64,000 nt of DNA from Pseudohongiella spirulinae. Its GTDB lineage: Bacteria > Pseudomonadota > Gammaproteobacteria > Pseudomonadales > Pseudohongiellaceae. Position numbers and translations under genes: made by a program. The stretch's first letter is position 1; the number at the start of each line of letters is the position of its first letter. The stretch lies in the NCBI RefSeq assembly GCF_001444425.1, contig NZ_CP013189.1, forward strand, positions 1,922,001 through 1,986,000, written 5' to 3'. Positions 1-64,000 of this stretch are shown here, one piece after another. The notes below the pieces were generated by a model. It saw only the letters and a program-made list of their open reading frames with translations. It did not search any database and was not told the DNA's origin.

Positions 1-699
1 GACGAGCATATCTTTACTAGGCCCACTCCCTACGAAAACCAAAGTTGCAGAGTCTAACTTGGAGCAAACCTCAATCAAAAACTCGGGATTCTTTTGAAAC
101 GCCAATCTACCAATAAAACCCATCACTATCCCATCGATAGGTAACCCCAGCATCTTCTTTGCTAGATGCTTGTCTAGCGAAGCCTTCGCAGGCTCCGGCA
201 GTCCATTCCAAACGACTTTGAATTTTTTCTTATACGAGTCAGGATAATGACTGTAGGAGTTTGAAACCTCGTGTGATACAGCTATATTTGCTCCGTACAA
301 ACACGTTGAGCCCACGATCATCTCCAATTTACCCATAAGCCATGATTGACTTGACTGAGGGTTTCGCTGCGTGGCGATTGTAACTATGTTAGGAGAAAAA
401 ACTTTAAACATAGCTAAAAATACGTTAGCCAGCGGATGAAAGCCAATAACAACATCAGGCTTTACCTCGCGCACAACTTTCAAAGCACGAAAAAACGCAA
501 ATATTGCACGTGCAAAAGCCAAATTACCAAGATTCGCAAACACTTTATCGAAACACAAGTCTGAAGGTAAAGATGGGTCTCTAAAGATAGCCCAGGCGTA
601 AGAAATGTGCCCCCTCATATCAAACTCATCACGCAATAAAATTGCATTCAGTTCTGCGCCGCCAGTTCCGGAATAGGTAACGAGTGTAATGATCTTCAT
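1..699 (-). CDS. Glycosyltransferase family 4 (partial, 3' end off window)
   Basis: The frame is open from an ATG at 699 to the window edge, giving 233 codons without a stop. The N-terminus reads MKIITLVTYSGTGGAE, a GT-B fold start with a glycine-rich nucleotide-binding turn. Near residue 205 is GFIGRLAFQKNPEFLIEV, the family 4 (GT1/RfaG-like) signature at the start of the donor-sugar domain. It probably transfers a sugar from an activated nucleotide sugar to the undecaprenyl-linked repeat unit at the cytoplasmic membrane. It is the last visible gene of the minus-strand polysaccharide cluster. Acceptor and donor cannot be told from sequence. Base composition is AT-rich like its neighbours. 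Confidence 0.85.
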   Translation of the reverse strand, partial: MKIITLVTYSGTGGAELNAILLRDEFDMRGHISYAWAIFRDPSLPSDLCFDKVFANLGNLAFARAIFAFFRALKVVREVKPDVVIGFHPLANVFLAMFKVFSPNIVTIATQRNPQSSQSWLMGKLEMIVGSTCLYGANIAVSHEVSNSYSHYPDSYKKKFKVVWNGLPEPAKASLDKHLAKKMLGLPIDGIVMGFIGRLAFQKNPEFLIEVCSKLDSATLVFVGSGPSKDMLV

Positions 700-763
700 T
701 ATATATATTGCCAATCAGTCATTCTTACTTGAATTGCGTAAACCATTAAACCAGGTAGAAACT

Positions 764-1738
764 CTACTCTCCCACAATATCCTGCAAGAGAACACGAAAA
801 CCTCTAATTGAAAAGTAGTCACCTACAACAAATGAACATGTGACCTGAAACAGTCTTGGTAAAAAAGGCCTTGTTCGTATTTTCAAATGCTTCTCCAAAA
901 AAAATAATTCCTTGACTGTAGATTCTCTGAACTCCAGAAGCCTCTTCGTATCCAAAATTGATCTCTTTGCGAGCACTAAATCTAACCTACTCAGAATTAG
1001 CTTGTTCTTAAGTATGCGCGATTTCTCTTCTTCATGGCTATTTGACCCAAATATAACCTTAAAGTAATAGGGAAATAGGTCTAAGTAAGATATACGCTGA
1101 GGATTGTTAAAAATCACATTTGACGTATTACTTGAATGGCGTCGATAATATTGGAGTACTTTTTTATCTATAATTCTAGTGTTTAGTCCAATTCCAAATC
1201 TTACTAACCACCCATCATGCGAACCGAAGTCGTCTGGTATTGGTAAACATATGTTTAAAAGCTCACGGCGCACACAAATGCAACAGCCCATGACAAAACT
1301 AGTGTCTGACAATCCAGCCGATCTAATTTGTCCAAGTTTGGTAATATTAACAGGCACTAGGGCCTCATTGGTAAACTGAGCATCATTCATGAACAACAAA
1401 GTGTCTGGATTATCTAACACTCTGGACAGCATATGTTCAATTTTATCTGAAAACCAAACATCATCCTGGTCACTCAAAAAAACCAAATCACCTTTGGACT
1501 CAAGCAATGCCTTATTAAAGTTGGCACTATACCCTGAATTTTCTCTGTTTCTAATCAGCCTGACATCGAATGGTGCGTTAACCGAAAACTCCTCTATAAT
1601 TTTGCAAGTATCATCCTTAGACGCATCGTCAGAGACTACTAGTTCATGAGGCAACCTGGTTTGTAGCAAGAAACTATTCAGCTGCTCCTGAAGATACTTA
1701 GAACCATTGTATGTAGCCATTACTATCGAGATCTTCAT
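764..1738 (-). CDS. Glycosyltransferase family 2
   Basis: A 324-residue protein starting MKISIVMATYNGSKYLQEQL, the classic GT-A family 2 opening. VVSDDASKDDT supplies the first acidic motif and FLSDQDDVW (about residue 90) is the DXD-like metal and nucleotide-sugar binding motif typical of rhamnosyl and related transferases. The C-terminal third has hydrophobic and basic stretches that may sit on the membrane. It is cytoplasmic or membrane-associated and should add one sugar of the polysaccharide repeat. It lies two bases after the DUF616-type gene and is followed by another glycosyltransferase, so it is almost certainly in the same operon. Donor and linkage are unknown. Confidence 0.9.
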   Translation of the reverse strand: MKISIVMATYNGSKYLQEQLNSFLLQTRLPHELVVSDDASKDDTCKIIEEFSVNAPFDVRLIRNRENSGYSANFNKALLESKGDLVFLSDQDDVWFSDKIEHMLSRVLDNPDTLLFMNDAQFTNEALVPVNITKLGQIRSAGLSDTSFVMGCCICVRRELLNICLPIPDDFGSHDGWLVRFGIGLNTRIIDKKVLQYYRRHSSNTSNVIFNNPQRISYLDLFPYYFKVIFGSNSHEEEKSRILKNKLILSRLDLVLAKRSILDTKRLLEFRESTVKELFFLEKHLKIRTRPFLPRLFQVTCSFVVGDYFSIRGFRVLLQDIVGE

Positions 1739-1740
1739 TT

Positions 1741-2619
1741 TTAGCCTTTTGAGACTTTAATCCCATTTAATCTGTGAACCACCTTACTTCTGATCACGTT
1801 GGCATGCTTAAACAGAACGTGGAAGCATGCGAAAGGGGCGTAAATGAGAAACCATAGAACTCCATCTCTAGATCTAGGTCTCAGTAATTTATATAGCTCA
1901 CTATACCTACGATCATGCTTGTGAGGTGAAATCAAAAATGTAGCTTTATATTTTCGATAACTCTGGTCGAATAAGTAAACACTCGGATTTGTCTTCCAAA
2001 GAACATAAGGAAGACTTATTTGGTCTCTGGTAGATCTCTGACTAAAACATTGCCACCAAACTTCCATTGGTTCGTCAAGAGAGTCAGTTACGTGGTTTTT
2101 AAAGATCACTCCTGTCTCAATAAGGCCACTCTTATCTGGAAACCCCCGCTGCAAATAACCTTGATACTCGTCAATAAGATCGTTGGCATTTAATACCTTT
2201 CCGCTGCTGATACAAGCATCAACTTCTTCTTCTACTGTTGATCGAGATTCATGTGGATAGAGCCCTAAAGTGCAACCAGAATTTTCGAAAGGTATCAAGA
2301 ACTCGTGAATACCGTTTAGGATTTTAATATTGCCATCGATATAAATCGATGTATCGTAACCAGACAACACTTTGTGGATTAAAGCCCTGTAATATAGATT
2401 TGCTGCTTTAGGAGTTTTAAATTTTCTCGAATCCACCAATAGAGTCTGCCATCCATTCACGGTCATTTCAGAATTATCTGTAATGATAAAATAATCGGTG
2501 TTTTTCAATTTATTGAGAGGCTTTAAAACCCGGTCGTAATCTCCGAACACACATGTGTATACTAAACGCTTTTTATTAAAATTATCGATCAAATCATGCG
2601 CGGGTTTCAGCTTAAGCAC
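1741..2619 (-). CDS. DUF616-type putative glycosyltransferase
   Basis: The protein contains RLVYTCVFGDYDRVL followed by a YFIITDN segment, the hallmarks of the DUF616 (TOD1/MUCI70-like) glycosyltransferase family. SIYIDGNI is a likely D-x-N/D-type sugar-nucleotide site. A conserved-looking TRDQISLPYVLWK lies near the C-terminus. The longest frame opens with TTG at 2661. I prefer the GTG at 2619 because a GAAGG box lies eight bases before it, but the start is uncertain. It sits between the flippase and a family 2 glycosyltransferase, which supports a role in building the repeat unit. The biochemical activity of bacterial members is poorly known, so substrate is unassigned. Confidence 0.6.
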   Translation of the reverse strand: MLKLKPAHDLIDNFNKKRLVYTCVFGDYDRVLKPLNKLKNTDYFIITDNSEMTVNGWQTLLVDSRKFKTPKAANLYYRALIHKVLSGYDTSIYIDGNIKILNGIHEFLIPFENSGCTLGLYPHESRSTVEEEVDACISSGKVLNANDLIDEYQGYLQRGFPDKSGLIETGVIFKNHVTDSLDEPMEVWWQCFSQRSTRDQISLPYVLWKTNPSVYLFDQSYRKYKATFLISPHKHDRRYSELYKLLRPRSRDGVLWFLIYAPFACFHVLFKHANVIRSKVVHRLNGIKVSKG

Positions 2620-2837
2620 TAGCAATACCTTCAGACGAACATTTAAGATATAGATGAGCAACCCAACTTGATCTAGTCGAGCTACAATTTACATTACGCA
2701 TGTAGTTGCCCCAGCTAAAAACCAGACACCACCCACTAGCCAGCGAACTGCCCCCAGTTTCCCGGGCACTTTTGTAATCCCCTTGGACAGGCCACATACA
2801 ACTACAATACACCAAGCATGAAAACGTAACGTCAGAT

Positions 2838-4145
2838 TCACCATGCAAACCAAACCATGCCAATAACAATAAATGCAGCGGGAGTCATTCTGATCAAATG
2901 CTTCCTTAAAGGCACCACAAATATCTTACGATACAACAAGAAATAAGCCTGTAGAAAGTTAATGTGGAATGCCACTACTAAGCACCAGCACAACAACTCG
3001 ATATCGCGCTCTGATACGCCTACGATTATTGCACCTACCATTACAATAGCCGACAGAATTCCACTAAGAAATAAAAGATCTGCCCGACTCATTGCTTGAA
3101 AAAAACTGCCACTAGTGGAGAGAACCACTTGAGCTGGAATAGCAATCGCGAGAATCCGAATAATCGGTATAACATTCAACCATTGATCTCCAAGGATAAT
3201 TAGCACGATCCAGTCTGATAATAAAAAAATCAACAGCCCTGCTAGTGCACCTATTAATGATAGTTTGAATACAAACTCACTATGTATCGCTTCGACTAAT
3301 ACGGGGTCGCCTGAATGCTTACGAATTACCGGCTGAATCGCAGGTGTCATGGCAAAAGTCAATAACATCAATGGATAGCGCATAAGTTGATACGCTTTAT
3401 CATACGCACCAAGCATACCGGCCCCCATATACTTTCCTACCAAAATATTGTCCAAATTTCGTGAAAAATAGTTTATGAAATTGAAACCGAATTGATAACT
3501 AGAGAAACTAAGCAAAGGTATTATGGCGGAAAATCTCGCACCTAGGAGTGGTCGACCAAATTGAGTAGCACTCGAAAAATACCAACTAACACTGACAAGA
3601 GCGACTGCGCTCACAGCGCCCTTAGCAGCAAGAGCATGCAGCGGATCGATAATTTGTAGCAGCGCAATAGCCGAGGCTGTACTCACAACTTCAGCGAGTA
3701 GCCCAGCAGTCGCTATACGGTAAAATGCTTGCTCGCGTAACAGAAAAGCTGTCGGAACAATGCCCGCAGCAAATACGAATAAACTAACGGCAATATAAGG
3801 CACCACCTCATCGACCCGAGCCATATCATAAAACATCAAGAATATGGGCCCAAGCGCCGCGAACATTATTGCCAAAACAAAGCCAATTGTTATAGTCAGC
3901 CCAAAAAGACCATTTCTATCTTCCACTGAAATGTTGTCAATATTGATAATGGCCGGACCAAGCCCTGCTTCAGCCATTAAGCGAAAAAAAGTGAAAAACA
4001 CCATTATCGCGGCAACGGTGCCAAATGTTTCCGGCGAAAAAAGGCGGGCCAACACCATCATAGAAAGCAGATTAACTGCATACACCGCGTATCGGCCTAA
4101 CATACTCCTTGAAATAGCACGATATAAACCCGAGGCGTTACTCAC
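2838..4145 (-). CDS. wzx: Polysaccharide repeat-unit flippase (Wzx/PST family)
   Basis: A 435-residue, almost wholly hydrophobic protein with about a dozen predicted membrane segments. It opens with SMLGRYAVYAVNLLSMMVLARLFSPETFGTVA, typical of MOP-superfamily polysaccharide exporters, where LARLFSPETFG-like text follows the first helix. It should flip undecaprenyl-pyrophosphate-linked repeat units to the periplasm. There, Wza/Wzc-type machinery, encoded upstream, exports the polymer. It is flanked by glycosyltransferases on the same strand. A 176-base stretch downstream (2662-2837) holds no recognisable gene. The matching Wzy polymerase is not visible and may lie beyond the left edge. Confidence 0.85.
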   Translation of the reverse strand: MSNASGLYRAISRSMLGRYAVYAVNLLSMMVLARLFSPETFGTVAAIMVFFTFFRLMAEAGLGPAIINIDNISVEDRNGLFGLTITIGFVLAIMFAALGPIFLMFYDMARVDEVVPYIAVSLFVFAAGIVPTAFLLREQAFYRIATAGLLAEVVSTASAIALLQIIDPLHALAAKGAVSAVALVSVSWYFSSATQFGRPLLGARFSAIIPLLSFSSYQFGFNFINYFSRNLDNILVGKYMGAGMLGAYDKAYQLMRYPLMLLTFAMTPAIQPVIRKHSGDPVLVEAIHSEFVFKLSLIGALAGLLIFLLSDWIVLIILGDQWLNVIPIIRILAIAIPAQVVLSTSGSFFQAMSRADLLFLSGILSAIVMVGAIIVGVSERDIELLCWCLVVAFHINFLQAYFLLYRKIFVVPLRKHLIRMTPAAFIVIGMVWFAW

Positions 4146-4160
4146 TTTACAAGTACTTCC

Positions 4161-5279
4161 TTAGTTTTCAAAAACTGAGAGTAATCTGATCTTAAATGCA
4201 TCAGGAGAAAAAGTACTTAAATACTTGAGTTTACCCATCTTCCCAATAACTCCAAGCTCATCCTGATTTTCAAAACAATAAAGTATACTCCTAGCGATCG
4301 AATCGGGGTCAACATCAGTTAAGATCACACCTTCATTCTTTGCAAAAAACTCACCAACAGCTTTGGTGCTCATTGTAAGACAAGGCAATCCAAGCGAGAG
4401 AGCATCCACCAACTTGTTCACTAAAACGGTTTTGGCTTTTGCACTAGAGCCAAAATTACCGACTGCCAAATCACAATTCTCTTTTAGGAATGGTGCGAGC
4501 TTCCCATTTGAAAAGCTGAAATCGTTATTGACAATCACATGCTCCGATAGCCCATAGGATTCAATTAATTCTTTATATGGTTTTGACTTTTTTTCTGAAT
4601 CCCCAAATAAGTATAGTTTAATTTTTTTGTTAGAGATTTTCGTAAACGCATTAATAAGATTCTCGAGCCCGTGCAAAGGAATGTAAGTCCCCCACCAGCA
4701 TACTGAAAAAAAATCTTTAGCAACTTGATCTTTATGACCTTCTATAAAAAACTCGGTTCTATAATCTACACACAAAGGAATTATCTTGATCTTCGCGATA
4801 TTATTGGTTATCCCCGCAATTTCTGAATAATACAGAGCTTCGGATTGGTTTAAGAAAATCAAGGTACTGGCTGAGCTCATAAAGAAACGATCTTTAAACA
4901 TTGCCCACTTGGCACTTAGCGATCCCTGCTTCAACAATTGTCTGTCGTTAACCAAGGTATCGTAATTACTAATGTAAAAATCTACTATAATCCTCTTTCG
5001 AAGAAGTCTTGCGAAGAAAATATCAAGAGCGGAAAAAATGTGGAAATTCATCGGCAGAACTAATACATGAGAAGCTAGGGATATCAAGAAGAATCGAAAT
5101 GGTATCGTAAAAAATAATAATAATATGCCGACCAAACGTTTCAAGAATCTCCATTTAAAGTTCGGTATGATAAACCCGGTCGGCAAATAGCTAAAAAGAA
5201 TGCCATTATCGCCTAATACTTTAATAATATTCTGTGACCGATAACTACCGCCAACCGCACCACTAAGAAATACTTTCAT
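4161..5279 (-). CDS. Glycosyltransferase, GT-B fold
   Basis: I use the ATG at 5279 (MKVFLSGAVGGSYRSQNI), which follows the epimerase stop by four bases. The longer frame from 5354 would run into that gene and its extra 25 residues are not family-like. The N-terminal domain has several hydrophobic segments (about residues 45-80) that could anchor it to the membrane. The C-terminal half has KLYLFGDSEK and LVNKLVDALSLGLPCLTM, in the position of the E-x7-E/PxG region of GT-B enzymes. It should transfer a sugar in repeat-unit assembly. The four-base spacing to the upstream gene indicates translational coupling. Substrate unknown. Confidence 0.75.
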   Translation of the reverse strand: MKVFLSGAVGGSYRSQNIIKVLGDNGILFSYLPTGFIIPNFKWRFLKRLVGILLLFFTIPFRFFLISLASHVLVLPMNFHIFSALDIFFARLLRKRIIVDFYISNYDTLVNDRQLLKQGSLSAKWAMFKDRFFMSSASTLIFLNQSEALYYSEIAGITNNIAKIKIIPLCVDYRTEFFIEGHKDQVAKDFFSVCWWGTYIPLHGLENLINAFTKISNKKIKLYLFGDSEKKSKPYKELIESYGLSEHVIVNNDFSFSNGKLAPFLKENCDLAVGNFGSSAKAKTVLVNKLVDALSLGLPCLTMSTKAVGEFFAKNEGVILTDVDPDSIARSILYCFENQDELGVIGKMGKLKYLSTFSPDAFKIRLLSVFEN

Positions 5280-5283
5280 ACAG

Positions 5284-5802
5284 TTAGTACAAGCCAGGAA
5301 AATTTTTGTCGCGCTCAGAGATAATCGGATTCGAAATCGGCCAACCAAACCCAAAACTATCCCACTTTATGCCTGAATCAGCCTTCGGGCTATGTTGAGT
5401 AGAGGTCATATAAACGACTGTAGCGCTATCTGATAAGGTCAGAAAGCCGTGAGCCAGGCCTTTATCGAGATATAGAGACTTTTTATTTTCAGCAGACAAT
5501 AAAGTCTCATACCAGTGACCAAAAGAGTTAGATCCCTCTCTTATGTCAACTACTACATCCAAGATTTCTCCTGCAACAACATAAACAAGCTTGGCGTGAT
5601 CATCGGGTGTCTTTTGAAAATGCATACCACGAAGTACGTTTTTCTTTGAGATAGAGTAAAAACTTTCTTCAAAAACTACCGTCAATCCATATTTTTTAAA
5701 AGTATCTCTGTGAAAAGTCTTTACGAAAAAACCTCTTTCATCACGAAATGTACTATTTTCGATCTCATAAACTCCAGCCAATTGAGTTTCAGTTATTTTC
5801 AA
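5284..5802 (-). CDS. RmlC-type sugar-nucleotide epimerase, likely CDP-4-keto-3,6-dideoxyglucose 5-epimerase
   Basis: The protein belongs to the dTDP-4-dehydrorhamnose 3,5-epimerase (RmlC) cupin family: TFRDERGFFVKTFH at the N-terminus, RGMHFQ with the catalytic-region histidine, and GLAHGFLTLSD with a second histidine. No dTDP-glucose genes are present. Instead it ends a CDP-3,6-dideoxyhexose gene set, so I infer the AscE role, epimerising C5 to give an L-sugar. The start is taken as TTG at 5802, preceded by AAGGAG ten bases upstream, giving 172 residues and a 14-base overlap with the reductase gene. The longer ATG start at 5850 would bury 62 bases in that gene. A conventional RmlC role cannot be excluded. 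Confidence 0.75.
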   Translation of the reverse strand: MKITETQLAGVYEIENSTFRDERGFFVKTFHRDTFKKYGLTVVFEESFYSISKKNVLRGMHFQKTPDDHAKLVYVVAGEILDVVVDIREGSNSFGHWYETLLSAENKKSLYLDKGLAHGFLTLSDSATVVYMTSTQHSPKADSGIKWDSFGFGWPISNPIISERDKNFPGLY

Positions 5803-6715
5803 AACGAAATTTCTCCTTGTAGTATTCAAGTGTTCTCTGAATACCATCATGAATAGAGTATTTTGGACTCCAGCCTAGAATATTCTTAGCTTTTCTGATA
5901 TCAGCATAGACGATTTGTTCGTTTAAATCCGAAGGTTTTCCCCACCTCTTTTCAACTGTATAGCCTAATTGTTGCTCCAATACAGAAACCACGTCACGAA
6001 TACTAATCGCGTTACCGGACCCTATATTGAAAGTCTCATAGCCGATAGACCTGCCCTCAATATACTTAATTGATTTTACATACGCTGACACTATATCTTT
6101 CGTATATATGAAATCCAACTTCTGCAGTCCATCGCTTAACTCGATAACATTTTTCCGTAACGCCTTATCGATTATACTGGGAACTAATTTAAAATTGTCT
6201 CGCTCACCATATGGCGAAAAGAGACGTAGTGTGACGATCGCAATCTTGTTGGCATAGGACTGAAGTATTGATTCAAAACCTATTTTTGTCTTAGCATAAA
6301 AATTGAACGCACTTATGGGAGCTTGCTCATTTAAAGGCATTGCCGACCAATCATACTCAAAAAACGTTCCTGTATTAATGAAGTGTTTAACTTTATGCCT
6401 TATTGCAAATTCGAGCAGCTCTGTCGGAAAGTTAACATTCGAGCGAAGCATTGGTATTACTTTCATCACCTCATCATCTTTCTGATACAAGGTCGCTAAA
6501 TGAATAATCAAATCAATTCTTTTTTCTTCAAAAACTTTAACCAAGGGGTCATTGTCTAAATCGTAACTTCTAACCTGATCAAGTAAGTGATTGATCCGCC
6601 AGGTATCCGAAGTTGATCGTTTCAGAATTGTGACTATGTAACCTTCTTCAACAAGGCATTCCAGGAGATGGCTACCCAAAAACCCAGTTGCGCCAGTTAG
6701 CAAGATGCTTTTCAT
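5789..6715 (-). CDS. NAD(P)-dependent sugar-nucleotide reductase/epimerase (SDR), likely the final ketoreductase
   Basis: An extended short-chain dehydrogenase of 308 residues. The Rossmann motif GATGFLG lies at the N-terminus and the catalytic Y-x3-K is YAKTK in FYAKTKIGFE, with an upstream serine/threonine region INTGTFFEYDW. In the CDP-3,6-dideoxyhexose pathways the last gene is a 4-ketoreductase of this superfamily (abequose or paratose synthase, or AscF for ascarylose). Context therefore suggests reduction of the 4-keto group after 3-deoxygenation. The ATG at 6715 overlaps the rfbH stop (TGATG), so the two are translationally coupled. Which stereoisomer it makes is not decided by the sequence alone. 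Confidence 0.75.
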   Translation of the reverse strand: MKSILLTGATGFLGSHLLECLVEEGYIVTILKRSTSDTWRINHLLDQVRSYDLDNDPLVKVFEEKRIDLIIHLATLYQKDDEVMKVIPMLRSNVNFPTELLEFAIRHKVKHFINTGTFFEYDWSAMPLNEQAPISAFNFYAKTKIGFESILQSYANKIAIVTLRLFSPYGERDNFKLVPSIIDKALRKNVIELSDGLQKLDFIYTKDIVSAYVKSIKYIEGRSIGYETFNIGSGNAISIRDVVSVLEQQLGYTVEKRWGKPSDLNEQIVYADIRKAKNILGWSPKYSIHDGIQRTLEYYKEKFRFENN

Positions 6716-8031
6716 CAAAAACCCAAACCAAAGAATTCTTCTATTTTTGCCGCCACAAATTTAAAATGGTCGTCATTCAAGGAGGGCTGCACACCTAACC
6801 AGAAGGTCTGATTCATTGTGCGATCGGTATTCTTCAATTCACCAACCACCCTATATTCCACCTCCTGAAAGTACGGTTGGCGGATGAGATTCCCTGCAAA
6901 CAGTAATCGAGTTCCAATCTTGTGTTGGTCCAAATACTTTAGGAGATCAACACGTTTCACACCACTACTCTCTTTTAACGTCACCGGGAAACCAAACCAT
7001 GACGGTTCACTGTTCGGTGTCGCTTCAGCTATTTCCAGATAATCAGAAAGGGAAGCCAGACGATCTTTCAGCAAGCCAAAGTTGCGTTTGCGTGAATCAA
7101 TGAATTCTTTTACACGCTCCAGCTGTGCCAATCCACAAGCTGCTTGCATATCTGTAATTTTCAGATTATAGCCTAGATGTGCGTACACATATTTGTGGTC
7201 ATAGCCTTGCGGTAAAGATCCAAACTTCTGACCAAAACGGTTACCGCATGTGTTATCACAGCCCGGAGCGCAATAACAGTCACGACCCCAATCTCTATAT
7301 GACTCTGCAATCGCCTTAAGCTTAGGGCTGTTGGTAAAAACGGCTCCGCCCTCGCCCATAGTAATGTGGTGTGCAGGGTAGAAGCTGAGTGTTGCGATGT
7401 CACCCCAAGTCCCAACCATCTTCCCATCAAAGGTAGCACCCAGCGCATCACAGCAATCCTCGACAAGCCATAAATTGTATTTTTCGCAGATGGCTTTAAC
7501 TCTAGCAAGGTTAAATGGGTTGCCTAGTGTATGTGCCAACATGATCGCTTTTGTTTTTGGCGATATCGCTGCCTCAATTAGATCGACATCGATGTTGTGG
7601 GTCTGCATATCCACATCAACAAATACAGGGACTGCACCAAACTGTACGATTGGATTTACTGTGGTCGGAAAACCGGCTGCGACTCCTATTACCTCATCAC
7701 CTTTTTTGATAGCTCGATCGCCCAGTGTCGGTGACGTAAGCGTGTTAAATGCAACCAGGTTAGCTGAAGAACCTGAGTTCACAGTTATAAGGTGCTTGAT
7801 TCCAATAAATTCGGCTAGCTTCTTTTCGAATTCAGCATTGAAACGTCCTGTTGTCAACCAGCCATCAAGAGATGCATCAACCATCATTTGCAACTCACGT
7901 GCGCCTATTAACTTGCCTGATGGTGGAATGACGCTTTCGCCTGGAACAAAATCGCTAGGGGCTAATGCAGTACTGGCGTATTGTTCGACTAAATCTGCTA
8001 TTTGTTGTCTTAATAATGTCTCGGGAGTCAT
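6715..8031 (-). CDS. rfbH: CDP-6-deoxy-4-keto-glucose 3-dehydrase (E1)
   Basis: A DegT/DnrJ/EryC1 fold enzyme of 438 residues that removes the C3 hydroxyl using PMP and a [2Fe-2S] cluster. The usual PLP lysine is replaced: the motif reads [14 protein letters not shown] with His221 in the lysine position, as in characterised E1 enzymes. Cys194, Cys252, Cys254 and Cys262 reproduce the C-x57-C-x1-C-x7-C iron-sulfur pattern known for this family. Electrons should come from the reductase at 9926-10912. The gene lies 34 bases after rfbG and is coupled to the reductase gene downstream. All signature residues are present, so it should be active. Confidence 0.95.
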
Positions 8032-8065
8032 AACTCTCTCTAATTAGAACGAATTTGTAAATCTG

Positions 8066-9136
8066 TTAATGACGCGATTGATAGCTTTCAATCTGATTTA
8101 GAGTTAAGAGCCTCACATCTTTTTTAAGCAACCAATCTTTATGCCAATCCACAATAGAGTCCAGAGCGGTAGTTAGTGGCCAGCGCGGCAGCCAATGGAG
8201 CTTTGATGCCGCCTTGCTGATGTCAAGTTTAAGCAATTGAGCCTCATGCGGTTGTTGTGTGGTATCAATCTGCCAACTGGCACCTTGCCCCCAGATTTTC
8301 ACCATGTGATTCAGTATCCATTCAACTGGCATAACATCTTCGTCAAGCGGACCAAAGTTCCAACCTTCGGCGTAATCGTCACCATGAAGATAGAGATTTT
8401 CGGCCAGAATTAAATATCCGCTTAAGGGTTCCAATACGTGCTGCCATGGGCGCGTTGACAAAGGATTTCGGACGACTACTGGCTGCTGTTTTTCAAACGC
8501 CCTCAATATATCCGGTATCAGTCTGTCCTCTGCCCAGTCGCCACCCCCGATGACATTACCTGCCCTCGCAGAAGCCAGACTTGGAGTACTCGACGAACTG
8601 AAAAAAGAACTTCGATAGGCTGAAGTAACTAATTCGGCGCATCCCTTACTATTGCTATAAGGATCCCGCCCACCCATGGGCTCATTCTCCCTATAACCCC
8701 ATACCCACTCACGATTCTCATAACACTTATCAGTGGTCACATTGACTATGGCTCGAAGATGGCCACACCGCCGTGCTGCCTCTAGAACGTGAACCGTACC
8801 CATGACATTCGTGGCATAGGTTTCTACAGGCTCACGGTATGAAAGTCTCACCAAAGGCTGAGCAGCCATATGTATTAAGACGTCGGGATTAAATCTGATC
8901 ATACTTGAAGTGATAGCGTTGAGATCGCGTATATCGCCGATCTCTGAATCCATTCCGTCTGAAACCTTGGCTTCATTAAACAGCGAAGGCGACGTAGGCG
9001 GCTCAAGCGCAAATCCTTTAACTGTTGCGCCCATACTTTGTAACCATAATGATAACCAGCTTCCTTTGAAACCGGTATGTCCTGTAAGGAATACCCGCTT
9101 CTCGCGCCAAAATTCTGGATTAACAGTTGCTGACAT
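8066..9136 (-). CDS. rfbG: CDP-glucose 4,6-dehydratase
   Basis: A short-chain dehydrogenase-type enzyme that converts CDP-glucose to CDP-4-keto-6-deoxyglucose with tightly bound NAD. The N-terminal Rossmann motif is TGHTGFKGSW. The active site is seen in VTTDKCYENREW and the Y-x3-K motif YSNSKG. SARAGNVIGGGDWAEDRLIPD is a strongly conserved RfbG segment. I prefer the ATG at 9136, which leaves five bases after rfbF; the GTG at 9160 would overlap rfbF. Length, about 356 residues, is normal. It is the second step of the dideoxysugar pathway, between rfbF and rfbH on the same strand. Confidence 0.93.
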   Translation of the reverse strand: MSATVNPEFWREKRVFLTGHTGFKGSWLSLWLQSMGATVKGFALEPPTSPSLFNEAKVSDGMDSEIGDIRDLNAITSSMIRFNPDVLIHMAAQPLVRLSYREPVETYATNVMGTVHVLEAARRCGHLRAIVNVTTDKCYENREWVWGYRENEPMGGRDPYSNSKGCAELVTSAYRSSFFSSSSTPSLASARAGNVIGGGDWAEDRLIPDILRAFEKQQPVVVRNPLSTRPWQHVLEPLSGYLILAENLYLHGDDYAEGWNFGPLDEDVMPVEWILNHMVKIWGQGASWQIDTTQQPHEAQLLKLDISKAASKLHWLPRWPLTTALDSIVDWHKDWLLKKDVRLLTLNQIESYQSRH

Positions 9137-9141
9137 CTGAT

Positions 9142-9915
9142 TTAATCCCACGTCTTCCACGGAGCGCTACCCTGTTCCCATAAATCATCCAGAAGGTGCT
9201 TATCCCGCAAGGTATCCATTGGTTGCCAAAAACCCTGATGTTCATAGGCCATTAGTTCTTGATTTTCTGCAAGACGCATAAGTGGTTCCTGCTCCCATAT
9301 TGTTGAATCATCCTTGATATAATTGAGGACAATAGGGTTGAGCACGAAGAACCCACCGTTAATCATGGCACCATCTCCCTTGGGCTTCTCTTTGAAATTC
9401 AGAACTTGTCGTCTCTTTATATCAAGCGCGCCGAACCGTCCAGGTGGATAAGTCGCAGTAAGTGTAGCAGCCTTGCCATGAGATTTGTGGAAGCGTACGG
9501 TCTCACCGATATCTATATTTCCAACACCATCTCCGTATGTAAAGCAAAAGCAATCGTCGCCTTTTACATAATCTGCGACACGTTTCAGTCTCCCTCCTGT
9601 CATGGAATGCTCCCCTGTATCAATCAATGAGACATTCCAGGGTTCTGCCCTTTTATTATGCACTTCCATGGTGTTGTCGCGCATATTAAATGTGACATCC
9701 GACATATGCAGAAAATAGTTGGCAAAATATTCTTTAATGATATATCCCTTGTACCCACAGCAGATAACGAAATCATTGATACCATGCGAAGAATACATTT
9801 TCATGATATGCCACAGGATTGGCATACCACCAATTTCGACCATCGGCTTCGGACGAGAGCTGGTCTCCTCACTCAAGCGTGTGCCCAATCCACCAGCTAG
9901 TATGACTGCCTTCAT
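9142..9915 (-). CDS. rfbF: Glucose-1-phosphate cytidylyltransferase
   Basis: A 257-residue nucleotidyltransferase that makes CDP-glucose from CTP and glucose-1-phosphate, the committing step of CDP-3,6-dideoxyhexose synthesis. The N-terminus MKAVILAGGLGTRLSEETSS followed by RPKPMVEIGG is the nucleotide-binding signature. FCFTYGDGVGNID carries the metal-binding aspartate, and the C-terminus with FWQPMDTLRDK matches the family. Length is standard. It follows the rfbI stop by ten bases and precedes rfbG, in the order of a single operon. Confidence 0.97.
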   Translation of the reverse strand: MKAVILAGGLGTRLSEETSSRPKPMVEIGGMPILWHIMKMYSSHGINDFVICCGYKGYIIKEYFANYFLHMSDVTFNMRDNTMEVHNKRAEPWNVSLIDTGEHSMTGGRLKRVADYVKGDDCFCFTYGDGVGNIDIGETVRFHKSHGKAATLTATYPPGRFGALDIKRRQVLNFKEKPKGDGAMINGGFFVLNPIVLNYIKDDSTIWEQEPLMRLAENQELMAYEHQGFWQPMDTLRDKHLLDDLWEQGSAPWKTWD

Positions 9916-9925
9916 TAGTACTTCC

Positions 9926-10912
9926 TTAATTGCTGCTTACAAACGCGTCAGAATGAAAATGCCGAATATCAAGACCGTCAGCACAGAGCATGACCTTGGC
10001 ATCACGAATCATCAGCTCTGAACCGCAGGCATAAACCGTGCAAGCACTGAGATCGATCTCAGCACTGACAACCATATCTTGAACATACCGTTTGGGGGAC
10101 ATATTCGCCGGCATTTCGCTCGAAATCACCGGTATCATGTTGACTGCAATATGCTTAGACGATGGTTGCCAATAGATTTCATCGCGGAAACGCATTCCCC
10201 AGAATACATCAATGCGATCAAACTGCCGAGAACCAACTTCATCAAGGCCTTCGAGGATAGCTTTAATCGGTGCTATACCAGTACCTGTCGCCAACATAAC
10301 TAGATGGGACTTAGACGACTCCCGAAGGCTGAATGTACCAAGCGGCCCTTCAAATCTTAACAAGTCATCGGTCTTTGCTTCTTCAAACCAGTATTGGCTC
10401 ATGGCCCCGCCGCCCACTCGCCTGATATGAAGAACAATTCTATTGTCATCGCCGGGTGCATTAGCTACAGAATAGCTGCGTCGAATTCCCTGTTTACCAA
10501 TCACATCAATATATTGACCTGGCACGTAATCGAATGCTGCGGTTGGCGGCAATCTAAGAGTTACTTCGACAATATCTTTCGTAAGTTCGACTAAGGAGTC
10601 TATCTTGCACGGTAAAGTTTGAGATTTGATTTTTCCGATTTTACCAAGATCAATAGCGTCCAGTTTGATATCTGACCTCGCTACCCGACAACAGGTGAGT
10701 ATCCAATTCCGCGATTGATCCTCATCGAGCATGTATAGCTCCGGTTTTATAGCTTCAGTTGTGCCCGATATGACCTGCGTTCGGCAAACTCCACAACGAC
10801 CTGATCTACAGCTATATTCCAAGCCTATGCCTTCGGCTCTTGCGGCATCCAGGATTGTTTGAGTTTCTTCCGCTTTAAATGTCTTGTTGTCGTTAATTTC
10901 GACTGTGAACAT
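9926..10912 (-). CDS. rfbI: CDP-6-deoxy-delta-3,4-glucoseen reductase (E3), ferredoxin/flavin type
   Basis: A 328-residue NADH-dependent iron-sulfur flavoprotein that delivers electrons to RfbH. The N-terminal plant-type ferredoxin domain has CRSGRCGVC plus a fourth cysteine in LTCCRVA, binding [2Fe-2S]. It is followed by the FAD-binding RRSYSVANAPGD motif and the NAD-binding domain with LATGTGIAPIKAILE. This domain order matches AscD/DdhD. It is the first gene of the AT-richer sugar block. The 147 bases between it and wzc include one REP hairpin (11021-11055) but no gene, so it may be read from the wzc transcript with RfaH help. Confidence 0.9.
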   Translation of the reverse strand: MFTVEINDNKTFKAEETQTILDAARAEGIGLEYSCRSGRCGVCRTQVISGTTEAIKPELYMLDEDQSRNWILTCCRVARSDIKLDAIDLGKIGKIKSQTLPCKIDSLVELTKDIVEVTLRLPPTAAFDYVPGQYIDVIGKQGIRRSYSVANAPGDDNRIVLHIRRVGGGAMSQYWFEEAKTDDLLRFEGPLGTFSLRESSKSHLVMLATGTGIAPIKAILEGLDEVGSRQFDRIDVFWGMRFRDEIYWQPSSKHIAVNMIPVISSEMPANMSPKRYVQDMVVSAEIDLSACTVYACGSELMIRDAKVMLCADGLDIRHFHSDAFVSSN

Positions 10913-11020
10913 GAGGTGGAGGGTAAATCCTTGGTCAATTTATTCGTTGTGACTTCAGGTGGTAGAGGCTATTCAGCTTTCTTATATCAATGATTAATGA
11001 GAGGGACAGTGCCTGGATTG

Positions 11021-11055
11021 ACGCGGGGGACGGAGAGCGGAGTCTCCGTCCCCCG
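11021..11055 (+). repeat. REP unit directly after wzc
   Basis: A variant unit with twelve-pair arms, GGGGGACGGAGA and TCTCCGTCCCCC, around GCGGAG. It begins five bases after the wzc stop on the transcribed strand. It could end part of the transcripts between the export genes and the sugar genes, or be overridden by RfaH-modified polymerase. The remaining bases to rfbI show no gene. Confidence 0.92.
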
Positions 11056-11059
11056 AGGC

Positions 11060-13363
11060 TTATGCCTCGTCCGACTTATACGCGTAGTGGTAATACCCGT
11101 ACCCGTAGCCATAGCCGTAGTAGGACGAGGCGCTGCGCTCAATCGCATTCAGGATACTACCCTTGACCGACACACCTGCGCTCTCAAGTTGCTGCAGCGC
11201 ACGCTCGATTTCTTTGGGGTTGTTCTCACGGAAGCGGGTAATCATCAGCGTGGCACCCACCTGTTTGCCTACCACAGCCGCATCGGTCACAGCCAGTGCC
11301 GGTGGTGTGTCGATAATCACCAGGTCATAGTGCTGCCCTGCTTCTTCCAGAAACTCATTGAACTTGCGGGTCATCAACAGTTCACTGGGGTTGGGTGGCG
11401 CCGTGCCACGTGCCACATAATCCAGACCCTCAAGTTCGGTGTGCCGTATCATCTGTTCCAGTGTGATGTCCCCCACCAGGTAATCACTCAGGCCCTGTTC
11501 GCTGTGGCCGGCAAATGAACGGTGAATATGGCCTTTGCGCAGGTCGCTGTCTATCAGTAGTACTTTTTGGCCGCCCTGGGAACAGATGGCGGCCAGGTTG
11601 GTGGAGATAAAACTTTTACCCACCGCCGGGCTGGGGCCGGTCAGCATCAGTCTATTGTTGGGCGCTTCCAGCATGGCAAAGTGCAGGCTGGTGCGCAGGC
11701 TGCGTAATGCCTCAATGGCCAGGTCGCTGGGGTCTATCAGGGCCAGCACGCCGCCGTCTTCGCCGTGTTTGCGGCGTTTGCCGGTTTTGCTCATCCGCTC
11801 GGCCAGTTGTTTGCCCACCACGTTTTTCAGGCGCTTGCGGGATTTGCGGTCGCTGAAGCGGTCGAATATTTTCAGTTGCCGTTCGGACAGCGGAATGGTG
11901 GCGTAGACCTGCAGACCCAGGGCCTGGAGTTCTTCTACCGAGGTCACGCCGCGGTGCAGCATGTGACGCAGCAGTACCACCATCAGGCCCAGCATCAGGC
12001 CGGCCATCAGGCTGATCACCAGAATCAGATTGGTGCGCGGAGCAATCGGGCTGCCACCCACCAGGGCGTTGTCCAGAATGCGCACATTGCCTACGGTGCC
12101 GGCGCGGGCGATACGCAGTTCCTGCTGGGCGTTGAGCATCTGCATGTAGATCTGCTGGCTCACTTCCACATCGCGGTTCAGGCGCAGTACCTGGCGCTGG
12201 GTTTCTGGCAGGTTGTTGACCTGGGCTTCCAGGCGCTGCTGCTCGCCCAGCAGTTGGGCGCGTTTGTCCAGCAGGCTGCGGTAGTTGGGGTGGCTGGGGG
12301 TAAAGCGCTGGGCCACTTCGCTTTCCTGAATCTGCAGGGCGTTAAGTTCGGTTTCCAGGCTGACCAGGCGCTCCAGCATGCTGCGGGTCTCAAAGCTCAG
12401 GTCCACAGAGTCCTGGCTGGCGCGGTATTCGTTCAGGCGGTTTTCGGCGCTGTTCAGGCCATCCTGGATCAGCGGGGTCTGTTGCTCCAGAAACTCCAGG
12501 CGGCTTTCGGCTTCGGCGGCCTGGCGGTTGATGTTCTGTACCAGGTAGACGTTGGAGATGGCGTCCAGTGAGCGGCGCAGTTCTTCGGGGTCGGGGCCGG
12601 TCAGGGTGAGTTCCAGGATGCCGGTGTCGCGGCCGCGCTGGGCTACGTTAAAGCGGCCCTGCAGGTTGCGGATCATCTGGGTGTCGCTGCGTTTGATCAG
12701 GGTGAACTCGACGTTGGCCGGGGCCTGGAGGCGGCTGACCAGGAGTTCTATGTAGGGAGTATCGCTGCTGAACAGGGTGCCAACGCGGCCGTTGCCCAGG
12801 GTCTGTTCGTTTTCATTTATCAGGGTGTAGTTGTCGGGGCCGGTGATTTTGAGGGTGATGGGTTGGCCCTGCAGCGCTTGTTCCACGCGCATTTCATCCA
12901 CGGTAATGCTGTCGCCGGCCCAGGCGTCCGCGCTGCCCTGGGCCCAGCCGGGGCGTTCGGTGCCGCGTCTGGTGAGGGCGGCGCCTATGATGGGGAAGCG
13001 TCTGGGTTGGACTACCAAGTCGAGCCCGGCCTGCTGGGCGGCCTGGCCCATGATCATGCGCGAGCGCAGGATTTCGCTCTGGGTGGTGGAGCCGGTCTGT
13101 TCCTGCATGGTGATGATGCTTTCCATGCTGGCCAGGTTGCCGCCGCGCTGTTCTACCTGCAGCAGGGCGTCGGCGCGGTATTCGGGGGTGGCCAGCCAGG
13201 CGTAGGCGGCGCCGGCCAGGGTGACCAGGGCGGTGATGATGATGATCAGCCACTTGTTGTCCAGGCAGATGGCCAGCAGGTAGCCCAGATCGATTTCGTC
13301 GTCGGCTTGTTGTTGACTCTGGCTGCTGCGGGGGCGGTTGCTGGGGCTGCTTGTTTCTGTCAT
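11060..13363 (-). CDS. wzc: Wzc-type polysaccharide co-polymerase and BY tyrosine kinase
   Basis: A 767-residue inner-membrane protein controlling chain length and export. A Wzz domain lies between two membrane helices (about residues 38-57 and 430-452) with a long periplasmic coiled-coil segment between them. The cytoplasmic C-terminal kinase has Walker A GPSPAVGKS, Walker A' VLLIDSDLR and Walker B DLVIIDTPP. The extreme C-terminus is a tyrosine cluster, SSYYGYGYGYGYYHYAY, the expected autophosphorylation tail dephosphorylated by Wzb. It forms the wza-wzb-wzc module with the two upstream genes. A REP hairpin begins directly after its stop codon. Confidence 0.93.
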   Translation of the reverse strand: MTETSSPSNRPRSSQSQQQADDEIDLGYLLAICLDNKWLIIIITALVTLAGAAYAWLATPEYRADALLQVEQRGGNLASMESIITMQEQTGSTTQSEILRSRMIMGQAAQQAGLDLVVQPRRFPIIGAALTRRGTERPGWAQGSADAWAGDSITVDEMRVEQALQGQPITLKITGPDNYTLINENEQTLGNGRVGTLFSSDTPYIELLVSRLQAPANVEFTLIKRSDTQMIRNLQGRFNVAQRGRDTGILELTLTGPDPEELRRSLDAISNVYLVQNINRQAAEAESRLEFLEQQTPLIQDGLNSAENRLNEYRASQDSVDLSFETRSMLERLVSLETELNALQIQESEVAQRFTPSHPNYRSLLDKRAQLLGEQQRLEAQVNNLPETQRQVLRLNRDVEVSQQIYMQMLNAQQELRIARAGTVGNVRILDNALVGGSPIAPRTNLILVISLMAGLMLGLMVVLLRHMLHRGVTSVEELQALGLQVYATIPLSERQLKIFDRFSDRKSRKRLKNVVGKQLAERMSKTGKRRKHGEDGGVLALIDPSDLAIEALRSLRTSLHFAMLEAPNNRLMLTGPSPAVGKSFISTNLAAICSQGGQKVLLIDSDLRKGHIHRSFAGHSEQGLSDYLVGDITLEQMIRHTELEGLDYVARGTAPPNPSELLMTRKFNEFLEEAGQHYDLVIIDTPPALAVTDAAVVGKQVGATLMITRFRENNPKEIERALQQLESAGVSVKGSILNAIERSASSYYGYGYGYGYYHYAYKSDEA

Positions 13364-13398
13364 GCGTTGTGTGACTTCTCGTTAGTGTGGCTGTGGGC

Positions 13399-13857
13399 TC
13401 AGATCTTGCTGGCCCATAGCTGGACGGCTTCATCCATCATTTTGTGTACGTGCTCAAAGACGTCCCGGCTCTTTTTGTAGGGGTCGGGGATGTCCTGTCC
13501 GTTGTTGGCACGGGTGCCCTGCGCGCGGACCCAGTGGCCCAGCAGCAGGGATTTGCCGAGTGCTTCGGGCATTTGCCCGGCCAGCATGCGGCGTTGATTC
13601 TGGCTCATCATGAGTATCAGGTCGGCCCATTGTACCAGCTCATTGCTGATCTGCCTTGCTTTGTGTGCGCTGAGGTCCAGGCCGGCGGCGCTGGCGATCT
13701 CGGCGGCGGTGGGGTCAGCGCCGTGGCCAACCATGGCCTGCAGGCCGGCAGACTGGATCTGTTTGTCGGGCATGGCGCGGCGCAGCATGGCCTCGGCGAC
13801 GGGGCTGCGGCAGATGTTGCCTTGGCAGACTACTAGAATATTTTTGTAGGGGCTCAA
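13399..13857 (-). CDS. wzb: Low-molecular-weight protein tyrosine phosphatase
   Basis: A 152-residue phosphatase. The P-loop is VVCQGNICRSPVAEAML, containing the C-x5-R-S active site, and the general acid aspartate is in DIPDPYKKS near the C-terminus. It should dephosphorylate the tyrosine tail of Wzc and so cycle polymer export. The reading frame begins with a TTG at 13857 that overlaps the wza stop by two bases, indicating coupling. No better ATG precedes the P-loop. Length is normal for the family. Confidence 0.92.
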   Translation of the reverse strand: MSPYKNILVVCQGNICRSPVAEAMLRRAMPDKQIQSAGLQAMVGHGADPTAAEIASAAGLDLSAHKARQISNELVQWADLILMMSQNQRRMLAGQMPEALGKSLLLGHWVRAQGTRANNGQDIPDPYKKSRDVFEHVHKMMDEAVQLWASKI

Positions 13858-15053
13858 AGACCACCCACCCTCTCAGCGGTTATCAATGCATTCAAGCTAG
13901 GCAACACCTGACTTAACACCCGGTTCCAGCGCGTTACCGGCGCGGTTGTCACGTACACAATATCCGACGGCTGCAGCATGAACTGGGTGCCCACGGCAAA
14001 GGAGACGGCGTTTTTTACGTTCAGCTGGTAGACGGTGGCCAGTTTGTCGTCTTCAGGGGCGTTGGGGCGAATCACGAAGATGCCTTCGGCGTTGGAGGTC
14101 ACCTGGTTCAGGCCGCCGCTGCGGGTGAGCGCCTCGGTCAGGGACATGCTCATGTTGCCCACTGGCAGGGTGTTGACGCGGTTCAGCTCGCCCAGCACGT
14201 AGATCAGACGCTGGCCAACCACGGGTACGTGCAGCACGTCGCCGTGTTGCAGCAGCATATTCTGGCCCAGGCGGCCGTTGTTGAGCATTTCGTACACAGA
14301 CAGGCGCGTTTCGGCGCCATTGCGCGACAGTAATACTTCGTGCCAGTTGGCATTGTCGGCCAGGCCGCCGGCGCGGGCAATGGCATCGAGCACGGTCATG
14401 GGCACATTGGTGATGGACTGCGGGCCGGGATCATTGACCTGGCCGGTGACGTAGGCGCGTTTGGCGTTGTAGGCGATCACGCGCACGGAAACCTGGGGCG
14501 CGGTGATGAATTCGGCCAGCGGCACGGCGATGGCTTCGCGGATCTGGTCGACGGTTTTGCCGGCCACGGGCACCTTGCCTATGTAGGGGTAATAAATGGT
14601 GCCGTCGTTCTCCACCGTGATGCCGGAGTTCTGGATGTTGTTGTTATTGCTGCCACTGGGGTTGGTCAGCTCGGGGTGGTCGTAAACGGTGATGTGCAGC
14701 ATGTCGCCGCGCTCCACGTAGTATTCGTAGTTGGCGATCTCCTGCTGCAGGGCGGCGGGCATGGCGGCGGTGACCTGGGCATTGGCCAGGCTGGATAGCT
14801 GTGCCTGCTCGGCTATCAGGTTGGGCGTGATGGCACGAATATCCACCTGCTGCTGCACGGTTTCCCGGTCCTGCTCGGTGTCCTGGCCGCCAGCTACACC
14901 GCGCAGCCCCGGGAACCACACCCCGCGGTTGACCTCAAACCAGTTGCTGCCAGCATCGGTGGCGTATTCGTCCGGGTTGATATTACTGCCCGGCACCAGC
15001 ACGCAGCCAGTGAGCGTGAGTGTTGCGATAAGCGTTGTGATTCTTTTCAGCAT
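13854..15053 (-). CDS. wza: Outer-membrane polysaccharide export lipoprotein
   Basis: A 399-residue secreted lipoprotein with signal peptide and lipobox LTLTGC at the N-terminus. Two typical export-domain segments are visible: YVERGDMLHITVYDHPEL with the following YPYIGKVPVAGKTVDQIREAI (Poly_export) and SLINB/SLBB-like repeats from about residue 205 (AYVTGQVNDPGPQSIT and YVLGELNRVNTLPVG). It should form the octameric translocon through which the polymer leaves the cell, working with Wzc. It is the first structural gene after the ops element at 15203-15214, so its expression should depend on RfaH. Confidence 0.92.
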   Translation of the reverse strand: MLKRITTLIATLTLTGCVLVPGSNINPDEYATDAGSNWFEVNRGVWFPGLRGVAGGQDTEQDRETVQQQVDIRAITPNLIAEQAQLSSLANAQVTAAMPAALQQEIANYEYYVERGDMLHITVYDHPELTNPSGSNNNNIQNSGITVENDGTIYYPYIGKVPVAGKTVDQIREAIAVPLAEFITAPQVSVRVIAYNAKRAYVTGQVNDPGPQSITNVPMTVLDAIARAGGLADNANWHEVLLSRNGAETRLSVYEMLNNGRLGQNMLLQHGDVLHVPVVGQRLIYVLGELNRVNTLPVGNMSMSLTEALTRSGGLNQVTSNAEGIFVIRPNAPEDDKLATVYQLNVKNAVSFAVGTQFMLQPSDIVYVTTAPVTRWNRVLSQVLPSLNALITAERVGGL

Positions 15054-15081
15054 TGTTCTTTTTTAGCCTTGTTGTTGCGCC

Positions 15082-15145
15082 GGGGACGGAGGTGGTCTAC
15101 GTCCCCAATTGTTGGCTCGAGGGACGGAGGTGGTCTACGTCCCCC
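15082..15145 (+). repeat. Two tandem REP units in the wza leader
   Basis: Two direct copies of the window's palindromic repeat, 15082-15106 and 15119-15145. Both have the GGTGGT loop variant and arms GGGGACG/CGTCCCC (the second copy lacks one G). They sit between the ops element and wza, inside the leader RNA. On the wza transcript each can fold into a seven-pair or longer hairpin, so they are possible targets of RfaH antitermination. Confidence 0.9.
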
Positions 15146-15202
15146 TGTAGTAAACCCCGGATTGTAGTGGATATCTGTCGGCGGCGCTATCGCATCATCA
15201 GG

Positions 15203-15214
15203 CACGCTACCGCC
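15203..15214 (-). promoter_or_regulatory. ops element (RfaH recruitment site)
   Basis: On the minus strand these bases read GGCGGTAGCGTG, an exact match to the ops core known from E. coli JUMPstart leaders. It lies in the untranslated leader between rfaH and wza, about 150 bases before the wza start. This is where RfaH is expected to load on a paused RNA polymerase. The co-location of rfaH one gene upstream makes chance unlikely. Confidence 0.88.
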
Positions 15215-15272
15215 CTGCCCGTGCATTTCTGCGGCATCTTGGGTGGGCTTTCTAATGTCTAGGACGGTGGTA

Positions 15273-15322
15273 TGACGCTGGGGACGTTGGTGGCCCCAGG
15301 GCCGCCAATGTCCCCAGCGTCA
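15273..15322. repeat. 50-bp near-perfect palindrome after rfaH
   Basis: Two 25-base arms that differ at three positions, each beginning TGACGCTGGGGAC. The outer part equals the boundary of the REP family, but the inner part (TTGGTGGCCCC) is different, so it is a related variant or a fusion of two half-repeats. It lies 13 bases after the rfaH stop and could act as a terminator or processing site between rfaH and wza. There is no U tract. Confidence 0.85.
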
Positions 15323-15335
15323 CCAACATCCCCGG

Positions 15336-15830
15336 CTACCCCGCCTTCGCCAGCTGCGTTACCTCCAGGGTAATTGCCTGCTGGGTGTGCATAATGTTCA
15401 TCAGCACGATGATGCGCTCGTCCGCGGTAACCGCTTTGACGATGGCTTCAACGTGACGGAAACAGCCCTCGGTTATCTGTACTTTTTCGCCCGGTTCAAA
15501 CAGGGGTTTGGGCGGCACGCCGTCTTCACTGAAGCGGCGTTGTAATTCTGCAATCAAATCCTGCGGCACCGGATGCGGCCGACCATTGAAGCTGACCACC
15601 CGACTTACCCCGCGTGTGGCATTCAGCGCGCGCCAGTCGCTGTGCTCATCCAACTGAATAAAGACGTAGCCGGGAAACAGGTGCTCTGCCACGGTGATGT
15701 ATTTGCCGCGACGCACGCGCTTGACGGGATGGCGCGGCACAAAGGTCTGGAAATCCTGATTCTGCAGGTGCTGCTCGGCACGGTCCTGCTGCATGGGGCG
15801 ACATTGCAAGAGATACCAGTGCGCGCTCAT
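15336..15830 (-). CDS. rfaH: Transcription antitermination factor RfaH
   Basis: A 164-residue NusG paralogue. The N-terminal NGN domain starts WYLLQCRPMQQDRAEQHL and includes LFPGYVFIQLD and ATRGVSRVVSFNG, closely similar to E. coli RfaH. The C-terminal KOW region has GEKVQITEGCFRHVEAIV. RfaH binds RNA polymerase at ops sites and suppresses pausing and Rho termination in long envelope operons. A perfect ops site lies 122 bases downstream, ahead of wza, so the target is probably this very cluster. Its start overlaps the stop of the MarR-type gene by four bases. Confidence 0.92.
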   Translation of the reverse strand: MSAHWYLLQCRPMQQDRAEQHLQNQDFQTFVPRHPVKRVRRGKYITVAEHLFPGYVFIQLDEHSDWRALNATRGVSRVVSFNGRPHPVPQDLIAELQRRFSEDGVPPKPLFEPGEKVQITEGCFRHVEAIVKAVTADERIIVLMNIMHTQQAITLEVTQLAKAG

Positions 15831-16168
15831 GGCTTCTCCTGCGCCGTGGTGGCGTCCAGGTCGCGCCGGATGTCTTCGATTTCGGCTTTGAGCGCTTCGA
15901 ATTCTTCCATTTTGTACTGCAGGAAGCGGCGTGTCAGGCGGGCTTTGCTTTCGATGCCGGCGGGTGTGAGCAGGTAGAGGTAGCGTTTCTTGTGCTCACT
16001 CTTGCTGAAATTCTTGGCTTTGATGGAGCCTTTCTGGATCAGGGCGTTCAGGCAGTAGTTTACTTTGCCCAGGCTGATGCCCAGCTGGTCGGCCAGCTCG
16101 CGCTGGCTCAGGTCGGGCTGCGCCTGCAGGGCCCGCAAAATCTTGTACCGTGCCTCGTCCGTGATCAT
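15827..16168 (-). CDS. MarR family EPS-associated transcriptional regulator
   Basis: A winged-helix protein with MITDEARYKILRALQAQPDLSQRELADQLGISLGKVNYCLNALI, the DNA-binding domain, followed by a helical C-terminal tail (about residues 75-110). It matches the EPS-associated MarR subfamily found at the head of exopolysaccharide clusters. I chose the ATG at 16168, 113 residues. The longer frame from a TTG at 16225 would begin only about nine bases after a good -10 box. It probably autoregulates through the palindrome at 16239-16260. It is coupled to rfaH by a four-base overlap. Confidence 0.85.
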   Translation of the reverse strand: MITDEARYKILRALQAQPDLSQRELADQLGISLGKVNYCLNALIQKGSIKAKNFSKSEHKKRYLYLLTPAGIESKARLTRRFLQYKMEEFEALKAEIEDIRRDLDATTAQEKP

Positions 16169-16234
16169 CTGCTTGTTATCATGCTCGTCGCTATTGTTAT
16201 AGATGTAGCTGTGGTGACTGTTCAAGCGATGAAC

Positions 16235-16263
16235 ATCCTAAAAGCCTTTACAGACTTTTACAA
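16235..16263 (-). promoter_or_regulatory. Candidate promoter and operator of the EPS operon
   Basis: On the minus strand a TTGTAA -35 box (16258-16263) and a TAGGAT -10 box (16235-16240) are separated by exactly 17 bases. An imperfect 22-base palindrome with outer arms TAAAAG and CTTTTA (16239-16260) covers the spacer. That arrangement suits repression by the MarR-type product encoded just downstream. This is a by-eye prediction. Confidence 0.45.
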
Positions 16264-16286
16264 TAGTACGAATGGGTAATTTTGCG

Positions 16287-16319
16287 GCGCGGGGGACGGA
16301 GGCGGTCTACGTCCCCCGC
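16287..16319 (+). repeat. REP unit between the EPS operon and the toxin-antitoxin pair
   Basis: A single palindromic unit, GCGGGGGACG arm, GAGGCGGTCTA loop, CGTCCCCCGC arm. It is intergenic, between the divergent EPS operon promoter and the FitA-type gene. The arms here extend to ten pairs by including the outer GCG/CGC bases. Confidence 0.95.
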
Positions 16320-16387
16320 TCCAATCTGGACATTTGCTATCAATGCTATCAAACTATTTGTCTATAACGTGGTTAATGGCACTCATC

Positions 16388-16618
16388 ATGGCAAATCTGT
16401 TGGTCAGAAATGTGGACGAAGACATTGTACTGGCGCTGAAAAAGCGGGCCGGCGCACATGGCATTAGTGCAGAGGCGGAACATCGGCGCATTCTGGAGCA
16501 GGCCCTGCGTGGCCCGCGCGCCCGGTCATTTGCGGAGGTGCTGGCAGCGATGCCGGATGCCGGGCTGGATGCTGATTTTGCCCGACCTGCCTCAGCCGGG
16601 CGGGACGAATGTATTTAA
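16388..16618 (+). CDS. FitA-like ribbon-helix-helix antitoxin
   Basis: A 76-residue protein starting MANLLVRNVDEDIVLALKKRA, a ribbon-helix-helix DNA-binding N-terminus as in FitA/StbC antitoxins, followed by a helical, alanine-rich tail that should wrap the toxin. I use the ATG at 16388, where homology-like sequence begins; the longer frame from 16334 adds hydrophobic residues not expected in this family. Its end overlaps the PIN-domain gene by ten bases, the standard antitoxin-toxin arrangement. It should neutralise the toxin and repress the pair's promoter. Confidence 0.8.
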   Translation: MANLLVRNVDEDIVLALKKRAGAHGISAEAEHRRILEQALRGPRARSFAEVLAAMPDAGLDADFARPASAGRDECI

Positions 16619-17025
16619 TCGACACCAACGTCATCAGCGAGGCCCGCAAGGGCGATCGCAGCAACGCCGGAGTACGGCAGTTTTTCCGTGAGGCGGTAGA
16701 GTCGGGGGCGCCCTGTTTTGTCAGCAGCATCACGATCGGCGAGATACAGCGCGGCATCAGCCTCTGCAATCATCGTGGCGACCAGAAGCAAGGCCTTATA
16801 CTGCAGGCTTGGCTGGATAGCGTGTTGGAGAACTACGCGTCCAATATTTTGCCGTTTTGCAAGGACTGCGCTCAGCTGTGGGGACATCTTTGCTCGCCTG
16901 ACACAACCAATATTATCGACAAGCAACTTGCCGCGACGGCGCTGTGTTATGACTTAACTGTGGTGACGCGGAATGTGCGGCATGTGGCGGGCACTGGGGT
17001 ACGGGTGTTGGATCCGTTTAATTGA
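16609..17025 (+). CDS. PIN-domain ribonuclease toxin, VapC/FitB family
   Basis: A 138-residue PIN-domain protein. The acidic metal-binding residues are visible in order: MYLIDTNVISE (Asp5), SITIGEIQRGI (the family glutamate), IIDKQLAATAL (the third acid) and VVTRNVRHVAGTG near the C-terminus, where the usual second aspartate of TRN-x-DF is replaced by histidine. Such toxins cut tRNA or other RNA and are held by the cognate antitoxin. It overlaps the FitA-like gene. The histidine in the last motif is worth noting but several PIN toxins tolerate change there. Confidence 0.88.
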   Translation: MYLIDTNVISEARKGDRSNAGVRQFFREAVESGAPCFVSSITIGEIQRGISLCNHRGDQKQGLILQAWLDSVLENYASNILPFCKDCAQLWGHLCSPDTTNIIDKQLAATALCYDLTVVTRNVRHVAGTGVRVLDPFN

Positions 17026-17054
17026 GGTGCTGGGGTGGTGCTATACTCAAACAC

Positions 17055-17657
17055 ATGAGACTCCTATTCCTGACAACCGCCCTGCTGCTCAGCGCCTGCG
17101 TGGCAACCCGTCCGGCCAACCCGGGCAACGTGTGCCACATGTTTGAGGAGCGCCGCGCCTGGTACAAGGCCGCCGAGCGCACCGAGCAGCGCTGGGGCGT
17201 GCCGGTGCCGGTGACCATGGCGTTTATTTATCAGGAATCGTCTTTTCATGCCCGCGCCCGACCCGATCGCACGCGCCTGCTGGGGTTTATCCCCTGGACC
17301 CGGCCGTCGACGGCACGCGGCTATGCCCAGGCATTGGAGTCCACCTGGGCCGACTACCAGCGCGAGACCGGCCAGGGCTGGGCACGGCGCACGAATTTCA
17401 GCGATGCGGTGGATTTTATCGGCTGGTACAACCACCATTCAGTCAGGCGAAGCGGTATTGAGCTGAGCGACGCGCGCAACCTGTATCTGGCCTATCACGA
17501 GGGGCATACGGGCTTTAATCGCCGCACTTATGCGGATAAACCCTGGCTGCTGGATGTGGCCAATTCGGTGCAGAGCAATGCTGACCGGTATACCGCGCAG
17601 TATGCCTCGTGCCGGGAAGAGCTGGGCAAAAGCTGGTTCTGGCGGTTGTTTAGTTAG
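17055..17657 (+). CDS. Lytic transglycosylase-like lipoprotein
   Basis: About 200 residues. The start at 17055 gives MRLLFLTTALLLSACVATRP, a lipoprotein signal with lipobox LLSAC. WGVPVPVTMAFIYQESSFHARARP resembles the SLT-domain catalytic segment with Glu in QESSF; WYNHH and YLAYHEGHTGF resemble later SLT motifs. It should be anchored in the outer membrane and act on peptidoglycan. It follows the PIN gene by 29 bases but function links are not evident. A REP unit begins two bases after its stop. Confidence 0.75.
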   Translation: MRLLFLTTALLLSACVATRPANPGNVCHMFEERRAWYKAAERTEQRWGVPVPVTMAFIYQESSFHARARPDRTRLLGFIPWTRPSTARGYAQALESTWADYQRETGQGWARRTNFSDAVDFIGWYNHHSVRRSGIELSDARNLYLAYHEGHTGFNRRTYADKPWLLDVANSVQSNADRYTAQYASCREELGKSWFWRLFS

Positions 17658-17659
17658 GT

Positions 17660-17696
17660 GCGCTGGGGACGTAGACCGCCTCCGTCCCCAGCGTCA
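17660..17696 (-). repeat. REP unit after the transglycosylase-like gene
   Basis: One inverted copy (GTAGACCGCC orientation) with outer GCGCTGGGGAC and CCCCAGCGTCA sequences. It follows the TAG stop of the upstream gene immediately and could serve as its transcript end. It is the nearest repeat upstream of the truncated RAYT gene. Confidence 0.95.
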
Positions 17697-17732
17697 TATC
17701 ACACAGCACGTTGATAGCAAAAGGAGTTTGCT

Positions 17733-17999
17733 ATGCCGACAATTTCGATGTTTTATGGGTTAATAATACGCATGTACTATGCACCAGGAGAACATCCACC
17801 ACCGCATTTTCATGTTTATTATGGAGAATACCAAGCCTCTGTCGCCATCGCGGATCTGGTTATCATTCACAGTAATTTGCCCACCAGGCAATTACGGCTG
17901 GTCAAAGCTTGGGCTGAACTACATCGCGACGAGTTGATGGCGAATTGGCAATTGGTAATGAATGGCGAAGAACCCTTTAAAATACCTCCCTTGCAATAG
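17733..17999 (+). CDS. DUF4160 protein
   Basis: An 88-residue protein with the DUF4160 signature MPTISMFYGLIIRMYYAPGEHPPPHFHVYYGEY, including the proline/histidine-rich HPPPHFHV centre. The family is often found paired with a DUF2442 gene, as here, nine bases downstream, and such pairs have been suggested to be toxin-antitoxin modules. No catalytic activity is known to me. Its start has a good AAGGAG box (17720-17725). It is cytoplasmic and soluble by composition. Confidence 0.8.
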   Translation: MPTISMFYGLIIRMYYAPGEHPPPHFHVYYGEYQASVAIADLVIIHSNLPTRQLRLVKAWAELHRDELMANWQLVMNGEEPFKIPPLQ

Positions 18000-18008
18000 G
18001 AGTCAGCT

Positions 18009-18245
18009 ATGCACCCCGCTGTCACCAAAGTCAAAGTAATCGAAGATCACAAGCTCCGTGTCAGTTTCGAAAATGGCGAGCAGGGTGAGCTGGACATGAC
18101 CCCTTATCTCGACTTTGGAGTTTTCAGCAGATTAAAAAACCCTCAAATCTTCAATCAGGTCACGATATCTTTCAAAACAATCGAATGGCCTTGCGGTGTC
18201 GATTTGGACCCAGAGTTCGTGTACGAAAAAACCGTGAAACGTTAA
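18009..18245 (+). CDS. DUF2442 protein
   Basis: A 78-residue protein with VKVIEDHKLRVSFENGEQGELDMTPYL and the ending VDLDPEFVYEK, typical of DUF2442. It is the usual partner of DUF4160 and lies nine bases after it with its own ribosome site (AGGAG at 17998-18002). In the proposed modules the DUF2442 member would be the DNA-binding or antitoxin-like part; this is inference. The truncated RAYT begins directly after its stop codon. Confidence 0.8.
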   Translation: MHPAVTKVKVIEDHKLRVSFENGEQGELDMTPYLDFGVFSRLKNPQIFNQVTISFKTIEWPCGVDLDPEFVYEKTVKR

Positions 18246-18734
18246 GCATCGCCGATTTGGGGGCGCGGCAATAACAAGCAGATTGTGTTTCGCGAACCAC
18301 GCGATTATCGCTATTACCTGAAACTCTGGATGGATTGCGCGAAACGCTACGGGCTTGATGTGCATGCCTTTTGCGAAATGACAAATCATATCCATTTTCT
18401 GGTTACTAACCGACAAAAAGATGCCATTTCGCGCACGATGCAAACAGTTGGCAGCAATTACGCGCGCTATGTAAACCGGGAATACGACAGAACCGGATCG
18501 CTCTGGGAGGGTCGCCACCGCGCACATCTGGTACAGGGCATGGAGTATGTAATGCAGTGCTACTGCTACATTGAGCTGAATCCTGTGCGCACGGGCATCG
18601 CGGCGAAGCCCAGCGATTATCCGTGGTCCAGCTACCACAATACCGCGATTGGCTCACCCGGCTGGCTGACGCGGCATGGGACGGCGTTGACGGATGAGGA
18701 TGCTTTTGAGGTTGAAGTCTGCGATTACCATTAA
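18246..18734 (+). pseudogene. REP-associated tyrosine transposase (RAYT), 5'-truncated
   Basis: The frame right after the DUF2442 stop reads PIWGRGNNKQIVFREPRDYRYY, which joins a RAYT protein in mid-domain: the usual 20-25 N-terminal residues ending in a HV-x-x-RGN-like strand are missing. The rest is well kept: the HUH motif in MTNHIHFLVTN, the catalytic-tyrosine region YARYVNREYDRTGSLWEGR, and CYCYIELNPVR with DYPWSSY. No ATG precedes the core; a GTG at 18285 would give 149 residues. RAYTs cut and join single-stranded REP hairpins. This copy is probably inactive, but a closely related intact copy elsewhere could mobilise the repeats in this window. Confidence 0.8.
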
Positions 18735-18747
18735 AGAGAGGTGTTGT

Positions 18748-18902
18748 ATGTCTATTGATAATACGGGCATGAAACGCAGGCCTACACACCCTGGCGAAAT
18801 GCTGCGCGAGGATTTTTTGCCGGATTATGAATTGAATGTTGCGGGTCTGGCTGATGCGCTGGGTGTATCGCGACAGTCAATCAATGAGCTGTTACGTGAG
18901 CG

Positions 18903-18903
<1 letters not shown>
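18748..18903 (+). pseudogene. HigA-type antitoxin remnant, 3'-truncated
   Basis: MKRRPTHPGEMLREDFLPDYELNVAGLADALGVSRQSINELLRER is the N-terminal helix-turn-helix of a HigA/VapI antitoxin. The usual following helix (about 40 residues with a FWLN-like motif) is absent. The frame instead runs on as antisense of ligA to 19116, giving meaningless residues. No HigB toxin gene lies upstream. The break coincides with the ligA stop codon at 18903-18905, so a deletion or rearrangement joined two unrelated ends here. Confidence 0.72.
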
Positions 18904-23136
<4,233 letters not shown>

Positions 23137-23158
23137 TGTTTTAAGTTATCCTTCTTGC

Positions 23159-26100
23159 TCACATCGCCGCCAACTCGGCCGCTTCTTCTATATCTACCGC
23201 CACGATGCGGCTCACGCCGGGCTCATGCATGGTCACACCCAGCAGCTGGTTGGCCACTTCCATCGTCAGTTTATTGTGCGTAATAAAGATGAACTGTACC
23301 GTGTCGGACATCTCTTTGACCAGCCGGCTGTAGCGGCCGGTATTGGCGTCGTCCAGCGGCGCGTCGACCTCGTCCAGCATACAGAAGGGCGAGGGATTGA
23401 GCCGGAAAATAGAGAACACCAGAGCGATGGCAGTCATGGCCTTTTCGCCGCCGGACAGCAGGTGGATGGTGCTGTTGCGCTTGCCGGGCGGGCGAGCCAT
23501 GATGGCGACGCCGGTGTCGAGCAGGTCTTCGCCGGTCATATCCAGATAGGCGTGCCCACCGCCAAACACCTTGGGGAACAGCTCCTGCAGGCCGGCGTTG
23601 ATTTTGTCGAAGGTTTCCTTGAAGCGGGTGCGCGTTTCGCGATCGATCTTGCGGATGGCGTTTTCCAGCGTCACCAAAGCCTTTTCCAGGTCCTCATTTT
23701 GGGCATCCAGGTACACTTTACGTTCGGACTGCTGCTGATATTCCTCGATCGCGGCCAGGTTAATGGCGCCCAAGCGCTGAATGCGCTGACCGATGGCCTG
23801 TAATTCCTGCTCACATTCGTCTGCAGTTAACTCGTCGGGCAACTGTGCCAACACGGTTTGCAGGTCATAGCGCGCCTCGCGCAGCTGTTCCGCCAGGGCT
23901 TCGCGCTTGACCAGATCACCTTCTGTTTTCAGGCGATTTTCCATCAGTTTTTCACGCAGACCGGCGGCCTGACGTTCAAAGCCGGCGCGCTGTTGCTCCA
24001 GAGCGCGCAGCTGATGTTCGTTTTCATCGGCGGCGGCCTTGGCGGCAGTCATCTGCTCTTCCACTGCCACGCGTTTTTGCAGCAGCAGCTCCAGTTCCTC
24101 GCGCTTGCTTTCCAGCGGCATATCGGACTCGGCGAGCTGCCTCTCTATCGATTCGATGCGTTCACGAGCGCGCTGCACCTGGGTGCTCATGCGCGCCATG
24201 GTGTCTTTGACCGAGGTAATCTGGGTCTGCAACAGCTGCGCGCGCATGCTGATCTGGTGGTGATGATCCTTGTCGTGGCGCGCTTTCTGGCGCACCTGAT
24301 CCAGGGTCTGGCGCAGCTCATCACGCTGCTGCAGCAGTTGCTCGCGCCGCTCAACATCCTGCTCCATGGTGTCCAGCGCCAGTTGCAGACGTTCGCGCGA
24401 CTGAGTGATGTTGTCCTGCTCGAATTCCAGTTGCTTCTGCAGCTCTTCCAGCTCATGCTGCAGGCGATTGCGACGCTGATTGGCCTGCTCTTCTTTCATG
24501 ATTTTGGCGCTGAGGCGTGATTTCAGGTCGCTGTGCTCACGGCTCATCTGGGCGATGCGGCGCTGTACATCGTCGCGGCGTGATTCCAGGTCACGCAGGC
24601 TGTCACGGCTTTGCTGCTGCTGATCGACCAGCTCATCCACGCGCATCTGCAGCTCATCCATCTGCTCCTGCAGGCGGGTCATTTCACCCTTGCGAGCCAG
24701 CATGCCCTCGGCGGCATCGACGGATTTTCGCACGCGCAGCCAGTTTGGCCCCAGCCACAGGCCGTCGCGGGTGACGACTGACTCATGGGTCAGCAGGTCT
24801 GGGCGCAAGGCCATGGCCTGTTCCAGCGAGTCAGCGGCAAAGATGTTGCCCAGCAGTGGCGCCATGTCCACGGTGCTGGTGATCTTTGAGCTCAGCAGCG
24901 GCGCGTCGACGACTGCACCGGGGACGGAGGCGGTCTCCGTCCCCCGCGTCACCAAGGTGACGTTGGGGACAGAGACCGCCTCCGTCCCCCGCGCCAGATC
25001 ATCCACACAAACCGCCTGCAGGGTATCGCCCAGCACCGCCTCTACAGCCTGCTCCCAGCCCTCGGCCACCTGAATCTTTTCGCCCAGGCGGGCGTTATCG
25101 GCCAGGCCACGCTCGGTCAGCCAGGCATTGAGTTTGTTGTCTTTCTGCCCCAGCGCCGCCTGCTGCAGAGCTTCCAGGGAGGCGAACTGGCCTTTGCCGC
25201 GCTGCAAATCGGAGCGGGCCTGGTCCAGCTCGGCGGACAGCTGCTGGCCGCGGCTGCGTTCCTGATTGATGCCCTCGGCCATATCGGAACTCTGGGCCTG
25301 TTGCGCCTCCAGGTCATCTTCCATCTGGGTCAGCTGCATGGACAGCTCTTCAATGGCATCCTGTTCGGGGTTTTCACCCAGTGTGGCGCGTTCTTCTTTC
25401 AGGCGAGCGCGGCGCTCAATGCCCCGCTCAACAATCTTTTCCAACTGCTGGATGCGCGACTGCTCCACTTCTGCCGTCTGGCGCGGCTCTTCTGAACGCT
25501 GACTGAAACCGTCCCACTCATGCTGCCACTGCTGCATGCGCTCCTCGGCTTCTTCCAGCTGAATGGCCGACTCTTCGGCGGTGTGTTCAGCCATCTCCAG
25601 CTCGGGTGTCAAGGCATCCAGTTCACCCTGCAGGTTTTCAAGCTTCTGCACATCCACATCCATGTCGGACTGGGACTGGGAGAAGCTGCGGCGGTTGTCT
25701 TCCAGATCGGCGCGCAGCTGTTTCATACGCTCAATGTGATGCTCAATGGACTGTTCGATGCGGGCAATATCGCCACCGATGGAGTAGTAGCGCCCCTGCA
25801 CTTCGCTAAGCGCGTCATTGCGCTCGGTCTGGTTCAGCAGCAGCTGTTCATGTTGCGCATCCAGCGCGCGCTGATCGGTGATCACCGCCTCTATCTGCAG
25901 CTCCAGATCGCGAATCACCGCCTGCTTCGACTCGACTTCTGTGTTAAGAGCACGCCAGCGCAAAGCATTATACTGCGCATTAAGATCACGCTCTTGTGAT
26001 TTGTATTCCTTATATTTTTCTGCAGCCTGCGCTTGACGATGCAGATGCTGCAACTGTCGCTCCAGCTCCTCACGAATATCAGTCAGACGCTCCAGGTTCT

Positions 26101-26665
26101 CGCGGGTGCGCTTGATGCGATTCTCGGTATCACGGCGTCTTTCTTTATATTTAGAGATACCCGCCGCCTCTTCAATAAAGATGCGCAGCTCCTCCGGCTT
26201 GGACTCAATCAGACGCGAGACCATGCCCTGCTCGATGATGGAATAGCTGCGCGGACCCAGACCGGTACCCAGAAAAATATCGGTAATATCGCGCCGACGA
26301 CACTTGGCACCATTAAGCATGTAGATGTTCTGCCCGTCGCGGGTGACCTTGCGCTTGATGGAGATCTCGCTGAACTTGGCGTACTCGCCCTGAATACGGT
26401 TATCGCTGTTGTCGAAAATCAGCTCGATGCTGGCCTGACCAACCGGCTTGCGCCCGCCCGAGCCATTAAAGATGACATCGGTCATATTCTCGCCGCGCAG
26501 ATTCTTGGCGGAACTTTCACCCATCACCCAGCGCACCGCGTCGATGATATTGGATTTGCCGCAGCCATTGGGGCCAACAACCGCACACAGATTGCTTGGG
26601 AAATTGACAGTGGTGGGGTCAACAAACGACTTGAAGCCGGCGAGTTTGATACTTTTTAAGCGCAT
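23159..26665 (-). CDS. smc: Chromosome segregation protein SMC
   Basis: A 1168-residue structural-maintenance ATPase. Walker A GPNGCGKSNIIDAV is near the N-terminus; the C-terminal head has the signature LSGGEKAMTAIA and Walker B MLDEVDAPLDD. Long coiled coils flank a hinge at about residues 510-660. Two REP units at 24918-24994 are read in frame as residues about 558-583 ([11 protein letters not shown] and [11 protein letters not shown]), replacing part of the hinge where relatives have other sequence. The rest is intact, so the protein probably functions. Start ATG at 26665 gives the family-typical MRLKSIKLAGFKSF. Confidence 0.95.
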   Translation of the reverse strand: MRLKSIKLAGFKSFVDPTTVNFPSNLCAVVGPNGCGKSNIIDAVRWVMGESSAKNLRGENMTDVIFNGSGGRKPVGQASIELIFDNSDNRIQGEYAKFSEISIKRKVTRDGQNIYMLNGAKCRRRDITDIFLGTGLGPRSYSIIEQGMVSRLIESKPEELRIFIEEAAGISKYKERRRDTENRIKRTRENLERLTDIREELERQLQHLHRQAQAAEKYKEYKSQERDLNAQYNALRWRALNTEVESKQAVIRDLELQIEAVITDQRALDAQHEQLLLNQTERNDALSEVQGRYYSIGGDIARIEQSIEHHIERMKQLRADLEDNRRSFSQSQSDMDVDVQKLENLQGELDALTPELEMAEHTAEESAIQLEEAEERMQQWQHEWDGFSQRSEEPRQTAEVEQSRIQQLEKIVERGIERRARLKEERATLGENPEQDAIEELSMQLTQMEDDLEAQQAQSSDMAEGINQERSRGQQLSAELDQARSDLQRGKGQFASLEALQQAALGQKDNKLNAWLTERGLADNARLGEKIQVAEGWEQAVEAVLGDTLQAVCVDDLARGTEAVSVPNVTLVTRGTETASVPGAVVDAPLLSSKITSTVDMAPLLGNIFAADSLEQAMALRPDLLTHESVVTRDGLWLGPNWLRVRKSVDAAEGMLARKGEMTRLQEQMDELQMRVDELVDQQQQSRDSLRDLESRRDDVQRRIAQMSREHSDLKSRLSAKIMKEEQANQRRNRLQHELEELQKQLEFEQDNITQSRERLQLALDTMEQDVERREQLLQQRDELRQTLDQVRQKARHDKDHHHQISMRAQLLQTQITSVKDTMARMSTQVQRARERIESIERQLAESDMPLESKREELELLLQKRVAVEEQMTAAKAAADENEHQLRALEQQRAGFERQAAGLREKLMENRLKTEGDLVKREALAEQLREARYDLQTVLAQLPDELTADECEQELQAIGQRIQRLGAINLAAIEEYQQQSERKVYLDAQNEDLEKALVTLENAIRKIDRETRTRFKETFDKINAGLQELFPKVFGGGHAYLDMTGEDLLDTGVAIMARPPGKRNSTIHLLSGGEKAMTAIALVFSIFRLNPSPFCMLDEVDAPLDDANTGRYSRLVKEMSDTVQFIFITHNKLTMEVANQLLGVTMHEPGVSRIVAVDIEEAAELAAM
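24918..24994. repeat. Two facing REP units in the smc hinge
   Basis: A plus-oriented unit (24918-24951) with the CTCCGTCCCC arm, forming a perfect ten-pair hairpin around GCGGT, and a minus-oriented unit (24957-24994). They are separated by a few bases. Both are open in the smc frame. Confidence 0.95.
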
Positions 26666-26800
26666 GTTATGGGGCGGTCTCTAACATCCTGTTGTGCGGT
26701 TTTTATAATCCCGAGAGTGTAGCGGAAAAAATGTCCTTCGTCCGCACTTTTTCTGCTAAGCTAGCCGCATCAAAAGGAATTTTACACAGTTTAACAAACC

Positions 26801-27937
26801 ATGACTGATACCCGCTTCCGATGTATCCAGAGCGCGGCTGTTGCCGCACTTTTGACATTCTCCATTGCGCCGACCACCCACGCCCAACAGCCCACCGGCT
26901 GGATCAGCAACGGACACGTCAGCGCCTATACGCTGAAACCCGGTGAATTTGAGCTCTCCGGCAGTGCACTACAGGTCAACGACACCATCGATTTCCTGAA
27001 TCTGCGCGACGATTTGTTGTCGGGCAACAGCCGATTGATCGACAACAGCGGCGATCTGAGCGGCACGCGTGGCGAACTGCGCCTGGGCGTATGGAAAGGT
27101 CTTGAGTTGTTTTACAGTCGGCAGCAGCAGGATATGACCCTGAAAATCAACCCCTCCAGCCGCGCCAACATCATCGACCTGGATGACCAACTGGAAACCA
27201 CCAGCACCCGCTGGGGTGCCCGTTTTGTTGTGTTCGAGTCCGGCAGCAACCGTCAGGATCGCGCCTCCAGCAGCCTGGCACTGCAAATTTCCCGGTCAGA
27301 AAATAACAGCAAGGCATTCGGGGGATTTTTGCAGGAGCTGCGATTTAACGCCAACGTCGTCGTCACCCTGGACCCACCCCAGTATTTCAGCATGGACAGA
27401 CTGGCCGACGATGGCTGGCAGAGCCGCCTGATTTACAGCACCGCACTGGGTAGTAACACCACCCTGAGCGCCTGGGTCGGCTACGGTGAATCAGATGCCA
27501 GCTCGGGAACCAGCACGGAAATCGATAACAGCACCATTCAGGATGCGTTTCTGCAGACCTTCGACCTGAGTGAGAAGCAGTACTTGGCCGGCTTTAATCT
27601 GAACTTTCAGCAGATCCCCCGTCTGCCCGTGCAGCTTGGCTACGAGTACCTGAATATCAGCAATCGGGATCAGAACATTGTCAGCAGCAACAGCAGCCTG
27701 TTACCCTCGTTTTTGCGGGGTGGCAACCTGGCCGACAGCGCCACCAGCAACCATACGGCATACGGGACAGTCAGTTGGTGGGCCACGCCTCATCTTTATG
27801 CATCATTGTCCGGCAAGGTGTTCCGCAACCAGTTTGTCGGCATCATGCCGCACTTTAATAACCCGCTCAGCGCCAGTTTTTCCGACACGCTGTACGGGTT
27901 TGTTGAACTGAAACTCGGATTTAAATTCATCAGATAA
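26801..27937 (+). CDS. Predicted outer-membrane beta-barrel protein, function unknown
   Basis: A 378-residue protein with an N-terminal signal peptide ending THAQQ. The mature part alternates polar and hydrophobic residues with many aromatic girdle positions, and ends LYGFVELKLGFKFIR: a terminal strand of the outer-membrane type, though ending in Ile-Arg rather than Phe. LELFYSRQQQDMTLK and GYEYLNISNRDQN fit barrel strands. I recognise no named family. It is 12 bases ahead of the first of two large secreted paralogues, so the three may form an operon with a common surface role. Confidence 0.7.
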   Translation: MTDTRFRCIQSAAVAALLTFSIAPTTHAQQPTGWISNGHVSAYTLKPGEFELSGSALQVNDTIDFLNLRDDLLSGNSRLIDNSGDLSGTRGELRLGVWKGLELFYSRQQQDMTLKINPSSRANIIDLDDQLETTSTRWGARFVVFESGSNRQDRASSSLALQISRSENNSKAFGGFLQELRFNANVVVTLDPPQYFSMDRLADDGWQSRLIYSTALGSNTTLSAWVGYGESDASSGTSTEIDNSTIQDAFLQTFDLSEKQYLAGFNLNFQQIPRLPVQLGYEYLNISNRDQNIVSSNSSLLPSFLRGGNLADSATSNHTAYGTVSWWATPHLYASLSGKVFRNQFVGIMPHFNNPLSASFSDTLYGFVELKLGFKFIR

Positions 27938-27949
27938 AAAGGTAATTCC

Positions 27950-30661
27950 ATGTATCCTGACAGCCGGTTCACCCGCAAGCATCTCAATCAACTGATTGCC
28001 GGCACGATGCTGGCTGGCCTGGGGCTGACCGCGCAGGCCAATGATCTGAGCATTGACAATGGCGCACTGACACTCAGCAGCGGCGGCTTTTCCGCCAACG
28101 CCACGGTAGGCACCAACGGGGTGGTTTCTCCCCGGGTGACGGATGTGCCAGTATCAGGCAACTTCGGTATCCCCAACTTCAGCTTCAATCTCGTCAACAG
28201 CGCGGCCGCCCCCACCAATGGCACTTACAACTTCAAAATAGGCGTGGCCATTGCCGATGAGGATTCCAACCGGCGCTTTGAAGCCTTTCTGGGCCAGTTG
28301 ACGCTTGAAATCAGCAATAACGGGCAGACCATTACCGGCTCGGTTCCGAATCAGGATCTGATCGTGATCGGACGCGATGGTGTCATAAGCGCCTCGGCCG
28401 TACTGAGCAATGCCTCGGCCAACGGCCCGGTCAGCATCAGCGGCGGGCAGGTTACCTTCAGCGGCACCCGGCTGGTAGACCGGCTAAAGGCGGCCAGTTC
28501 TGCATTCGATGCGATCCTGGACAGCTTTGATACTGGCGGACATTACACTTACCGCGTGGTCATTGAGCAGACAGACGGACCGTCAACGGTGCGTTTCGGG
28601 CGCTCAGACAGCGGCAGCTTCAGCGCCTTCCCGCGCGTACGCACAAGCTGTTCATTGAGCACCGCTTCGCAACTGAGCAGCGTGTTCGCGCTCAATGGCA
28701 CGGTCAACAACCAGGCGTATACAGTCGGCACACAGTTCAGCCAGGCCTATGCTGTACAAGGACAGTTCAGTGTCACGGGCGCCACGGGTACCGGTGACGC
28801 CCTGCCGGCCGCTTTCACAGAGACCTGTGTCAGCACACCTGATTCTGGCGGCGGTTCTTCTGGCGGTGGCGCAGGCTCGGGCGGCGGCTCGGGCGGCGGC
28901 GCTGGCTCTGGCGGTGACTCGGGAGCCGGCGGGGATTCTGGTTCTGGTGATGATAACGACGACGCCGAAGACGTGGTTTCAGAGACTGATCTGAACAATC
29001 AGCAGCAGGAAGTGGACGACCTGGCACAGCAGGTTGAACAGGCGCTGCAGAACAACGGCAGCGTCACCACCGAAACAGTCACCAAAACAGGTGAGGTCAC
29101 CGGACTGGCAGCCACCAACACCAACAAGATTGCCGAAGCACTCAACAGCGGCACCAATGTCAGCAAAACCAACATCCTGGGCACCATCAGCTCAGCGGCC
29201 AAGGCTGGCAACACCGGCTCCACCGTTATCCAGAACGCTGCTGACAATGCCGCGCGGCAGGAAATCGTAGCGACCAGCCGCACTGTCATCAACAACAGTT
29301 CAACGGCCCTGGCGGCGCTGGCTGATCGCCGTGACAGCGGTGCGGAGCAACTGAGTTCGGAGGAACTGGCACAGGTCAAGGAGGCCTCCACCAACCTGCT
29401 GAAAACAGCCGCAGCGGTGAGCGGTGACAGCAACACCACCTCAGAACAACTGGCGCAAATCGCCCGCTCGGCGGCCAGCATCATTGATGCCGGCCAGCGC
29501 CTGGGTGTGGCGGCTGACGAGGCCGTAGTCAACACGGTGCGGGATGCCAGCAGCAAGATAGCCGAGGCCGCAATCCGCGCAGTTGCCGGCGCTGATGTCA
29601 GCGATGAGCAGATCAGCGAACTGCTGGCAGCCAACGAAGACCTGGCAGAACAGGTGCTGAGTCTGGCATTGCCCATACCACCGGCCGTGGTGGAGTCCGG
29701 CGAAGATGCCAAACAGCGACTGCAGCAAAATGCCGGTGAGCGGGGGTTACAGACCTCTGACGCAGCGCTGGAGCGCATCAGTCAGGCGGCCCGCAAGAAT
29801 ATCGTCAGACCTGACAACATTGTGGTCGGCGGTGTCAATATAGTCAGCAAACTGCAGGCCCTGTTCCGTGGCACAGCCGGATTGCTGTCGCTGATCGACA
29901 ACCGCGGCGGCACGGGCGGCATTGCGGCAATTACTGCCGACGAAGCGGACATCATTGTGGATGAGGCTACCGGTTCGGTGGTTGTGCAGCTACCCGGCGA
30001 AACCTATGCCGGCGCCATAGTCTCGGTCAAGTCGGTGCCGACTACCGTACCCAACGGCATTCGTCTGCGCCGCGATGGCCGGGGTGTGATTGTCACCGAA
30101 GGCATTGCTGTAGAATTGGCACCTATCGCACTGGATGTACTGGGTTTTGCGGCCGCCGTGGAAGCGGCCGGCTTCCCGTTCTCACTGCGCGACAATGCAT
30201 CCGTTTCGCTGGACCTGGGCAACGGTGAACGCTTCTCGGGCGCATTTGCCTATGACAATCTGGACGGCAAGACGGTGACCAACTGCGGTGCCGTGACCTT
30301 TGCAGACCCGGCCGGCCCCGTCAATTCGGCCAATCACGCGTTTGGTGTTAACTGCGCCAATGGCGTGTCGCAGACCATGCAGCCATTTGTCGATAACAGT
30401 GACTTCTTCGACAGTCTTGAAGCTGAAGGTCTGACAGGCCGAGTGGATCGCAGTACCGGCATGATCACGGTTGGCGGCGTCGGGCGCTTCAAGCCAGGCT
30501 TCTTTGTCAGCCCCCTGACAGCCGCCGACAGCAGTTTCCATGCAGCAAACAAGGACAGTTTTGACATTGCTTTCCGCGCCGGTGATGTGAATGGCGACGG
30601 CATTATGGATTACAGCATCATTTCGCCAAATGGCGTGCAGGTTCTGTACGGCACACCCTGA
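27950..30661 (+). CDS. Large secreted protein of unknown function, paralogue A
   Basis: A 903-residue protein with a signal peptide (LIAGTMLAGLGLTAQAND). Parts in order: an N-terminal beta-rich domain (about residues 30-290) with cysteines; a Gly/Ser/Asp-rich linker (about 298-335); a helical Ala/Thr/Asn-rich region (about 340-600) with NLLKTAAAVSGD and AADEAVVNTVRDAS; then a conserved C-terminal part with VPNGIRLRRDGRGVIVTEGI, NCGAVTFADPAGP and GRFKPGFFVSPLT. The end has DVNGDGIMDYSII, a calcium-binding DxNxDGxxD loop. The next gene is a paralogue with other middle domains. I recognise no family name. Confidence 0.8.
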   Translation: MYPDSRFTRKHLNQLIAGTMLAGLGLTAQANDLSIDNGALTLSSGGFSANATVGTNGVVSPRVTDVPVSGNFGIPNFSFNLVNSAAAPTNGTYNFKIGVAIADEDSNRRFEAFLGQLTLEISNNGQTITGSVPNQDLIVIGRDGVISASAVLSNASANGPVSISGGQVTFSGTRLVDRLKAASSAFDAILDSFDTGGHYTYRVVIEQTDGPSTVRFGRSDSGSFSAFPRVRTSCSLSTASQLSSVFALNGTVNNQAYTVGTQFSQAYAVQGQFSVTGATGTGDALPAAFTETCVSTPDSGGGSSGGGAGSGGGSGGGAGSGGDSGAGGDSGSGDDNDDAEDVVSETDLNNQQQEVDDLAQQVEQALQNNGSVTTETVTKTGEVTGLAATNTNKIAEALNSGTNVSKTNILGTISSAAKAGNTGSTVIQNAADNAARQEIVATSRTVINNSSTALAALADRRDSGAEQLSSEELAQVKEASTNLLKTAAAVSGDSNTTSEQLAQIARSAASIIDAGQRLGVAADEAVVNTVRDASSKIAEAAIRAVAGADVSDEQISELLAANEDLAEQVLSLALPIPPAVVESGEDAKQRLQQNAGERGLQTSDAALERISQAARKNIVRPDNIVVGGVNIVSKLQALFRGTAGLLSLIDNRGGTGGIAAITADEADIIVDEATGSVVVQLPGETYAGAIVSVKSVPTTVPNGIRLRRDGRGVIVTEGIAVELAPIALDVLGFAAAVEAAGFPFSLRDNASVSLDLGNGERFSGAFAYDNLDGKTVTNCGAVTFADPAGPVNSANHAFGVNCANGVSQTMQPFVDNSDFFDSLEAEGLTGRVDRSTGMITVGGVGRFKPGFFVSPLTAADSSFHAANKDSFDIAFRAGDVNGDGIMDYSIISPNGVQVLYGTP

Positions 30662-30673
30662 CCTTTCTTGACT

Positions 30674-30725
30674 GCACGTAGCCGCTTCTGATTAGCCAAA
30701 CAGCTAATTGGAAGCGGCTACGTGC
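30674..30725. terminator. Strong hairpin between the two paralogues
   Basis: Arms of 23 bases (GCACGTAGCCGCTTC, two mismatches, ATTAGC) enclose CAAACA. It begins 13 bases after the stop of paralogue A. There is no U tract, so it may be a Rho-type end or an mRNA-stabilising structure rather than a simple intrinsic terminator. The rest of the 287-base gap is AT-rich. It contains a TTGACA box at 30796-30801 without a good -10, and probably holds the promoter of the next gene. Confidence 0.6.
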
Positions 30726-30948
30726 GAGTTTATACTCCCCGTGTAGAAAAAAATTCTCAACAATCGCTTTAAGCTCTTGAAGCAAAGTCAAATTCTTGAC
30801 ATATTTGAGAGCGAAAATGATTACAAATTTTTACACTATTGCTGGCAATTTTGTGGCTGACGAGCCAAGTCTTAAGCAATTTGTTTTAATTTGACCTCCC
30901 AACATGTTGAAAACTAAAGAAATCCAAGGTACCAGAGGGATACGCAAA

Positions 30949-33900
30949 ATGAACAACAAGACCCGGTTCAAGAAAAAATTGCTCAGCCAGGTGGTCGCCG
31001 CCAGTCTGCTGGCTGGCGCAGGTACGGCAAGCCAGGCGGGCGATTTCGCGCTCGCCAACAACTCAGTGGCTTGGCTGGACACTAACGGCAACACCCTGCA
31101 GACCGTCACCGTCGGCGCAAACGGCGTTGCCAGCTCGGCCACTCTGGCCACCAACCCCGGGTTTGTGGTGCCCGATATCGGCTTCCAGCTCAATGTGGTT
31201 GATGCCGCTCCCGGCGACTACTTTGTGCGTATCGGCCTGCATGTAGAAAGCCAGACCAATGAGAATCACGTGCTCAACATGACCATGGGTGTGGCCCGGG
31301 TCATCGTGGCCGACGTCGGCGGCACCAATGTCATCCAGAGCGTCAACATGGTCACCAGCGGCCAGGCCAACTACGATAATATCGAGATCCGTGCCCGACG
31401 CGGCAATCTGTCTCTGGCCACAGAAGACTTTGAAGCCAAGGCCAATATGCTGTCATTTGACGGGGCTACCAAAAATATCCGTCTGAATGTGGGCACCATC
31501 TTCAACGCTCTCTCCAACAATAATGCTCTGTTTGATGAGATCATGAATGGCGCCTTTGGTAGCGGCGCTCACTATGACTACGGCGTGCTGATCCAACCGG
31601 TGGCCGGACCGACCACCGTGCGGGTCGGACATGAAAACGGCGGTACTTTCTCGCTGTTCCCGCGCGTCATGGCCAGCTGTCCGCAGATCAGCGATCTGCA
31701 GTCAGCCAATGTATTCAATCTGAGCAGCAGCGCTCTGGCCAACAAAATCCCGTCGGCACACGCCGCCATCGGCACCCTGACCGTCGGCAGCCCCGGGACT
31801 GCGGCGACCGCACAGACTGCCATTGTAGAGAACTGCCATCTGCCAGCCGTGTCTATTACCAGCGCCACCTCATTTACCAACGACACTGGCACCGAACCAT
31901 ACACCGTGGCAGTCACTGCAACCGCAACCGATGCCGATGACTATCACGGCATCGCCAGCACTGAGTGGCTGGTTGGTGGCAACGTGGTGGCAACAGGCAC
32001 CTCAGCCAACCTGTCATTGAACAATGGCGACACCACTGTGACCTTCCGGGCCACCGATGAGAAAGGCGGCGTGAGCACGACCTCAGCCACTATCACCGTG
32101 AGCGAACCGGCTCCGGCGCCCAACCAGGCACCTGAAGGCCTGGCCATCGGCGCACCTTCCAGCCCCATTCTCGATACCGATGGCAAGGCCGGTGAAACAC
32201 TCGGCGGCTTCTCGGCCACTGCGACGGATCCCGATGGCGATGACCTCACCTATGAATGGTTTGTCAACGGCAACTCTGCCGGCAGCGGGGCCAGCCCCAG
32301 CCTGACACTGCCCGTTGACGGGGCGAATACCGTGTTCTTTATCGCCAGTGATGGCAAGGGCGGCGAGGCCACTTCCGATGCGGTAACGGTGGAAGTGCGT
32401 GAGAACCAGGCACCGGTGGTAACACTGACGGTGAATGGCGGCAGTTCAACTACTGTCGATTATGATCAAGACGTCACTTTCACCTGGAACGCCGTCGACC
32501 CGGAGGGTCGAATGTCTGGTCCCGGCACATTTTTGACTTTTGCAACTGACGGGGATTTCGGCATTGGCCCCGGACCCATAGTGGTCGACTCAACTTCTGG
32601 ATCTTCCACCGTCAGCTTTTCCCCAGTAACCGTTTCGGAGTCTGGCGGCACAGTAACCGCAAACATCCAGTTCACGGACGATTTCAACAAAGCCGGCACC
32701 GCCACCGCCGTGGTCATCGTGCGAGCCCGAGACAGCTCTGGCGAGGAGCCACCTGCCAACAACAACCCGACCATCGAGATTGTAGGCCCAACCTCTTATG
32801 AGGATACCGATGCGCTGGCCGGTGAGGCTGTCACCCTGACCGCCAATGTCACTGACGCGGACGGTGACGACATCGTGCTGCGACAGTGGACAGCACTGGG
32901 CGAAACCAGCAGTGGAGCGGTGCTCAGTCGTCGCTTCCCCGATGGGGACACTCCGGTCACCTTCCGCGCCGTCGATTCTCGCGGCGGAGAGTCCGAGACC
33001 GTGGTAACGGTGAACGTGGCAACCTTTGTACCCGCACCCAGCAACACTGAGGTGCTTGATACCATTACGCAGCAGAATAACGATAACGAAAATCTGCAGC
33101 AGCAGACCGGCAATCTGGATGAACTGATCCAGACAGGTGGTACGGTTTCGCAGGAAGTAGCTACCACGACCACCACCGCCGCCACCAAGGCGGAGGAAAC
33201 CACCCGGGATCTGCAAAAAGCGGTCACCAGCGGTACGGTAACCACCTCGACGGCGCTGAAGGCCATTCAGAGCACCAGTACCACGACCACGCTGGCCTCT
33301 AACGTATCCAAGGCTTCCACGGAAGAGAACAAGGCAACAATCACCACCACGGTCTCCAATACCGTGAAAAACGCCGCCAGCACCTTCACGGCGCTGGCCA
33401 CCCGAACGACCCAGGGTGGTACCAAGCTCTCTGATGAGGACAGCAACACGGTCAAAACGGCCAGCACCAACCTGCTCAAGTCGGCCGGTGATGTCTCCCA
33501 GAACACCACCAGCAAGGCTCAGATTGCCGAGCTGGCCCGCTCTGCCAACGAAATCATCCAGGCCACCAAGAACCTGGGTGTAGGCGCCGATGAGACGGTG
33601 GTCAATGCGGTACGCGATGCCAGTGCCTCCATTGCGACAGCGGCGGCCCGTGAAGCGATCCGCGAAACCCTGAGCGAAGGTGAAGAGTTGCCCAGTGATG
33701 AGGAAATCCGTCAGGTTCTGGAACAGAACGAGGATCTGCTGGAAGATGTCTTCAACCAGACGCTGGAGATTCCACCAACAGTCGTTGATGACAGACCGGC
33801 GGTAGACCCGAACAATGTTCAGGTGGGCGGCACCAGTGTACTGGATCGCTTGCGGGCCTTGTTCCGCGGCACCGGTGGTCAATCCACGCTGATGGTCAGT

Positions 33901-34662
33901 GACGGACGAACCGGTACTGTCACCGCCGTGACTGCCGAGGAATCGGAAATCGTTGTTGATGCCGAAACAGGCGCAGTGACCATTATATTGCCGGGCGAAA
34001 CCTACGCCGGCGCCATTGTCGCGGTGCGCTCAGTGCCGGCGGTGGTGCCCAATGGCATCCGTATCCGTCGTGACGGACGCGGCATCATTGTGACAGACGG
34101 TATTGCGGTAGAACTGGCACCGGTGGCGCTGAATCTGGGTGGTTTCACCACGGCGGTGGAAGATGCCGGCTTTGGCTTCACGCTGCGCAATAACGCTACC
34201 ATCTCGCTGGATCTCGGTGGCGGTGAGCGCTTCTCTGGTGCCTTTGCCTATGACAACCTGACCGATCAGGATGTCAGCAACTGTGGCGCGATCAGCTTCA
34301 CCGATCCGACCGGTCCGGCTAACTCGGCCGGCTATGCCTACGGCGTCAACTGTGCTAATGGCGTCACCCAGAAGGTACAGCCGTTCGTTGACAATGCTGA
34401 CTTCTTCCAGAGCATGGAAGCGCTGGGTATTGCCGCGCGGGCCAACCGTGACAACGGCTTTATCACGCTGCCGGGCATTGGTCGCTTCAAGGCCAGCTTC
34501 TTTGTCACGCCATTGAGTGAGGCGGAGCAGGTCTTCCATGCGATTAACAAGGATGAGTTTGGCATTGCTTACCAGACCATGGATCTGAACGGTGATGGCA
34601 TTGTCGACTACAAGGTGATTTCAGCCAACGGCGCCCAGATACTGTACGGAGCCGCTGACTGA
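30949..34662 (+). CDS. Large secreted protein with PKD/cadherin-like repeats, paralogue B
   Basis: About 1237 residues. I use the ATG at 30949 (MNNKTRFKKKLLSQVVAASL, signal peptide ending TASQAG); an ATG at 30904 would add 15 residues. The N-terminal domain (to about residue 290) and the whole C-terminal half match paralogue A: TNLLKSAGDVSQ, GADETVVNAVRDAS, VPNGIRIRRDGRGIIVTDGI, NCGAISFTDPTGP, and a DLNGDGIVDYKVI calcium loop. In place of the Gly-rich linker are four immunoglobulin-like PKD modules (about 300-700), each with DPDGDDLTYEW- or DADGDD-type motifs. Likely surface-exposed or adhesive; unproven. Confidence 0.82.
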   Translation: MNNKTRFKKKLLSQVVAASLLAGAGTASQAGDFALANNSVAWLDTNGNTLQTVTVGANGVASSATLATNPGFVVPDIGFQLNVVDAAPGDYFVRIGLHVESQTNENHVLNMTMGVARVIVADVGGTNVIQSVNMVTSGQANYDNIEIRARRGNLSLATEDFEAKANMLSFDGATKNIRLNVGTIFNALSNNNALFDEIMNGAFGSGAHYDYGVLIQPVAGPTTVRVGHENGGTFSLFPRVMASCPQISDLQSANVFNLSSSALANKIPSAHAAIGTLTVGSPGTAATAQTAIVENCHLPAVSITSATSFTNDTGTEPYTVAVTATATDADDYHGIASTEWLVGGNVVATGTSANLSLNNGDTTVTFRATDEKGGVSTTSATITVSEPAPAPNQAPEGLAIGAPSSPILDTDGKAGETLGGFSATATDPDGDDLTYEWFVNGNSAGSGASPSLTLPVDGANTVFFIASDGKGGEATSDAVTVEVRENQAPVVTLTVNGGSSTTVDYDQDVTFTWNAVDPEGRMSGPGTFLTFATDGDFGIGPGPIVVDSTSGSSTVSFSPVTVSESGGTVTANIQFTDDFNKAGTATAVVIVRARDSSGEEPPANNNPTIEIVGPTSYEDTDALAGEAVTLTANVTDADGDDIVLRQWTALGETSSGAVLSRRFPDGDTPVTFRAVDSRGGESETVVTVNVATFVPAPSNTEVLDTITQQNNDNENLQQQTGNLDELIQTGGTVSQEVATTTTTAATKAEETTRDLQKAVTSGTVTTSTALKAIQSTSTTTTLASNVSKASTEENKATITTTVSNTVKNAASTFTALATRTTQGGTKLSDEDSNTVKTASTNLLKSAGDVSQNTTSKAQIAELARSANEIIQATKNLGVGADETVVNAVRDASASIATAAAREAIRETLSEGEELPSDEEIRQVLEQNEDLLEDVFNQTLEIPPTVVDDRPAVDPNNVQVGGTSVLDRLRALFRGTGGQSTLMVSDGRTGTVTAVTAEESEIVVDAETGAVTIILPGETYAGAIVAVRSVPAVVPNGIRIRRDGRGIIVTDGIAVELAPVALNLGGFTTAVEDAGFGFTLRNNATISLDLGGGERFSGAFAYDNLTDQDVSNCGAISFTDPTGPANSAGYAYGVNCANGVTQKVQPFVDNADFFQSMEALGIAARANRDNGFITLPGIGRFKASFFVTPLSEAEQVFHAINKDEFGIAYQTMDLNGDGIVDYKVISANGAQILYGAAD

Positions 34663-34676
34663 GACCAGGCAGACAC

Positions 34677-34706
34677 AAAGGCAGCCTCATGGCTGCCTTT
34701 GGTTTT
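34677..34706 (+). terminator. Intrinsic terminator after paralogue B
   Basis: A perfect ten-base inverted repeat, AAAGGCAGCC and GGCTGCCTTT, around TCAT, followed by GGTTTT. It starts 15 bases after the stop codon and is a standard Rho-independent terminator. Confidence 0.85.
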
Positions 34707-34805
34707 AACGGAATCAAATTGAATTCACCTTGATACCACGGCTCGACCCGCGGCGACAGTCGGGTCGCTCTGGTCGGTGGCAAAGTAGGACAGGACGTAA
34801 ATCAA

Positions 34806-35861
34806 ATGGCTCTCTATGCGTTGATCAGCACCTTCGCGGTAACATGCTTTGCATTACTCGCGCTGAGGCCCCTGGCCAGCCGCGTTGGCCTTATTGATAT
34901 TCCGGGCGGACGCAAGACTCACCAGACTCCCACACCGATGATAGGCGGTTTGGGCATTTATCTGGGCACACTCGCCATTTGTATGCTCTCCCCGGTCCTG
35001 ATGAATGACTACCTGATATTGCTTGCAATCTCCGGACTCGTGCTGTTTGTGGGAGTGCTGGATGATCTGTTTGATATCCGGGCATCACTTCGCATGTCCA
35101 TGCACGCAGTGGCAGCCTGGGTAATGGCCGTCAGTGCGGGCATACAGATCCGCTCGTTCGGGGATATCCTGTTCCTGGGCCCTGTCGAGCTGGGACTGCT
35201 GGCTGTACCGGTAACCCTGTTTGCCACCGTAGGTGTCATCAATGCGGTCAATATGAGTGACGGTCTGGATGGCCTGTCCGGTGGTCTGGTTGTGATCGCA
35301 CTGGTGATGCTGTCCATCGCCGCGCTAAGTTCCGGCCAAAGCTCCATCCTGAGCTTCAGTCAGATCCTCATCGTCTCTCTGCTGGCCTTCCTGGCCTTCA
35401 ATTTCCGCTTACTCTGGAAAAAAAGTGCCCTGGTATACCTGGGAGATGCCGGCAGCACCTTGCTCGGTTTTATCCTGGCCTGGCTGGTGATTGCGGCGTC
35501 ACAGGGCGAGAATGCCTTCATCGCGCCGGTGACAGCACTCTGGTTTCTGGCAGTCCCTCTTATCGATACGGTCAGCCTGCTGATTCGTCGCCCGTTGCAG
35601 GGCCGCTCTCCCTTCTCTCCGGGTCGGGATCATTTACATCACCGCCTGCTGAACGCTGGTTTTAACGTTAAACAGACCGTGTTGATGATGCACGGCGCAG
35701 CTATTGTCTTCGGCCTGATCGGTCTGGCCGGTCACTTTGCAGCCCTGCCCGATGGCATGATGTTCACCGGCTTCCTGGCACTGTTTGCCATCTACATGTT
35801 CGTCTCACGCCGCCTGCTTGGTGTCGCCGAAGACAGCGTTGGCGCTGGGGACAGTTGCTGA
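34806..35861 (+). CDS. wecA: WecA-like undecaprenyl-phosphate sugar-1-phosphate transferase
   Basis: A 351-residue polytopic membrane protein of the MraY/WecA family. Signature segments are GGRKTHQTPTPMIGGLGIYLG, NAVNMSDGLDGLSGG (the aspartate-rich catalytic motif), YLGDAGSTLLGF and GRDHLHHRL. It should transfer GlcNAc-1-phosphate or a related sugar phosphate to undecaprenyl phosphate, starting glycan assembly. It could supply the initiating step for the polysaccharide cluster 20 kb away, which shows none. Its last codons (AGDSC) and TGA stop are made of a REP-type palindrome at 35841-35909, so the native C-terminus has been replaced. Confidence 0.88.
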   Translation: MALYALISTFAVTCFALLALRPLASRVGLIDIPGGRKTHQTPTPMIGGLGIYLGTLAICMLSPVLMNDYLILLAISGLVLFVGVLDDLFDIRASLRMSMHAVAAWVMAVSAGIQIRSFGDILFLGPVELGLLAVPVTLFATVGVINAVNMSDGLDGLSGGLVVIALVMLSIAALSSGQSSILSFSQILIVSLLAFLAFNFRLLWKKSALVYLGDAGSTLLGFILAWLVIAASQGENAFIAPVTALWFLAVPLIDTVSLLIRRPLQGRSPFSPGRDHLHHRLLNAGFNVKQTVLMMHGAAIVFGLIGLAGHFAALPDGMMFTGFLALFAIYMFVSRRLLGVAEDSVGAGDSC

Positions 35862-35909
35862 CGCTGGGGACGGCTGCTGTCCCCAGCGTCAGCAACTGTC
35901 CCCAGTGCC
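35841..35909. repeat. 69-bp nested palindrome forming the wecA end
   Basis: Arms of about 33 bases, differing at two positions, contain two nested CGCTGGGGAC motifs each. It supplies the last codons and stop of wecA and ends two bases before the stop codon of the convergent porin gene, so it probably works as a two-way transcript end. It shares the TGACGCTGGGGAC boundary with the REP family but has an AGTTGC inner sequence. Confidence 0.9.
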
Positions 35910-35911
35910 AC

Positions 35912-37042
35912 TCACAAACTGATCGTATAGCGCAGGAATCCATCGACCTCAGATCGCTTGCGCAATGCCGCAATCGGCTTCACCAGGTCCTCACGATGAC
36001 GCAGACGCACCTCGAACAGGTGACCTGACATCGGGCGCCAGGCATAACGCACCTCTGAAATTTCAGAGTTGGCACGCAAGTCAGAGGACAGCAGCCAGCC
36101 GGCTTCGTTCTTGCCATACATCACACCCAGGCTGTGCCCCGGCGCAATATTCATCAGGTTGCCTGAAAAGGTCCAGGACAGCGAGTCCGCGTCACCTGTA
36201 CCCGGAAGTCCCATCACTGCGTTGCGCGGGGTTTCCGGCGCATAGCCCACCTGCACACCACCTACCAGCCGCATGCCATTTTGCAGCGAAGTCTGCATAG
36301 CCACCCGACCGGTGATACCCAGATAGTTCTCAGTTGCCGTGCTGGTGAAGCCGTTGCTGTAGAGCGCGCTGGGGATGTAGGTCAGGTCCAGTGAACGCTG
36401 CGCCCACAGACCATCGGTATCGCGACTGTCGATGGCGAAGTAATACGTGGCGCGGCTGGATGACTTGTCAAAACCCAACGGCGCTCGGCGCTCGGCACTG
36501 GCACCCTGCTCCTTGTCGTTGCGCTCAACAATCACCGTGTAGTTCCAGCCATTGCCATCGCTGTAGACGCTGCGGATACCATCCGTCCAGCTGATGTTGT
36601 AGCCGCCCGAATTGATGCGGCTGAAGGTACGGCCAATCACACCCACCAGTCGAGCATTGGTCTGAAAGCGGCCAACAGTGTGTGTCCAGTTACCATAACG
36701 GGCGCGCACATAAAGTTCATCCAGCGTGCTTTGACCCGGCCGCAGGCTGCCCTGACTGCCGGTGCCGCGGTATAGTCTGAGGCCGTCTACGTTATCCTCA
36801 TTATTAACCAGTCCCGCATAACGCACCTTAAAGCTGTAAACCTCTGATGCATTCCACTGCAGCCCGGCCCGGGCACGCAGACGCAACTCATCTGAGTCGA
36901 TGTTTGTGCCGTCACGCTCATCACGATCCGCAAATATGTAACCAAACCGCAGATCCCCCGAAAAATCAACGGATTGCGCAACCGCCCCAGAACTGACTGC
37001 CGCCGCCAGTGTGGCACCCAGTGCCCAACAGGAATATTTCAC
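35912..37042 (-). CDS. Outer-membrane porin-like beta-barrel protein
   Basis: A 376-residue protein with signal peptide ending SGAVAQSVDFSGDLRFGYIF. The mature sequence has regular amphipathic strands, YVRARYGNWTHTVGRFQTNARLVG resembling porin and alginate-export-like barrels, and LFEVRLRHRED near the end. The start is GTG at 37042 with AGGAG nine bases before it. Substrate unknown. The region upstream (37043-37325) carries a perfect 24-base palindrome and repeated TGACA/TGTCA motifs that suggest regulated expression. It is convergent with wecA. Confidence 0.75.
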   Translation of the reverse strand: MKYSCWALGATLAAAVSSGAVAQSVDFSGDLRFGYIFADRDERDGTNIDSDELRLRARAGLQWNASEVYSFKVRYAGLVNNEDNVDGLRLYRGTGSQGSLRPGQSTLDELYVRARYGNWTHTVGRFQTNARLVGVIGRTFSRINSGGYNISWTDGIRSVYSDGNGWNYTVIVERNDKEQGASAERRAPLGFDKSSSRATYYFAIDSRDTDGLWAQRSLDLTYIPSALYSNGFTSTATENYLGITGRVAMQTSLQNGMRLVGGVQVGYAPETPRNAVMGLPGTGDADSLSWTFSGNLMNIAPGHSLGVMYGKNEAGWLLSSDLRANSEISEVRYAWRPMSGHLFEVRLRHREDLVKPIAALRKRSEVDGFLRYTISL

Positions 37043-37121
37043 CTAGACTCTCTCCTTTCTGTATAAAACCCGCTGTTCTGCAGGCCTGTGTGCATCGTAC
37101 TGCCTCCGGTTTTTGACCATT

Positions 37122-37145
37122 TAACAGAATGTCATCATTCTGTTA
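37122..37145. promoter_or_regulatory. 24-bp perfect palindrome upstream of the porin gene
   Basis: Arms TAACAGAATG and CATTCTGTTA around TCAT, about 80 bases ahead of the porin-like gene start. It is followed by GTGACATTTTAACGTCAC (37158-37175) and GTGTCATTTGTGTGACA (37180-37196), two further imperfect dyads. These look like operator sites for one or two dimeric regulators. The regulator is not identified. Confidence 0.5.
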
Positions 37146-37217
37146 CAAGACAGTTACGTGACATTTTAACGTCACTTATGTGTCATTTGTGTGACATTTC
37201 TACAGAAGCTAATTCCT

Positions 37218-37328
37218 GCGCTGGGGACGGAGGCGGTCTACGTCCCCAGTGCCGGATCGGTGGCACAAGGGGTGAGGGTGGCTGCGCAGAACCAATGGGG
37301 ACGTAGACCGCCTCCGTCCCCCGTGTCA
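37218..37328. repeat. Composite of two facing REP units, 111 bp, ending in the msrA stop
   Basis: A plus-oriented unit (37218-37253) and a minus-oriented unit (37296-37328) enclose about 42 bases that include GGTGGCACAAGG and GTGAGGGTGG, also found in the larger composite at 52.9 kb. The final TCA is the complement of the msrA stop codon, so the element defines the msrA end. Confidence 0.92.
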
Positions 37329-37952
37329 GATGAGGCACTGCAGCCCGCGGATCCCGCAGTAGCCGTCAGGATTCTTCGCCAGGTACTGCTGGTGATACTC
37401 TTCAGCGTAATAGAAGTCGGCCAGCGGCTTGATTTCTGTAGTGATGGCACCAAAACCGGCGTCGCTCAGGCGCTGCTGGGCCTGCGCCATGCTGGCTTCA
37501 GCAGCTGCCTGCTGCCCGGCATCAAGCGTATAGATGGCCGAGCGGTATTGTGTACCTTGGTCGTTGCCCTGGCGCATGCCTTCGGTGGGGTTGTGCGAGC
37601 GCCAGAAGACGGCCAGCAGATCCTGATAGCTGATGACGGCGGGATCAAAGTAGACGCGTACCACTTCGGTGTGACCGGTCTGGCCGCTGCAGACTTCTTC
37701 GTAGGTCGGGTTGGGTGTGAAGCCGCCGGCATACCCCACTGCAGTGCTGTAGACACCCGGCAGTTGCCAGAATACGCGCTCCGCTCCCCAGAAACAGCCC
37801 AGACCAAAGACGGCCTCTGACAACCCCGCCGGCAGCGGTGCTGCGATACGATGCCCGCTGACAAAATGCACACCGCTGATCTGCATGGCTGCCTCCCGGC
37901 CAGGCAAGGCCGTCTCTGCCGTTGGCATTTTGCTTTTATCTGTAAACCACAT
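37326..37952 (-). CDS. msrA: Peptide-methionine (S)-S-oxide reductase
   Basis: A 208-residue repair enzyme that reduces methionine-S-sulfoxide in proteins. The catalytic motif is [18 protein letters not shown] with the nucleophilic cysteine in [33 protein letters not shown] follows as in the family. It has the longer N-terminal extension seen in the E. coli type. The stop codon TGA is part of the REP boundary, directly after GIRGLQCLI, so the native C-terminal tail may have been altered. It is divergent from argD, with 114 bases between. Confidence 0.95.
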
Positions 37953-38066
37953 AGTAATCCCCTGCTATACATCTGCCCGTGAGGTGCCTAGAATATCACG
38001 AACAGCTGTTCTATTAAGAAAACAGCCATCAACCACTACCCGCTTCAAGCCACAAGGAATGACCCG

Positions 38067-39251
38067 ATGAATCCAGCGCCAACCCCTTCCGCATTAATGG
38101 CCAACTACGGCCACCCCGAGCTGCAGTTTGCCCGTGGACAGGGGGTGTATCTGTACACAGCCGACAATCAGCGCTACCTGGATTTCACCAGTGGTATTGC
38201 GGTCAACTGTCTGGGCCATTGCCATCCACATCTGGTCAAGGCACTGCAGACTCAGGCGGAAACGCTGTGGCATACCTCCAACCTGTTCAGCATCATTCCC
38301 ACCGAGCGGCTCGCTCAAAGGCTGGTGGATCTGAGTTTTGCGGACCGGGTGTTTTTTGCCAACTCTGGCACCGAGGCGGTGGAATGCGGCTTCAAAATGA
38401 TGCGTCGTTATCATTATCATCATGGCAACAAAGCGCGCACACGCATCATTACGCTCACGCAATCCTTCCATGGTCGCACTCTGGCGCCGGTTGCTGCCTG
38501 CCGTAATCCACTGCACACCGAGGGTTTCCTGGTCGGTGACAGCGGCTTTGATCAGGTGCCTTTTGGTGATCTGGAAGCCCTGCAGGCCGCGATTACCGGG
38601 CAGACGGCAGGCGTTATTCTGGAGCCGGTGCAGGGCGAGGGAGGCATCCGTGCCGCGCCAACAGAGTACCTGCAGGCGATCCGCGATCTGTGTTACGAAC
38701 ACGGCATACTGCTGATGTTTGACGAGGTGCAGTCTGGCATGGGGCGCACCGGCTACCTGTTTGCACACGAAGCGCTGGGCGTGCAGCCCGATATTCTGGC
38801 CTCAGCCAAAGGCTTGGGCGGCGGCTTCCCCATTGGCGCCTGCCTGTCCAAAGAGCACGTGGCGGAAGTGATGACCGCCGGCACCCATGGCAGCACCTTT
38901 GGCGGTAACCCGCTGGCAACCGCCGTCGGCAACGCCGTACTGGACGTGTTAACCGGTCCGGGATTTCTGGACACGGTGAGCGAACGTGCCGGACAGCTGC
39001 GAGCCGGCATTGATGAGCTGACACAACGCTACCCCGGCCTGATCGGCGGCCACACCGGCCTGGGTCTGATGGTGGGCCTCAAGTGCCTGGGCAGCAATGC
39101 CGATATGATTAAAGCACTGCAGGCGCAGGGTATGCTGGCGGTGAAAGCCGGCGGCAATTCAATTCGGCTATTGCCGCCGCTGATCATCAGCGCACAGGAA
39201 GTGGAGGAAGGTCTGGCTTTGCTGGAAAAAGCCTGTCAATCACTGGTCTAG
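38067..39251 (+). CDS. argD: Acetylornithine/succinylornithine aminotransferase family protein
   Basis: A 394-residue class III PLP aminotransferase. FANSGTEAVECGFKMMR binds the cofactor phosphate, MFDEVQSGMGRTG contains the PLP aspartate, and the Schiff-base lysine is in ILASAKGLGGGFPIGA. Best fit is ArgD, converting N-acetylglutamate semialdehyde to N-acetylornithine in arginine synthesis, with possible action in lysine or ornithine catabolism. No other arginine gene is adjacent. The signalling gene downstream starts nine bases after its stop, but a functional link is not obvious. Confidence 0.9.
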   Translation: MNPAPTPSALMANYGHPELQFARGQGVYLYTADNQRYLDFTSGIAVNCLGHCHPHLVKALQTQAETLWHTSNLFSIIPTERLAQRLVDLSFADRVFFANSGTEAVECGFKMMRRYHYHHGNKARTRIITLTQSFHGRTLAPVAACRNPLHTEGFLVGDSGFDQVPFGDLEALQAAITGQTAGVILEPVQGEGGIRAAPTEYLQAIRDLCYEHGILLMFDEVQSGMGRTGYLFAHEALGVQPDILASAKGLGGGFPIGACLSKEHVAEVMTAGTHGSTFGGNPLATAVGNAVLDVLTGPGFLDTVSERAGQLRAGIDELTQRYPGLIGGHTGLGLMVGLKCLGSNADMIKALQAQGMLAVKAGGNSIRLLPPLIISAQEVEEGLALLEKACQSLV

Positions 39252-39259
39252 AGGATTGA

Positions 39260-42232
39260 ATGACGAATACATTGGATGTATCACATAGCCTGCTGTCGCT
39301 GTCGGCTGACCTGTTCTGGTCGATGGCGCAGGACGGCCAGTGCCTGCAGATTTTTAATTACGCGGCCAAGACAGAACGCGCGGCGCGGGCCATCCAGGTT
39401 TCAGCATTAGATGCGCTTGTGCAGCCTGATGAACGTCAGCAATGGTGCAAAACACTTGCCAGCCATCAACCATTCCGGCAAATCGCTGTCCGCATACTGA
39501 CCTCCGGCCGCCCCTGCGATCTGCAGATTACCGGCACACCGGTTTTTAACAGCGACCTGACCCTCAGTCACTATCTGTGTGTTGCCGTTGATCTGAGTGA
39601 CGCCTCGGCTGTTAACGCCAATCTACAGCGTTTCCGTGCCGCCATGGATACCTCTCTGGATATGATTTTCCTGGTCGACAGAGAAACCCTGAGCTTCACT
39701 GATGTGAACAATACTGCGTGCCTGGAGCTGGGCATGAGCCGTCAGGAGATGCTGAAGGCCGGTCCTTCCAAGATACTGGACTCCTCCGAGCAGGAACTGA
39801 TTCAGCGTTACGACAGACTCATTTTTGAGGGTCAGAGCAGCCGAATTGAACGTGTTATGACCCGGCCCGATGGCGAAGAGCGTGCCCTGGAGGTCTACAG
39901 CCGGGCAACGCAAATCGACGGCCGCTGGGTTATCATTGGCGTGGCACGCGATATAACCGATCGTAAACGCGCTGAAAACCGGGCCCTGCACCTGCAACGC
40001 ATGTTTTCGGCACTGAGTCTGACCAACGAGGCCATTTTACGCGCCGAGAGCGAACAATCGCTGTTTCAGGATGTCTGCACAGCAGCCGTGTCTTCAGGAC
40101 TGTTTACGATCACCTCCATCCTCAGCCCGCTGCCAAGTGGTCGCTTCAAGGCAATTGCCAATGCCGGCAATTACACCCGGCAGCCAGAAAAAATACTGGT
40201 CACCACCACACCGGATATTCCTGAAGGACGTGGCCTGACCAGTGAAGCCTGGCGACAGCATAAAGCCATGCTGAGCAATCATTTCAAGACCGATGAACGT
40301 ACGCGCCCGTGGCATGACCTGGCGGAACAGTTTGATATCGGCAGCGCGGCGGCCTACCCCCTGTTTAAACGTAAACAGTGCGTGGCAGTGATGCTGTTTT
40401 ATGCCCGGCCGGTCAACATGTTCGACCCTGAAACCCAATCCATCCTGCAGAGCATGGCCGACAATATTTCCTTTGCACTGGATAACTTTGCGGCGGATGA
40501 GGAGCAGGCGCGCGCGGCAGAAGCCATTCGCCGGAACGAGGAACGCTTTCGCAGCCTGGTTCACCTGACATCAGACTATTACTGGGAGATGGATGCCAGA
40601 TTAAAGGTGCAGCAGTACGAAGGACGCATTGAGGATGAACTTAACCGGGAAGCTGTGCAGATGCTGATAGGCAACCGCATGTGGGACCTGCCCGGGGTCG
40701 AACCAGACAGTGGCACCTGGCGTCGCTTCAAAAGTCTGCTGCGCAAAAAGAAAGCATTCCGCGACATTGACCTGTCCTTTACCAACTCAGCGGGTCGGGT
40801 ATATTACTTTACGCTTGCTGGCGAACCCATTTTTGACAATGAGCGCTTTGCCGGTTACCGGGGGATCGCACGCGATATCACCGAACGCAAACAGGCCTCC
40901 AATCGCATTAAACATCTGGCCACGCATGACATGCTGACCGGCCTGCCCAACCGTGTCATGTTTCAGGAGTTATTGCGCAGCACCATCCGCACGGCCAATC
41001 GCTATAAAGATCATCGTTTTGCGGTGCTGTTTATCGACCTGGACCGATTTAAAAACGTGAACGACACCTTTGGTCATAACACCGGAGACCAGTTGCTGGC
41101 GGCAGTGGCCAATCGGCTGAAAGAACCGCTGCGTGAAAGCGACATCGTGGCCCGCCTGGGCGGCGATGAGTTTGTGGTGCTGCTAAACCGGGTGAGCGAG
41201 CGGGATAAAGCCTTACACATTGCCGAGAACATTCTGAAAACCTTCAGCCAACCCATCAAGATGGACGATAGAGAGTTTCTGATTGGTGGCAGTATCGGCA
41301 TCAGTCTGTTTGGCGAAGATGCGCGCAACGAAGAAGAAGTCATGAATCATGCCGACACAGCCATGTATGCAGCCAAGGAAACCGGTCGCAATAATGTGCA
41401 GTGTTATTCGGCACGGCTGCATCAACACAGCCAGGAACGCGCCAATCTGGCCGTGCAGCTGCGCCACGCCCTGGCCAACGGACAACTCAGCCTGTATTAC
41501 CAGGCAAAATTGTCAATAGACGAAGGCCGTGTTGTTGGGGTGGAAGCCCTGATGCGCTGGCATCATCCGGAGCTGGGTGAAATTTCGCCGGCACAGTTTA
41601 TACCTATCGCCGAGGACAATGGCATGATAGTGCCACTGGGTGAATGGGCACTGGAAACCGCCCTTCAGCAGCTCAGTGAATGGGACGCCCTGGGTCTGCC
41701 GCCGCTGCACATGGCAGTGAACCTGTCGGCCCGACAATTTAACTCGCCAGATCTGCGCAAACAGATCAAGTCAGCATTAACAAACAGCGGCATCGCCGCT
41801 CATCGCCTGGAGCTGGAGATCACCGAGAGTCTGGTGGTGCAAAATCCCGATACCAGTATCGCGCTGATGAAAAAGATTCAGGGCATGGGCGTGCGCTTTG
41901 CGCTGGACGATTTTGGCACCGGCTATTCCTCGCTGGGACAGTTGCGCCACTATCCGATCGACACACTCAAGATTGACCGGGCTTTTGTCCGCGACCTGGC
42001 CATCAGCCGCGAAGACCAGGCCATCAGCAAGGCCATAATCTCCATGGGTAAAACCCTGGGTCTGACAGTCGTTGCCGAAGGCGTGGAGAACGTTGATCAG
42101 CTTAACTTTCTGCGCAGTTACCAGTGCGACCATACACAGGGCTTCTACTGCCATCGCCCTGCCCCCGCCGGGCAGTTTGTCTCCTGGTACCGGCAGCACC
42201 TGTCAATGCAGCATTCCCCCTGCTCCGAATAG
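39260..42232 (+). CDS. PAS/GAF-GGDEF-EAL cyclic-di-GMP signalling protein
   Basis: A 990-residue sensor. In order: a short N-terminal PAS-like part, a PAS domain (about residues 125-240), GAF (about 250-410), a second PAS/PAC (about 425-545), GGDEF (about 555-715) with intact RLGGDEFVVLL, and EAL (about 735-975) with intact VEALMRWHHPE and LKIDRAFVRDL. Both catalytic motifs look competent, so it could make or break c-di-GMP, tuned by ligand at the sensor domains. No membrane segment is evident, so it is probably cytoplasmic. It lies nine bases after argD. Confidence 0.93.
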   Translation: MTNTLDVSHSLLSLSADLFWSMAQDGQCLQIFNYAAKTERAARAIQVSALDALVQPDERQQWCKTLASHQPFRQIAVRILTSGRPCDLQITGTPVFNSDLTLSHYLCVAVDLSDASAVNANLQRFRAAMDTSLDMIFLVDRETLSFTDVNNTACLELGMSRQEMLKAGPSKILDSSEQELIQRYDRLIFEGQSSRIERVMTRPDGEERALEVYSRATQIDGRWVIIGVARDITDRKRAENRALHLQRMFSALSLTNEAILRAESEQSLFQDVCTAAVSSGLFTITSILSPLPSGRFKAIANAGNYTRQPEKILVTTTPDIPEGRGLTSEAWRQHKAMLSNHFKTDERTRPWHDLAEQFDIGSAAAYPLFKRKQCVAVMLFYARPVNMFDPETQSILQSMADNISFALDNFAADEEQARAAEAIRRNEERFRSLVHLTSDYYWEMDARLKVQQYEGRIEDELNREAVQMLIGNRMWDLPGVEPDSGTWRRFKSLLRKKKAFRDIDLSFTNSAGRVYYFTLAGEPIFDNERFAGYRGIARDITERKQASNRIKHLATHDMLTGLPNRVMFQELLRSTIRTANRYKDHRFAVLFIDLDRFKNVNDTFGHNTGDQLLAAVANRLKEPLRESDIVARLGGDEFVVLLNRVSERDKALHIAENILKTFSQPIKMDDREFLIGGSIGISLFGEDARNEEEVMNHADTAMYAAKETGRNNVQCYSARLHQHSQERANLAVQLRHALANGQLSLYYQAKLSIDEGRVVGVEALMRWHHPELGEISPAQFIPIAEDNGMIVPLGEWALETALQQLSEWDALGLPPLHMAVNLSARQFNSPDLRKQIKSALTNSGIAAHRLELEITESLVVQNPDTSIALMKKIQGMGVRFALDDFGTGYSSLGQLRHYPIDTLKIDRAFVRDLAISREDQAISKAIISMGKTLGLTVVAEGVENVDQLNFLRSYQCDHTQGFYCHRPAPAGQFVSWYRQHLSMQHSPCSE

Positions 42233-42325
42233 CATGTCAGATTTTACTTACATCAACTTAAGTTTCCTGCATCGCCGCCGTTATTAAAGCTGTAAACCCA
42301 CAGCGCATTACGAAGAGACAACACC

Positions 42326-43870
42326 ATGGCTGAACGCAGAAACTTCTCCGCCAGTGAGAAGCTGGTCTCCACCACTGACCTGAAGAGCTACATCCGCTAC
42401 GCCAATCCGGAATTTATCAAGATTTCAGGTTTTACCGAGCAGGAGCTGGTCGGCTCGCCGCATAATATTGTGCGTCATCCGGACATGCCAAAGGATGCCT
42501 TTAAGGCGCTGTGGGATACCGTTCAACAGGGCAAACCCTGGATGGGCATGGTCAAAAACCAGTGCAAAAATGGCGATTATTACTGGGTGGATGCCTACGT
42601 AACACCGGTTTATGAGGGCGGCAAGGTGACTGGCTATCAGTCGGTTCGCTCTTGCCCAGACCAGGTGCATGTGGATGCCGCGGAGTCGCTGTACGGCAAG
42701 ATCCGTCGCGGAATGTCGGTGCGCCTGCAAGCCATGCTGGGCTGGCGGCAGAGCGTACTGGCGGTACAGGCACTGGCCGTGGCACTGATGCTGGCCGTGG
42801 TACTGGTGCCGGCACTGGATGGACTGGCCGGCACGGCACTGGCGGTGCTGGCGGCACTGGCCGGTCTGGGTGGCACGGCGGCGCTGCTATCGCAACTGAC
42901 CCCGCTGGTGGAACAGGCCGAGACGATTATCGACGACCCCCTGGCCCGCCTGGTGTATACCGGCCATCGCAATGAACTGGGCAGCATTGAGCTGGCCATC
43001 AAGGCACGTAAATCACAGGTTGATACCATTCTGAAACGGGTGGATGAGTCGGCTTCACGCCTCGATCAGCTGGCCGCACAGGCCAACGCCGCCGTTGCGG
43101 AAACCGACACCGCCATCAATCATCAGGAAGCCGAACTGGCCTCGGTCTCATCGGCCGTTACGGAAATGTCCAGTGCCATTCAGGAAGTGGCCAGCAACAC
43201 CGCTAACACCTCAACAGCAGCCGAACAGGCTGACCAGAACGTCGTTAATGGTCATCAGTCGATTGACGAAAGCCTGTCTGCCACCACCCAGCTGGCCACC
43301 AATATCGACGATATTACCCGCATGATCGAGGATCTGGGTGAAGACAGCACGGCCATCGGCTCAGTCATTGAGGTGATCAACGGTATTGCCGAGCAGACTA
43401 ATCTGCTGGCTCTTAATGCCGCCATTGAGGCGGCGCGTGCCGGTGAGCAGGGTCGCGGTTTTGCCGTGGTGGCAGACGAGGTGCGCACTCTGGCGCAGCG
43501 CACCCAGAACTCTACTGTGCAGATTAAGGAAATCATCAACCGTATTCAGGGCAGCACCCAGAGCTGTGTGGAGTCAATTGCCAGCGCCCAGGAAAAAGCT
43601 CAGCGCTGTGTGAACTTCAACCAGGAGGCCGGCCAGGCCTATACCTCTATCAGCAAGGCTGTGTCAGACATTCGCAATATGACCTTCCAGGTGGCCACGG
43701 CGGTTGAGGAGCAAAGCGCGGTGGCCGAGGAAGTAAACCGTAATATCGTCAATATCCAGACACAGTCCGAGCGTACCAGCGAGGCCTCGGCCTCCACTGC
43801 AGACATCAGCAAGCGCCTGGCGCGTGACATTTCGGCGATGCATGAGCTGGTGAAGCAGTTCTCTGCCTGA
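42326..43870 (+). CDS. Aer-like PAS methyl-accepting chemotaxis protein
   Basis: A 514-residue chemoreceptor. The N-terminal PAS domain (about residues 10-115) has [29 protein letters not shown] and [15 protein letters not shown], as in Aer, where FAD senses redox or oxygen. Two adjacent hydrophobic segments (about 145-195) form the membrane anchor. A HAMP-like connector and the signalling domain follow, with the highly conserved hairpin tip [32 protein letters not shown]. It has no periplasmic domain. No other che gene is in the window. Confidence 0.93.
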
Positions 43871-43943
43871 CGTGTGAATCCGTTCATTTTTGGTTTAGAA
43901 TCGGTCGCAAGACAATGACAAAAACCAAAGCGGGAGCGGATTC

Positions 43944-45107
43944 ATGCACTACCCCCAACTGAGTTTCGATTTCGACGAAAGCCTGCGCATGCTGCAAGAC
44001 CAGGTGCAGCAGTTTGCCGCCCGGGAAATTGCCCCGCGCGCCGCCGAAATCGATCAGAGCAATGACTTTCCGGCTGAGCTATGGCGCAAAATGGGCGACC
44101 TGGGTTTGCTGGGCATTACTGTCTCTGAGGAATATGGCGGCGCCGACATGGGTTATCTGGCTCATGTGATCGTTGCTGAGGAAATCAGCCGCGCGTCTGC
44201 CAGCGTTGGCCTGAGCTACGGCGCTCACTCCAATCTGTGTGTGAACCAGATTTTCCGTAACGGCACAGATGAACAGCGACGCCATTATCTGCCAAAACTG
44301 ATCTCTGGCGAACACACCGGCGCGCTGGCCATGAGTGAACACAATGCTGGCTCCGATGTAGTCAGCATGCAACTGACCGCGCGGCGCGATGGCGATGATT
44401 TTGTGCTGAACGGCAGCAAAATGTGGATCACCAACGGCCCCGATGCACACGTCTATGTTATCTACGCCAAAACCGATCTGGACGCAGGTCCTCACGGCAT
44501 CACGGCATTTATCGTCGAACGGGATCTGAAGGGCTTTTCCCGCTCTCCCAAACTGGACAAGCTGGGCATGCGTGGCTCCAATACCTGCGAACTGGTTTTT
44601 GAAGACTGTCGTGTGCCGGCCAGCCAGATTCTGGGTGGCGAGAACCGCGGCGTTCAGGTGCTGATGAGCGGACTGGATTACGAGCGCGTGGTGCTGTCCG
44701 GGGGGCCACTGGGCATCATGCAGGCCTGTATGGATGTGGTGGTGCCTTATGTGCACGATCGCAAGCAGTTTGGGCAGTCCATCGGGGAGTTTCAATTTAT
44801 TCAGGGCAAGGTGGCAGACATGTACACGGCGCTGAACGCCTCGCGAGCCTATGTGTACGCGGTAGCCCGGGCCTGTGATCGGGGCGAAACAACGCGCAAG
44901 GATGCGGCCGGCGCGATTCTGTTCAGTTCGGATCATGCAACGAAGCTGGCCCTGGAGGCGATTCAGATTCTGGGTGGCAACGGGTATATCAATGACTATC
45001 CGACGGGGCGGCTGCTGCGTGATGCCAAGCTGTACGAGATTGGCGCGGGGACGCAGGAAATCCGGCGCATGCTGATTGGCCGGGAGCTGTTCCGTGAGAC
45101 GGCTTGA
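43944..45107 (+). CDS. ivd: Isovaleryl-CoA dehydrogenase
   Basis: A 387-residue FAD acyl-CoA dehydrogenase. [15 protein letters not shown] and KMWITNG are flavin and substrate contacts; the catalytic glutamate of the isovaleryl type is in [20 protein letters not shown], a position that separates it from straight-chain enzymes. [22 protein letters not shown] is the family C-terminal signature. It opens the leucine degradation operon, oxidising isovaleryl-CoA to 3-methylcrotonyl-CoA. Its final codons and stop lie in the left arm of a 296-base palindromic element. Confidence 0.95.
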
Positions 45108-45386
45108 GCGGGTAATCTCTTCCGCGTCCGCCTTCAGTGCCTATCGGCCATGGCAACCGGATGTCAGGTCGGATCCGGCCATCTTGTTCCCCCGTACAAC
45201 CGGCGCTGCGGAACTCGACCTCGCCGCACAGCGGCTCGGGACTCGGACAGGCCTCGCGCTTATTCGGTTGTACGGGGAAACAAGAAAGCATGGCCTGATT
45301 GGATCCGACCTGACATCCGGCTGCCAAGGCCTGGAATTGGCTTTGGTGGGTGCGTCAGGCATTACCCGCTCAAGCCGTCTCGCGGA
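45091..45386. repeat. 296-bp palindromic element overlapping the end of ivd
   Basis: Terminal arms of 26 bases (45091-45116 and 45361-45386) match with one mismatch and include GAGACGGCTTGAGCGGGTAA. Inner arms around GGATGTCAGGTCGGATCC (from 45149) and GGATCCGACCTGACATCC (from 45300) pair again, as do CCCCGTACAACCG and its complement. The centre holds GGAACTCGACCTCGC-type sequence also seen inverted near 53.1 kb. It has no transposase gene and looks like a non-autonomous element. The left arm carries the ivd stop codon. Confidence 0.8.
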
Positions 45387-45719
45387 CTCAGCATTGAGCA
45401 GAACATGCGCCGGTTTTCCGCTGGGTGTAACGCGGGGGACGGAGGCGGTCTACGTCCCCTTTTCTGTTAGCGCCAACCGGCAAGCTACCGGGCGGGGGGA
45501 AGGTTCCTCGGGTACACCCTCGCTCACATTCCCCCCGCCCGGCAACTCGCCTGGATTGAACAGCGGCGCTGGGGACGTAGACCGCCTCCGTCCCCAGCGC
45601 AGCGAGGGTGAGTTCCGCAGCGCCGGCTGGGCAGGCAATGATGGTGGCCAGTTCCAACGGTGCCCGCACTCACCTGCCCCGCTTTCGATCGAAGCTGTTC
45701 TAGCTGCCAGGGAGATATT
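45108..45719. other. 612-base gap between ivd and mccB filled by repeats
   Basis: The gap holds the body of the 296-base palindrome, then a REP composite (45430-45600) and about 119 further bases with no gene that I can recognise, ending in the mccB ribosome site AGGGAGA. Several frames are open only because the repeats lack stop codons. Transcription of the leucine operon must cross this structured region or restart in it. Confidence 0.8.
45430..45600 (+). repeat. Type A REP composite, 171 bp, upstream of mccB
   Basis: Two facing REP units (45430-45460 and 45565-45600) enclose a conserved spacer. The spacer has a perfect inner inverted repeat, GGGCGGGGGGAA and TTCCCCCCGCCC, around GGTTCCTCGGGTACACCCTC. 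Copies with the same structure lie in mccA and in uvrC. All three share the orientation of the gene they lie in or precede. Confidence 0.93.
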
Positions 45720-47321
45720 ATGAAACGGATTCAGAGTACGGTTGATCGGAACTCCCCGGAGTTCAAGCATAATTATGCGCATCACACACGGCTGCGCGAT
45801 GAGTTGCAGGCGTTGACCGCTCAGCTTGCGCTGGGGGGTGATGAGAAGTCGCGTGAGCGCCATGTGTCACGCGGTAAATTGTTGCCGCGTGAACGGGTTG
45901 AGGCGCTACTGGATACCGGGTCGCCGTTTCTGGAGTTTTCGCAGCTGGCGGCCTGGCAGGTTTACGATGATGACATTCCCGGCGCTGGACTGATCAGTGG
46001 CATCGGTATGGTTTCCGGGCAGGCCTGTGTGATTGTGGCCAACGACGCTACCGTCAAAGGTGGCACGTATTACCCTTTGAGTGTGAAAAAGCATCTGCGG
46101 GCGCAGCAGATTGCGGCAGAGAACCACCTGCCCTGCATCTATCTGGTTGATTCCGGCGGCGCCAATCTGCCGCATCAGGCAGAGGTGTTTCCGGATCGTG
46201 AACACTTCGGGCGAATATTTTTTAATCAGGCACGCATGTCTGCCGCGGGAATACCGCAGATTGCCGCAGTGATGGGCTCATGTACCGCTGGCGGTGCCTA
46301 CGTGCCGGCCATGGCAGATGAATCGATTATTGTCCGTGATCAGGGTACGATTTTTCTGGGTGGCCCGCCGCTCGTTAAGGCAGCAACCGGCGAGGAAGTC
46401 TCGGCGGAGGAATTGGGCGGTGGACGTGTGCATGCCGAGATCTCCGGCGTTGCTGATCAGTTGGCCGATAATGATATGCATGCCCTGGCGCTGGTGCGTC
46501 GCAGTATCGCCAGGCTGAACAGAACCGGAGTCTCGCTGAATTTAAATGCACCTGCCCCTTTATACGACACGGACGAGATTTACGGCATCGTCCCTGCGGA
46601 TGTTCGCACGCCTTATGATGTACGGGAAATTATCGCGCGCATTGTAGATGGCTCCGTGTTTGATGAGTTCAAACCACTTTACGGTTCAACTCTGGTTTGT
46701 GGTTTTGCGGACATCTTCGGCCAGCCGGTGGGCATTCTTGCCAATAACGGCATACTGTTTTCGGAAAGTGCGCTGAAGGGTGCACATTTTATTCAGCTGT
46801 GTTGCCAGCGCGGCATACCCCTGCTCTTTTTGCAAAACATCACCGGCTTTATGGTAGGCAAGAAATACGAGCATGAAGGTATTGCCAAAAACGGCGCGAA
46901 ATTGGTTAACGCCGTAGCCACGGCGAATGTTCCAAAGCTGACAGTGTTGATCGGCGGCAGTTTTGGCGCGGGCAATTATGGCATGTGCGGTCGTGCCTAT
47001 GATCCACGCTTTTTGTGGACCTGGCCGAATGCACGCATCTCGGTGATGGGCGGACCACAGGCTGCCGGCGTGTTGGCACAGCTTCGCGGCGAATGGCTGG
47101 CCTCCAAAGGAACGCCCTGGACCGCAGATGAAGAACGTCTCTTCAAAAAACCCATCGAAGATAAATATGAACATGAGGGACATCCTTATTACGCCAGTGC
47201 CAGACTCTGGGACGATGGCATCATCGCCCCGGCGGACACACGCACCGTACTGGGCCTGTCTTTATTCGCGGCGCGCCATGCACCAGCACAGGACACCCGC
47301 TTTGGCGTATTCAGGATGTGA
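45720..47321 (+). CDS. mccB: Methylcrotonoyl-CoA carboxylase, carboxyltransferase (beta) subunit
   Basis: A 533-residue carboxyltransferase. I use the ATG at 45720, preceded by AGGGAGA; the frame opens earlier only through repeat [20 protein letters not shown] and [23 protein letters not shown] form the N-terminal carboxyltransferase site; [21 protein letters not shown] is typical of the MCC beta subunit. With the biotin subunit encoded downstream it carboxylates 3-methylcrotonyl-CoA to 3-methylglutaconyl-CoA. It follows ivd in the leucine pathway order and precedes the hydratase gene by 11 bases. Confidence 0.96.
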
Positions 47322-47332
47322 GGAAAAGCAGG

Positions 47333-48151
47333 ATGTCTGACAAAAATTTTAGTGATGTATTGCAGATTGAAAAGCCGGCAAGTGGCATCGCAGAAATCTG
47401 GCTGAATCGACCCGAGAAACACAACGCCTTTGACCCTGCGCTGATTGCCGCCATTCATCGCGCACTGGACACCTTGCGTGATGATTCGTCGACTCGCGTC
47501 GTCATCATCGCCGGTCGCGGCAAAAGTTTCTGCTCCGGTGCTGATCTGAATTACATGAAGTCCATGGTGAACTTTTCGCATGCTGAAAATGTTGCCGATG
47601 CCGGTCGCCTGTCAGCCATGCTGCAGACATTACATCGCTTTCCCAAACCGGTGATTGCGGCCGTGCACGGCAATGTGTTTGCAGGCGCAACAGGCATTGT
47701 CGCCTGCTCTGATTTTGTGATCGCCGCCGACAGTGCGCGTTTCTGTATCAGCGAAGTCAAACTGGGTCTGGTACCCGCCGTGATCAGCCCTTATGTGATG
47801 TCACGCATTGGCCCGCATCAGGCACGGCGCTATTTTCTGACAGCAGAAGTTTTTGATGCCGCCGCCGCTCAGCGCGTCGGCCTGGTTCACGAATGCGTTG
47901 CCGACGATTCAGTGATGGCCTACGCGCATGCCCGAGCCATGGAAATGCTGCGCAACGCCCCTGCCTCACTGGCAGATACCAAAACCCTGATTCGCGAACT
48001 GGTGCCCGTTCCCTCCTCTCCCGAACTGTCGCAACTCACCTGCGAATTGATCGCCCGAGTACGCGCCGGCGATGAAGCGCAGGCCGGACTTCAGGCCTTC
48101 CTGGACAAACGCCCGGCACCCTGGATAGCAGATGATGGAGAGACAGCATGA
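47333..48151 (+). CDS. liuC: Methylglutaconyl-CoA hydratase (enoyl-CoA hydratase family)
   Basis: A 272-residue crotonase-fold enzyme. GRGKSFCSGADLNYMKSM and AAVHGNVFAGATGIVACSDFVIA form the two oxyanion-hole regions and the CoA site. Position between mccB and mccA, with ivd and HMG-CoA lyase around it, identifies it as the hydratase making HMG-CoA from 3-methylglutaconyl-CoA. The ATG at 47333 has an AGG-rich box just before it. It overlaps mccA by four bases. Confidence 0.93.
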   Translation: MSDKNFSDVLQIEKPASGIAEIWLNRPEKHNAFDPALIAAIHRALDTLRDDSSTRVVIIAGRGKSFCSGADLNYMKSMVNFSHAENVADAGRLSAMLQTLHRFPKPVIAAVHGNVFAGATGIVACSDFVIAADSARFCISEVKLGLVPAVISPYVMSRIGPHQARRYFLTAEVFDAAAAQRVGLVHECVADDSVMAYAHARAMEMLRNAPASLADTKTLIRELVPVPSSPELSQLTCELIARVRAGDEAQAGLQAFLDKRPAPWIADDGETA

Positions 48152-50051
48152 TCAAGTCTCTGCTGATCGCCAACCGGGGCGAGATCGCCTGCCGCATCAT
48201 CCGCACTGCGCATCGGCTGGGGGTGCGGACAGTGCCGGTGTGGTCTGAGGTAGATCGCGGGGCGCTGCATGTGGCGCTGGGGACGGAGGCGGTCTACGTC
48301 CCCCGGTCGGTCAGCGCCTGCCGGCAGACCACCCGGCGGGGGGAAGGTTCCTCGGGTACACCCTCGCTCACATTCCCCCCGCCCGGCAGTCTGCCTGGAA
48401 CTAAAGCTAACGCTGGGGACGTAGACCGCCTCCGTCCCCAGAATCCTTACCTGGACCTGGGCTACCTTATTGAAACCGCCCTCGCTGAGGATGCTGAGGC
48501 CATCCACCCTGGCTATGGCTTTCTGTCGGAGAACGCTGAGTTTGCTCAGGCGGTTGTGGACGCCGGGCTGATTTTTGTCGGGCCGCCGGCCTCCGCGATC
48601 GCGGCCATGGGCTCTAAGTCCCAGGCCAAGCGTTTGATGACTGAGGCAGGTGTGCCCTTGCTACCCGGGTATCATGGGGATGATCAATCCGCAGACACAT
48701 TACTGGCCGAGGCGAACAAGATCGGGTATCCCGTGCTGATCAAAGCGGTGTCTGGCGGTGGTGGTCGTGGCATGCGCATTGTTGAGGATGCGGCACAATT
48801 CTCTGAGGCCCTGGCCGCCGTCAAACGTGAGGCGAAAGCGGCGTTTAACGACGATAAAGTCTTGATTGAGAAGTACCTTGCACGCGCACGGCATGTGGAA
48901 GTTCAGATCTTCGCTGACAATCATGGTAATTGCCTGCACCTGCATGAGCGTGATTGCTCGATTCAGCGCCGGCACCAGAAGCTGATAGAAGAGGCACCTG
49001 CCCCGGGCTTAAAAACCGCCACGCGGCTGGCTATGGGCGAAGCAGCTGTTCGTGCAGCGCAGGCCATTGGCTACAGCGGAGCAGGTACGGTGGAGTTCTT
49101 GTATCAGGATGATGCTTTTTATTTTCTGGAAATGAATACCCGCCTGCAAGTTGAGCATCCAGTCACGGAAATGATCACCGGCCTGGATCTGGTTGAATGG
49201 CAATTGCGCGTAGCGTCGGGCGAACCTTTACCTGTCACGCAGGATGAGATTCAGCGCGATGGCTGGTCTATTGAGGCTCGTATTAATGCTGAAAGCGGAG
49301 CGCCGGACTTTCTGCCATCAATCGGGCTGATTGAATCACTGCGCTGGCCGCGGGGCGAGAACATCCGGGTGGACGCCGGCTTCCGTGCGGGTGATCGCAT
49401 CAGCATGAACTATGACAGCATGATTGGAAAAGTAATTGCACATGGCTCCTCTCGGGCAGAAGCAGTTGCACGGCTATCTGAGGCTTTAAGTCAATTGCAG
49501 ATCAATGGCATAGAAAACAATGCTGATTACCTGGGCGCGATTCTGGATACCGACGCGTTTCGCCAGGGCGAGGTACAAACCGGATTTATTATGGATCATC
49601 AGGCCGCTATCGCAGCGGAACTGGTAAGACGGAATAGTGCACGAATGACCTCTTCGGCGACAGGCGCTGCGTCGGCTATCAAAAGCGCCAACGACTGGGG
49701 GCACCTGTCTGCCTGGCGTAGCGTTTCCAATGCCTATTCTGTGCAGCATCACTTACGCCCCCTGTTTGGCGACGGCAACCCTTCTGCCGCCTGTGATCCG
49801 GTGACGCTGACCGGCGACACGCATGCGGGCGATCATCACAAGCAGACCCGCGCGCCATTGCCCGGACGCATCATCAGTGTGCAGGTGAGTCCCGGCGATA
49901 CTGTCAAGGCGGGTCAAGCGCTGCTGATCATGGAGGCAATGAAAATGGAACATACCCTGCGCGCCGCGGCCGACGCTGTGATTGACTCAGTGCTGTGCGC
50001 TGAGGGTGATATGGTGCAACCGGATCAGATTTTGATGGAGTTTACTGACTA

Positions 50052-50052
<1 letters not shown>
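48148..50052 (+). CDS. mccA: Methylcrotonoyl-CoA carboxylase, biotin-containing (alpha) subunit, with repeat-derived insert
   Basis: A 634-residue protein. The biotin carboxylase part has LLIANRGEIACRIIRTA at the start, HPGYGFLSENAEF, the ATP-grasp loop KAVSGGGGRGMRIV and FLEMNTRLQVEHPVTEMITG. The C-terminal biotin domain has IMEAMKMEHT with the biotinyl lysine. A 167-base REP composite (48274-48440) is read in frame as about residues 43-98, starting [12 protein letters not shown] and ending [11 protein letters not shown]. It replaces roughly the stretch that in relatives reads ADEAV-x-IGP and the next strand. This is within the conserved N-terminal domain, so activity is uncertain. It overlaps the genes on both sides. 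Confidence 0.93.
48274..48440 (+). repeat. Type A REP composite in frame inside mccA
   Basis: Two facing REP units (48274-48304 and 48409-48440) with the conserved spacer containing GGTTCCTCGGGTACACCCTC. The whole 167 bases are open in the mccA frame and also open in one antisense frame. The translated spacer reads [18 protein letters not shown]. Confidence 0.95.
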
Positions 50053-52907
<2,855 letters not shown>

Positions 52908-52910
<3 letters not shown>

Positions 52911-53224
52911 CGCGGGGGACGGAGGCGGTCTACGTCCCCAGCACAACTTCCTATACTCTGACAGGTGGCACAAGGGCTGGGTGAGGGTGGAAACGATGGG
53001 AACCTTTCAGGCCATGTTTTCTTTTCCCCGCTGACAGCCGAAAAGCGGGCGGGACTGTCTGAGTCCCGAGGGGCGCAGCCGCGAGGTCGAGTTCCCCCCC
53101 GCCGGATGCCAGCGGGGAAAAGATGGCCGGTTCACAGCGCGTCCACCCTCACCCAGCCCGCTCTGCAACGAAACTAATGCGCGAGGAAGATCAGGGACGT
53201 AGACCGCCTCCGTCCCCCGCGTCA
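52908..53224. repeat. Type B REP composite, 317 bp, between aacS and mtnC
   Basis: A plus-oriented REP unit (52908-52942) and a minus-oriented unit (53192-53224) lie at the ends. Between them is a second inverted pair, GCTGGGTGAGGGTGG (52977-52991) and its complement (53144-53158). Inside that is GGGACTGTCTGAGTCCCG and a GAGGTCGAGTTCC segment shared with the 45.2 kb element. The left end TAACGC gives the aacS stop; the right end gives the mtnC stop. The 311-base gap holds no gene. Confidence 0.88.
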
Positions 53225-53911
53225 CTCCAGGGTGATTTCCTCAAATGAATGCACCACCGGATGCCTGGACGTCACTTCGCCCTCGCTCTCCTGCGGCCGC
53301 ACCACCCGAATGGTGCGGATCCCAATCTCTGCCGCAGCATCCAGCTCACCCTCGATGTCGGACAGGAAGAGGATGTCCTCAGGCGGCAACGCTATCCATT
53401 CAGCGATATTGCGATAAGACTGCGCCTCCTGTTTGGCGCCGATGGTGGTGTCAAAATAGCCAGCAAACAGCAGGCGCAGATCGCCGTAAGTTGTGTAACG
53501 GAAGAACAGCCGCTGAGCTTTTTCTGAGCCGGAAGAGTAGACATACAGATTGATGCCCTGCTCCTGCCATTCACGCAGTTTCTCCGGCACGTCGGGGTAG
53601 ACGTGCGCCTGGTACTCACCCCGCGAATAACCCTGCTCCCAGACCATGCCCTGCAAGGCCTTCAGCTCGGTGACTTTCTCATCATTGCGCATCCACTCCT
53701 GTAACTGGGCTATCAGTGCCTCAGTATTACGCAGCGGAATACCGGTGTTTTCGCTCATTGCGCGAAGCTGACGCGCCACATCTCTTTCTTCCTTGTGCTT
53801 GCGAATAAAGTCAGGCAGAAACTGCTCGGCATACACAAACAGAATGTCCTTGACGAAACGAATGGAGCTGGTCGTTCCCTCAATATCCGTGACAATTGCA
53901 ATAGGCTTCAT
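53222..53911 (-). CDS. mtnC: Enolase-phosphatase E1 of methionine salvage
   Basis: A 229-residue HAD-family enzyme. The nucleophile motif is [20 protein letters not shown], characteristic of MtnC; later motifs are [12 protein letters not shown] and [14 protein letters not shown]. It enolises and dephosphorylates 2,3-diketo-5-methylthiopentyl-1-phosphate to the acireductone used by MtnD. It overlaps mtnD by four bases. The TGA stop is the boundary of a REP unit, directly after SFEEITLE. Confidence 0.95.
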
Positions 53912-54471
53912 TGTGACTCCAGTCGGGAAAACGATTCAGCAATCGTACTTCCGGTGTAGTTGGCAACCCAGCCTTCCGGGTTGTTAAAGAATCGAATAGC
54001 AACAAACCTTGGGTTGGGGCCCATGTCAAACCAGTGTGGCGTGTTGGCCGGCACAGAAATCAGGTCACCTTTCTCGCACAGAACTTCATACACTCTGCCC
54101 TGCACATGCAGACTGAACAAGCCCCGACCGTCGACAAAAAAGCGCACTTCATCTTCGCTGTGACGGTGTTCGCTCAGAAACTTCTGTCGCATTTCCGGCA
54201 CTTTGGCCTGTACGTCGGGATTGTCCATGGCATCCAGGCTGATGACATCCACAGTCTGGTAACCTTCTTCAGCAATCAACTGATCGATATCATCCTTATA
54301 AGCAGCCATGACCTGCTCGGGCGAATCCCCGGCCTTGACCTGCGCACCGGCCTGCCAGCGCTCAAAGCGAATACCCACAGCGGCCAGTTCAGCGGCAATC
54401 TCATCGCCGTCAGTGCTGTGCATCAGTTCATGATCCGGTTTGTCGTCAGCAAAAATACTCAGTTCGCTCAT
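53908..54471 (-). CDS. mtnD: Acireductone dioxygenase
   Basis: A 187-residue cupin. The metal site is [19 protein letters not shown] with two histidines and a glutamate, and a later histidine in [11 protein letters not shown]. It oxidises the acireductone to the methionine precursor keto acid and formate; with nickel the related off-pathway reaction gives CO. It overlaps mtnB upstream and mtnC downstream, four bases each, forming a compact mtnBDC operon. mtnA and mtnK are not in the window. Confidence 0.96.
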
Positions 54472-55124
54472 ACTAAAGCCTCGTGATCAGCGCCCCTGGC
54501 GGGCGTGCCATTACCCCGCTGGGCATTCCAATAATAGTCCAGTAAAAACTCCAGCGCCTCAAGATGGCGCATTGTCGCAGCCAGATCCGGGCCCCAGGTG
54601 TACAATCCGTGCCCCCTGATCAGATAAGCATGCCCTGTGCCATGTTTATCCATATGGGCATCAACCTGCTTTGCAAGGGCGGCAATGTCCTGCGTGTTAT
54701 CAAACACCGGTATACTCAGACTGCTGTCGTGAGTGGTGGTTCCCTGCAAGGCTTTCAGCAGTTCAAGGCCGCTGATGGTGATGCATGGCGTCTCGGCCTG
54801 CATGGACACCAGGGTAGACTTCAGTGAATGCGTGTGCAAAACCGCCCCAATCGTTGCATCACGCCGGTATAGCTGGGTATGCAATAAGGTCTCAGCCGAG
54901 GGCCGTTTGCCATCCAGCGACTGCCCGGCCATGTCCACCTGCATGATGTCTTCGGGCTGCAGTGCACCTTTATCACGCCCCGACACCGTGATGGCACAGG
55001 AGTGAGCATCGAGTCGCTGCGAGAAATTGCTGCTGGTGGCCGGGCACCAGCCCTGCTTCCAGATACGCTGGCCAGCGTCGATCAGACCGTCGACGGCCTG
55101 CTGGAAAGTCTGTAATTGAGTCAT
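54468..55124 (-). CDS. mtnB: Methylthioribulose-1-phosphate dehydratase
   Basis: A 218-residue class II aldolase-fold zinc enzyme. [25 protein letters not shown] with the zinc histidines, and [14 protein letters not shown] with the third histidine are all present. It removes water from methylthioribulose-1-phosphate, giving the MtnC substrate. First gene of the mtnBDC operon; the promoter should lie in the 61 bases to rlmI or further upstream. Confidence 0.95.
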
Positions 55125-55185
55125 GGGCGGGGATTATAAACCGAAACGCGCCAATCGATAAGCAAACTGCCATTGAAAAAGCCGA

Positions 55186-56385
55186 TCAATCCAATAGGCA
55201 AATCAGACCTTTCAGGTAGAGTGATTCGGGGAATGGCAGTGCCACCAGGTGGTCTTCGGCCTGATGCAGAAAACGGGTAATCTGCCCGCTGCGCCCGGCG
55301 TCCAGCAATGCATCGGCGGTTATCTTCTGGAACAGACCCGGGTCGATGGCACCGGAACAGGAGAAAGTGACCAGATAGCCGCCTGGCTTGATGAGCTGCG
55401 CGGCCTGCAGGGCAATGTCCTTATAGGCGCGGGCAGCGCGTTTGAATTGATGTTTGGTCTCGGCGAATTTGGGCGGATCCAGCACCACGATGTCAAACTG
55501 GCGCCCCTGCTGTTTCAGTTCGCGCAGGTATTCAAACACATTGGCCTGCACCAGCTCAGCCTGATCGGGGTCAAATCCGTTCAGCTGCAGATTCCGCCCT
55601 GCCAGCTCCAGCGCCGGCCCCGACGAGTCCACATTAGTCACATGTGCCGCGCCACCATGCAGCGCCGCGATGCCGAAACCGCCGGTATAAGAAAAGCAGT
55701 TCAGCACCGTCGCCGGCTGCGAACGCGCCGCGCACAGCTGCTGCACGACGTTACGGTTATCAAACTGGTCCAGGTAGTAGCCCGTTTTATGACCATCGAC
55801 GATGCTCACCAGATACTGCCGCCCCTGCTCATTCAGAGTGATATAGTCCGGTGGTTCAGCGCCCGCCAAGAGGCCCTTGCGCTGCTCCAGCCCCTCGTGT
55901 TTGCGCACCGCCACATCGGATCGCTCGTAAATACCCTTGATCTCGGGCAGTGTGTATTGCAGTGCATCAATAATGGCCTGGCGCCAGTATTCAGTGCCGC
56001 TGGAAAGGATCTGACAAGAGAGGAAATCACCGTAGCGATCCACCACCAGGCCAGGCAATTGATCCGACTCACCATAAATAAGCCGCAAACCGTTGCGCTT
56101 TTCATGAAACAGATGACCGCGACGGTTGATGGCGGCCTGCACCTGGCGGCGGATAAAATCGGCATCAATCACTGCGTTTGGGTCGAAACCCCACATGCGC
56201 GCGCGAATCTGGGAATGCGGTGAGTAGGCTGCCAGCCCCAGTTCCCGGCCACTGGCATCAACCACCTTGACGGTTTCACCATTGGCCGGATTGCCGCTGA
56301 CTTTGGCAACGGCACCGGAAAAGACCCAGGGATGGTGGCGCAGCAAGGACGATTCGCGCCCCTTGCTCAGGTGTAAAGTGTTCAT
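55186..56385 (-). CDS. rlmI: 23S rRNA cytosine methyltransferase, RlmI family
   Basis: A 399-residue SAM-dependent methyltransferase. An N-terminal PUA domain (LSKGRESSLLRHHPWVFSGAVAKVSG) binds RNA; the Rossmann part has LNCFSYTGGFGIAALHGGA for SAM and VLDPPKFAETK as the catalytic D-P-P motif, followed by the cysteine segment YLVTFSCSG. RlmI makes m5C1962 in E. coli 23S rRNA. Length is close to the 396 residues of that protein. Its ATG overlaps the stop of the pirin gene by four bases. Confidence 0.93.
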   Translation of the reverse strand: MNTLHLSKGRESSLLRHHPWVFSGAVAKVSGNPANGETVKVVDASGRELGLAAYSPHSQIRARMWGFDPNAVIDADFIRRQVQAAINRRGHLFHEKRNGLRLIYGESDQLPGLVVDRYGDFLSCQILSSGTEYWRQAIIDALQYTLPEIKGIYERSDVAVRKHEGLEQRKGLLAGAEPPDYITLNEQGRQYLVSIVDGHKTGYYLDQFDNRNVVQQLCAARSQPATVLNCFSYTGGFGIAALHGGAAHVTNVDSSGPALELAGRNLQLNGFDPDQAELVQANVFEYLRELKQQGRQFDIVVLDPPKFAETKHQFKRAARAYKDIALQAAQLIKPGGYLVTFSCSGAIDPGLFQKITADALLDAGRSGQITRFLHQAEDHLVALPFPESLYLKGLICLLD

Positions 56386-57236
56386 GGCAGGGGGATGCGT
56401 TCCTCATCATCGCCGGGTATGGCGGGAAATTCGCCATTTTCCCATCTTTCCCGCGCCGCATTTATGGTGGCGCGGTCGTAAGCCACAAAATTCCAGTGAA
56501 TATGCGGCACCTGCTCGAATTTTTTGCCACCGATCATGGCAAAGCGGGCGTCGTCCTGCGCTCTTATGAGTGTGTCACCTGACTCCAGCAATACAAAATC
56601 ACCCTTGGTGTAGCTTGTATCATTGATCAGCACAGTGCCACTGACCACACAGATGGCGGCCTCTTGCTCAGGGTCAGGATGTTCCAGCTGACGACCTTTG
56701 TCCAGCATCACATCCAGGTAGAACATGGGCGAAAAAGTACGCACCGGCGATCCCCGACCGTAGGCATTGCCCACGATCAGGCGCATCATGATGCCGGGCC
56801 GATAAATACAGGGCAGATCATTTTTGCTGATGTGCTGAAAATCCGGCTCAATGGTTTCATGATCCTGCGGCAGCGCTACCCACAGCTGCAGGCCGTAAAG
56901 GGGGTGATCCTTGGAGCGAACTTCATGCGTTTCGCGTTCGGAATGCACAATGCCGCGACCAGCAATCATCCAGTTTACATCGCCAGGGAAGATTTCCTGC
57001 ACCGACCCCAGACTGTCGCGATGCAGCATGCTGCCTTCAAACAGATAGGTCACGGTCGCCAGGCCAATATGCGGATGCGGGCGCACGTTGATGCCCTGCC
57101 CGGCAGGAAATTGCGCGGGCCCGATGTGATCAAAAAATATGAAGGGTCCCACCATTTTCTTTTCCGGGTGGGGCAGTATGCGCGAGACGGAGAACCCGCC
57201 CAGGTCTTTATTGTCGCCTTTTAATAGTTTAGCCAT
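56382..57236 (-). CDS. Pirin family protein
   Basis: About 284 residues. I use the ATG at 57236 (MAKLLKGDNKDLGGFSVSR), which has AGGAG seven bases upstream; the longer frame from 57299 is only a translated REP unit. The bicupin signature is present: GPFIFFDHIGPAQFPAGQGINVRPHPHIGLATVTYLFEG, with metal-binding histidines, and GRGIVHSERE. Family members bind iron and some cleave quercetin; the physiological role is unknown. It is the first gene of a pair with rlmI. Confidence 0.93.
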   Translation of the reverse strand: MAKLLKGDNKDLGGFSVSRILPHPEKKMVGPFIFFDHIGPAQFPAGQGINVRPHPHIGLATVTYLFEGSMLHRDSLGSVQEIFPGDVNWMIAGRGIVHSERETHEVRSKDHPLYGLQLWVALPQDHETIEPDFQHISKNDLPCIYRPGIMMRLIVGNAYGRGSPVRTFSPMFYLDVMLDKGRQLEHPDPEQEAAICVVSGTVLINDTSYTKGDFVLLESGDTLIRAQDDARFAMIGGKKFEQVPHIHWNFVAYDRATINAARERWENGEFPAIPGDDEERIPLP

Positions 57237-57251
57237 GCTTAAGCTCCTGTC

Positions 57252-57304
57252 GGCGCTGGTGACGCTGGGGACGTAGACCGCCTCCGTCCCCAGCATCACC
57301 AGCG
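57252..57304 (-). repeat. REP unit with extended arms between nitroreductase and pirin genes
   Basis: A minus-oriented unit whose arms extend to 20 bases, CGCTGGTGACGCTGGGGACG and its complement with one mismatch. It contains the nitroreductase stop codon (57296-57298) and lies 16 bases before the pirin start, so it is in the pirin leader. Confidence 0.95.
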
Positions 57305-57883
57305 TTTCAATACATCCGCCAGCGGTTTGCGTCCTGACGGTTTTTCCTTGGCGGCCACCTCGGCCGACAGGACGTCGGGTTCTGCGGCCACGCCGATGGC
57401 GATGCCGCAGATGACTTTGTGATTATCGTCAAGCTGCAGGTAGTCTGCTACTTGCTGGTGCTTAATGCCACCCATGCCGTGCGTATAAAGCCCCATCTGG
57501 CGAGCCTGCAGGCTCAGGGCCATCCAGGCGGCGCCGGCGTCGTATTCGGCGTAGGCGTTGTCTTTGCCATTGTGGTTGAAGGTTTTGCGGACCACCACAA
57601 AACAAAGCAGTGATGCGTTTTTGGCCCAGACCTGATTGCCTTCCAGCAGCAAATCAAGGAAATCATCATAGGTCTCCTCGGTGGAGACGTGAAATTCCCA
57701 GGGCTGATCATTGAAGCACGAGGGTGCCCAGCGAGCGGCCTCAAACAGAACGTTAACATCGGCTTCGGCAATAGGGGTTTTGACAAATGCCCGGGGCGAC
57801 CAGCGCCGCGCCAGTGTTTCATCAACACCAGGCAGGCTGTCGCGTGCAGAAAAGTCGGGATTAATACTGTCAGGGTATGGCAT
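57296..57883 (-). CDS. Nitroreductase family protein
   Basis: A 195-residue FMN oxidoreductase. LARRWSPRAFVKTPI binds flavin phosphate; FEAARWAPSCFNDQPWEFHV is the family's W-A-P-S motif, and GMGGIKHQQVADYL follows. I use the ATG at 57883, preceded by AAAGGAG six bases before; the longer frame crosses the divergent promoter. Physiological substrate unknown. Its last residues VLKRW are directly followed by a TGA from a REP boundary. It is divergent from the ArnT-like gene. Confidence 0.92.
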   Translation of the reverse strand: MPYPDSINPDFSARDSLPGVDETLARRWSPRAFVKTPIAEADVNVLFEAARWAPSCFNDQPWEFHVSTEETYDDFLDLLLEGNQVWAKNASLLCFVVVRKTFNHNGKDNAYAEYDAGAAWMALSLQARQMGLYTHGMGGIKHQQVADYLQLDDNHKVICGIAIGVAAEPDVLSAEVAAKEKPSGRKPLADVLKRW

Positions 57884-57918
57884 TATTGCTCCTTTTAAAC
57901 TGTTGGTGCCTGACGCCC

Positions 57919-59814
57919 ATGATGACCAACAACGCCCCAACACGCAACGTTTTAAGCCCGCTGCCAGTTGCTGCGTTACTGCTGCTGATTACGAGTATCA
58001 AGCTGATGCTGGCCTGGCGGCTGGAGCTGTATAGCGACGAGATTTTCTACTGGCAGGCCTCGCAGTTTCCGGCACTGGCTTATAGCGATCTGCCATTTAT
58101 GGCCGCCCTGCTGGCGGGGCTGGGCAGCGAGCTGCTGGGCAATACACCGCTGGCAGTGCGCTCGCTGTTTCTGCTGATGGGCAGCAGTCTGCCGCTGCTG
58201 ATCTACTGGCTGGCCTTGCCGCTGACCGGTCAGAGGGACGCGCTGACATCCGCGCTGCTGACACTGTGCCTGCCCATGGCAGCCTTCCTGGGTCTGCTGG
58301 CGGTGCCCGATGTGCCGATGATTTTCTGGGGCATGTTATTTCTGGGCATGTTAGAGCGCGCCACCCGAACCGGGCACTCCGGCTACTGGCTGGCGGCTGG
58401 CGTGATGGCCGCAATGGGCCTGTCCAGCCATTACCGCTTTGTACTCTATCCGTTGGCGGCGGTGGTCTACCTGCTGATTGCCACCGACCATCGACATTAC
58501 TGGAAAAGTCCCGGGCTCTGGCTGGGTGGCCTGATCGGGCTGTGCGGATTTATCCCGGCGCTGTCATTCAATCTGATGCATGATTTGAGCGGCCTGGATT
58601 ATCATCTGGTCGACCGCCACCCCTGGCAATTCCAGGCCGAAGGGCTGATGCACCCGCTGATTCAGGCCGTCATCGTCACGCCACTGATGTACGCCGCACT
58701 TTGGTATACCCTGTGGCGCACGTTTCTGCAGGGGCGTGAAGGCGACAACCGCGCCACACTGTTCATGCTGTTTGCCCTGTTCAACCTGGGCGTTTACCTG
58801 CTACTGTCGCCCTGGAGCGACACCACCCGTACCACCCTGCACTGGCCTCTGTCCGGCTACCTGCCGCTGCTGGTATTTTTGCCACAGACCCTGCGACACA
58901 TCGCCAATCAATGGTCCGCCAAAGCCGCCATCAGCACGCCACTGCTGGGCCTGCTGGGCACTTTTCTGGTGCTGGCCGGTATTGGCTCACAAGGCTTTAA
59001 TCAGCAACTGCAGACTCTGGTGGGTAATGACGTGCTGTCCAATAAAATGGCCGGCTGGCAACCTCTGGCAGAGAAAATTGAGCAACTTGACCAGCAGCAT
59101 GCATTGCCAGCGGAACGACTGTACGTCACAGATAACTACTACACGGCCGCGCAGCTCAGCTTCAAGTTTCCCGACCTGCAGGTCTACACAATCGACGAAG
59201 ACAAAACCATTCGCGATGGCCGCGCCACGCAGTATGCCCTGTGGCAGCGCCACACCCCGGCGCTGATGCAGCATGACATCGACAATATCGTCTTCATTAC
59301 CGAAGACAGCACGCTGGATATCGACGAAAAAACGACCGTGATGCAGCTCGCCTGCAGCCTGTTTCAGCCGCTCAACTTTATCGACCAGCTCACCCTGTTT
59401 AATGGTGACAAACGCTTCAGCATTTACTACGGCCAGAAAGGTTACCAGACCAGCCTGGGGTCGCCTTGCCCCCTTCCCGCTCTGACCTGGCTGGATCAGC
59501 CGGCTGAAGATGTGACACTCTCCGGCACCGTCACAATCAGCGGCTGGAGCATCGTGCCGGGTTTTGGAGCACGGGAAATTAAGGTATTGCTCAATCGGCA
59601 GTCAATCGCCACCGCCAGCCGACAAATCCACCGCGAAGATGTGGTACAACTGATGAATGGCGACAGCGATCCGGATGCGCCGGTGCTGGGTTTTGAAGTC
59701 TTGGTCGATACCACACAATTCCCGAACGGACGTTACGAGCTGGCCATCGAGACTGTCTCTGGCACCGGCCAGCTCAGACTGAGCGGGCAACGGCGCATCA
59801 GTATTCGGAACTGA
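57919..59814 (+). CDS. ArnT/PMT-like glycosyltransferase family 39 protein
   Basis: About 631 residues with roughly ten membrane segments in the first 400. The periplasmic acidic motif is in RLELYSDEIFYWQASQFPALAYSDLPFMAALLAGLG, typical of family 39 enzymes that use polyprenyl-phosphate sugars. A soluble C-terminal periplasmic domain (from about residue 405) ends with a beta-rich module. It probably adds a sugar to a lipid or envelope glycan from undecaprenyl-phosphate donors. The start is uncertain: ATGs at 57919 and 57922 are adjacent, and the frame opens at 57877 in the divergent gene's leader. Confidence 0.82.
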   Translation: MMTNNAPTRNVLSPLPVAALLLLITSIKLMLAWRLELYSDEIFYWQASQFPALAYSDLPFMAALLAGLGSELLGNTPLAVRSLFLLMGSSLPLLIYWLALPLTGQRDALTSALLTLCLPMAAFLGLLAVPDVPMIFWGMLFLGMLERATRTGHSGYWLAAGVMAAMGLSSHYRFVLYPLAAVVYLLIATDHRHYWKSPGLWLGGLIGLCGFIPALSFNLMHDLSGLDYHLVDRHPWQFQAEGLMHPLIQAVIVTPLMYAALWYTLWRTFLQGREGDNRATLFMLFALFNLGVYLLLSPWSDTTRTTLHWPLSGYLPLLVFLPQTLRHIANQWSAKAAISTPLLGLLGTFLVLAGIGSQGFNQQLQTLVGNDVLSNKMAGWQPLAEKIEQLDQQHALPAERLYVTDNYYTAAQLSFKFPDLQVYTIDEDKTIRDGRATQYALWQRHTPALMQHDIDNIVFITEDSTLDIDEKTTVMQLACSLFQPLNFIDQLTLFNGDKRFSIYYGQKGYQTSLGSPCPLPALTWLDQPAEDVTLSGTVTISGWSIVPGFGAREIKVLLNRQSIATASRQIHREDVVQLMNGDSDPDAPVLGFEVLVDTTQFPNGRYELAIETVSGTGQLRLSGQRRISIRN

Positions 59815-59893
59815 CAAACTCCCGTCACAAAGTTCGGGCTAGCATGACATTTTTCCTAATCTGTGACAGGCCCTTCAGGGCCGGAGGTAGCTC

Positions 59894-61858
59894 ATGAACC
59901 GCGTGACCAGACTGATCCCGCTTACCCTGGCAGCTCTCGGACTAAGCATTACCGCTCACGCCCAACCCTGGACCGGCCAAGTTGAAGTCATCCGCGGCGC
60001 CAGTTCCGGAGACACCATTCAGGGCCTGGTGTTCAATGATCTCAATGGCGACAGCCGCCGCCAGCCCAACGAACCAGGTATTGCCGATGTGCTGGTCAGC
60101 AATGGTCTTGATGTTGTACAAACCGATGCCAACGGGCGCTATGAGATTGGCGTACGTGCAGATATGGACCTGACAGTTGTACAACCGGCCGGCTGGCAGG
60201 TACCGGTTGATCACCGCATGGTGCCGCAATTTGCCTATACCCACAAACCCGGCGGAACCCCGGAACCCTTACGATTTGGCGGCTTACCGGACACCGGGCC
60301 AGCGCCTTCGCAGGTAAATTTTCCGCTGCGCGCGCGCAGTAACCCTGACAATACCTTTACCTGCGCGGCCATCGGCGATAGTCAGACCTACTCAAACGGC
60401 GAGCTGAGCCAGTTCCGCGACAGCGCCATTGCTGATCTGGTGCAAATGGATCTGGGCAGCAATGACTGTCTGGTATATCTGGGCGATGTGGTCGGTGATG
60501 ATCTGGACGTGCTGGAGCGCCTGCTGGAGGTTGGCTCAGCCGTCGGTGTGCCACAGTGGATGGCACTGGGCAACCACGACATCGACTTTGACGCCAGCAG
60601 CGATGCACACTCCTCCGATTCCTGGCGGCGAATCTATGGACCGAACTACTACGCATTCGAAACAGGTCAGGTGACATTCATTGTACTGGACAACATCATC
60701 TACCCTTGCGGCGAGGAAGAACTCAGGCTGCCAGGGCGTGAATTCTGTGTCGAATCAGACCGTCCGGTTTACAATGTACGAGTCCATGACACTCAACTTC
60801 AATGGCTTGAAAACCTGCTGCGGCACACACCGGAAGACCGACTGATCGTAATGGCGCATCATGGCCCAATGCTGTCATTCTATGGATCCGGTTCTTTTCA
60901 GCATCAGGATGATGCCACTGCACAGATTCATGCCCTGGTGGCCGGCCGCGAAGCGCTGTCTCTGTCCGGTCACCTACATACGCTGGAAAACATCGCGCCT
61001 GGTGAATCCTTCGACGGCTGGCAGCAGGCACTGGGTGTCGACAGCGCTCCCTTCCGTCACATTGTGGCTGGCGCCGCATCCGGTCACTGGTGGCAGGGTG
61101 ATCTTGGTATCGATGGCGACGCCATGGCACTGCAGCGTATGGGCGCCCCCAAAGGACTGCTGATGCTGGACTTTCAGGGCAGTGAATATCGGGAACACTA
61201 CGTGGGTTCCCGCATAGACCCACGGCGCGGTCAGTGGGTGGACTTTAACACGCCCGCCTTCCGCGAGTGGTTTGACATCCTGCAGGCATGGCGATCACTG
61301 CCGGCGCGTGAACGAAATCCTGTGCCGCCGGTTTCCATCAACGACCTGCCGGACACCCGGATACTCACCCCCGAGGAGTTGAGTCAGGGTGTTTTCATCA
61401 CCGCCAACGTCTGGAACGGCAGTCGGGAAACACAAGTCAGCGCCCGCATCAATGGCGGCGCGCCGATAACACTGAGCCGCACTCAACAGGGAACCGGCGA
61501 GGCCGCACAGATCGGCGCCGAGTATGCCGATCCTTTCACCGTCAAGCGTCAGGCTACGGTAGGCAGATATGCCATAGAAAGCACGATGGGACGTCCCCGC
61601 AACCAGGGCTACGAAGCCTACCGTGGTTCTCGATTTCAGGGTCCGCCGCAGCCCCAGACAGCCATCGCTGATCGCAACATGCACCTGTGGCGTGCCACTT
61701 TGCCAACTGATCTGCCGCACGGCGTGCATACCCTCGAGGTGACCAGCATCGACCGGCACGGCCGCCGGTATACCGACCGCGTGATATTCGAGGTGCGTGA
61801 GGCGCGACCCGATCCACTGCATCGCGTTGACGTATGGGATATGGATACCGGACAATAG
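59894..61858 (+). CDS. Secreted calcineurin-like metallophosphoesterase
   Basis: A 654-residue exported protein (signal peptide ending ITAHAQP). Residues about 38-95 form an SdrD/Cna-B-like module (GLVFNDLNGDSRRQPNEPGIADV). The metallophosphoesterase core follows: IGDSQTYS, VYLGDVVGDD, ALGNHDIDFD, VMAHHGP and SGHLHTLE, giving all the metal ligands. A C-terminal beta domain from about residue 470 ends with VIFEVREARPDPL. It probably acts in the periplasm or outside on phosphoesters; the substrate is unknown. The start has a strong GGAGGT box. The next gene follows by eight bases. Confidence 0.9.
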   Translation: MNRVTRLIPLTLAALGLSITAHAQPWTGQVEVIRGASSGDTIQGLVFNDLNGDSRRQPNEPGIADVLVSNGLDVVQTDANGRYEIGVRADMDLTVVQPAGWQVPVDHRMVPQFAYTHKPGGTPEPLRFGGLPDTGPAPSQVNFPLRARSNPDNTFTCAAIGDSQTYSNGELSQFRDSAIADLVQMDLGSNDCLVYLGDVVGDDLDVLERLLEVGSAVGVPQWMALGNHDIDFDASSDAHSSDSWRRIYGPNYYAFETGQVTFIVLDNIIYPCGEEELRLPGREFCVESDRPVYNVRVHDTQLQWLENLLRHTPEDRLIVMAHHGPMLSFYGSGSFQHQDDATAQIHALVAGREALSLSGHLHTLENIAPGESFDGWQQALGVDSAPFRHIVAGAASGHWWQGDLGIDGDAMALQRMGAPKGLLMLDFQGSEYREHYVGSRIDPRRGQWVDFNTPAFREWFDILQAWRSLPARERNPVPPVSINDLPDTRILTPEELSQGVFITANVWNGSRETQVSARINGGAPITLSRTQQGTGEAAQIGAEYADPFTVKRQATVGRYAIESTMGRPRNQGYEAYRGSRFQGPPQPQTAIADRNMHLWRATLPTDLPHGVHTLEVTSIDRHGRRYTDRVIFEVREARPDPLHRVDVWDMDTGQ

Positions 61859-61866
61859 CGTCCAAT

Positions 61867-62178
61867 ATGACACATACTCTGACATTTTCTGCAGGTCGGC
61901 TGTTCTCAATTGTAGCCCTGATAGAAGCCCTGACCTGGGCCGGCCTGCTGATTGGCATGTACCTGAAATACGTCACTGGTACTACCGATTTCGGAGTGTG
62001 GCTCTTTGGCCGATTGCATGGCGCCGCTTTCATCGCCTACGTGGTGGTGACCTTTTTCTGCATGACGCGACTGCGCTGGCCATGGTGGGCCAGCATGCTC
62101 GCCATTATGGCGGCTATTCCGCCGCTGGTGACACTGCCGCTAGAGATATGGTTCAGGCGCAAGGGCTTGCTGGGGTAG
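61867..62178 (+). CDS. DUF3817 small membrane protein
   Basis: A 103-residue protein with three membrane segments: FSIVALIEALTWAGLLIGMYLKY, WLFGRLHGAAFIAYVVVTFF and MLAIMAAIPPLVTLPLEIWF. The first two match DUF3817, including the conserved E-A-x-T-W and H-G segments. Role unknown. I use the ATG at 61867; an earlier in-frame GTG-type start would lie in the phosphoesterase gene. Confidence 0.85.
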   Translation: MTHTLTFSAGRLFSIVALIEALTWAGLLIGMYLKYVTGTTDFGVWLFGRLHGAAFIAYVVVTFFCMTRLRWPWWASMLAIMAAIPPLVTLPLEIWFRRKGLLG

Positions 62179-62255
62179 GCCCGAGCCCGAAAGACGAACT
62201 CATCAAGCCAGTAATAACACTGAGCTCGTTTAAGAAAAAATTTCGGAGATTTGAT

Positions 62256-62342
62256 TGGTGCCCGGGACCGGAATCGAACCGGTACGGAGTTTCCCCCGAG
62301 GGATTTTAAGTCCCTTGCGTCTACCAATTTCGCCACCCGGGC
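62256..62342 (-). tRNA. tRNA-Leu (UAA)
   Basis: An 87-base tRNA with encoded CCA. The acceptor arm is GCCCGGG pairing with CCCGGGC, the anticodon loop CTTAAAA gives UAA, a long variable arm is present, and the T arm carries GGTTCGATTCC. Third in the Gly-Cys-Leu tRNA set after pgsA. Confidence 0.97.
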
Positions 62343-62404
62343 AGTTTGTCCTTGCGGCCGCTCCCGGACTCCTGTCCTCCGCGGCACTCGTGCATCCTGC
62401 ACGT

Positions 62405-62429
62405 CGTCTACCAATTTCGCCACCCGGGC
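62405..62429 (-). repeat. Exact copy of the 5' 25 bases of tRNA-Leu
   Basis: These 25 bases repeat 62318-62342, the acceptor and D-arm half of the tRNA-Leu, 62 bases upstream of the real gene on its own strand. No anticodon or T arm follows in usable form, so it is a fragment, not a second gene. It could be left by unequal exchange between tandem tRNA genes or by a lost integrated element. Confidence 0.85.
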
Positions 62430-62442
62430 GGCTTGTAGAAAA

Positions 62443-62516
62443 TGGAGGCTGGGGTCGGAATCGAACCGGCGTACGCGGAGTTGCAGTCCGCTGCATGACC
62501 ACTCTGCCACCCAGCC
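62443..62516 (-). tRNA. tRNA-Cys (GCA)
   Basis: A 74-base tRNA with encoded CCA, acceptor GGCTGGG/CCCAGCC, anticodon loop CTGCAAC giving GCA, and T arm GGTTCGATTCC. Order with its neighbours matches glyW-cysT-leuZ of E. coli. Confidence 0.97.
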
Positions 62517-62579
62517 TGTACTGTTCCAAATTTTACCTGGCAGACAGGTAACTTCCGGACTGGCCAGTGGCCGTATGTT

Positions 62580-62655
<76 letters not shown>

Positions 62656-62762
62656 ATTAAACTGGTTTTTTTACGTCTTTTGCATCACTGCGAAAGAGGC
62701 GCTTATTCTAATGGCATTCGGTACGATGTCAAGCATCAGTCTCCGAATTTTTCGCCGTTTTT

Positions 62763-63308
62763 TCACCTCATGGTCGGCAAGGCACTCTTCAAATAGTTGA
62801 CCATGGACCACACACTCAAGGCGGCGGAAAGATATATCAACACATAGCCCAATTGCAAGACCCAACGCGGAAATTCCGGGCTGTAGGCCAGCAAAACGAT
62901 GATGGCAATCATCTGCACGGTGGTTTTCACCTTGCCTATATAACCAACGGCCACCTTGTCCCGCTCGCCGCGTGATGCCATCCATTCGCGTAATGCGGAG
63001 ATGAAGACTTCGCGGCCGATAATGATGGCCGTGGGGACCACAAACCAGGGACTGGGGAAATTGGCGGTGAGCAGCACCAGCGCCATCACCACCAGCAGTT
63101 TGTCGGCCACCGGATCCAGAAAGGCGCCAAAGGGCGAGGTCTGATTCAGTTTGCGGGCCAGGTACCCATCCAGCCAATCGGTGATACTGGCAACGGTAAA
63201 CAGCGCCGCGGCTGCGAGCTGGCTCCAGGCAAAACCACTGTAGTAAACCACAACAATCAGCGGCACCAACAGGACTCGCGATATTGTTACCGTATTGGCC
63301 GCGTTCAT
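62763..63308 (-). CDS. pgsA: CDP-diacylglycerol-glycerol-3-phosphate 3-phosphatidyltransferase
   Basis: A 181-residue inner-membrane enzyme that makes phosphatidylglycerophosphate from CDP-diacylglycerol. The CDP-alcohol phosphatidyltransferase motif is SITDWLDGYLARKLNQTSPFGAFLDPVADK, with the D-x2-D-G-x2-A-R-x8-G-x3-D-x3-D pattern complete. Several membrane helices follow. It lies 48 bases after uvrC and ahead of three tRNAs, the arrangement seen in E. coli. Confidence 0.96.
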   Translation of the reverse strand: MNAANTVTISRVLLVPLIVVVYYSGFAWSQLAAAALFTVASITDWLDGYLARKLNQTSPFGAFLDPVADKLLVVMALVLLTANFPSPWFVVPTAIIIGREVFISALREWMASRGERDKVAVGYIGKVKTTVQMIAIIVLLAYSPEFPRWVLQLGYVLIYLSAALSVWSMVNYLKSALPTMR

Positions 63309-63356
63309 TGCTGATTGTCTCTCCCTTGTATTCCCGATCGTGTAACAGCGTGCATT

Positions 63357-64000
63357 CTACTCATTATGCAGAGACTCATAAATAACAGCAGCGAGTTTTT
63401 TGCTGATACCGGGTGTGCGGGCCAGGTCGGCCTGACTGGCACGCATGATTTCCTGCTGACCACCAAAGTACTTCAGCAGCTCACGTCGCCGGGCCGGACC
63501 CAGGCCGGGAATCTGCTCCAGCGGCGACTGATTGCGGGTTTTGGCACGACGCTGGCGGTGGCCGGTAATAGCGAAACGATGCGCCTCATCACGCACCTGC
63601 TGCAGCAGATGCAGCGCGGGCGAATGCGCAGGAATGGCAATCTCCTGATAGCTGTCCCCGACCGCCAGAAACAGCGTCTCCTGCCCTGCCCGACGGCTGA
63701 TACCCTTGGCGATGCCAATCAGCAGCATGCCCTGCAGTTGCTCGGGCGTGAGCGTGCGGTTGAGCACGTCCACCGCCTGGGAGAGCTGACCTTTGCCGCC
63801 GTCGATGAGCAGGATATCCGGCAGTGGGCGCTGAGAAGCCGGTTTACCCTGGGGACGGAGGCGGTCTCCGTCCCCAGCGCTAATGTCTGATCCAGGCAGG
63901 CCGTCGGGTGGGGGGGAAGTGAGCGAGGGTGTACCCGAGGAACCTCCCCCCTGGCCGGCGGCTTGCCGGTTGGCATTGACCGACGGGGGGACGGAGACCG
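63357..64000 (-). CDS. uvrC: Excinuclease ABC subunit C (partial, 5' end off window), with repeat-derived insert
   Basis: The C-terminal 213 residues of Uvr[21 protein letters not shown] is the conserved RNase H-like endonuclease motif, and the helix-hairpin-helix pair [23 protein letters not shown] ends the protein. The frame stays open through the REP composite at 63850-64000, which is read as [15 protein letters not shown] and [12 protein letters not shown]. That insert lies just before the motif, where relatives have a short linker. The short GTG-initiated frame at 63773 is only the part after the insert. UvrC makes both incisions in nucleotide excision repair. Confidence 0.93.
63850..64000 (-). 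repeat. Type A REP composite in frame inside uvrC (runs off window)
   Basis: One REP unit at 63850-63880 and the start of another at 63980-64000 enclose the type A spacer, here in reverse. GGTTCCTCGGGTACACCCTC is again conserved. The uvrC frame is open across the whole visible part. Confidence 0.92.

Follow-up and report, generated by a model that had tools for sequence, protein, structure and literature searches.

Palindromic repeats clustered around the relic of a REP-associated tyrosine transposase gene in Pseudohongiella spirulinae

How REPs spread is described as poorly understood in the accessible text of PMC8266576. TIRtrons (TIRYT), as presented in the accessible part of Di Nocera 2013 (PMC3733652), combine a gene of the RAYT family, enclosed on both sides by palindromes that lack GTAG, with repeats that are dispersed as singles and pairs and have arms starting GGGGW, and the family described here resembles them in each of these respects. 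Compared by description, the two differ in that arms here start GGGGWCGG rather than GGGGWSAS, a motif which that text gives as common to some TIRs only, and in the strong clustering around the gene here. When our arms (GGGGACGG/GGGGTCGG) were set against GGGGWSAS, one variant, GGGGACAG at 35840, fitted it. The same 2013 work (PMC3733652, accessible part) documents REPs that have entered genes, many with a role in repair, a DNA ligase and UvrABC among them. Intragenic REPs, clustering near a transposase and hairpin switching are each already in print; what is added here is the combination of the three at a vertically inherited locus, the reuse of the same sites, and an enzyme fusion built by the repeat. 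A literature search that covered few subscription journals returned no paper joining Pseudohongiella and palindromic.

The repeat family and its transposase relic

The window, the whole stretch of 64,000 nucleotides analyzed, contains GGGGACG 48 times against 8.1 expected, a count reached by none of 100 shuffles. Thirteen loci hold 22 core units (at most 4 mismatches), and two variant hairpins, at 11026-11053 and 35840-35910, bring the total to the roughly fifteen loci claimed in an earlier note on this DNA, whose identification of a REP-type palindrome is also supported. The features are listed below by position in the window, with strand where one is assigned.

11026-11053, + strand: variant hairpin, intergenic
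15082-15144, + strand: two tandem cores (15082, 15120), intergenic
16292-16316, + strand: single core, intergenic
17665-17689, - strand: core, intergenic, 8 nt from the 3' end of the SLT gene
18246-18731, + strand: relic of a RAYT (Y1/HUH REP-associated tyrosine transposase; PF01797, NF047646)
19712-19736, + strand: core in frame in ligA, translated as GDVDRLRPP within the spacer that separates the OB fold from the zinc finger
22727-22803: zipA, in frame, head-to-head pair (22727/22758) plus half core
24920-24989: smc hinge, in frame, head-to-head pair (24920/24965)
35840-35910: nested GGGGACAG/GGGGACGG variant hairpin with convergent genes on either side, overlapping just the final codons of an ORF ending at 35861
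37223-37321: inverted pair (37223/37297), intergenic, at the 3' end of the ORF 37326-37952, which we take to be msrA
45435-45595: inverted pair (45435/45571), 136-nt offset, intergenic
48279-48439: mccA (biotin carboxylase), in frame, inverted pair (48279/48415), 136-nt offset
50945-51051: repeat cluster (cores 50963/50988) fusing mvaB and aacS into one frame
52915-53217: inverted pair (52915/53193), 278-nt offset, around a cruciform insert, intergenic, with stop codons abutting both ends
57267-57291, - strand: core just upstream of a pirin-like gene, likely untranslated
63851-64000: uvrC, in frame, inverted pair (63851/63987), 136-nt offset; the second core ends at 64011 and the uvrC frame continues beyond the window to 65390

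Among the matches listed, which cover 99 of 105 places genome-wide, the GGGGACGGAGGYGGTCTMCGTCCCC core has 66 exact copies in the 3.35-Mb genome. Of 55 other genomes, 4 hold it at no more than 1 mismatch; each of these is a congener with one or two places, and the congener G001 has two. The six hairpins for which DNA folding was tried fold well (z -3.4 to -10.3). The 5' flank of the core is mostly RCGCK, GTAG is confined to the inside of one arm, and 15 of the 72 intergenic units have their core edge at the fifth base beyond a stop codon. An Rfam scan of the window returned three tRNAs and nothing else.

The earlier note had overlooked both the transposase remnant at 18246-18731, which sits mid-array, and the concentration of repeats about it. 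The relic matches PF01797 with 42 bits, above the cut-off, and its best NCBIfam match, NF047646 REP_Tyr_transpos, scores 66 bits here and 73 in G001 against a cut-off of 80; the sole PDB match, TnpA_REP 4er8, is weak (E 0.024), with HUH and Tyr positions aligning by eye. Its open frame of 162 aa, compared with 235-261 aa in eight congeners, lacks the N-terminus and diverges early at the C-terminus. That the gene is not intact counts against assigning the repeat to it, and there is therefore no active mobilizer in evidence for this genome.

The RAYT gene is present in 8 of 14 congeners and bracketed by hairpins in all eight; in seven the hairpins are close by, and in G014 the one on one side stands about 0.5 kb away. 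The outer arms of these bracketing hairpins are common to the congeners, and their insides are species-specific. In this genome the relic is flanked just by the 17665 core, about 0.6 kb off, and the 19712 core, about 1 kb off. An SLT homologue adjoins the RAYT in seven of the eight congeners, the eighth contig being 3.2 kb long, and the gene order SLT-RAYT-ligA was seen in three genomes (this one, G001 and G007). A second RAYT-like gene (3245366), considered as a mobilizer, has no hairpin of this family near it in the six loci examined, five of which carry other inverted repeats.

The bracketing hairpins in congeners, a gene inherited in place, the concentration of hairpins and the in-frame intragenic copies together indicate that the repeat is probably a non-autonomous element of a RAYT (TnpA_REP, HUH tyrosine transposase) system without a GTAG tag. 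The RAYT would act on hairpins in single-stranded form, with a preference for the surroundings of its own gene (cis preference), and would paste them beside a motif resembling RCGC(G/T). Many of the surviving insertions sit directly 3' of stop codons, and the few surviving intragenic copies would have lasted because the frame was kept and tolerant loops were struck, namely the Smc hinge, the LigA and ZipA spacers and a loop of the biotin carboxylase. The decay of the RAYT in this genome would have come afterwards.

Clustering around the RAYT and turnover of sites

Among the matches listed, 38 of the 66 exact copies lie between 1.838 and 2.094 Mb (256 kb), with the RAYT at 1.940 Mb, and the stretch from 1.032 to 1.838 Mb holds none. 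Counted as loci, 31 of 56 fall within about 153 kb of the RAYT; the best 306.5-kb stretch in 20,000 uniform simulations held at most 17. Copies with up to 4 mismatches were counted only in the stretches of DNA taken for analysis, which biases the number of loci, but not that of exact copies, toward the surroundings of the RAYT. An effect of the replication terminus was considered and rejected because of the empty 1.032-1.838 Mb stretch and the GC skew of sampled stretches, which sets the terminus at 1.10-1.80 Mb. Similar concentrations are seen in G001, where 18 of about 46 hairpin loci lie in the 81-kb contig end holding its RAYT, and in G007, with 6 of 17 in 76 kb.

Two further observations count against a RAYT-centered reading. 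G001 has a second hairpin cluster on another contig (C2, 931-941 kb), and in G008, which lacks this RAYT, about 99 kb of this neighborhood accounts for 15 of the 28 hairpins. Judging by G008, the neighborhood itself could be permissive, with the RAYT there by coincidence, and the synteny of the gene across the genus confounds its position with its presence. We nevertheless regard a permissive or hot region as an unlikely explanation, given that G009, the close relative of G008 and also without the RAYT, has 4 hairpins genome-wide by the same pattern and a single matching arm across 70 kb of the region, and that the REPs of Marinomonas sp. MWYL1, in the accessible text of PMC8266576, are likewise found close to the transposase genes they belong with. 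For Marinomonas the same text (PMC8266576) proposes that the gene came in recently by horizontal transfer; such an origin of the RAYT here would account for the many identical copies, fewer at a distance, and for the near absence of the core from relatives (4 of 55 genomes, 1-2 places, at most 1 mismatch). It appears improbable in view of the homologous RAYT beside the same SLT gene in seven of the eight congeners that have one, and because 11 of the 14 readable genomes carry arms of this general hairpin type in the Smc hinge.

A pattern search of G001 found 63 hairpins of GGGGTC type and none with GGGGAC...GTCCCC ends, a pattern that degraded old copies would escape. In a separate set of 24 matches, the one at 3254170 was taken to be due to chance and left out of the alignment. 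In 36 tests with raw P values, internal sites of this genome were shared with G001, G003 and G007 (P 0.010-0.024) and not detectably with G008 (P 0.18) or G014 (P 0.16); 3'-end sites were not shared above chance with congeners in any of six pairs (P 0.12-0.74). By the same raw P values from those 36 tests, 3'-end sites exceeded chance among G001, G003 and G007 (P 0.0004-0.0008) and between G014 and each of these three (P 0.001-0.04). We tentatively propose that hairpins turn over in place, the sites, including the Smc hinge, being inherited through speciation and many of them rewritten jointly toward the bracketing hairpin of the local RAYT. This would amount to RAYT-driven concerted evolution of a dispersed, frame-keeping repeat, with the RAYT preferring to act in cis. 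A transposase fixed in place with a hairpin that differs between species, all in one genus, offers a natural test of cis preference and in-place replacement.

Copies inside genes

The in-frame cores in ligA, zipA, smc, mccA, mvaB-aacS and uvrC do lie inside open frames, as first noticed, and the four repeat peptides quoted at the time are present in the translations. Pfam/NCBIfam matches fit LigA, ZipA and Smc, a biotin carboxylase with a biotinyl domain (MccA) and an HMGL-like plus AMP-binding protein (MvaB-AacS), these gene names being presumed ones, in part those of the earlier reader; UvrC is assigned by a 72% match to a congener ORF that we take to be UvrC. Relatives lacking the repeat at the same point also lack the peptides, as the earlier reading required: the MccA stretch is absent in 6 of 6 congeners, the UvrC insert in the one congener UvrC compared, and the same holds for MvaB-AacS. 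In the AlphaFold model of MccA, residues 53-99 are the sole stretch among the first 200 with pLDDT below 50; the model of the MvaB-AacS fusion was set aside (mean pLDDT 47).

MvaB and AacS catalyze two consecutive metabolic steps. Their genes are separate frames in 6 of 6 congeners, and in the fusion the N-terminus of aacS is replaced. Repeat DNA here links the two enzymes, a tangible example of how a repeat can create a new protein architecture. The copies in LigA, Smc, ZipA, MccA and UvrC show to what extent important proteins tolerate inserted hairpin peptides.

The description of the family as widely translated proved too strong. Internal loci, defined by our own hexamer gene caller and not a published one, number 8 of 56, whereas 500 random placements gave 38.9 on average and never fewer than 30; coding copies are therefore strongly depleted. 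This count excludes ORFs of about 120 aa or less, which removes FliO, whose C-terminus is encoded by the repeat, and a 74-aa ORF; C-terminal copies in MnmC, a GGDEF/EAL protein and a hydrolase; and the pirin-like protein and HisB, whose N-termini were probably misread (all names presumed from the sequences). The 57267 copy most probably sits 5' of the pirin-like gene, since the part that matches relatives starts downstream of it. The internal share near the RAYT (7 of 31) did not differ significantly from that far from it (1 of 25; Fisher P 0.063).

The same note had supposed that selection holds the core open, making the repeat a spreading source of protein linkers. Five of the six core frames are indeed open, the eight in-frame loci are there, and some inserts sit in loops, with that of MccA falling on the low-confidence stretch 53-99. 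At least five frames are open, however, in 88% of 20,000 shuffles of the core and in 71% of 20,000 palindromes generated at random with 70% GC; five open frames are ordinary for such sequence, and selection for an open core is therefore unsupported. Together with the depletion of coding loci (8 against about 39) and the spread of congener hairpins, such as GGGGTCGGAGAGATCATTTTTTGATCTCTCCGACCCC, despite TGA in some frames, this makes the linker proposal very improbable. The encoded peptides are probably tolerated passengers, with the MvaB-AacS fusion a possible exception. An assembly or sequencing artefact, conceivable in that the intragenic copies are known from the assembly and not from reads, is scarcely credible for a single-contig genome of 100% estimated completeness with differing copies at unique loci and insertions of these same kinds in the assemblies of other congeners.

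Comparison with known systems

GTAG REPs and REPtrons of E. coli, Pseudomonas and Stenotrophomonas share with this family the type of transposase, hairpins, head-to-head pairs, location at gene ends and occasional intragenic copies. The flank here is mostly RCGCK, and GTAG or GTRG was found within 6 nt outside the hairpin in 0 of 51 cases in the scanned stretches of five congeners. The orthoswitch of REP classes (Nunvar 2013, PMC3686654) is similar in that syntenic RAYT genes have different hairpins in related strains; in that model old copies remain and decay, whereas the pattern search of G001, which would miss degraded copies, finds none with GGGGAC...GTCCCC ends; G001 has two places of this genome's core. 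Rickettsia palindromic elements, compared by description in the accessible part of PMC3733652, are likewise translated in frame in many genes, as are palindromes here (8 of 56 loci internal), but RPE-4 and RPE-6 are CGTC-tagged, and that part reports no transposase gene found with CGTC repeats. Finally, the Marinomonas REPtrons Ma and Mb (PMC8266576, accessible text) also have REPs concentrated near the transposase gene; there the pattern is read as a recent arrival, whereas the gene here is inherited in place.

Abundance and placement of the repeats

The window (genome positions 1922001-1986000) contains 48 copies of the heptamer GGGGACG where 8.1 would be expected, and the REP core GGGGACGGAGGYGGTCTMCGTCCCC has 66 exact copies in the genome (one contig, 3,345,119 bases). 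At up to three mismatches the core is found at 105 places genome-wide, 99 of which, including every exact copy, were listed by position; the reversed control pattern gave no places in the genome at the same tolerance. In the genome stretches examined, 97 core units (up to four mismatches), many arranged as head-to-head pairs, form 56 loci, with 22 units and 13 loci in the window.

According to a purpose-built hexamer gene caller (89% coding), 8 of the 56 loci are internal to genes: LigA, ZipA, Smc, MccA, MvaB-AacS, UvrC and two that we take from their sequence to be the following:

Genome 1824628-1825326: CheW-like protein with internal repeat
Genome 395950-400473: Lhr-type helicase with internal repeat

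The same spans placed at random gave a mean of 38.9 internal loci and a minimum of 30 in 500 runs, and the family, which the earlier note had called widely translated, is thus depleted in genes. Five frames are open in the core, as that note observed, but selection for an open core is unsupported: five frames are open in 35% of core shuffles and six in a further 53%, and among random 70%-GC palindromes the share with at least five is 71%. A gene 3' end lies within 60 nt of 46 of the 72 intergenic units, and in 15 of the 72 the edge of the core falls on the fifth base after a stop codon; this spacing arises because TRA-CGC is a frequent reading of the mostly RCGCK left flank. Proximity to gene ends is also reported for published REPs in a passage of PMC3733652.

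A second repeat of ~185 nt, present at window 45121-45336 and 52969-53184, folds as a long, branched hairpin whose core, GAACTCGACCTCGCGGC...GGGACTCAGACAG, is conserved; its window copies match no Rfam model at the gathering threshold. In 23 aligned copies from stretches of this genome, both-sided changes occur in 52 of 69 pairs. Very few one-sided changes (by our count 8 cells across 50 pairs x 23 copies) and almost no G-U pairs occur in the outer stems, a pattern that suggests a DNA-level palindrome maintained by arm copying, not an RNA. A REP core lies within 140 nt of 13 of the 23 copies, many of which are between two inverted cores. The repeat also occurs in the stretches examined of G003, G008 and G009 (three of the 14 congeners compared, G001-G014), and was not found in those of G001, G007 and G014.

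In-frame inserts in host proteins

The expectation that alignment with relatives would reveal insertions holds for MccA, UvrC and MvaB-AacS; for LigA, ZipA and the Smc hinge, the repeat falls in a spacer that varies among the aligned species, which leaves the precise ends of the insertion indistinct. MccA is longer at the repeat site than in 6/6 congeners by 36-41 residues, the repeat-encoded stretch being approximately residues 45-98. In an AlphaFold model based on an alignment of only 6 rows (mean pLDDT 66), residues 53-99 are below pLDDT 50, with flanking blocks near 80. The LAD.A-type stretch of the relatives' MccA, which the repeat replaces here, resembles the start of the core, and this resemblance may have guided insertion. 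UvrC has 42 additional residues relative to G001, the sole congener compared.

MvaB and AacS occupy separate frames in 6/6 congeners and here form one 952-aa frame running through the repeat cluster, in which repeat-encoded sequence takes the place of ~40-60 residues at the AacS N-terminus. Since the product of HMG-CoA lyase is acetoacetate, which AacS activates, substrate channelling by the predicted fusion is conceivable.

ZipA itself (window 20965-23136, 723 aa) contains long EPEPEP-type acidic repeats, and its matches to ZipA models are confined to the C-terminal part. Elsewhere in the window, the neighbouring large ORFs at 27950-30661 and 30904-34662 have several DNA stretches in common, at 64-81% identity, and are likely paralogues.

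The transposase gene, clustering and shared sites

Window 18246-18731: RAYT-family (REP-associated tyrosine transposase, PF01797) frame, 162 aa

The NCBIfam RAYT model is the best match to this frame, with a score below the model cut-off. The N-terminal strand present in congeners is missing, and on visual comparison the preceding sequence is similar to an ORF that G008 carries in its RAYT slot; we read the frame as a relic. Homologues 48-59% identical, with open frames of 235-261 aa, occur in 8/14 congeners; in all eight the species' own hairpin flanks the gene on both sides, and in seven each the repeat extends into the C-terminal codons and an SLT homologue adjoins. The gene order SLT-RAYT-ligA is seen in this genome, G001 and G007. 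G005, G008, G009, G011, G012 and G013 yielded no homologue of this RAYT, only a distant second RAYT.

This second RAYT-like protein, a 340-aa open frame here (3245366-3245707, stretch L085), was matched in 15/15 genomes searched, with a 119-aa frame in G004. No GGGGWC-family hairpin surrounds its gene at six loci inspected, five of which have other inverted repeats. The G008 slot from SLT to ligA (stretches L095/L096) holds ~1.2 kb bracketed by hairpins, with short ORFs resembling a toxin-antitoxin pair of HigBA type and a DUF2442-like protein. SLT and ligA almost abut in G009.

The interval 1.838-2.094 Mb, which makes up 7.7% of the genome and includes the RAYT (1.940 Mb), contains 38 of all 66 exact copies; 31/56 loci are within ~153 kb of this gene, and uniform simulations placed at most 17 loci in any equal-sized stretch. 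No exact copies occur between 1.032 and 1.838 Mb, and the sign of the GC skew switches within 1.10-1.80 Mb. In G001, 18 of ~46 loci (after our merging of hairpins) lie in an 81-kb contig end carrying the RAYT; 6/17 G007 hairpins lie in 76 kb, and 17/25 in G003 on three contig stretches mapping to 1.86-1.97 Mb of this genome. Evidence against a simple account of clustering around the RAYT comes from G008, which lacks this RAYT and has 15/28 hairpins in the homologous region, and from a further hairpin cluster on a second contig of G001. G009, also without the RAYT, has four hairpins in its whole genome, and this search pattern yields 66 in G014.

The ends GGGGWCGGAG...CTCCGWCCCC are common to the congener hairpins by definition, being the search pattern. 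The interior GCAATAC is present in 19/25 G003 and 0/17 G007 hairpins, and G[AG][AGT]ATAC in 10/17 G007 and 0/25 G003 hairpins. In G001 the A-or-T and T-only patterns each give 63 hairpins, so none has GGGGAC...GTCCCC ends; two places of this genome's core are present there. The Smc hinge has such arms in 11/14 readable genomes (this genome, G000, and G001, G002, G003, G004, G005, G007, G008, G010, G013 and G014); they were not found in G009, G011 and G012, and G006 yielded no smc. The hinge peptides are alike within G002, G004, G005 and G010, and sharing is therefore partly inheritance. In these four and G001 the hinge interiors do not match that of the hairpin beside the RAYT, an argument against complete rewriting.

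Sites at gene 3' ends common to G001, G003 and G007 exceed chance (P 0.0004-0.0008, nominal, among 36 tests), as do internal sites common to this genome and the same three (P 0.010-0.024, likewise nominal, among 36 tests); 3' sites shared between this genome and six congeners exceed chance with none (36 tests). Shared sites are compatible both with re-insertion at tolerant sites and with in-place replacement. Far from the RAYT, hairpins of different sequence lie at 85299-85652 in this genome and G007:C1:2234983-2235024, seemingly between the same two convergent genes.

Mechanism and relation to known REP systems

Behind the hairpins, RAYT bracketing, synteny, clustering, in-frame inserts and depletion in genes observed here, we propose a RAYT that would mobilise the hairpins as single strand and with cis-preference, selection then acting on the inserted copies. 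In-place hairpin turnover is a testable question raised by this system.

Nunvar and colleagues proposed, in the part of PMC3686654 concerned, that RAYT preferentially acts on REPs flanking its own gene via coupled transcription/translation, and the clustering seen here agrees with it; the same source mentions orthologous RAYT genes with different hairpins, and an excerpt of PMC8266576 places REPs close to the transposase. Passages of PMC3733652 describe untagged TIRtrons, intragenic REPs in many genes, often of DNA synthesis or repair (DNA ligase, UvrABC proteins), and REPs that occupy approximately the same position in the recB genes of two Xanthomonas species. The RepRanger definition, as worded in a section of PMC12306157, holds that REPs seldom overlap genes. 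As its separate features are already published, the present system is known in kind, though unusually complete.
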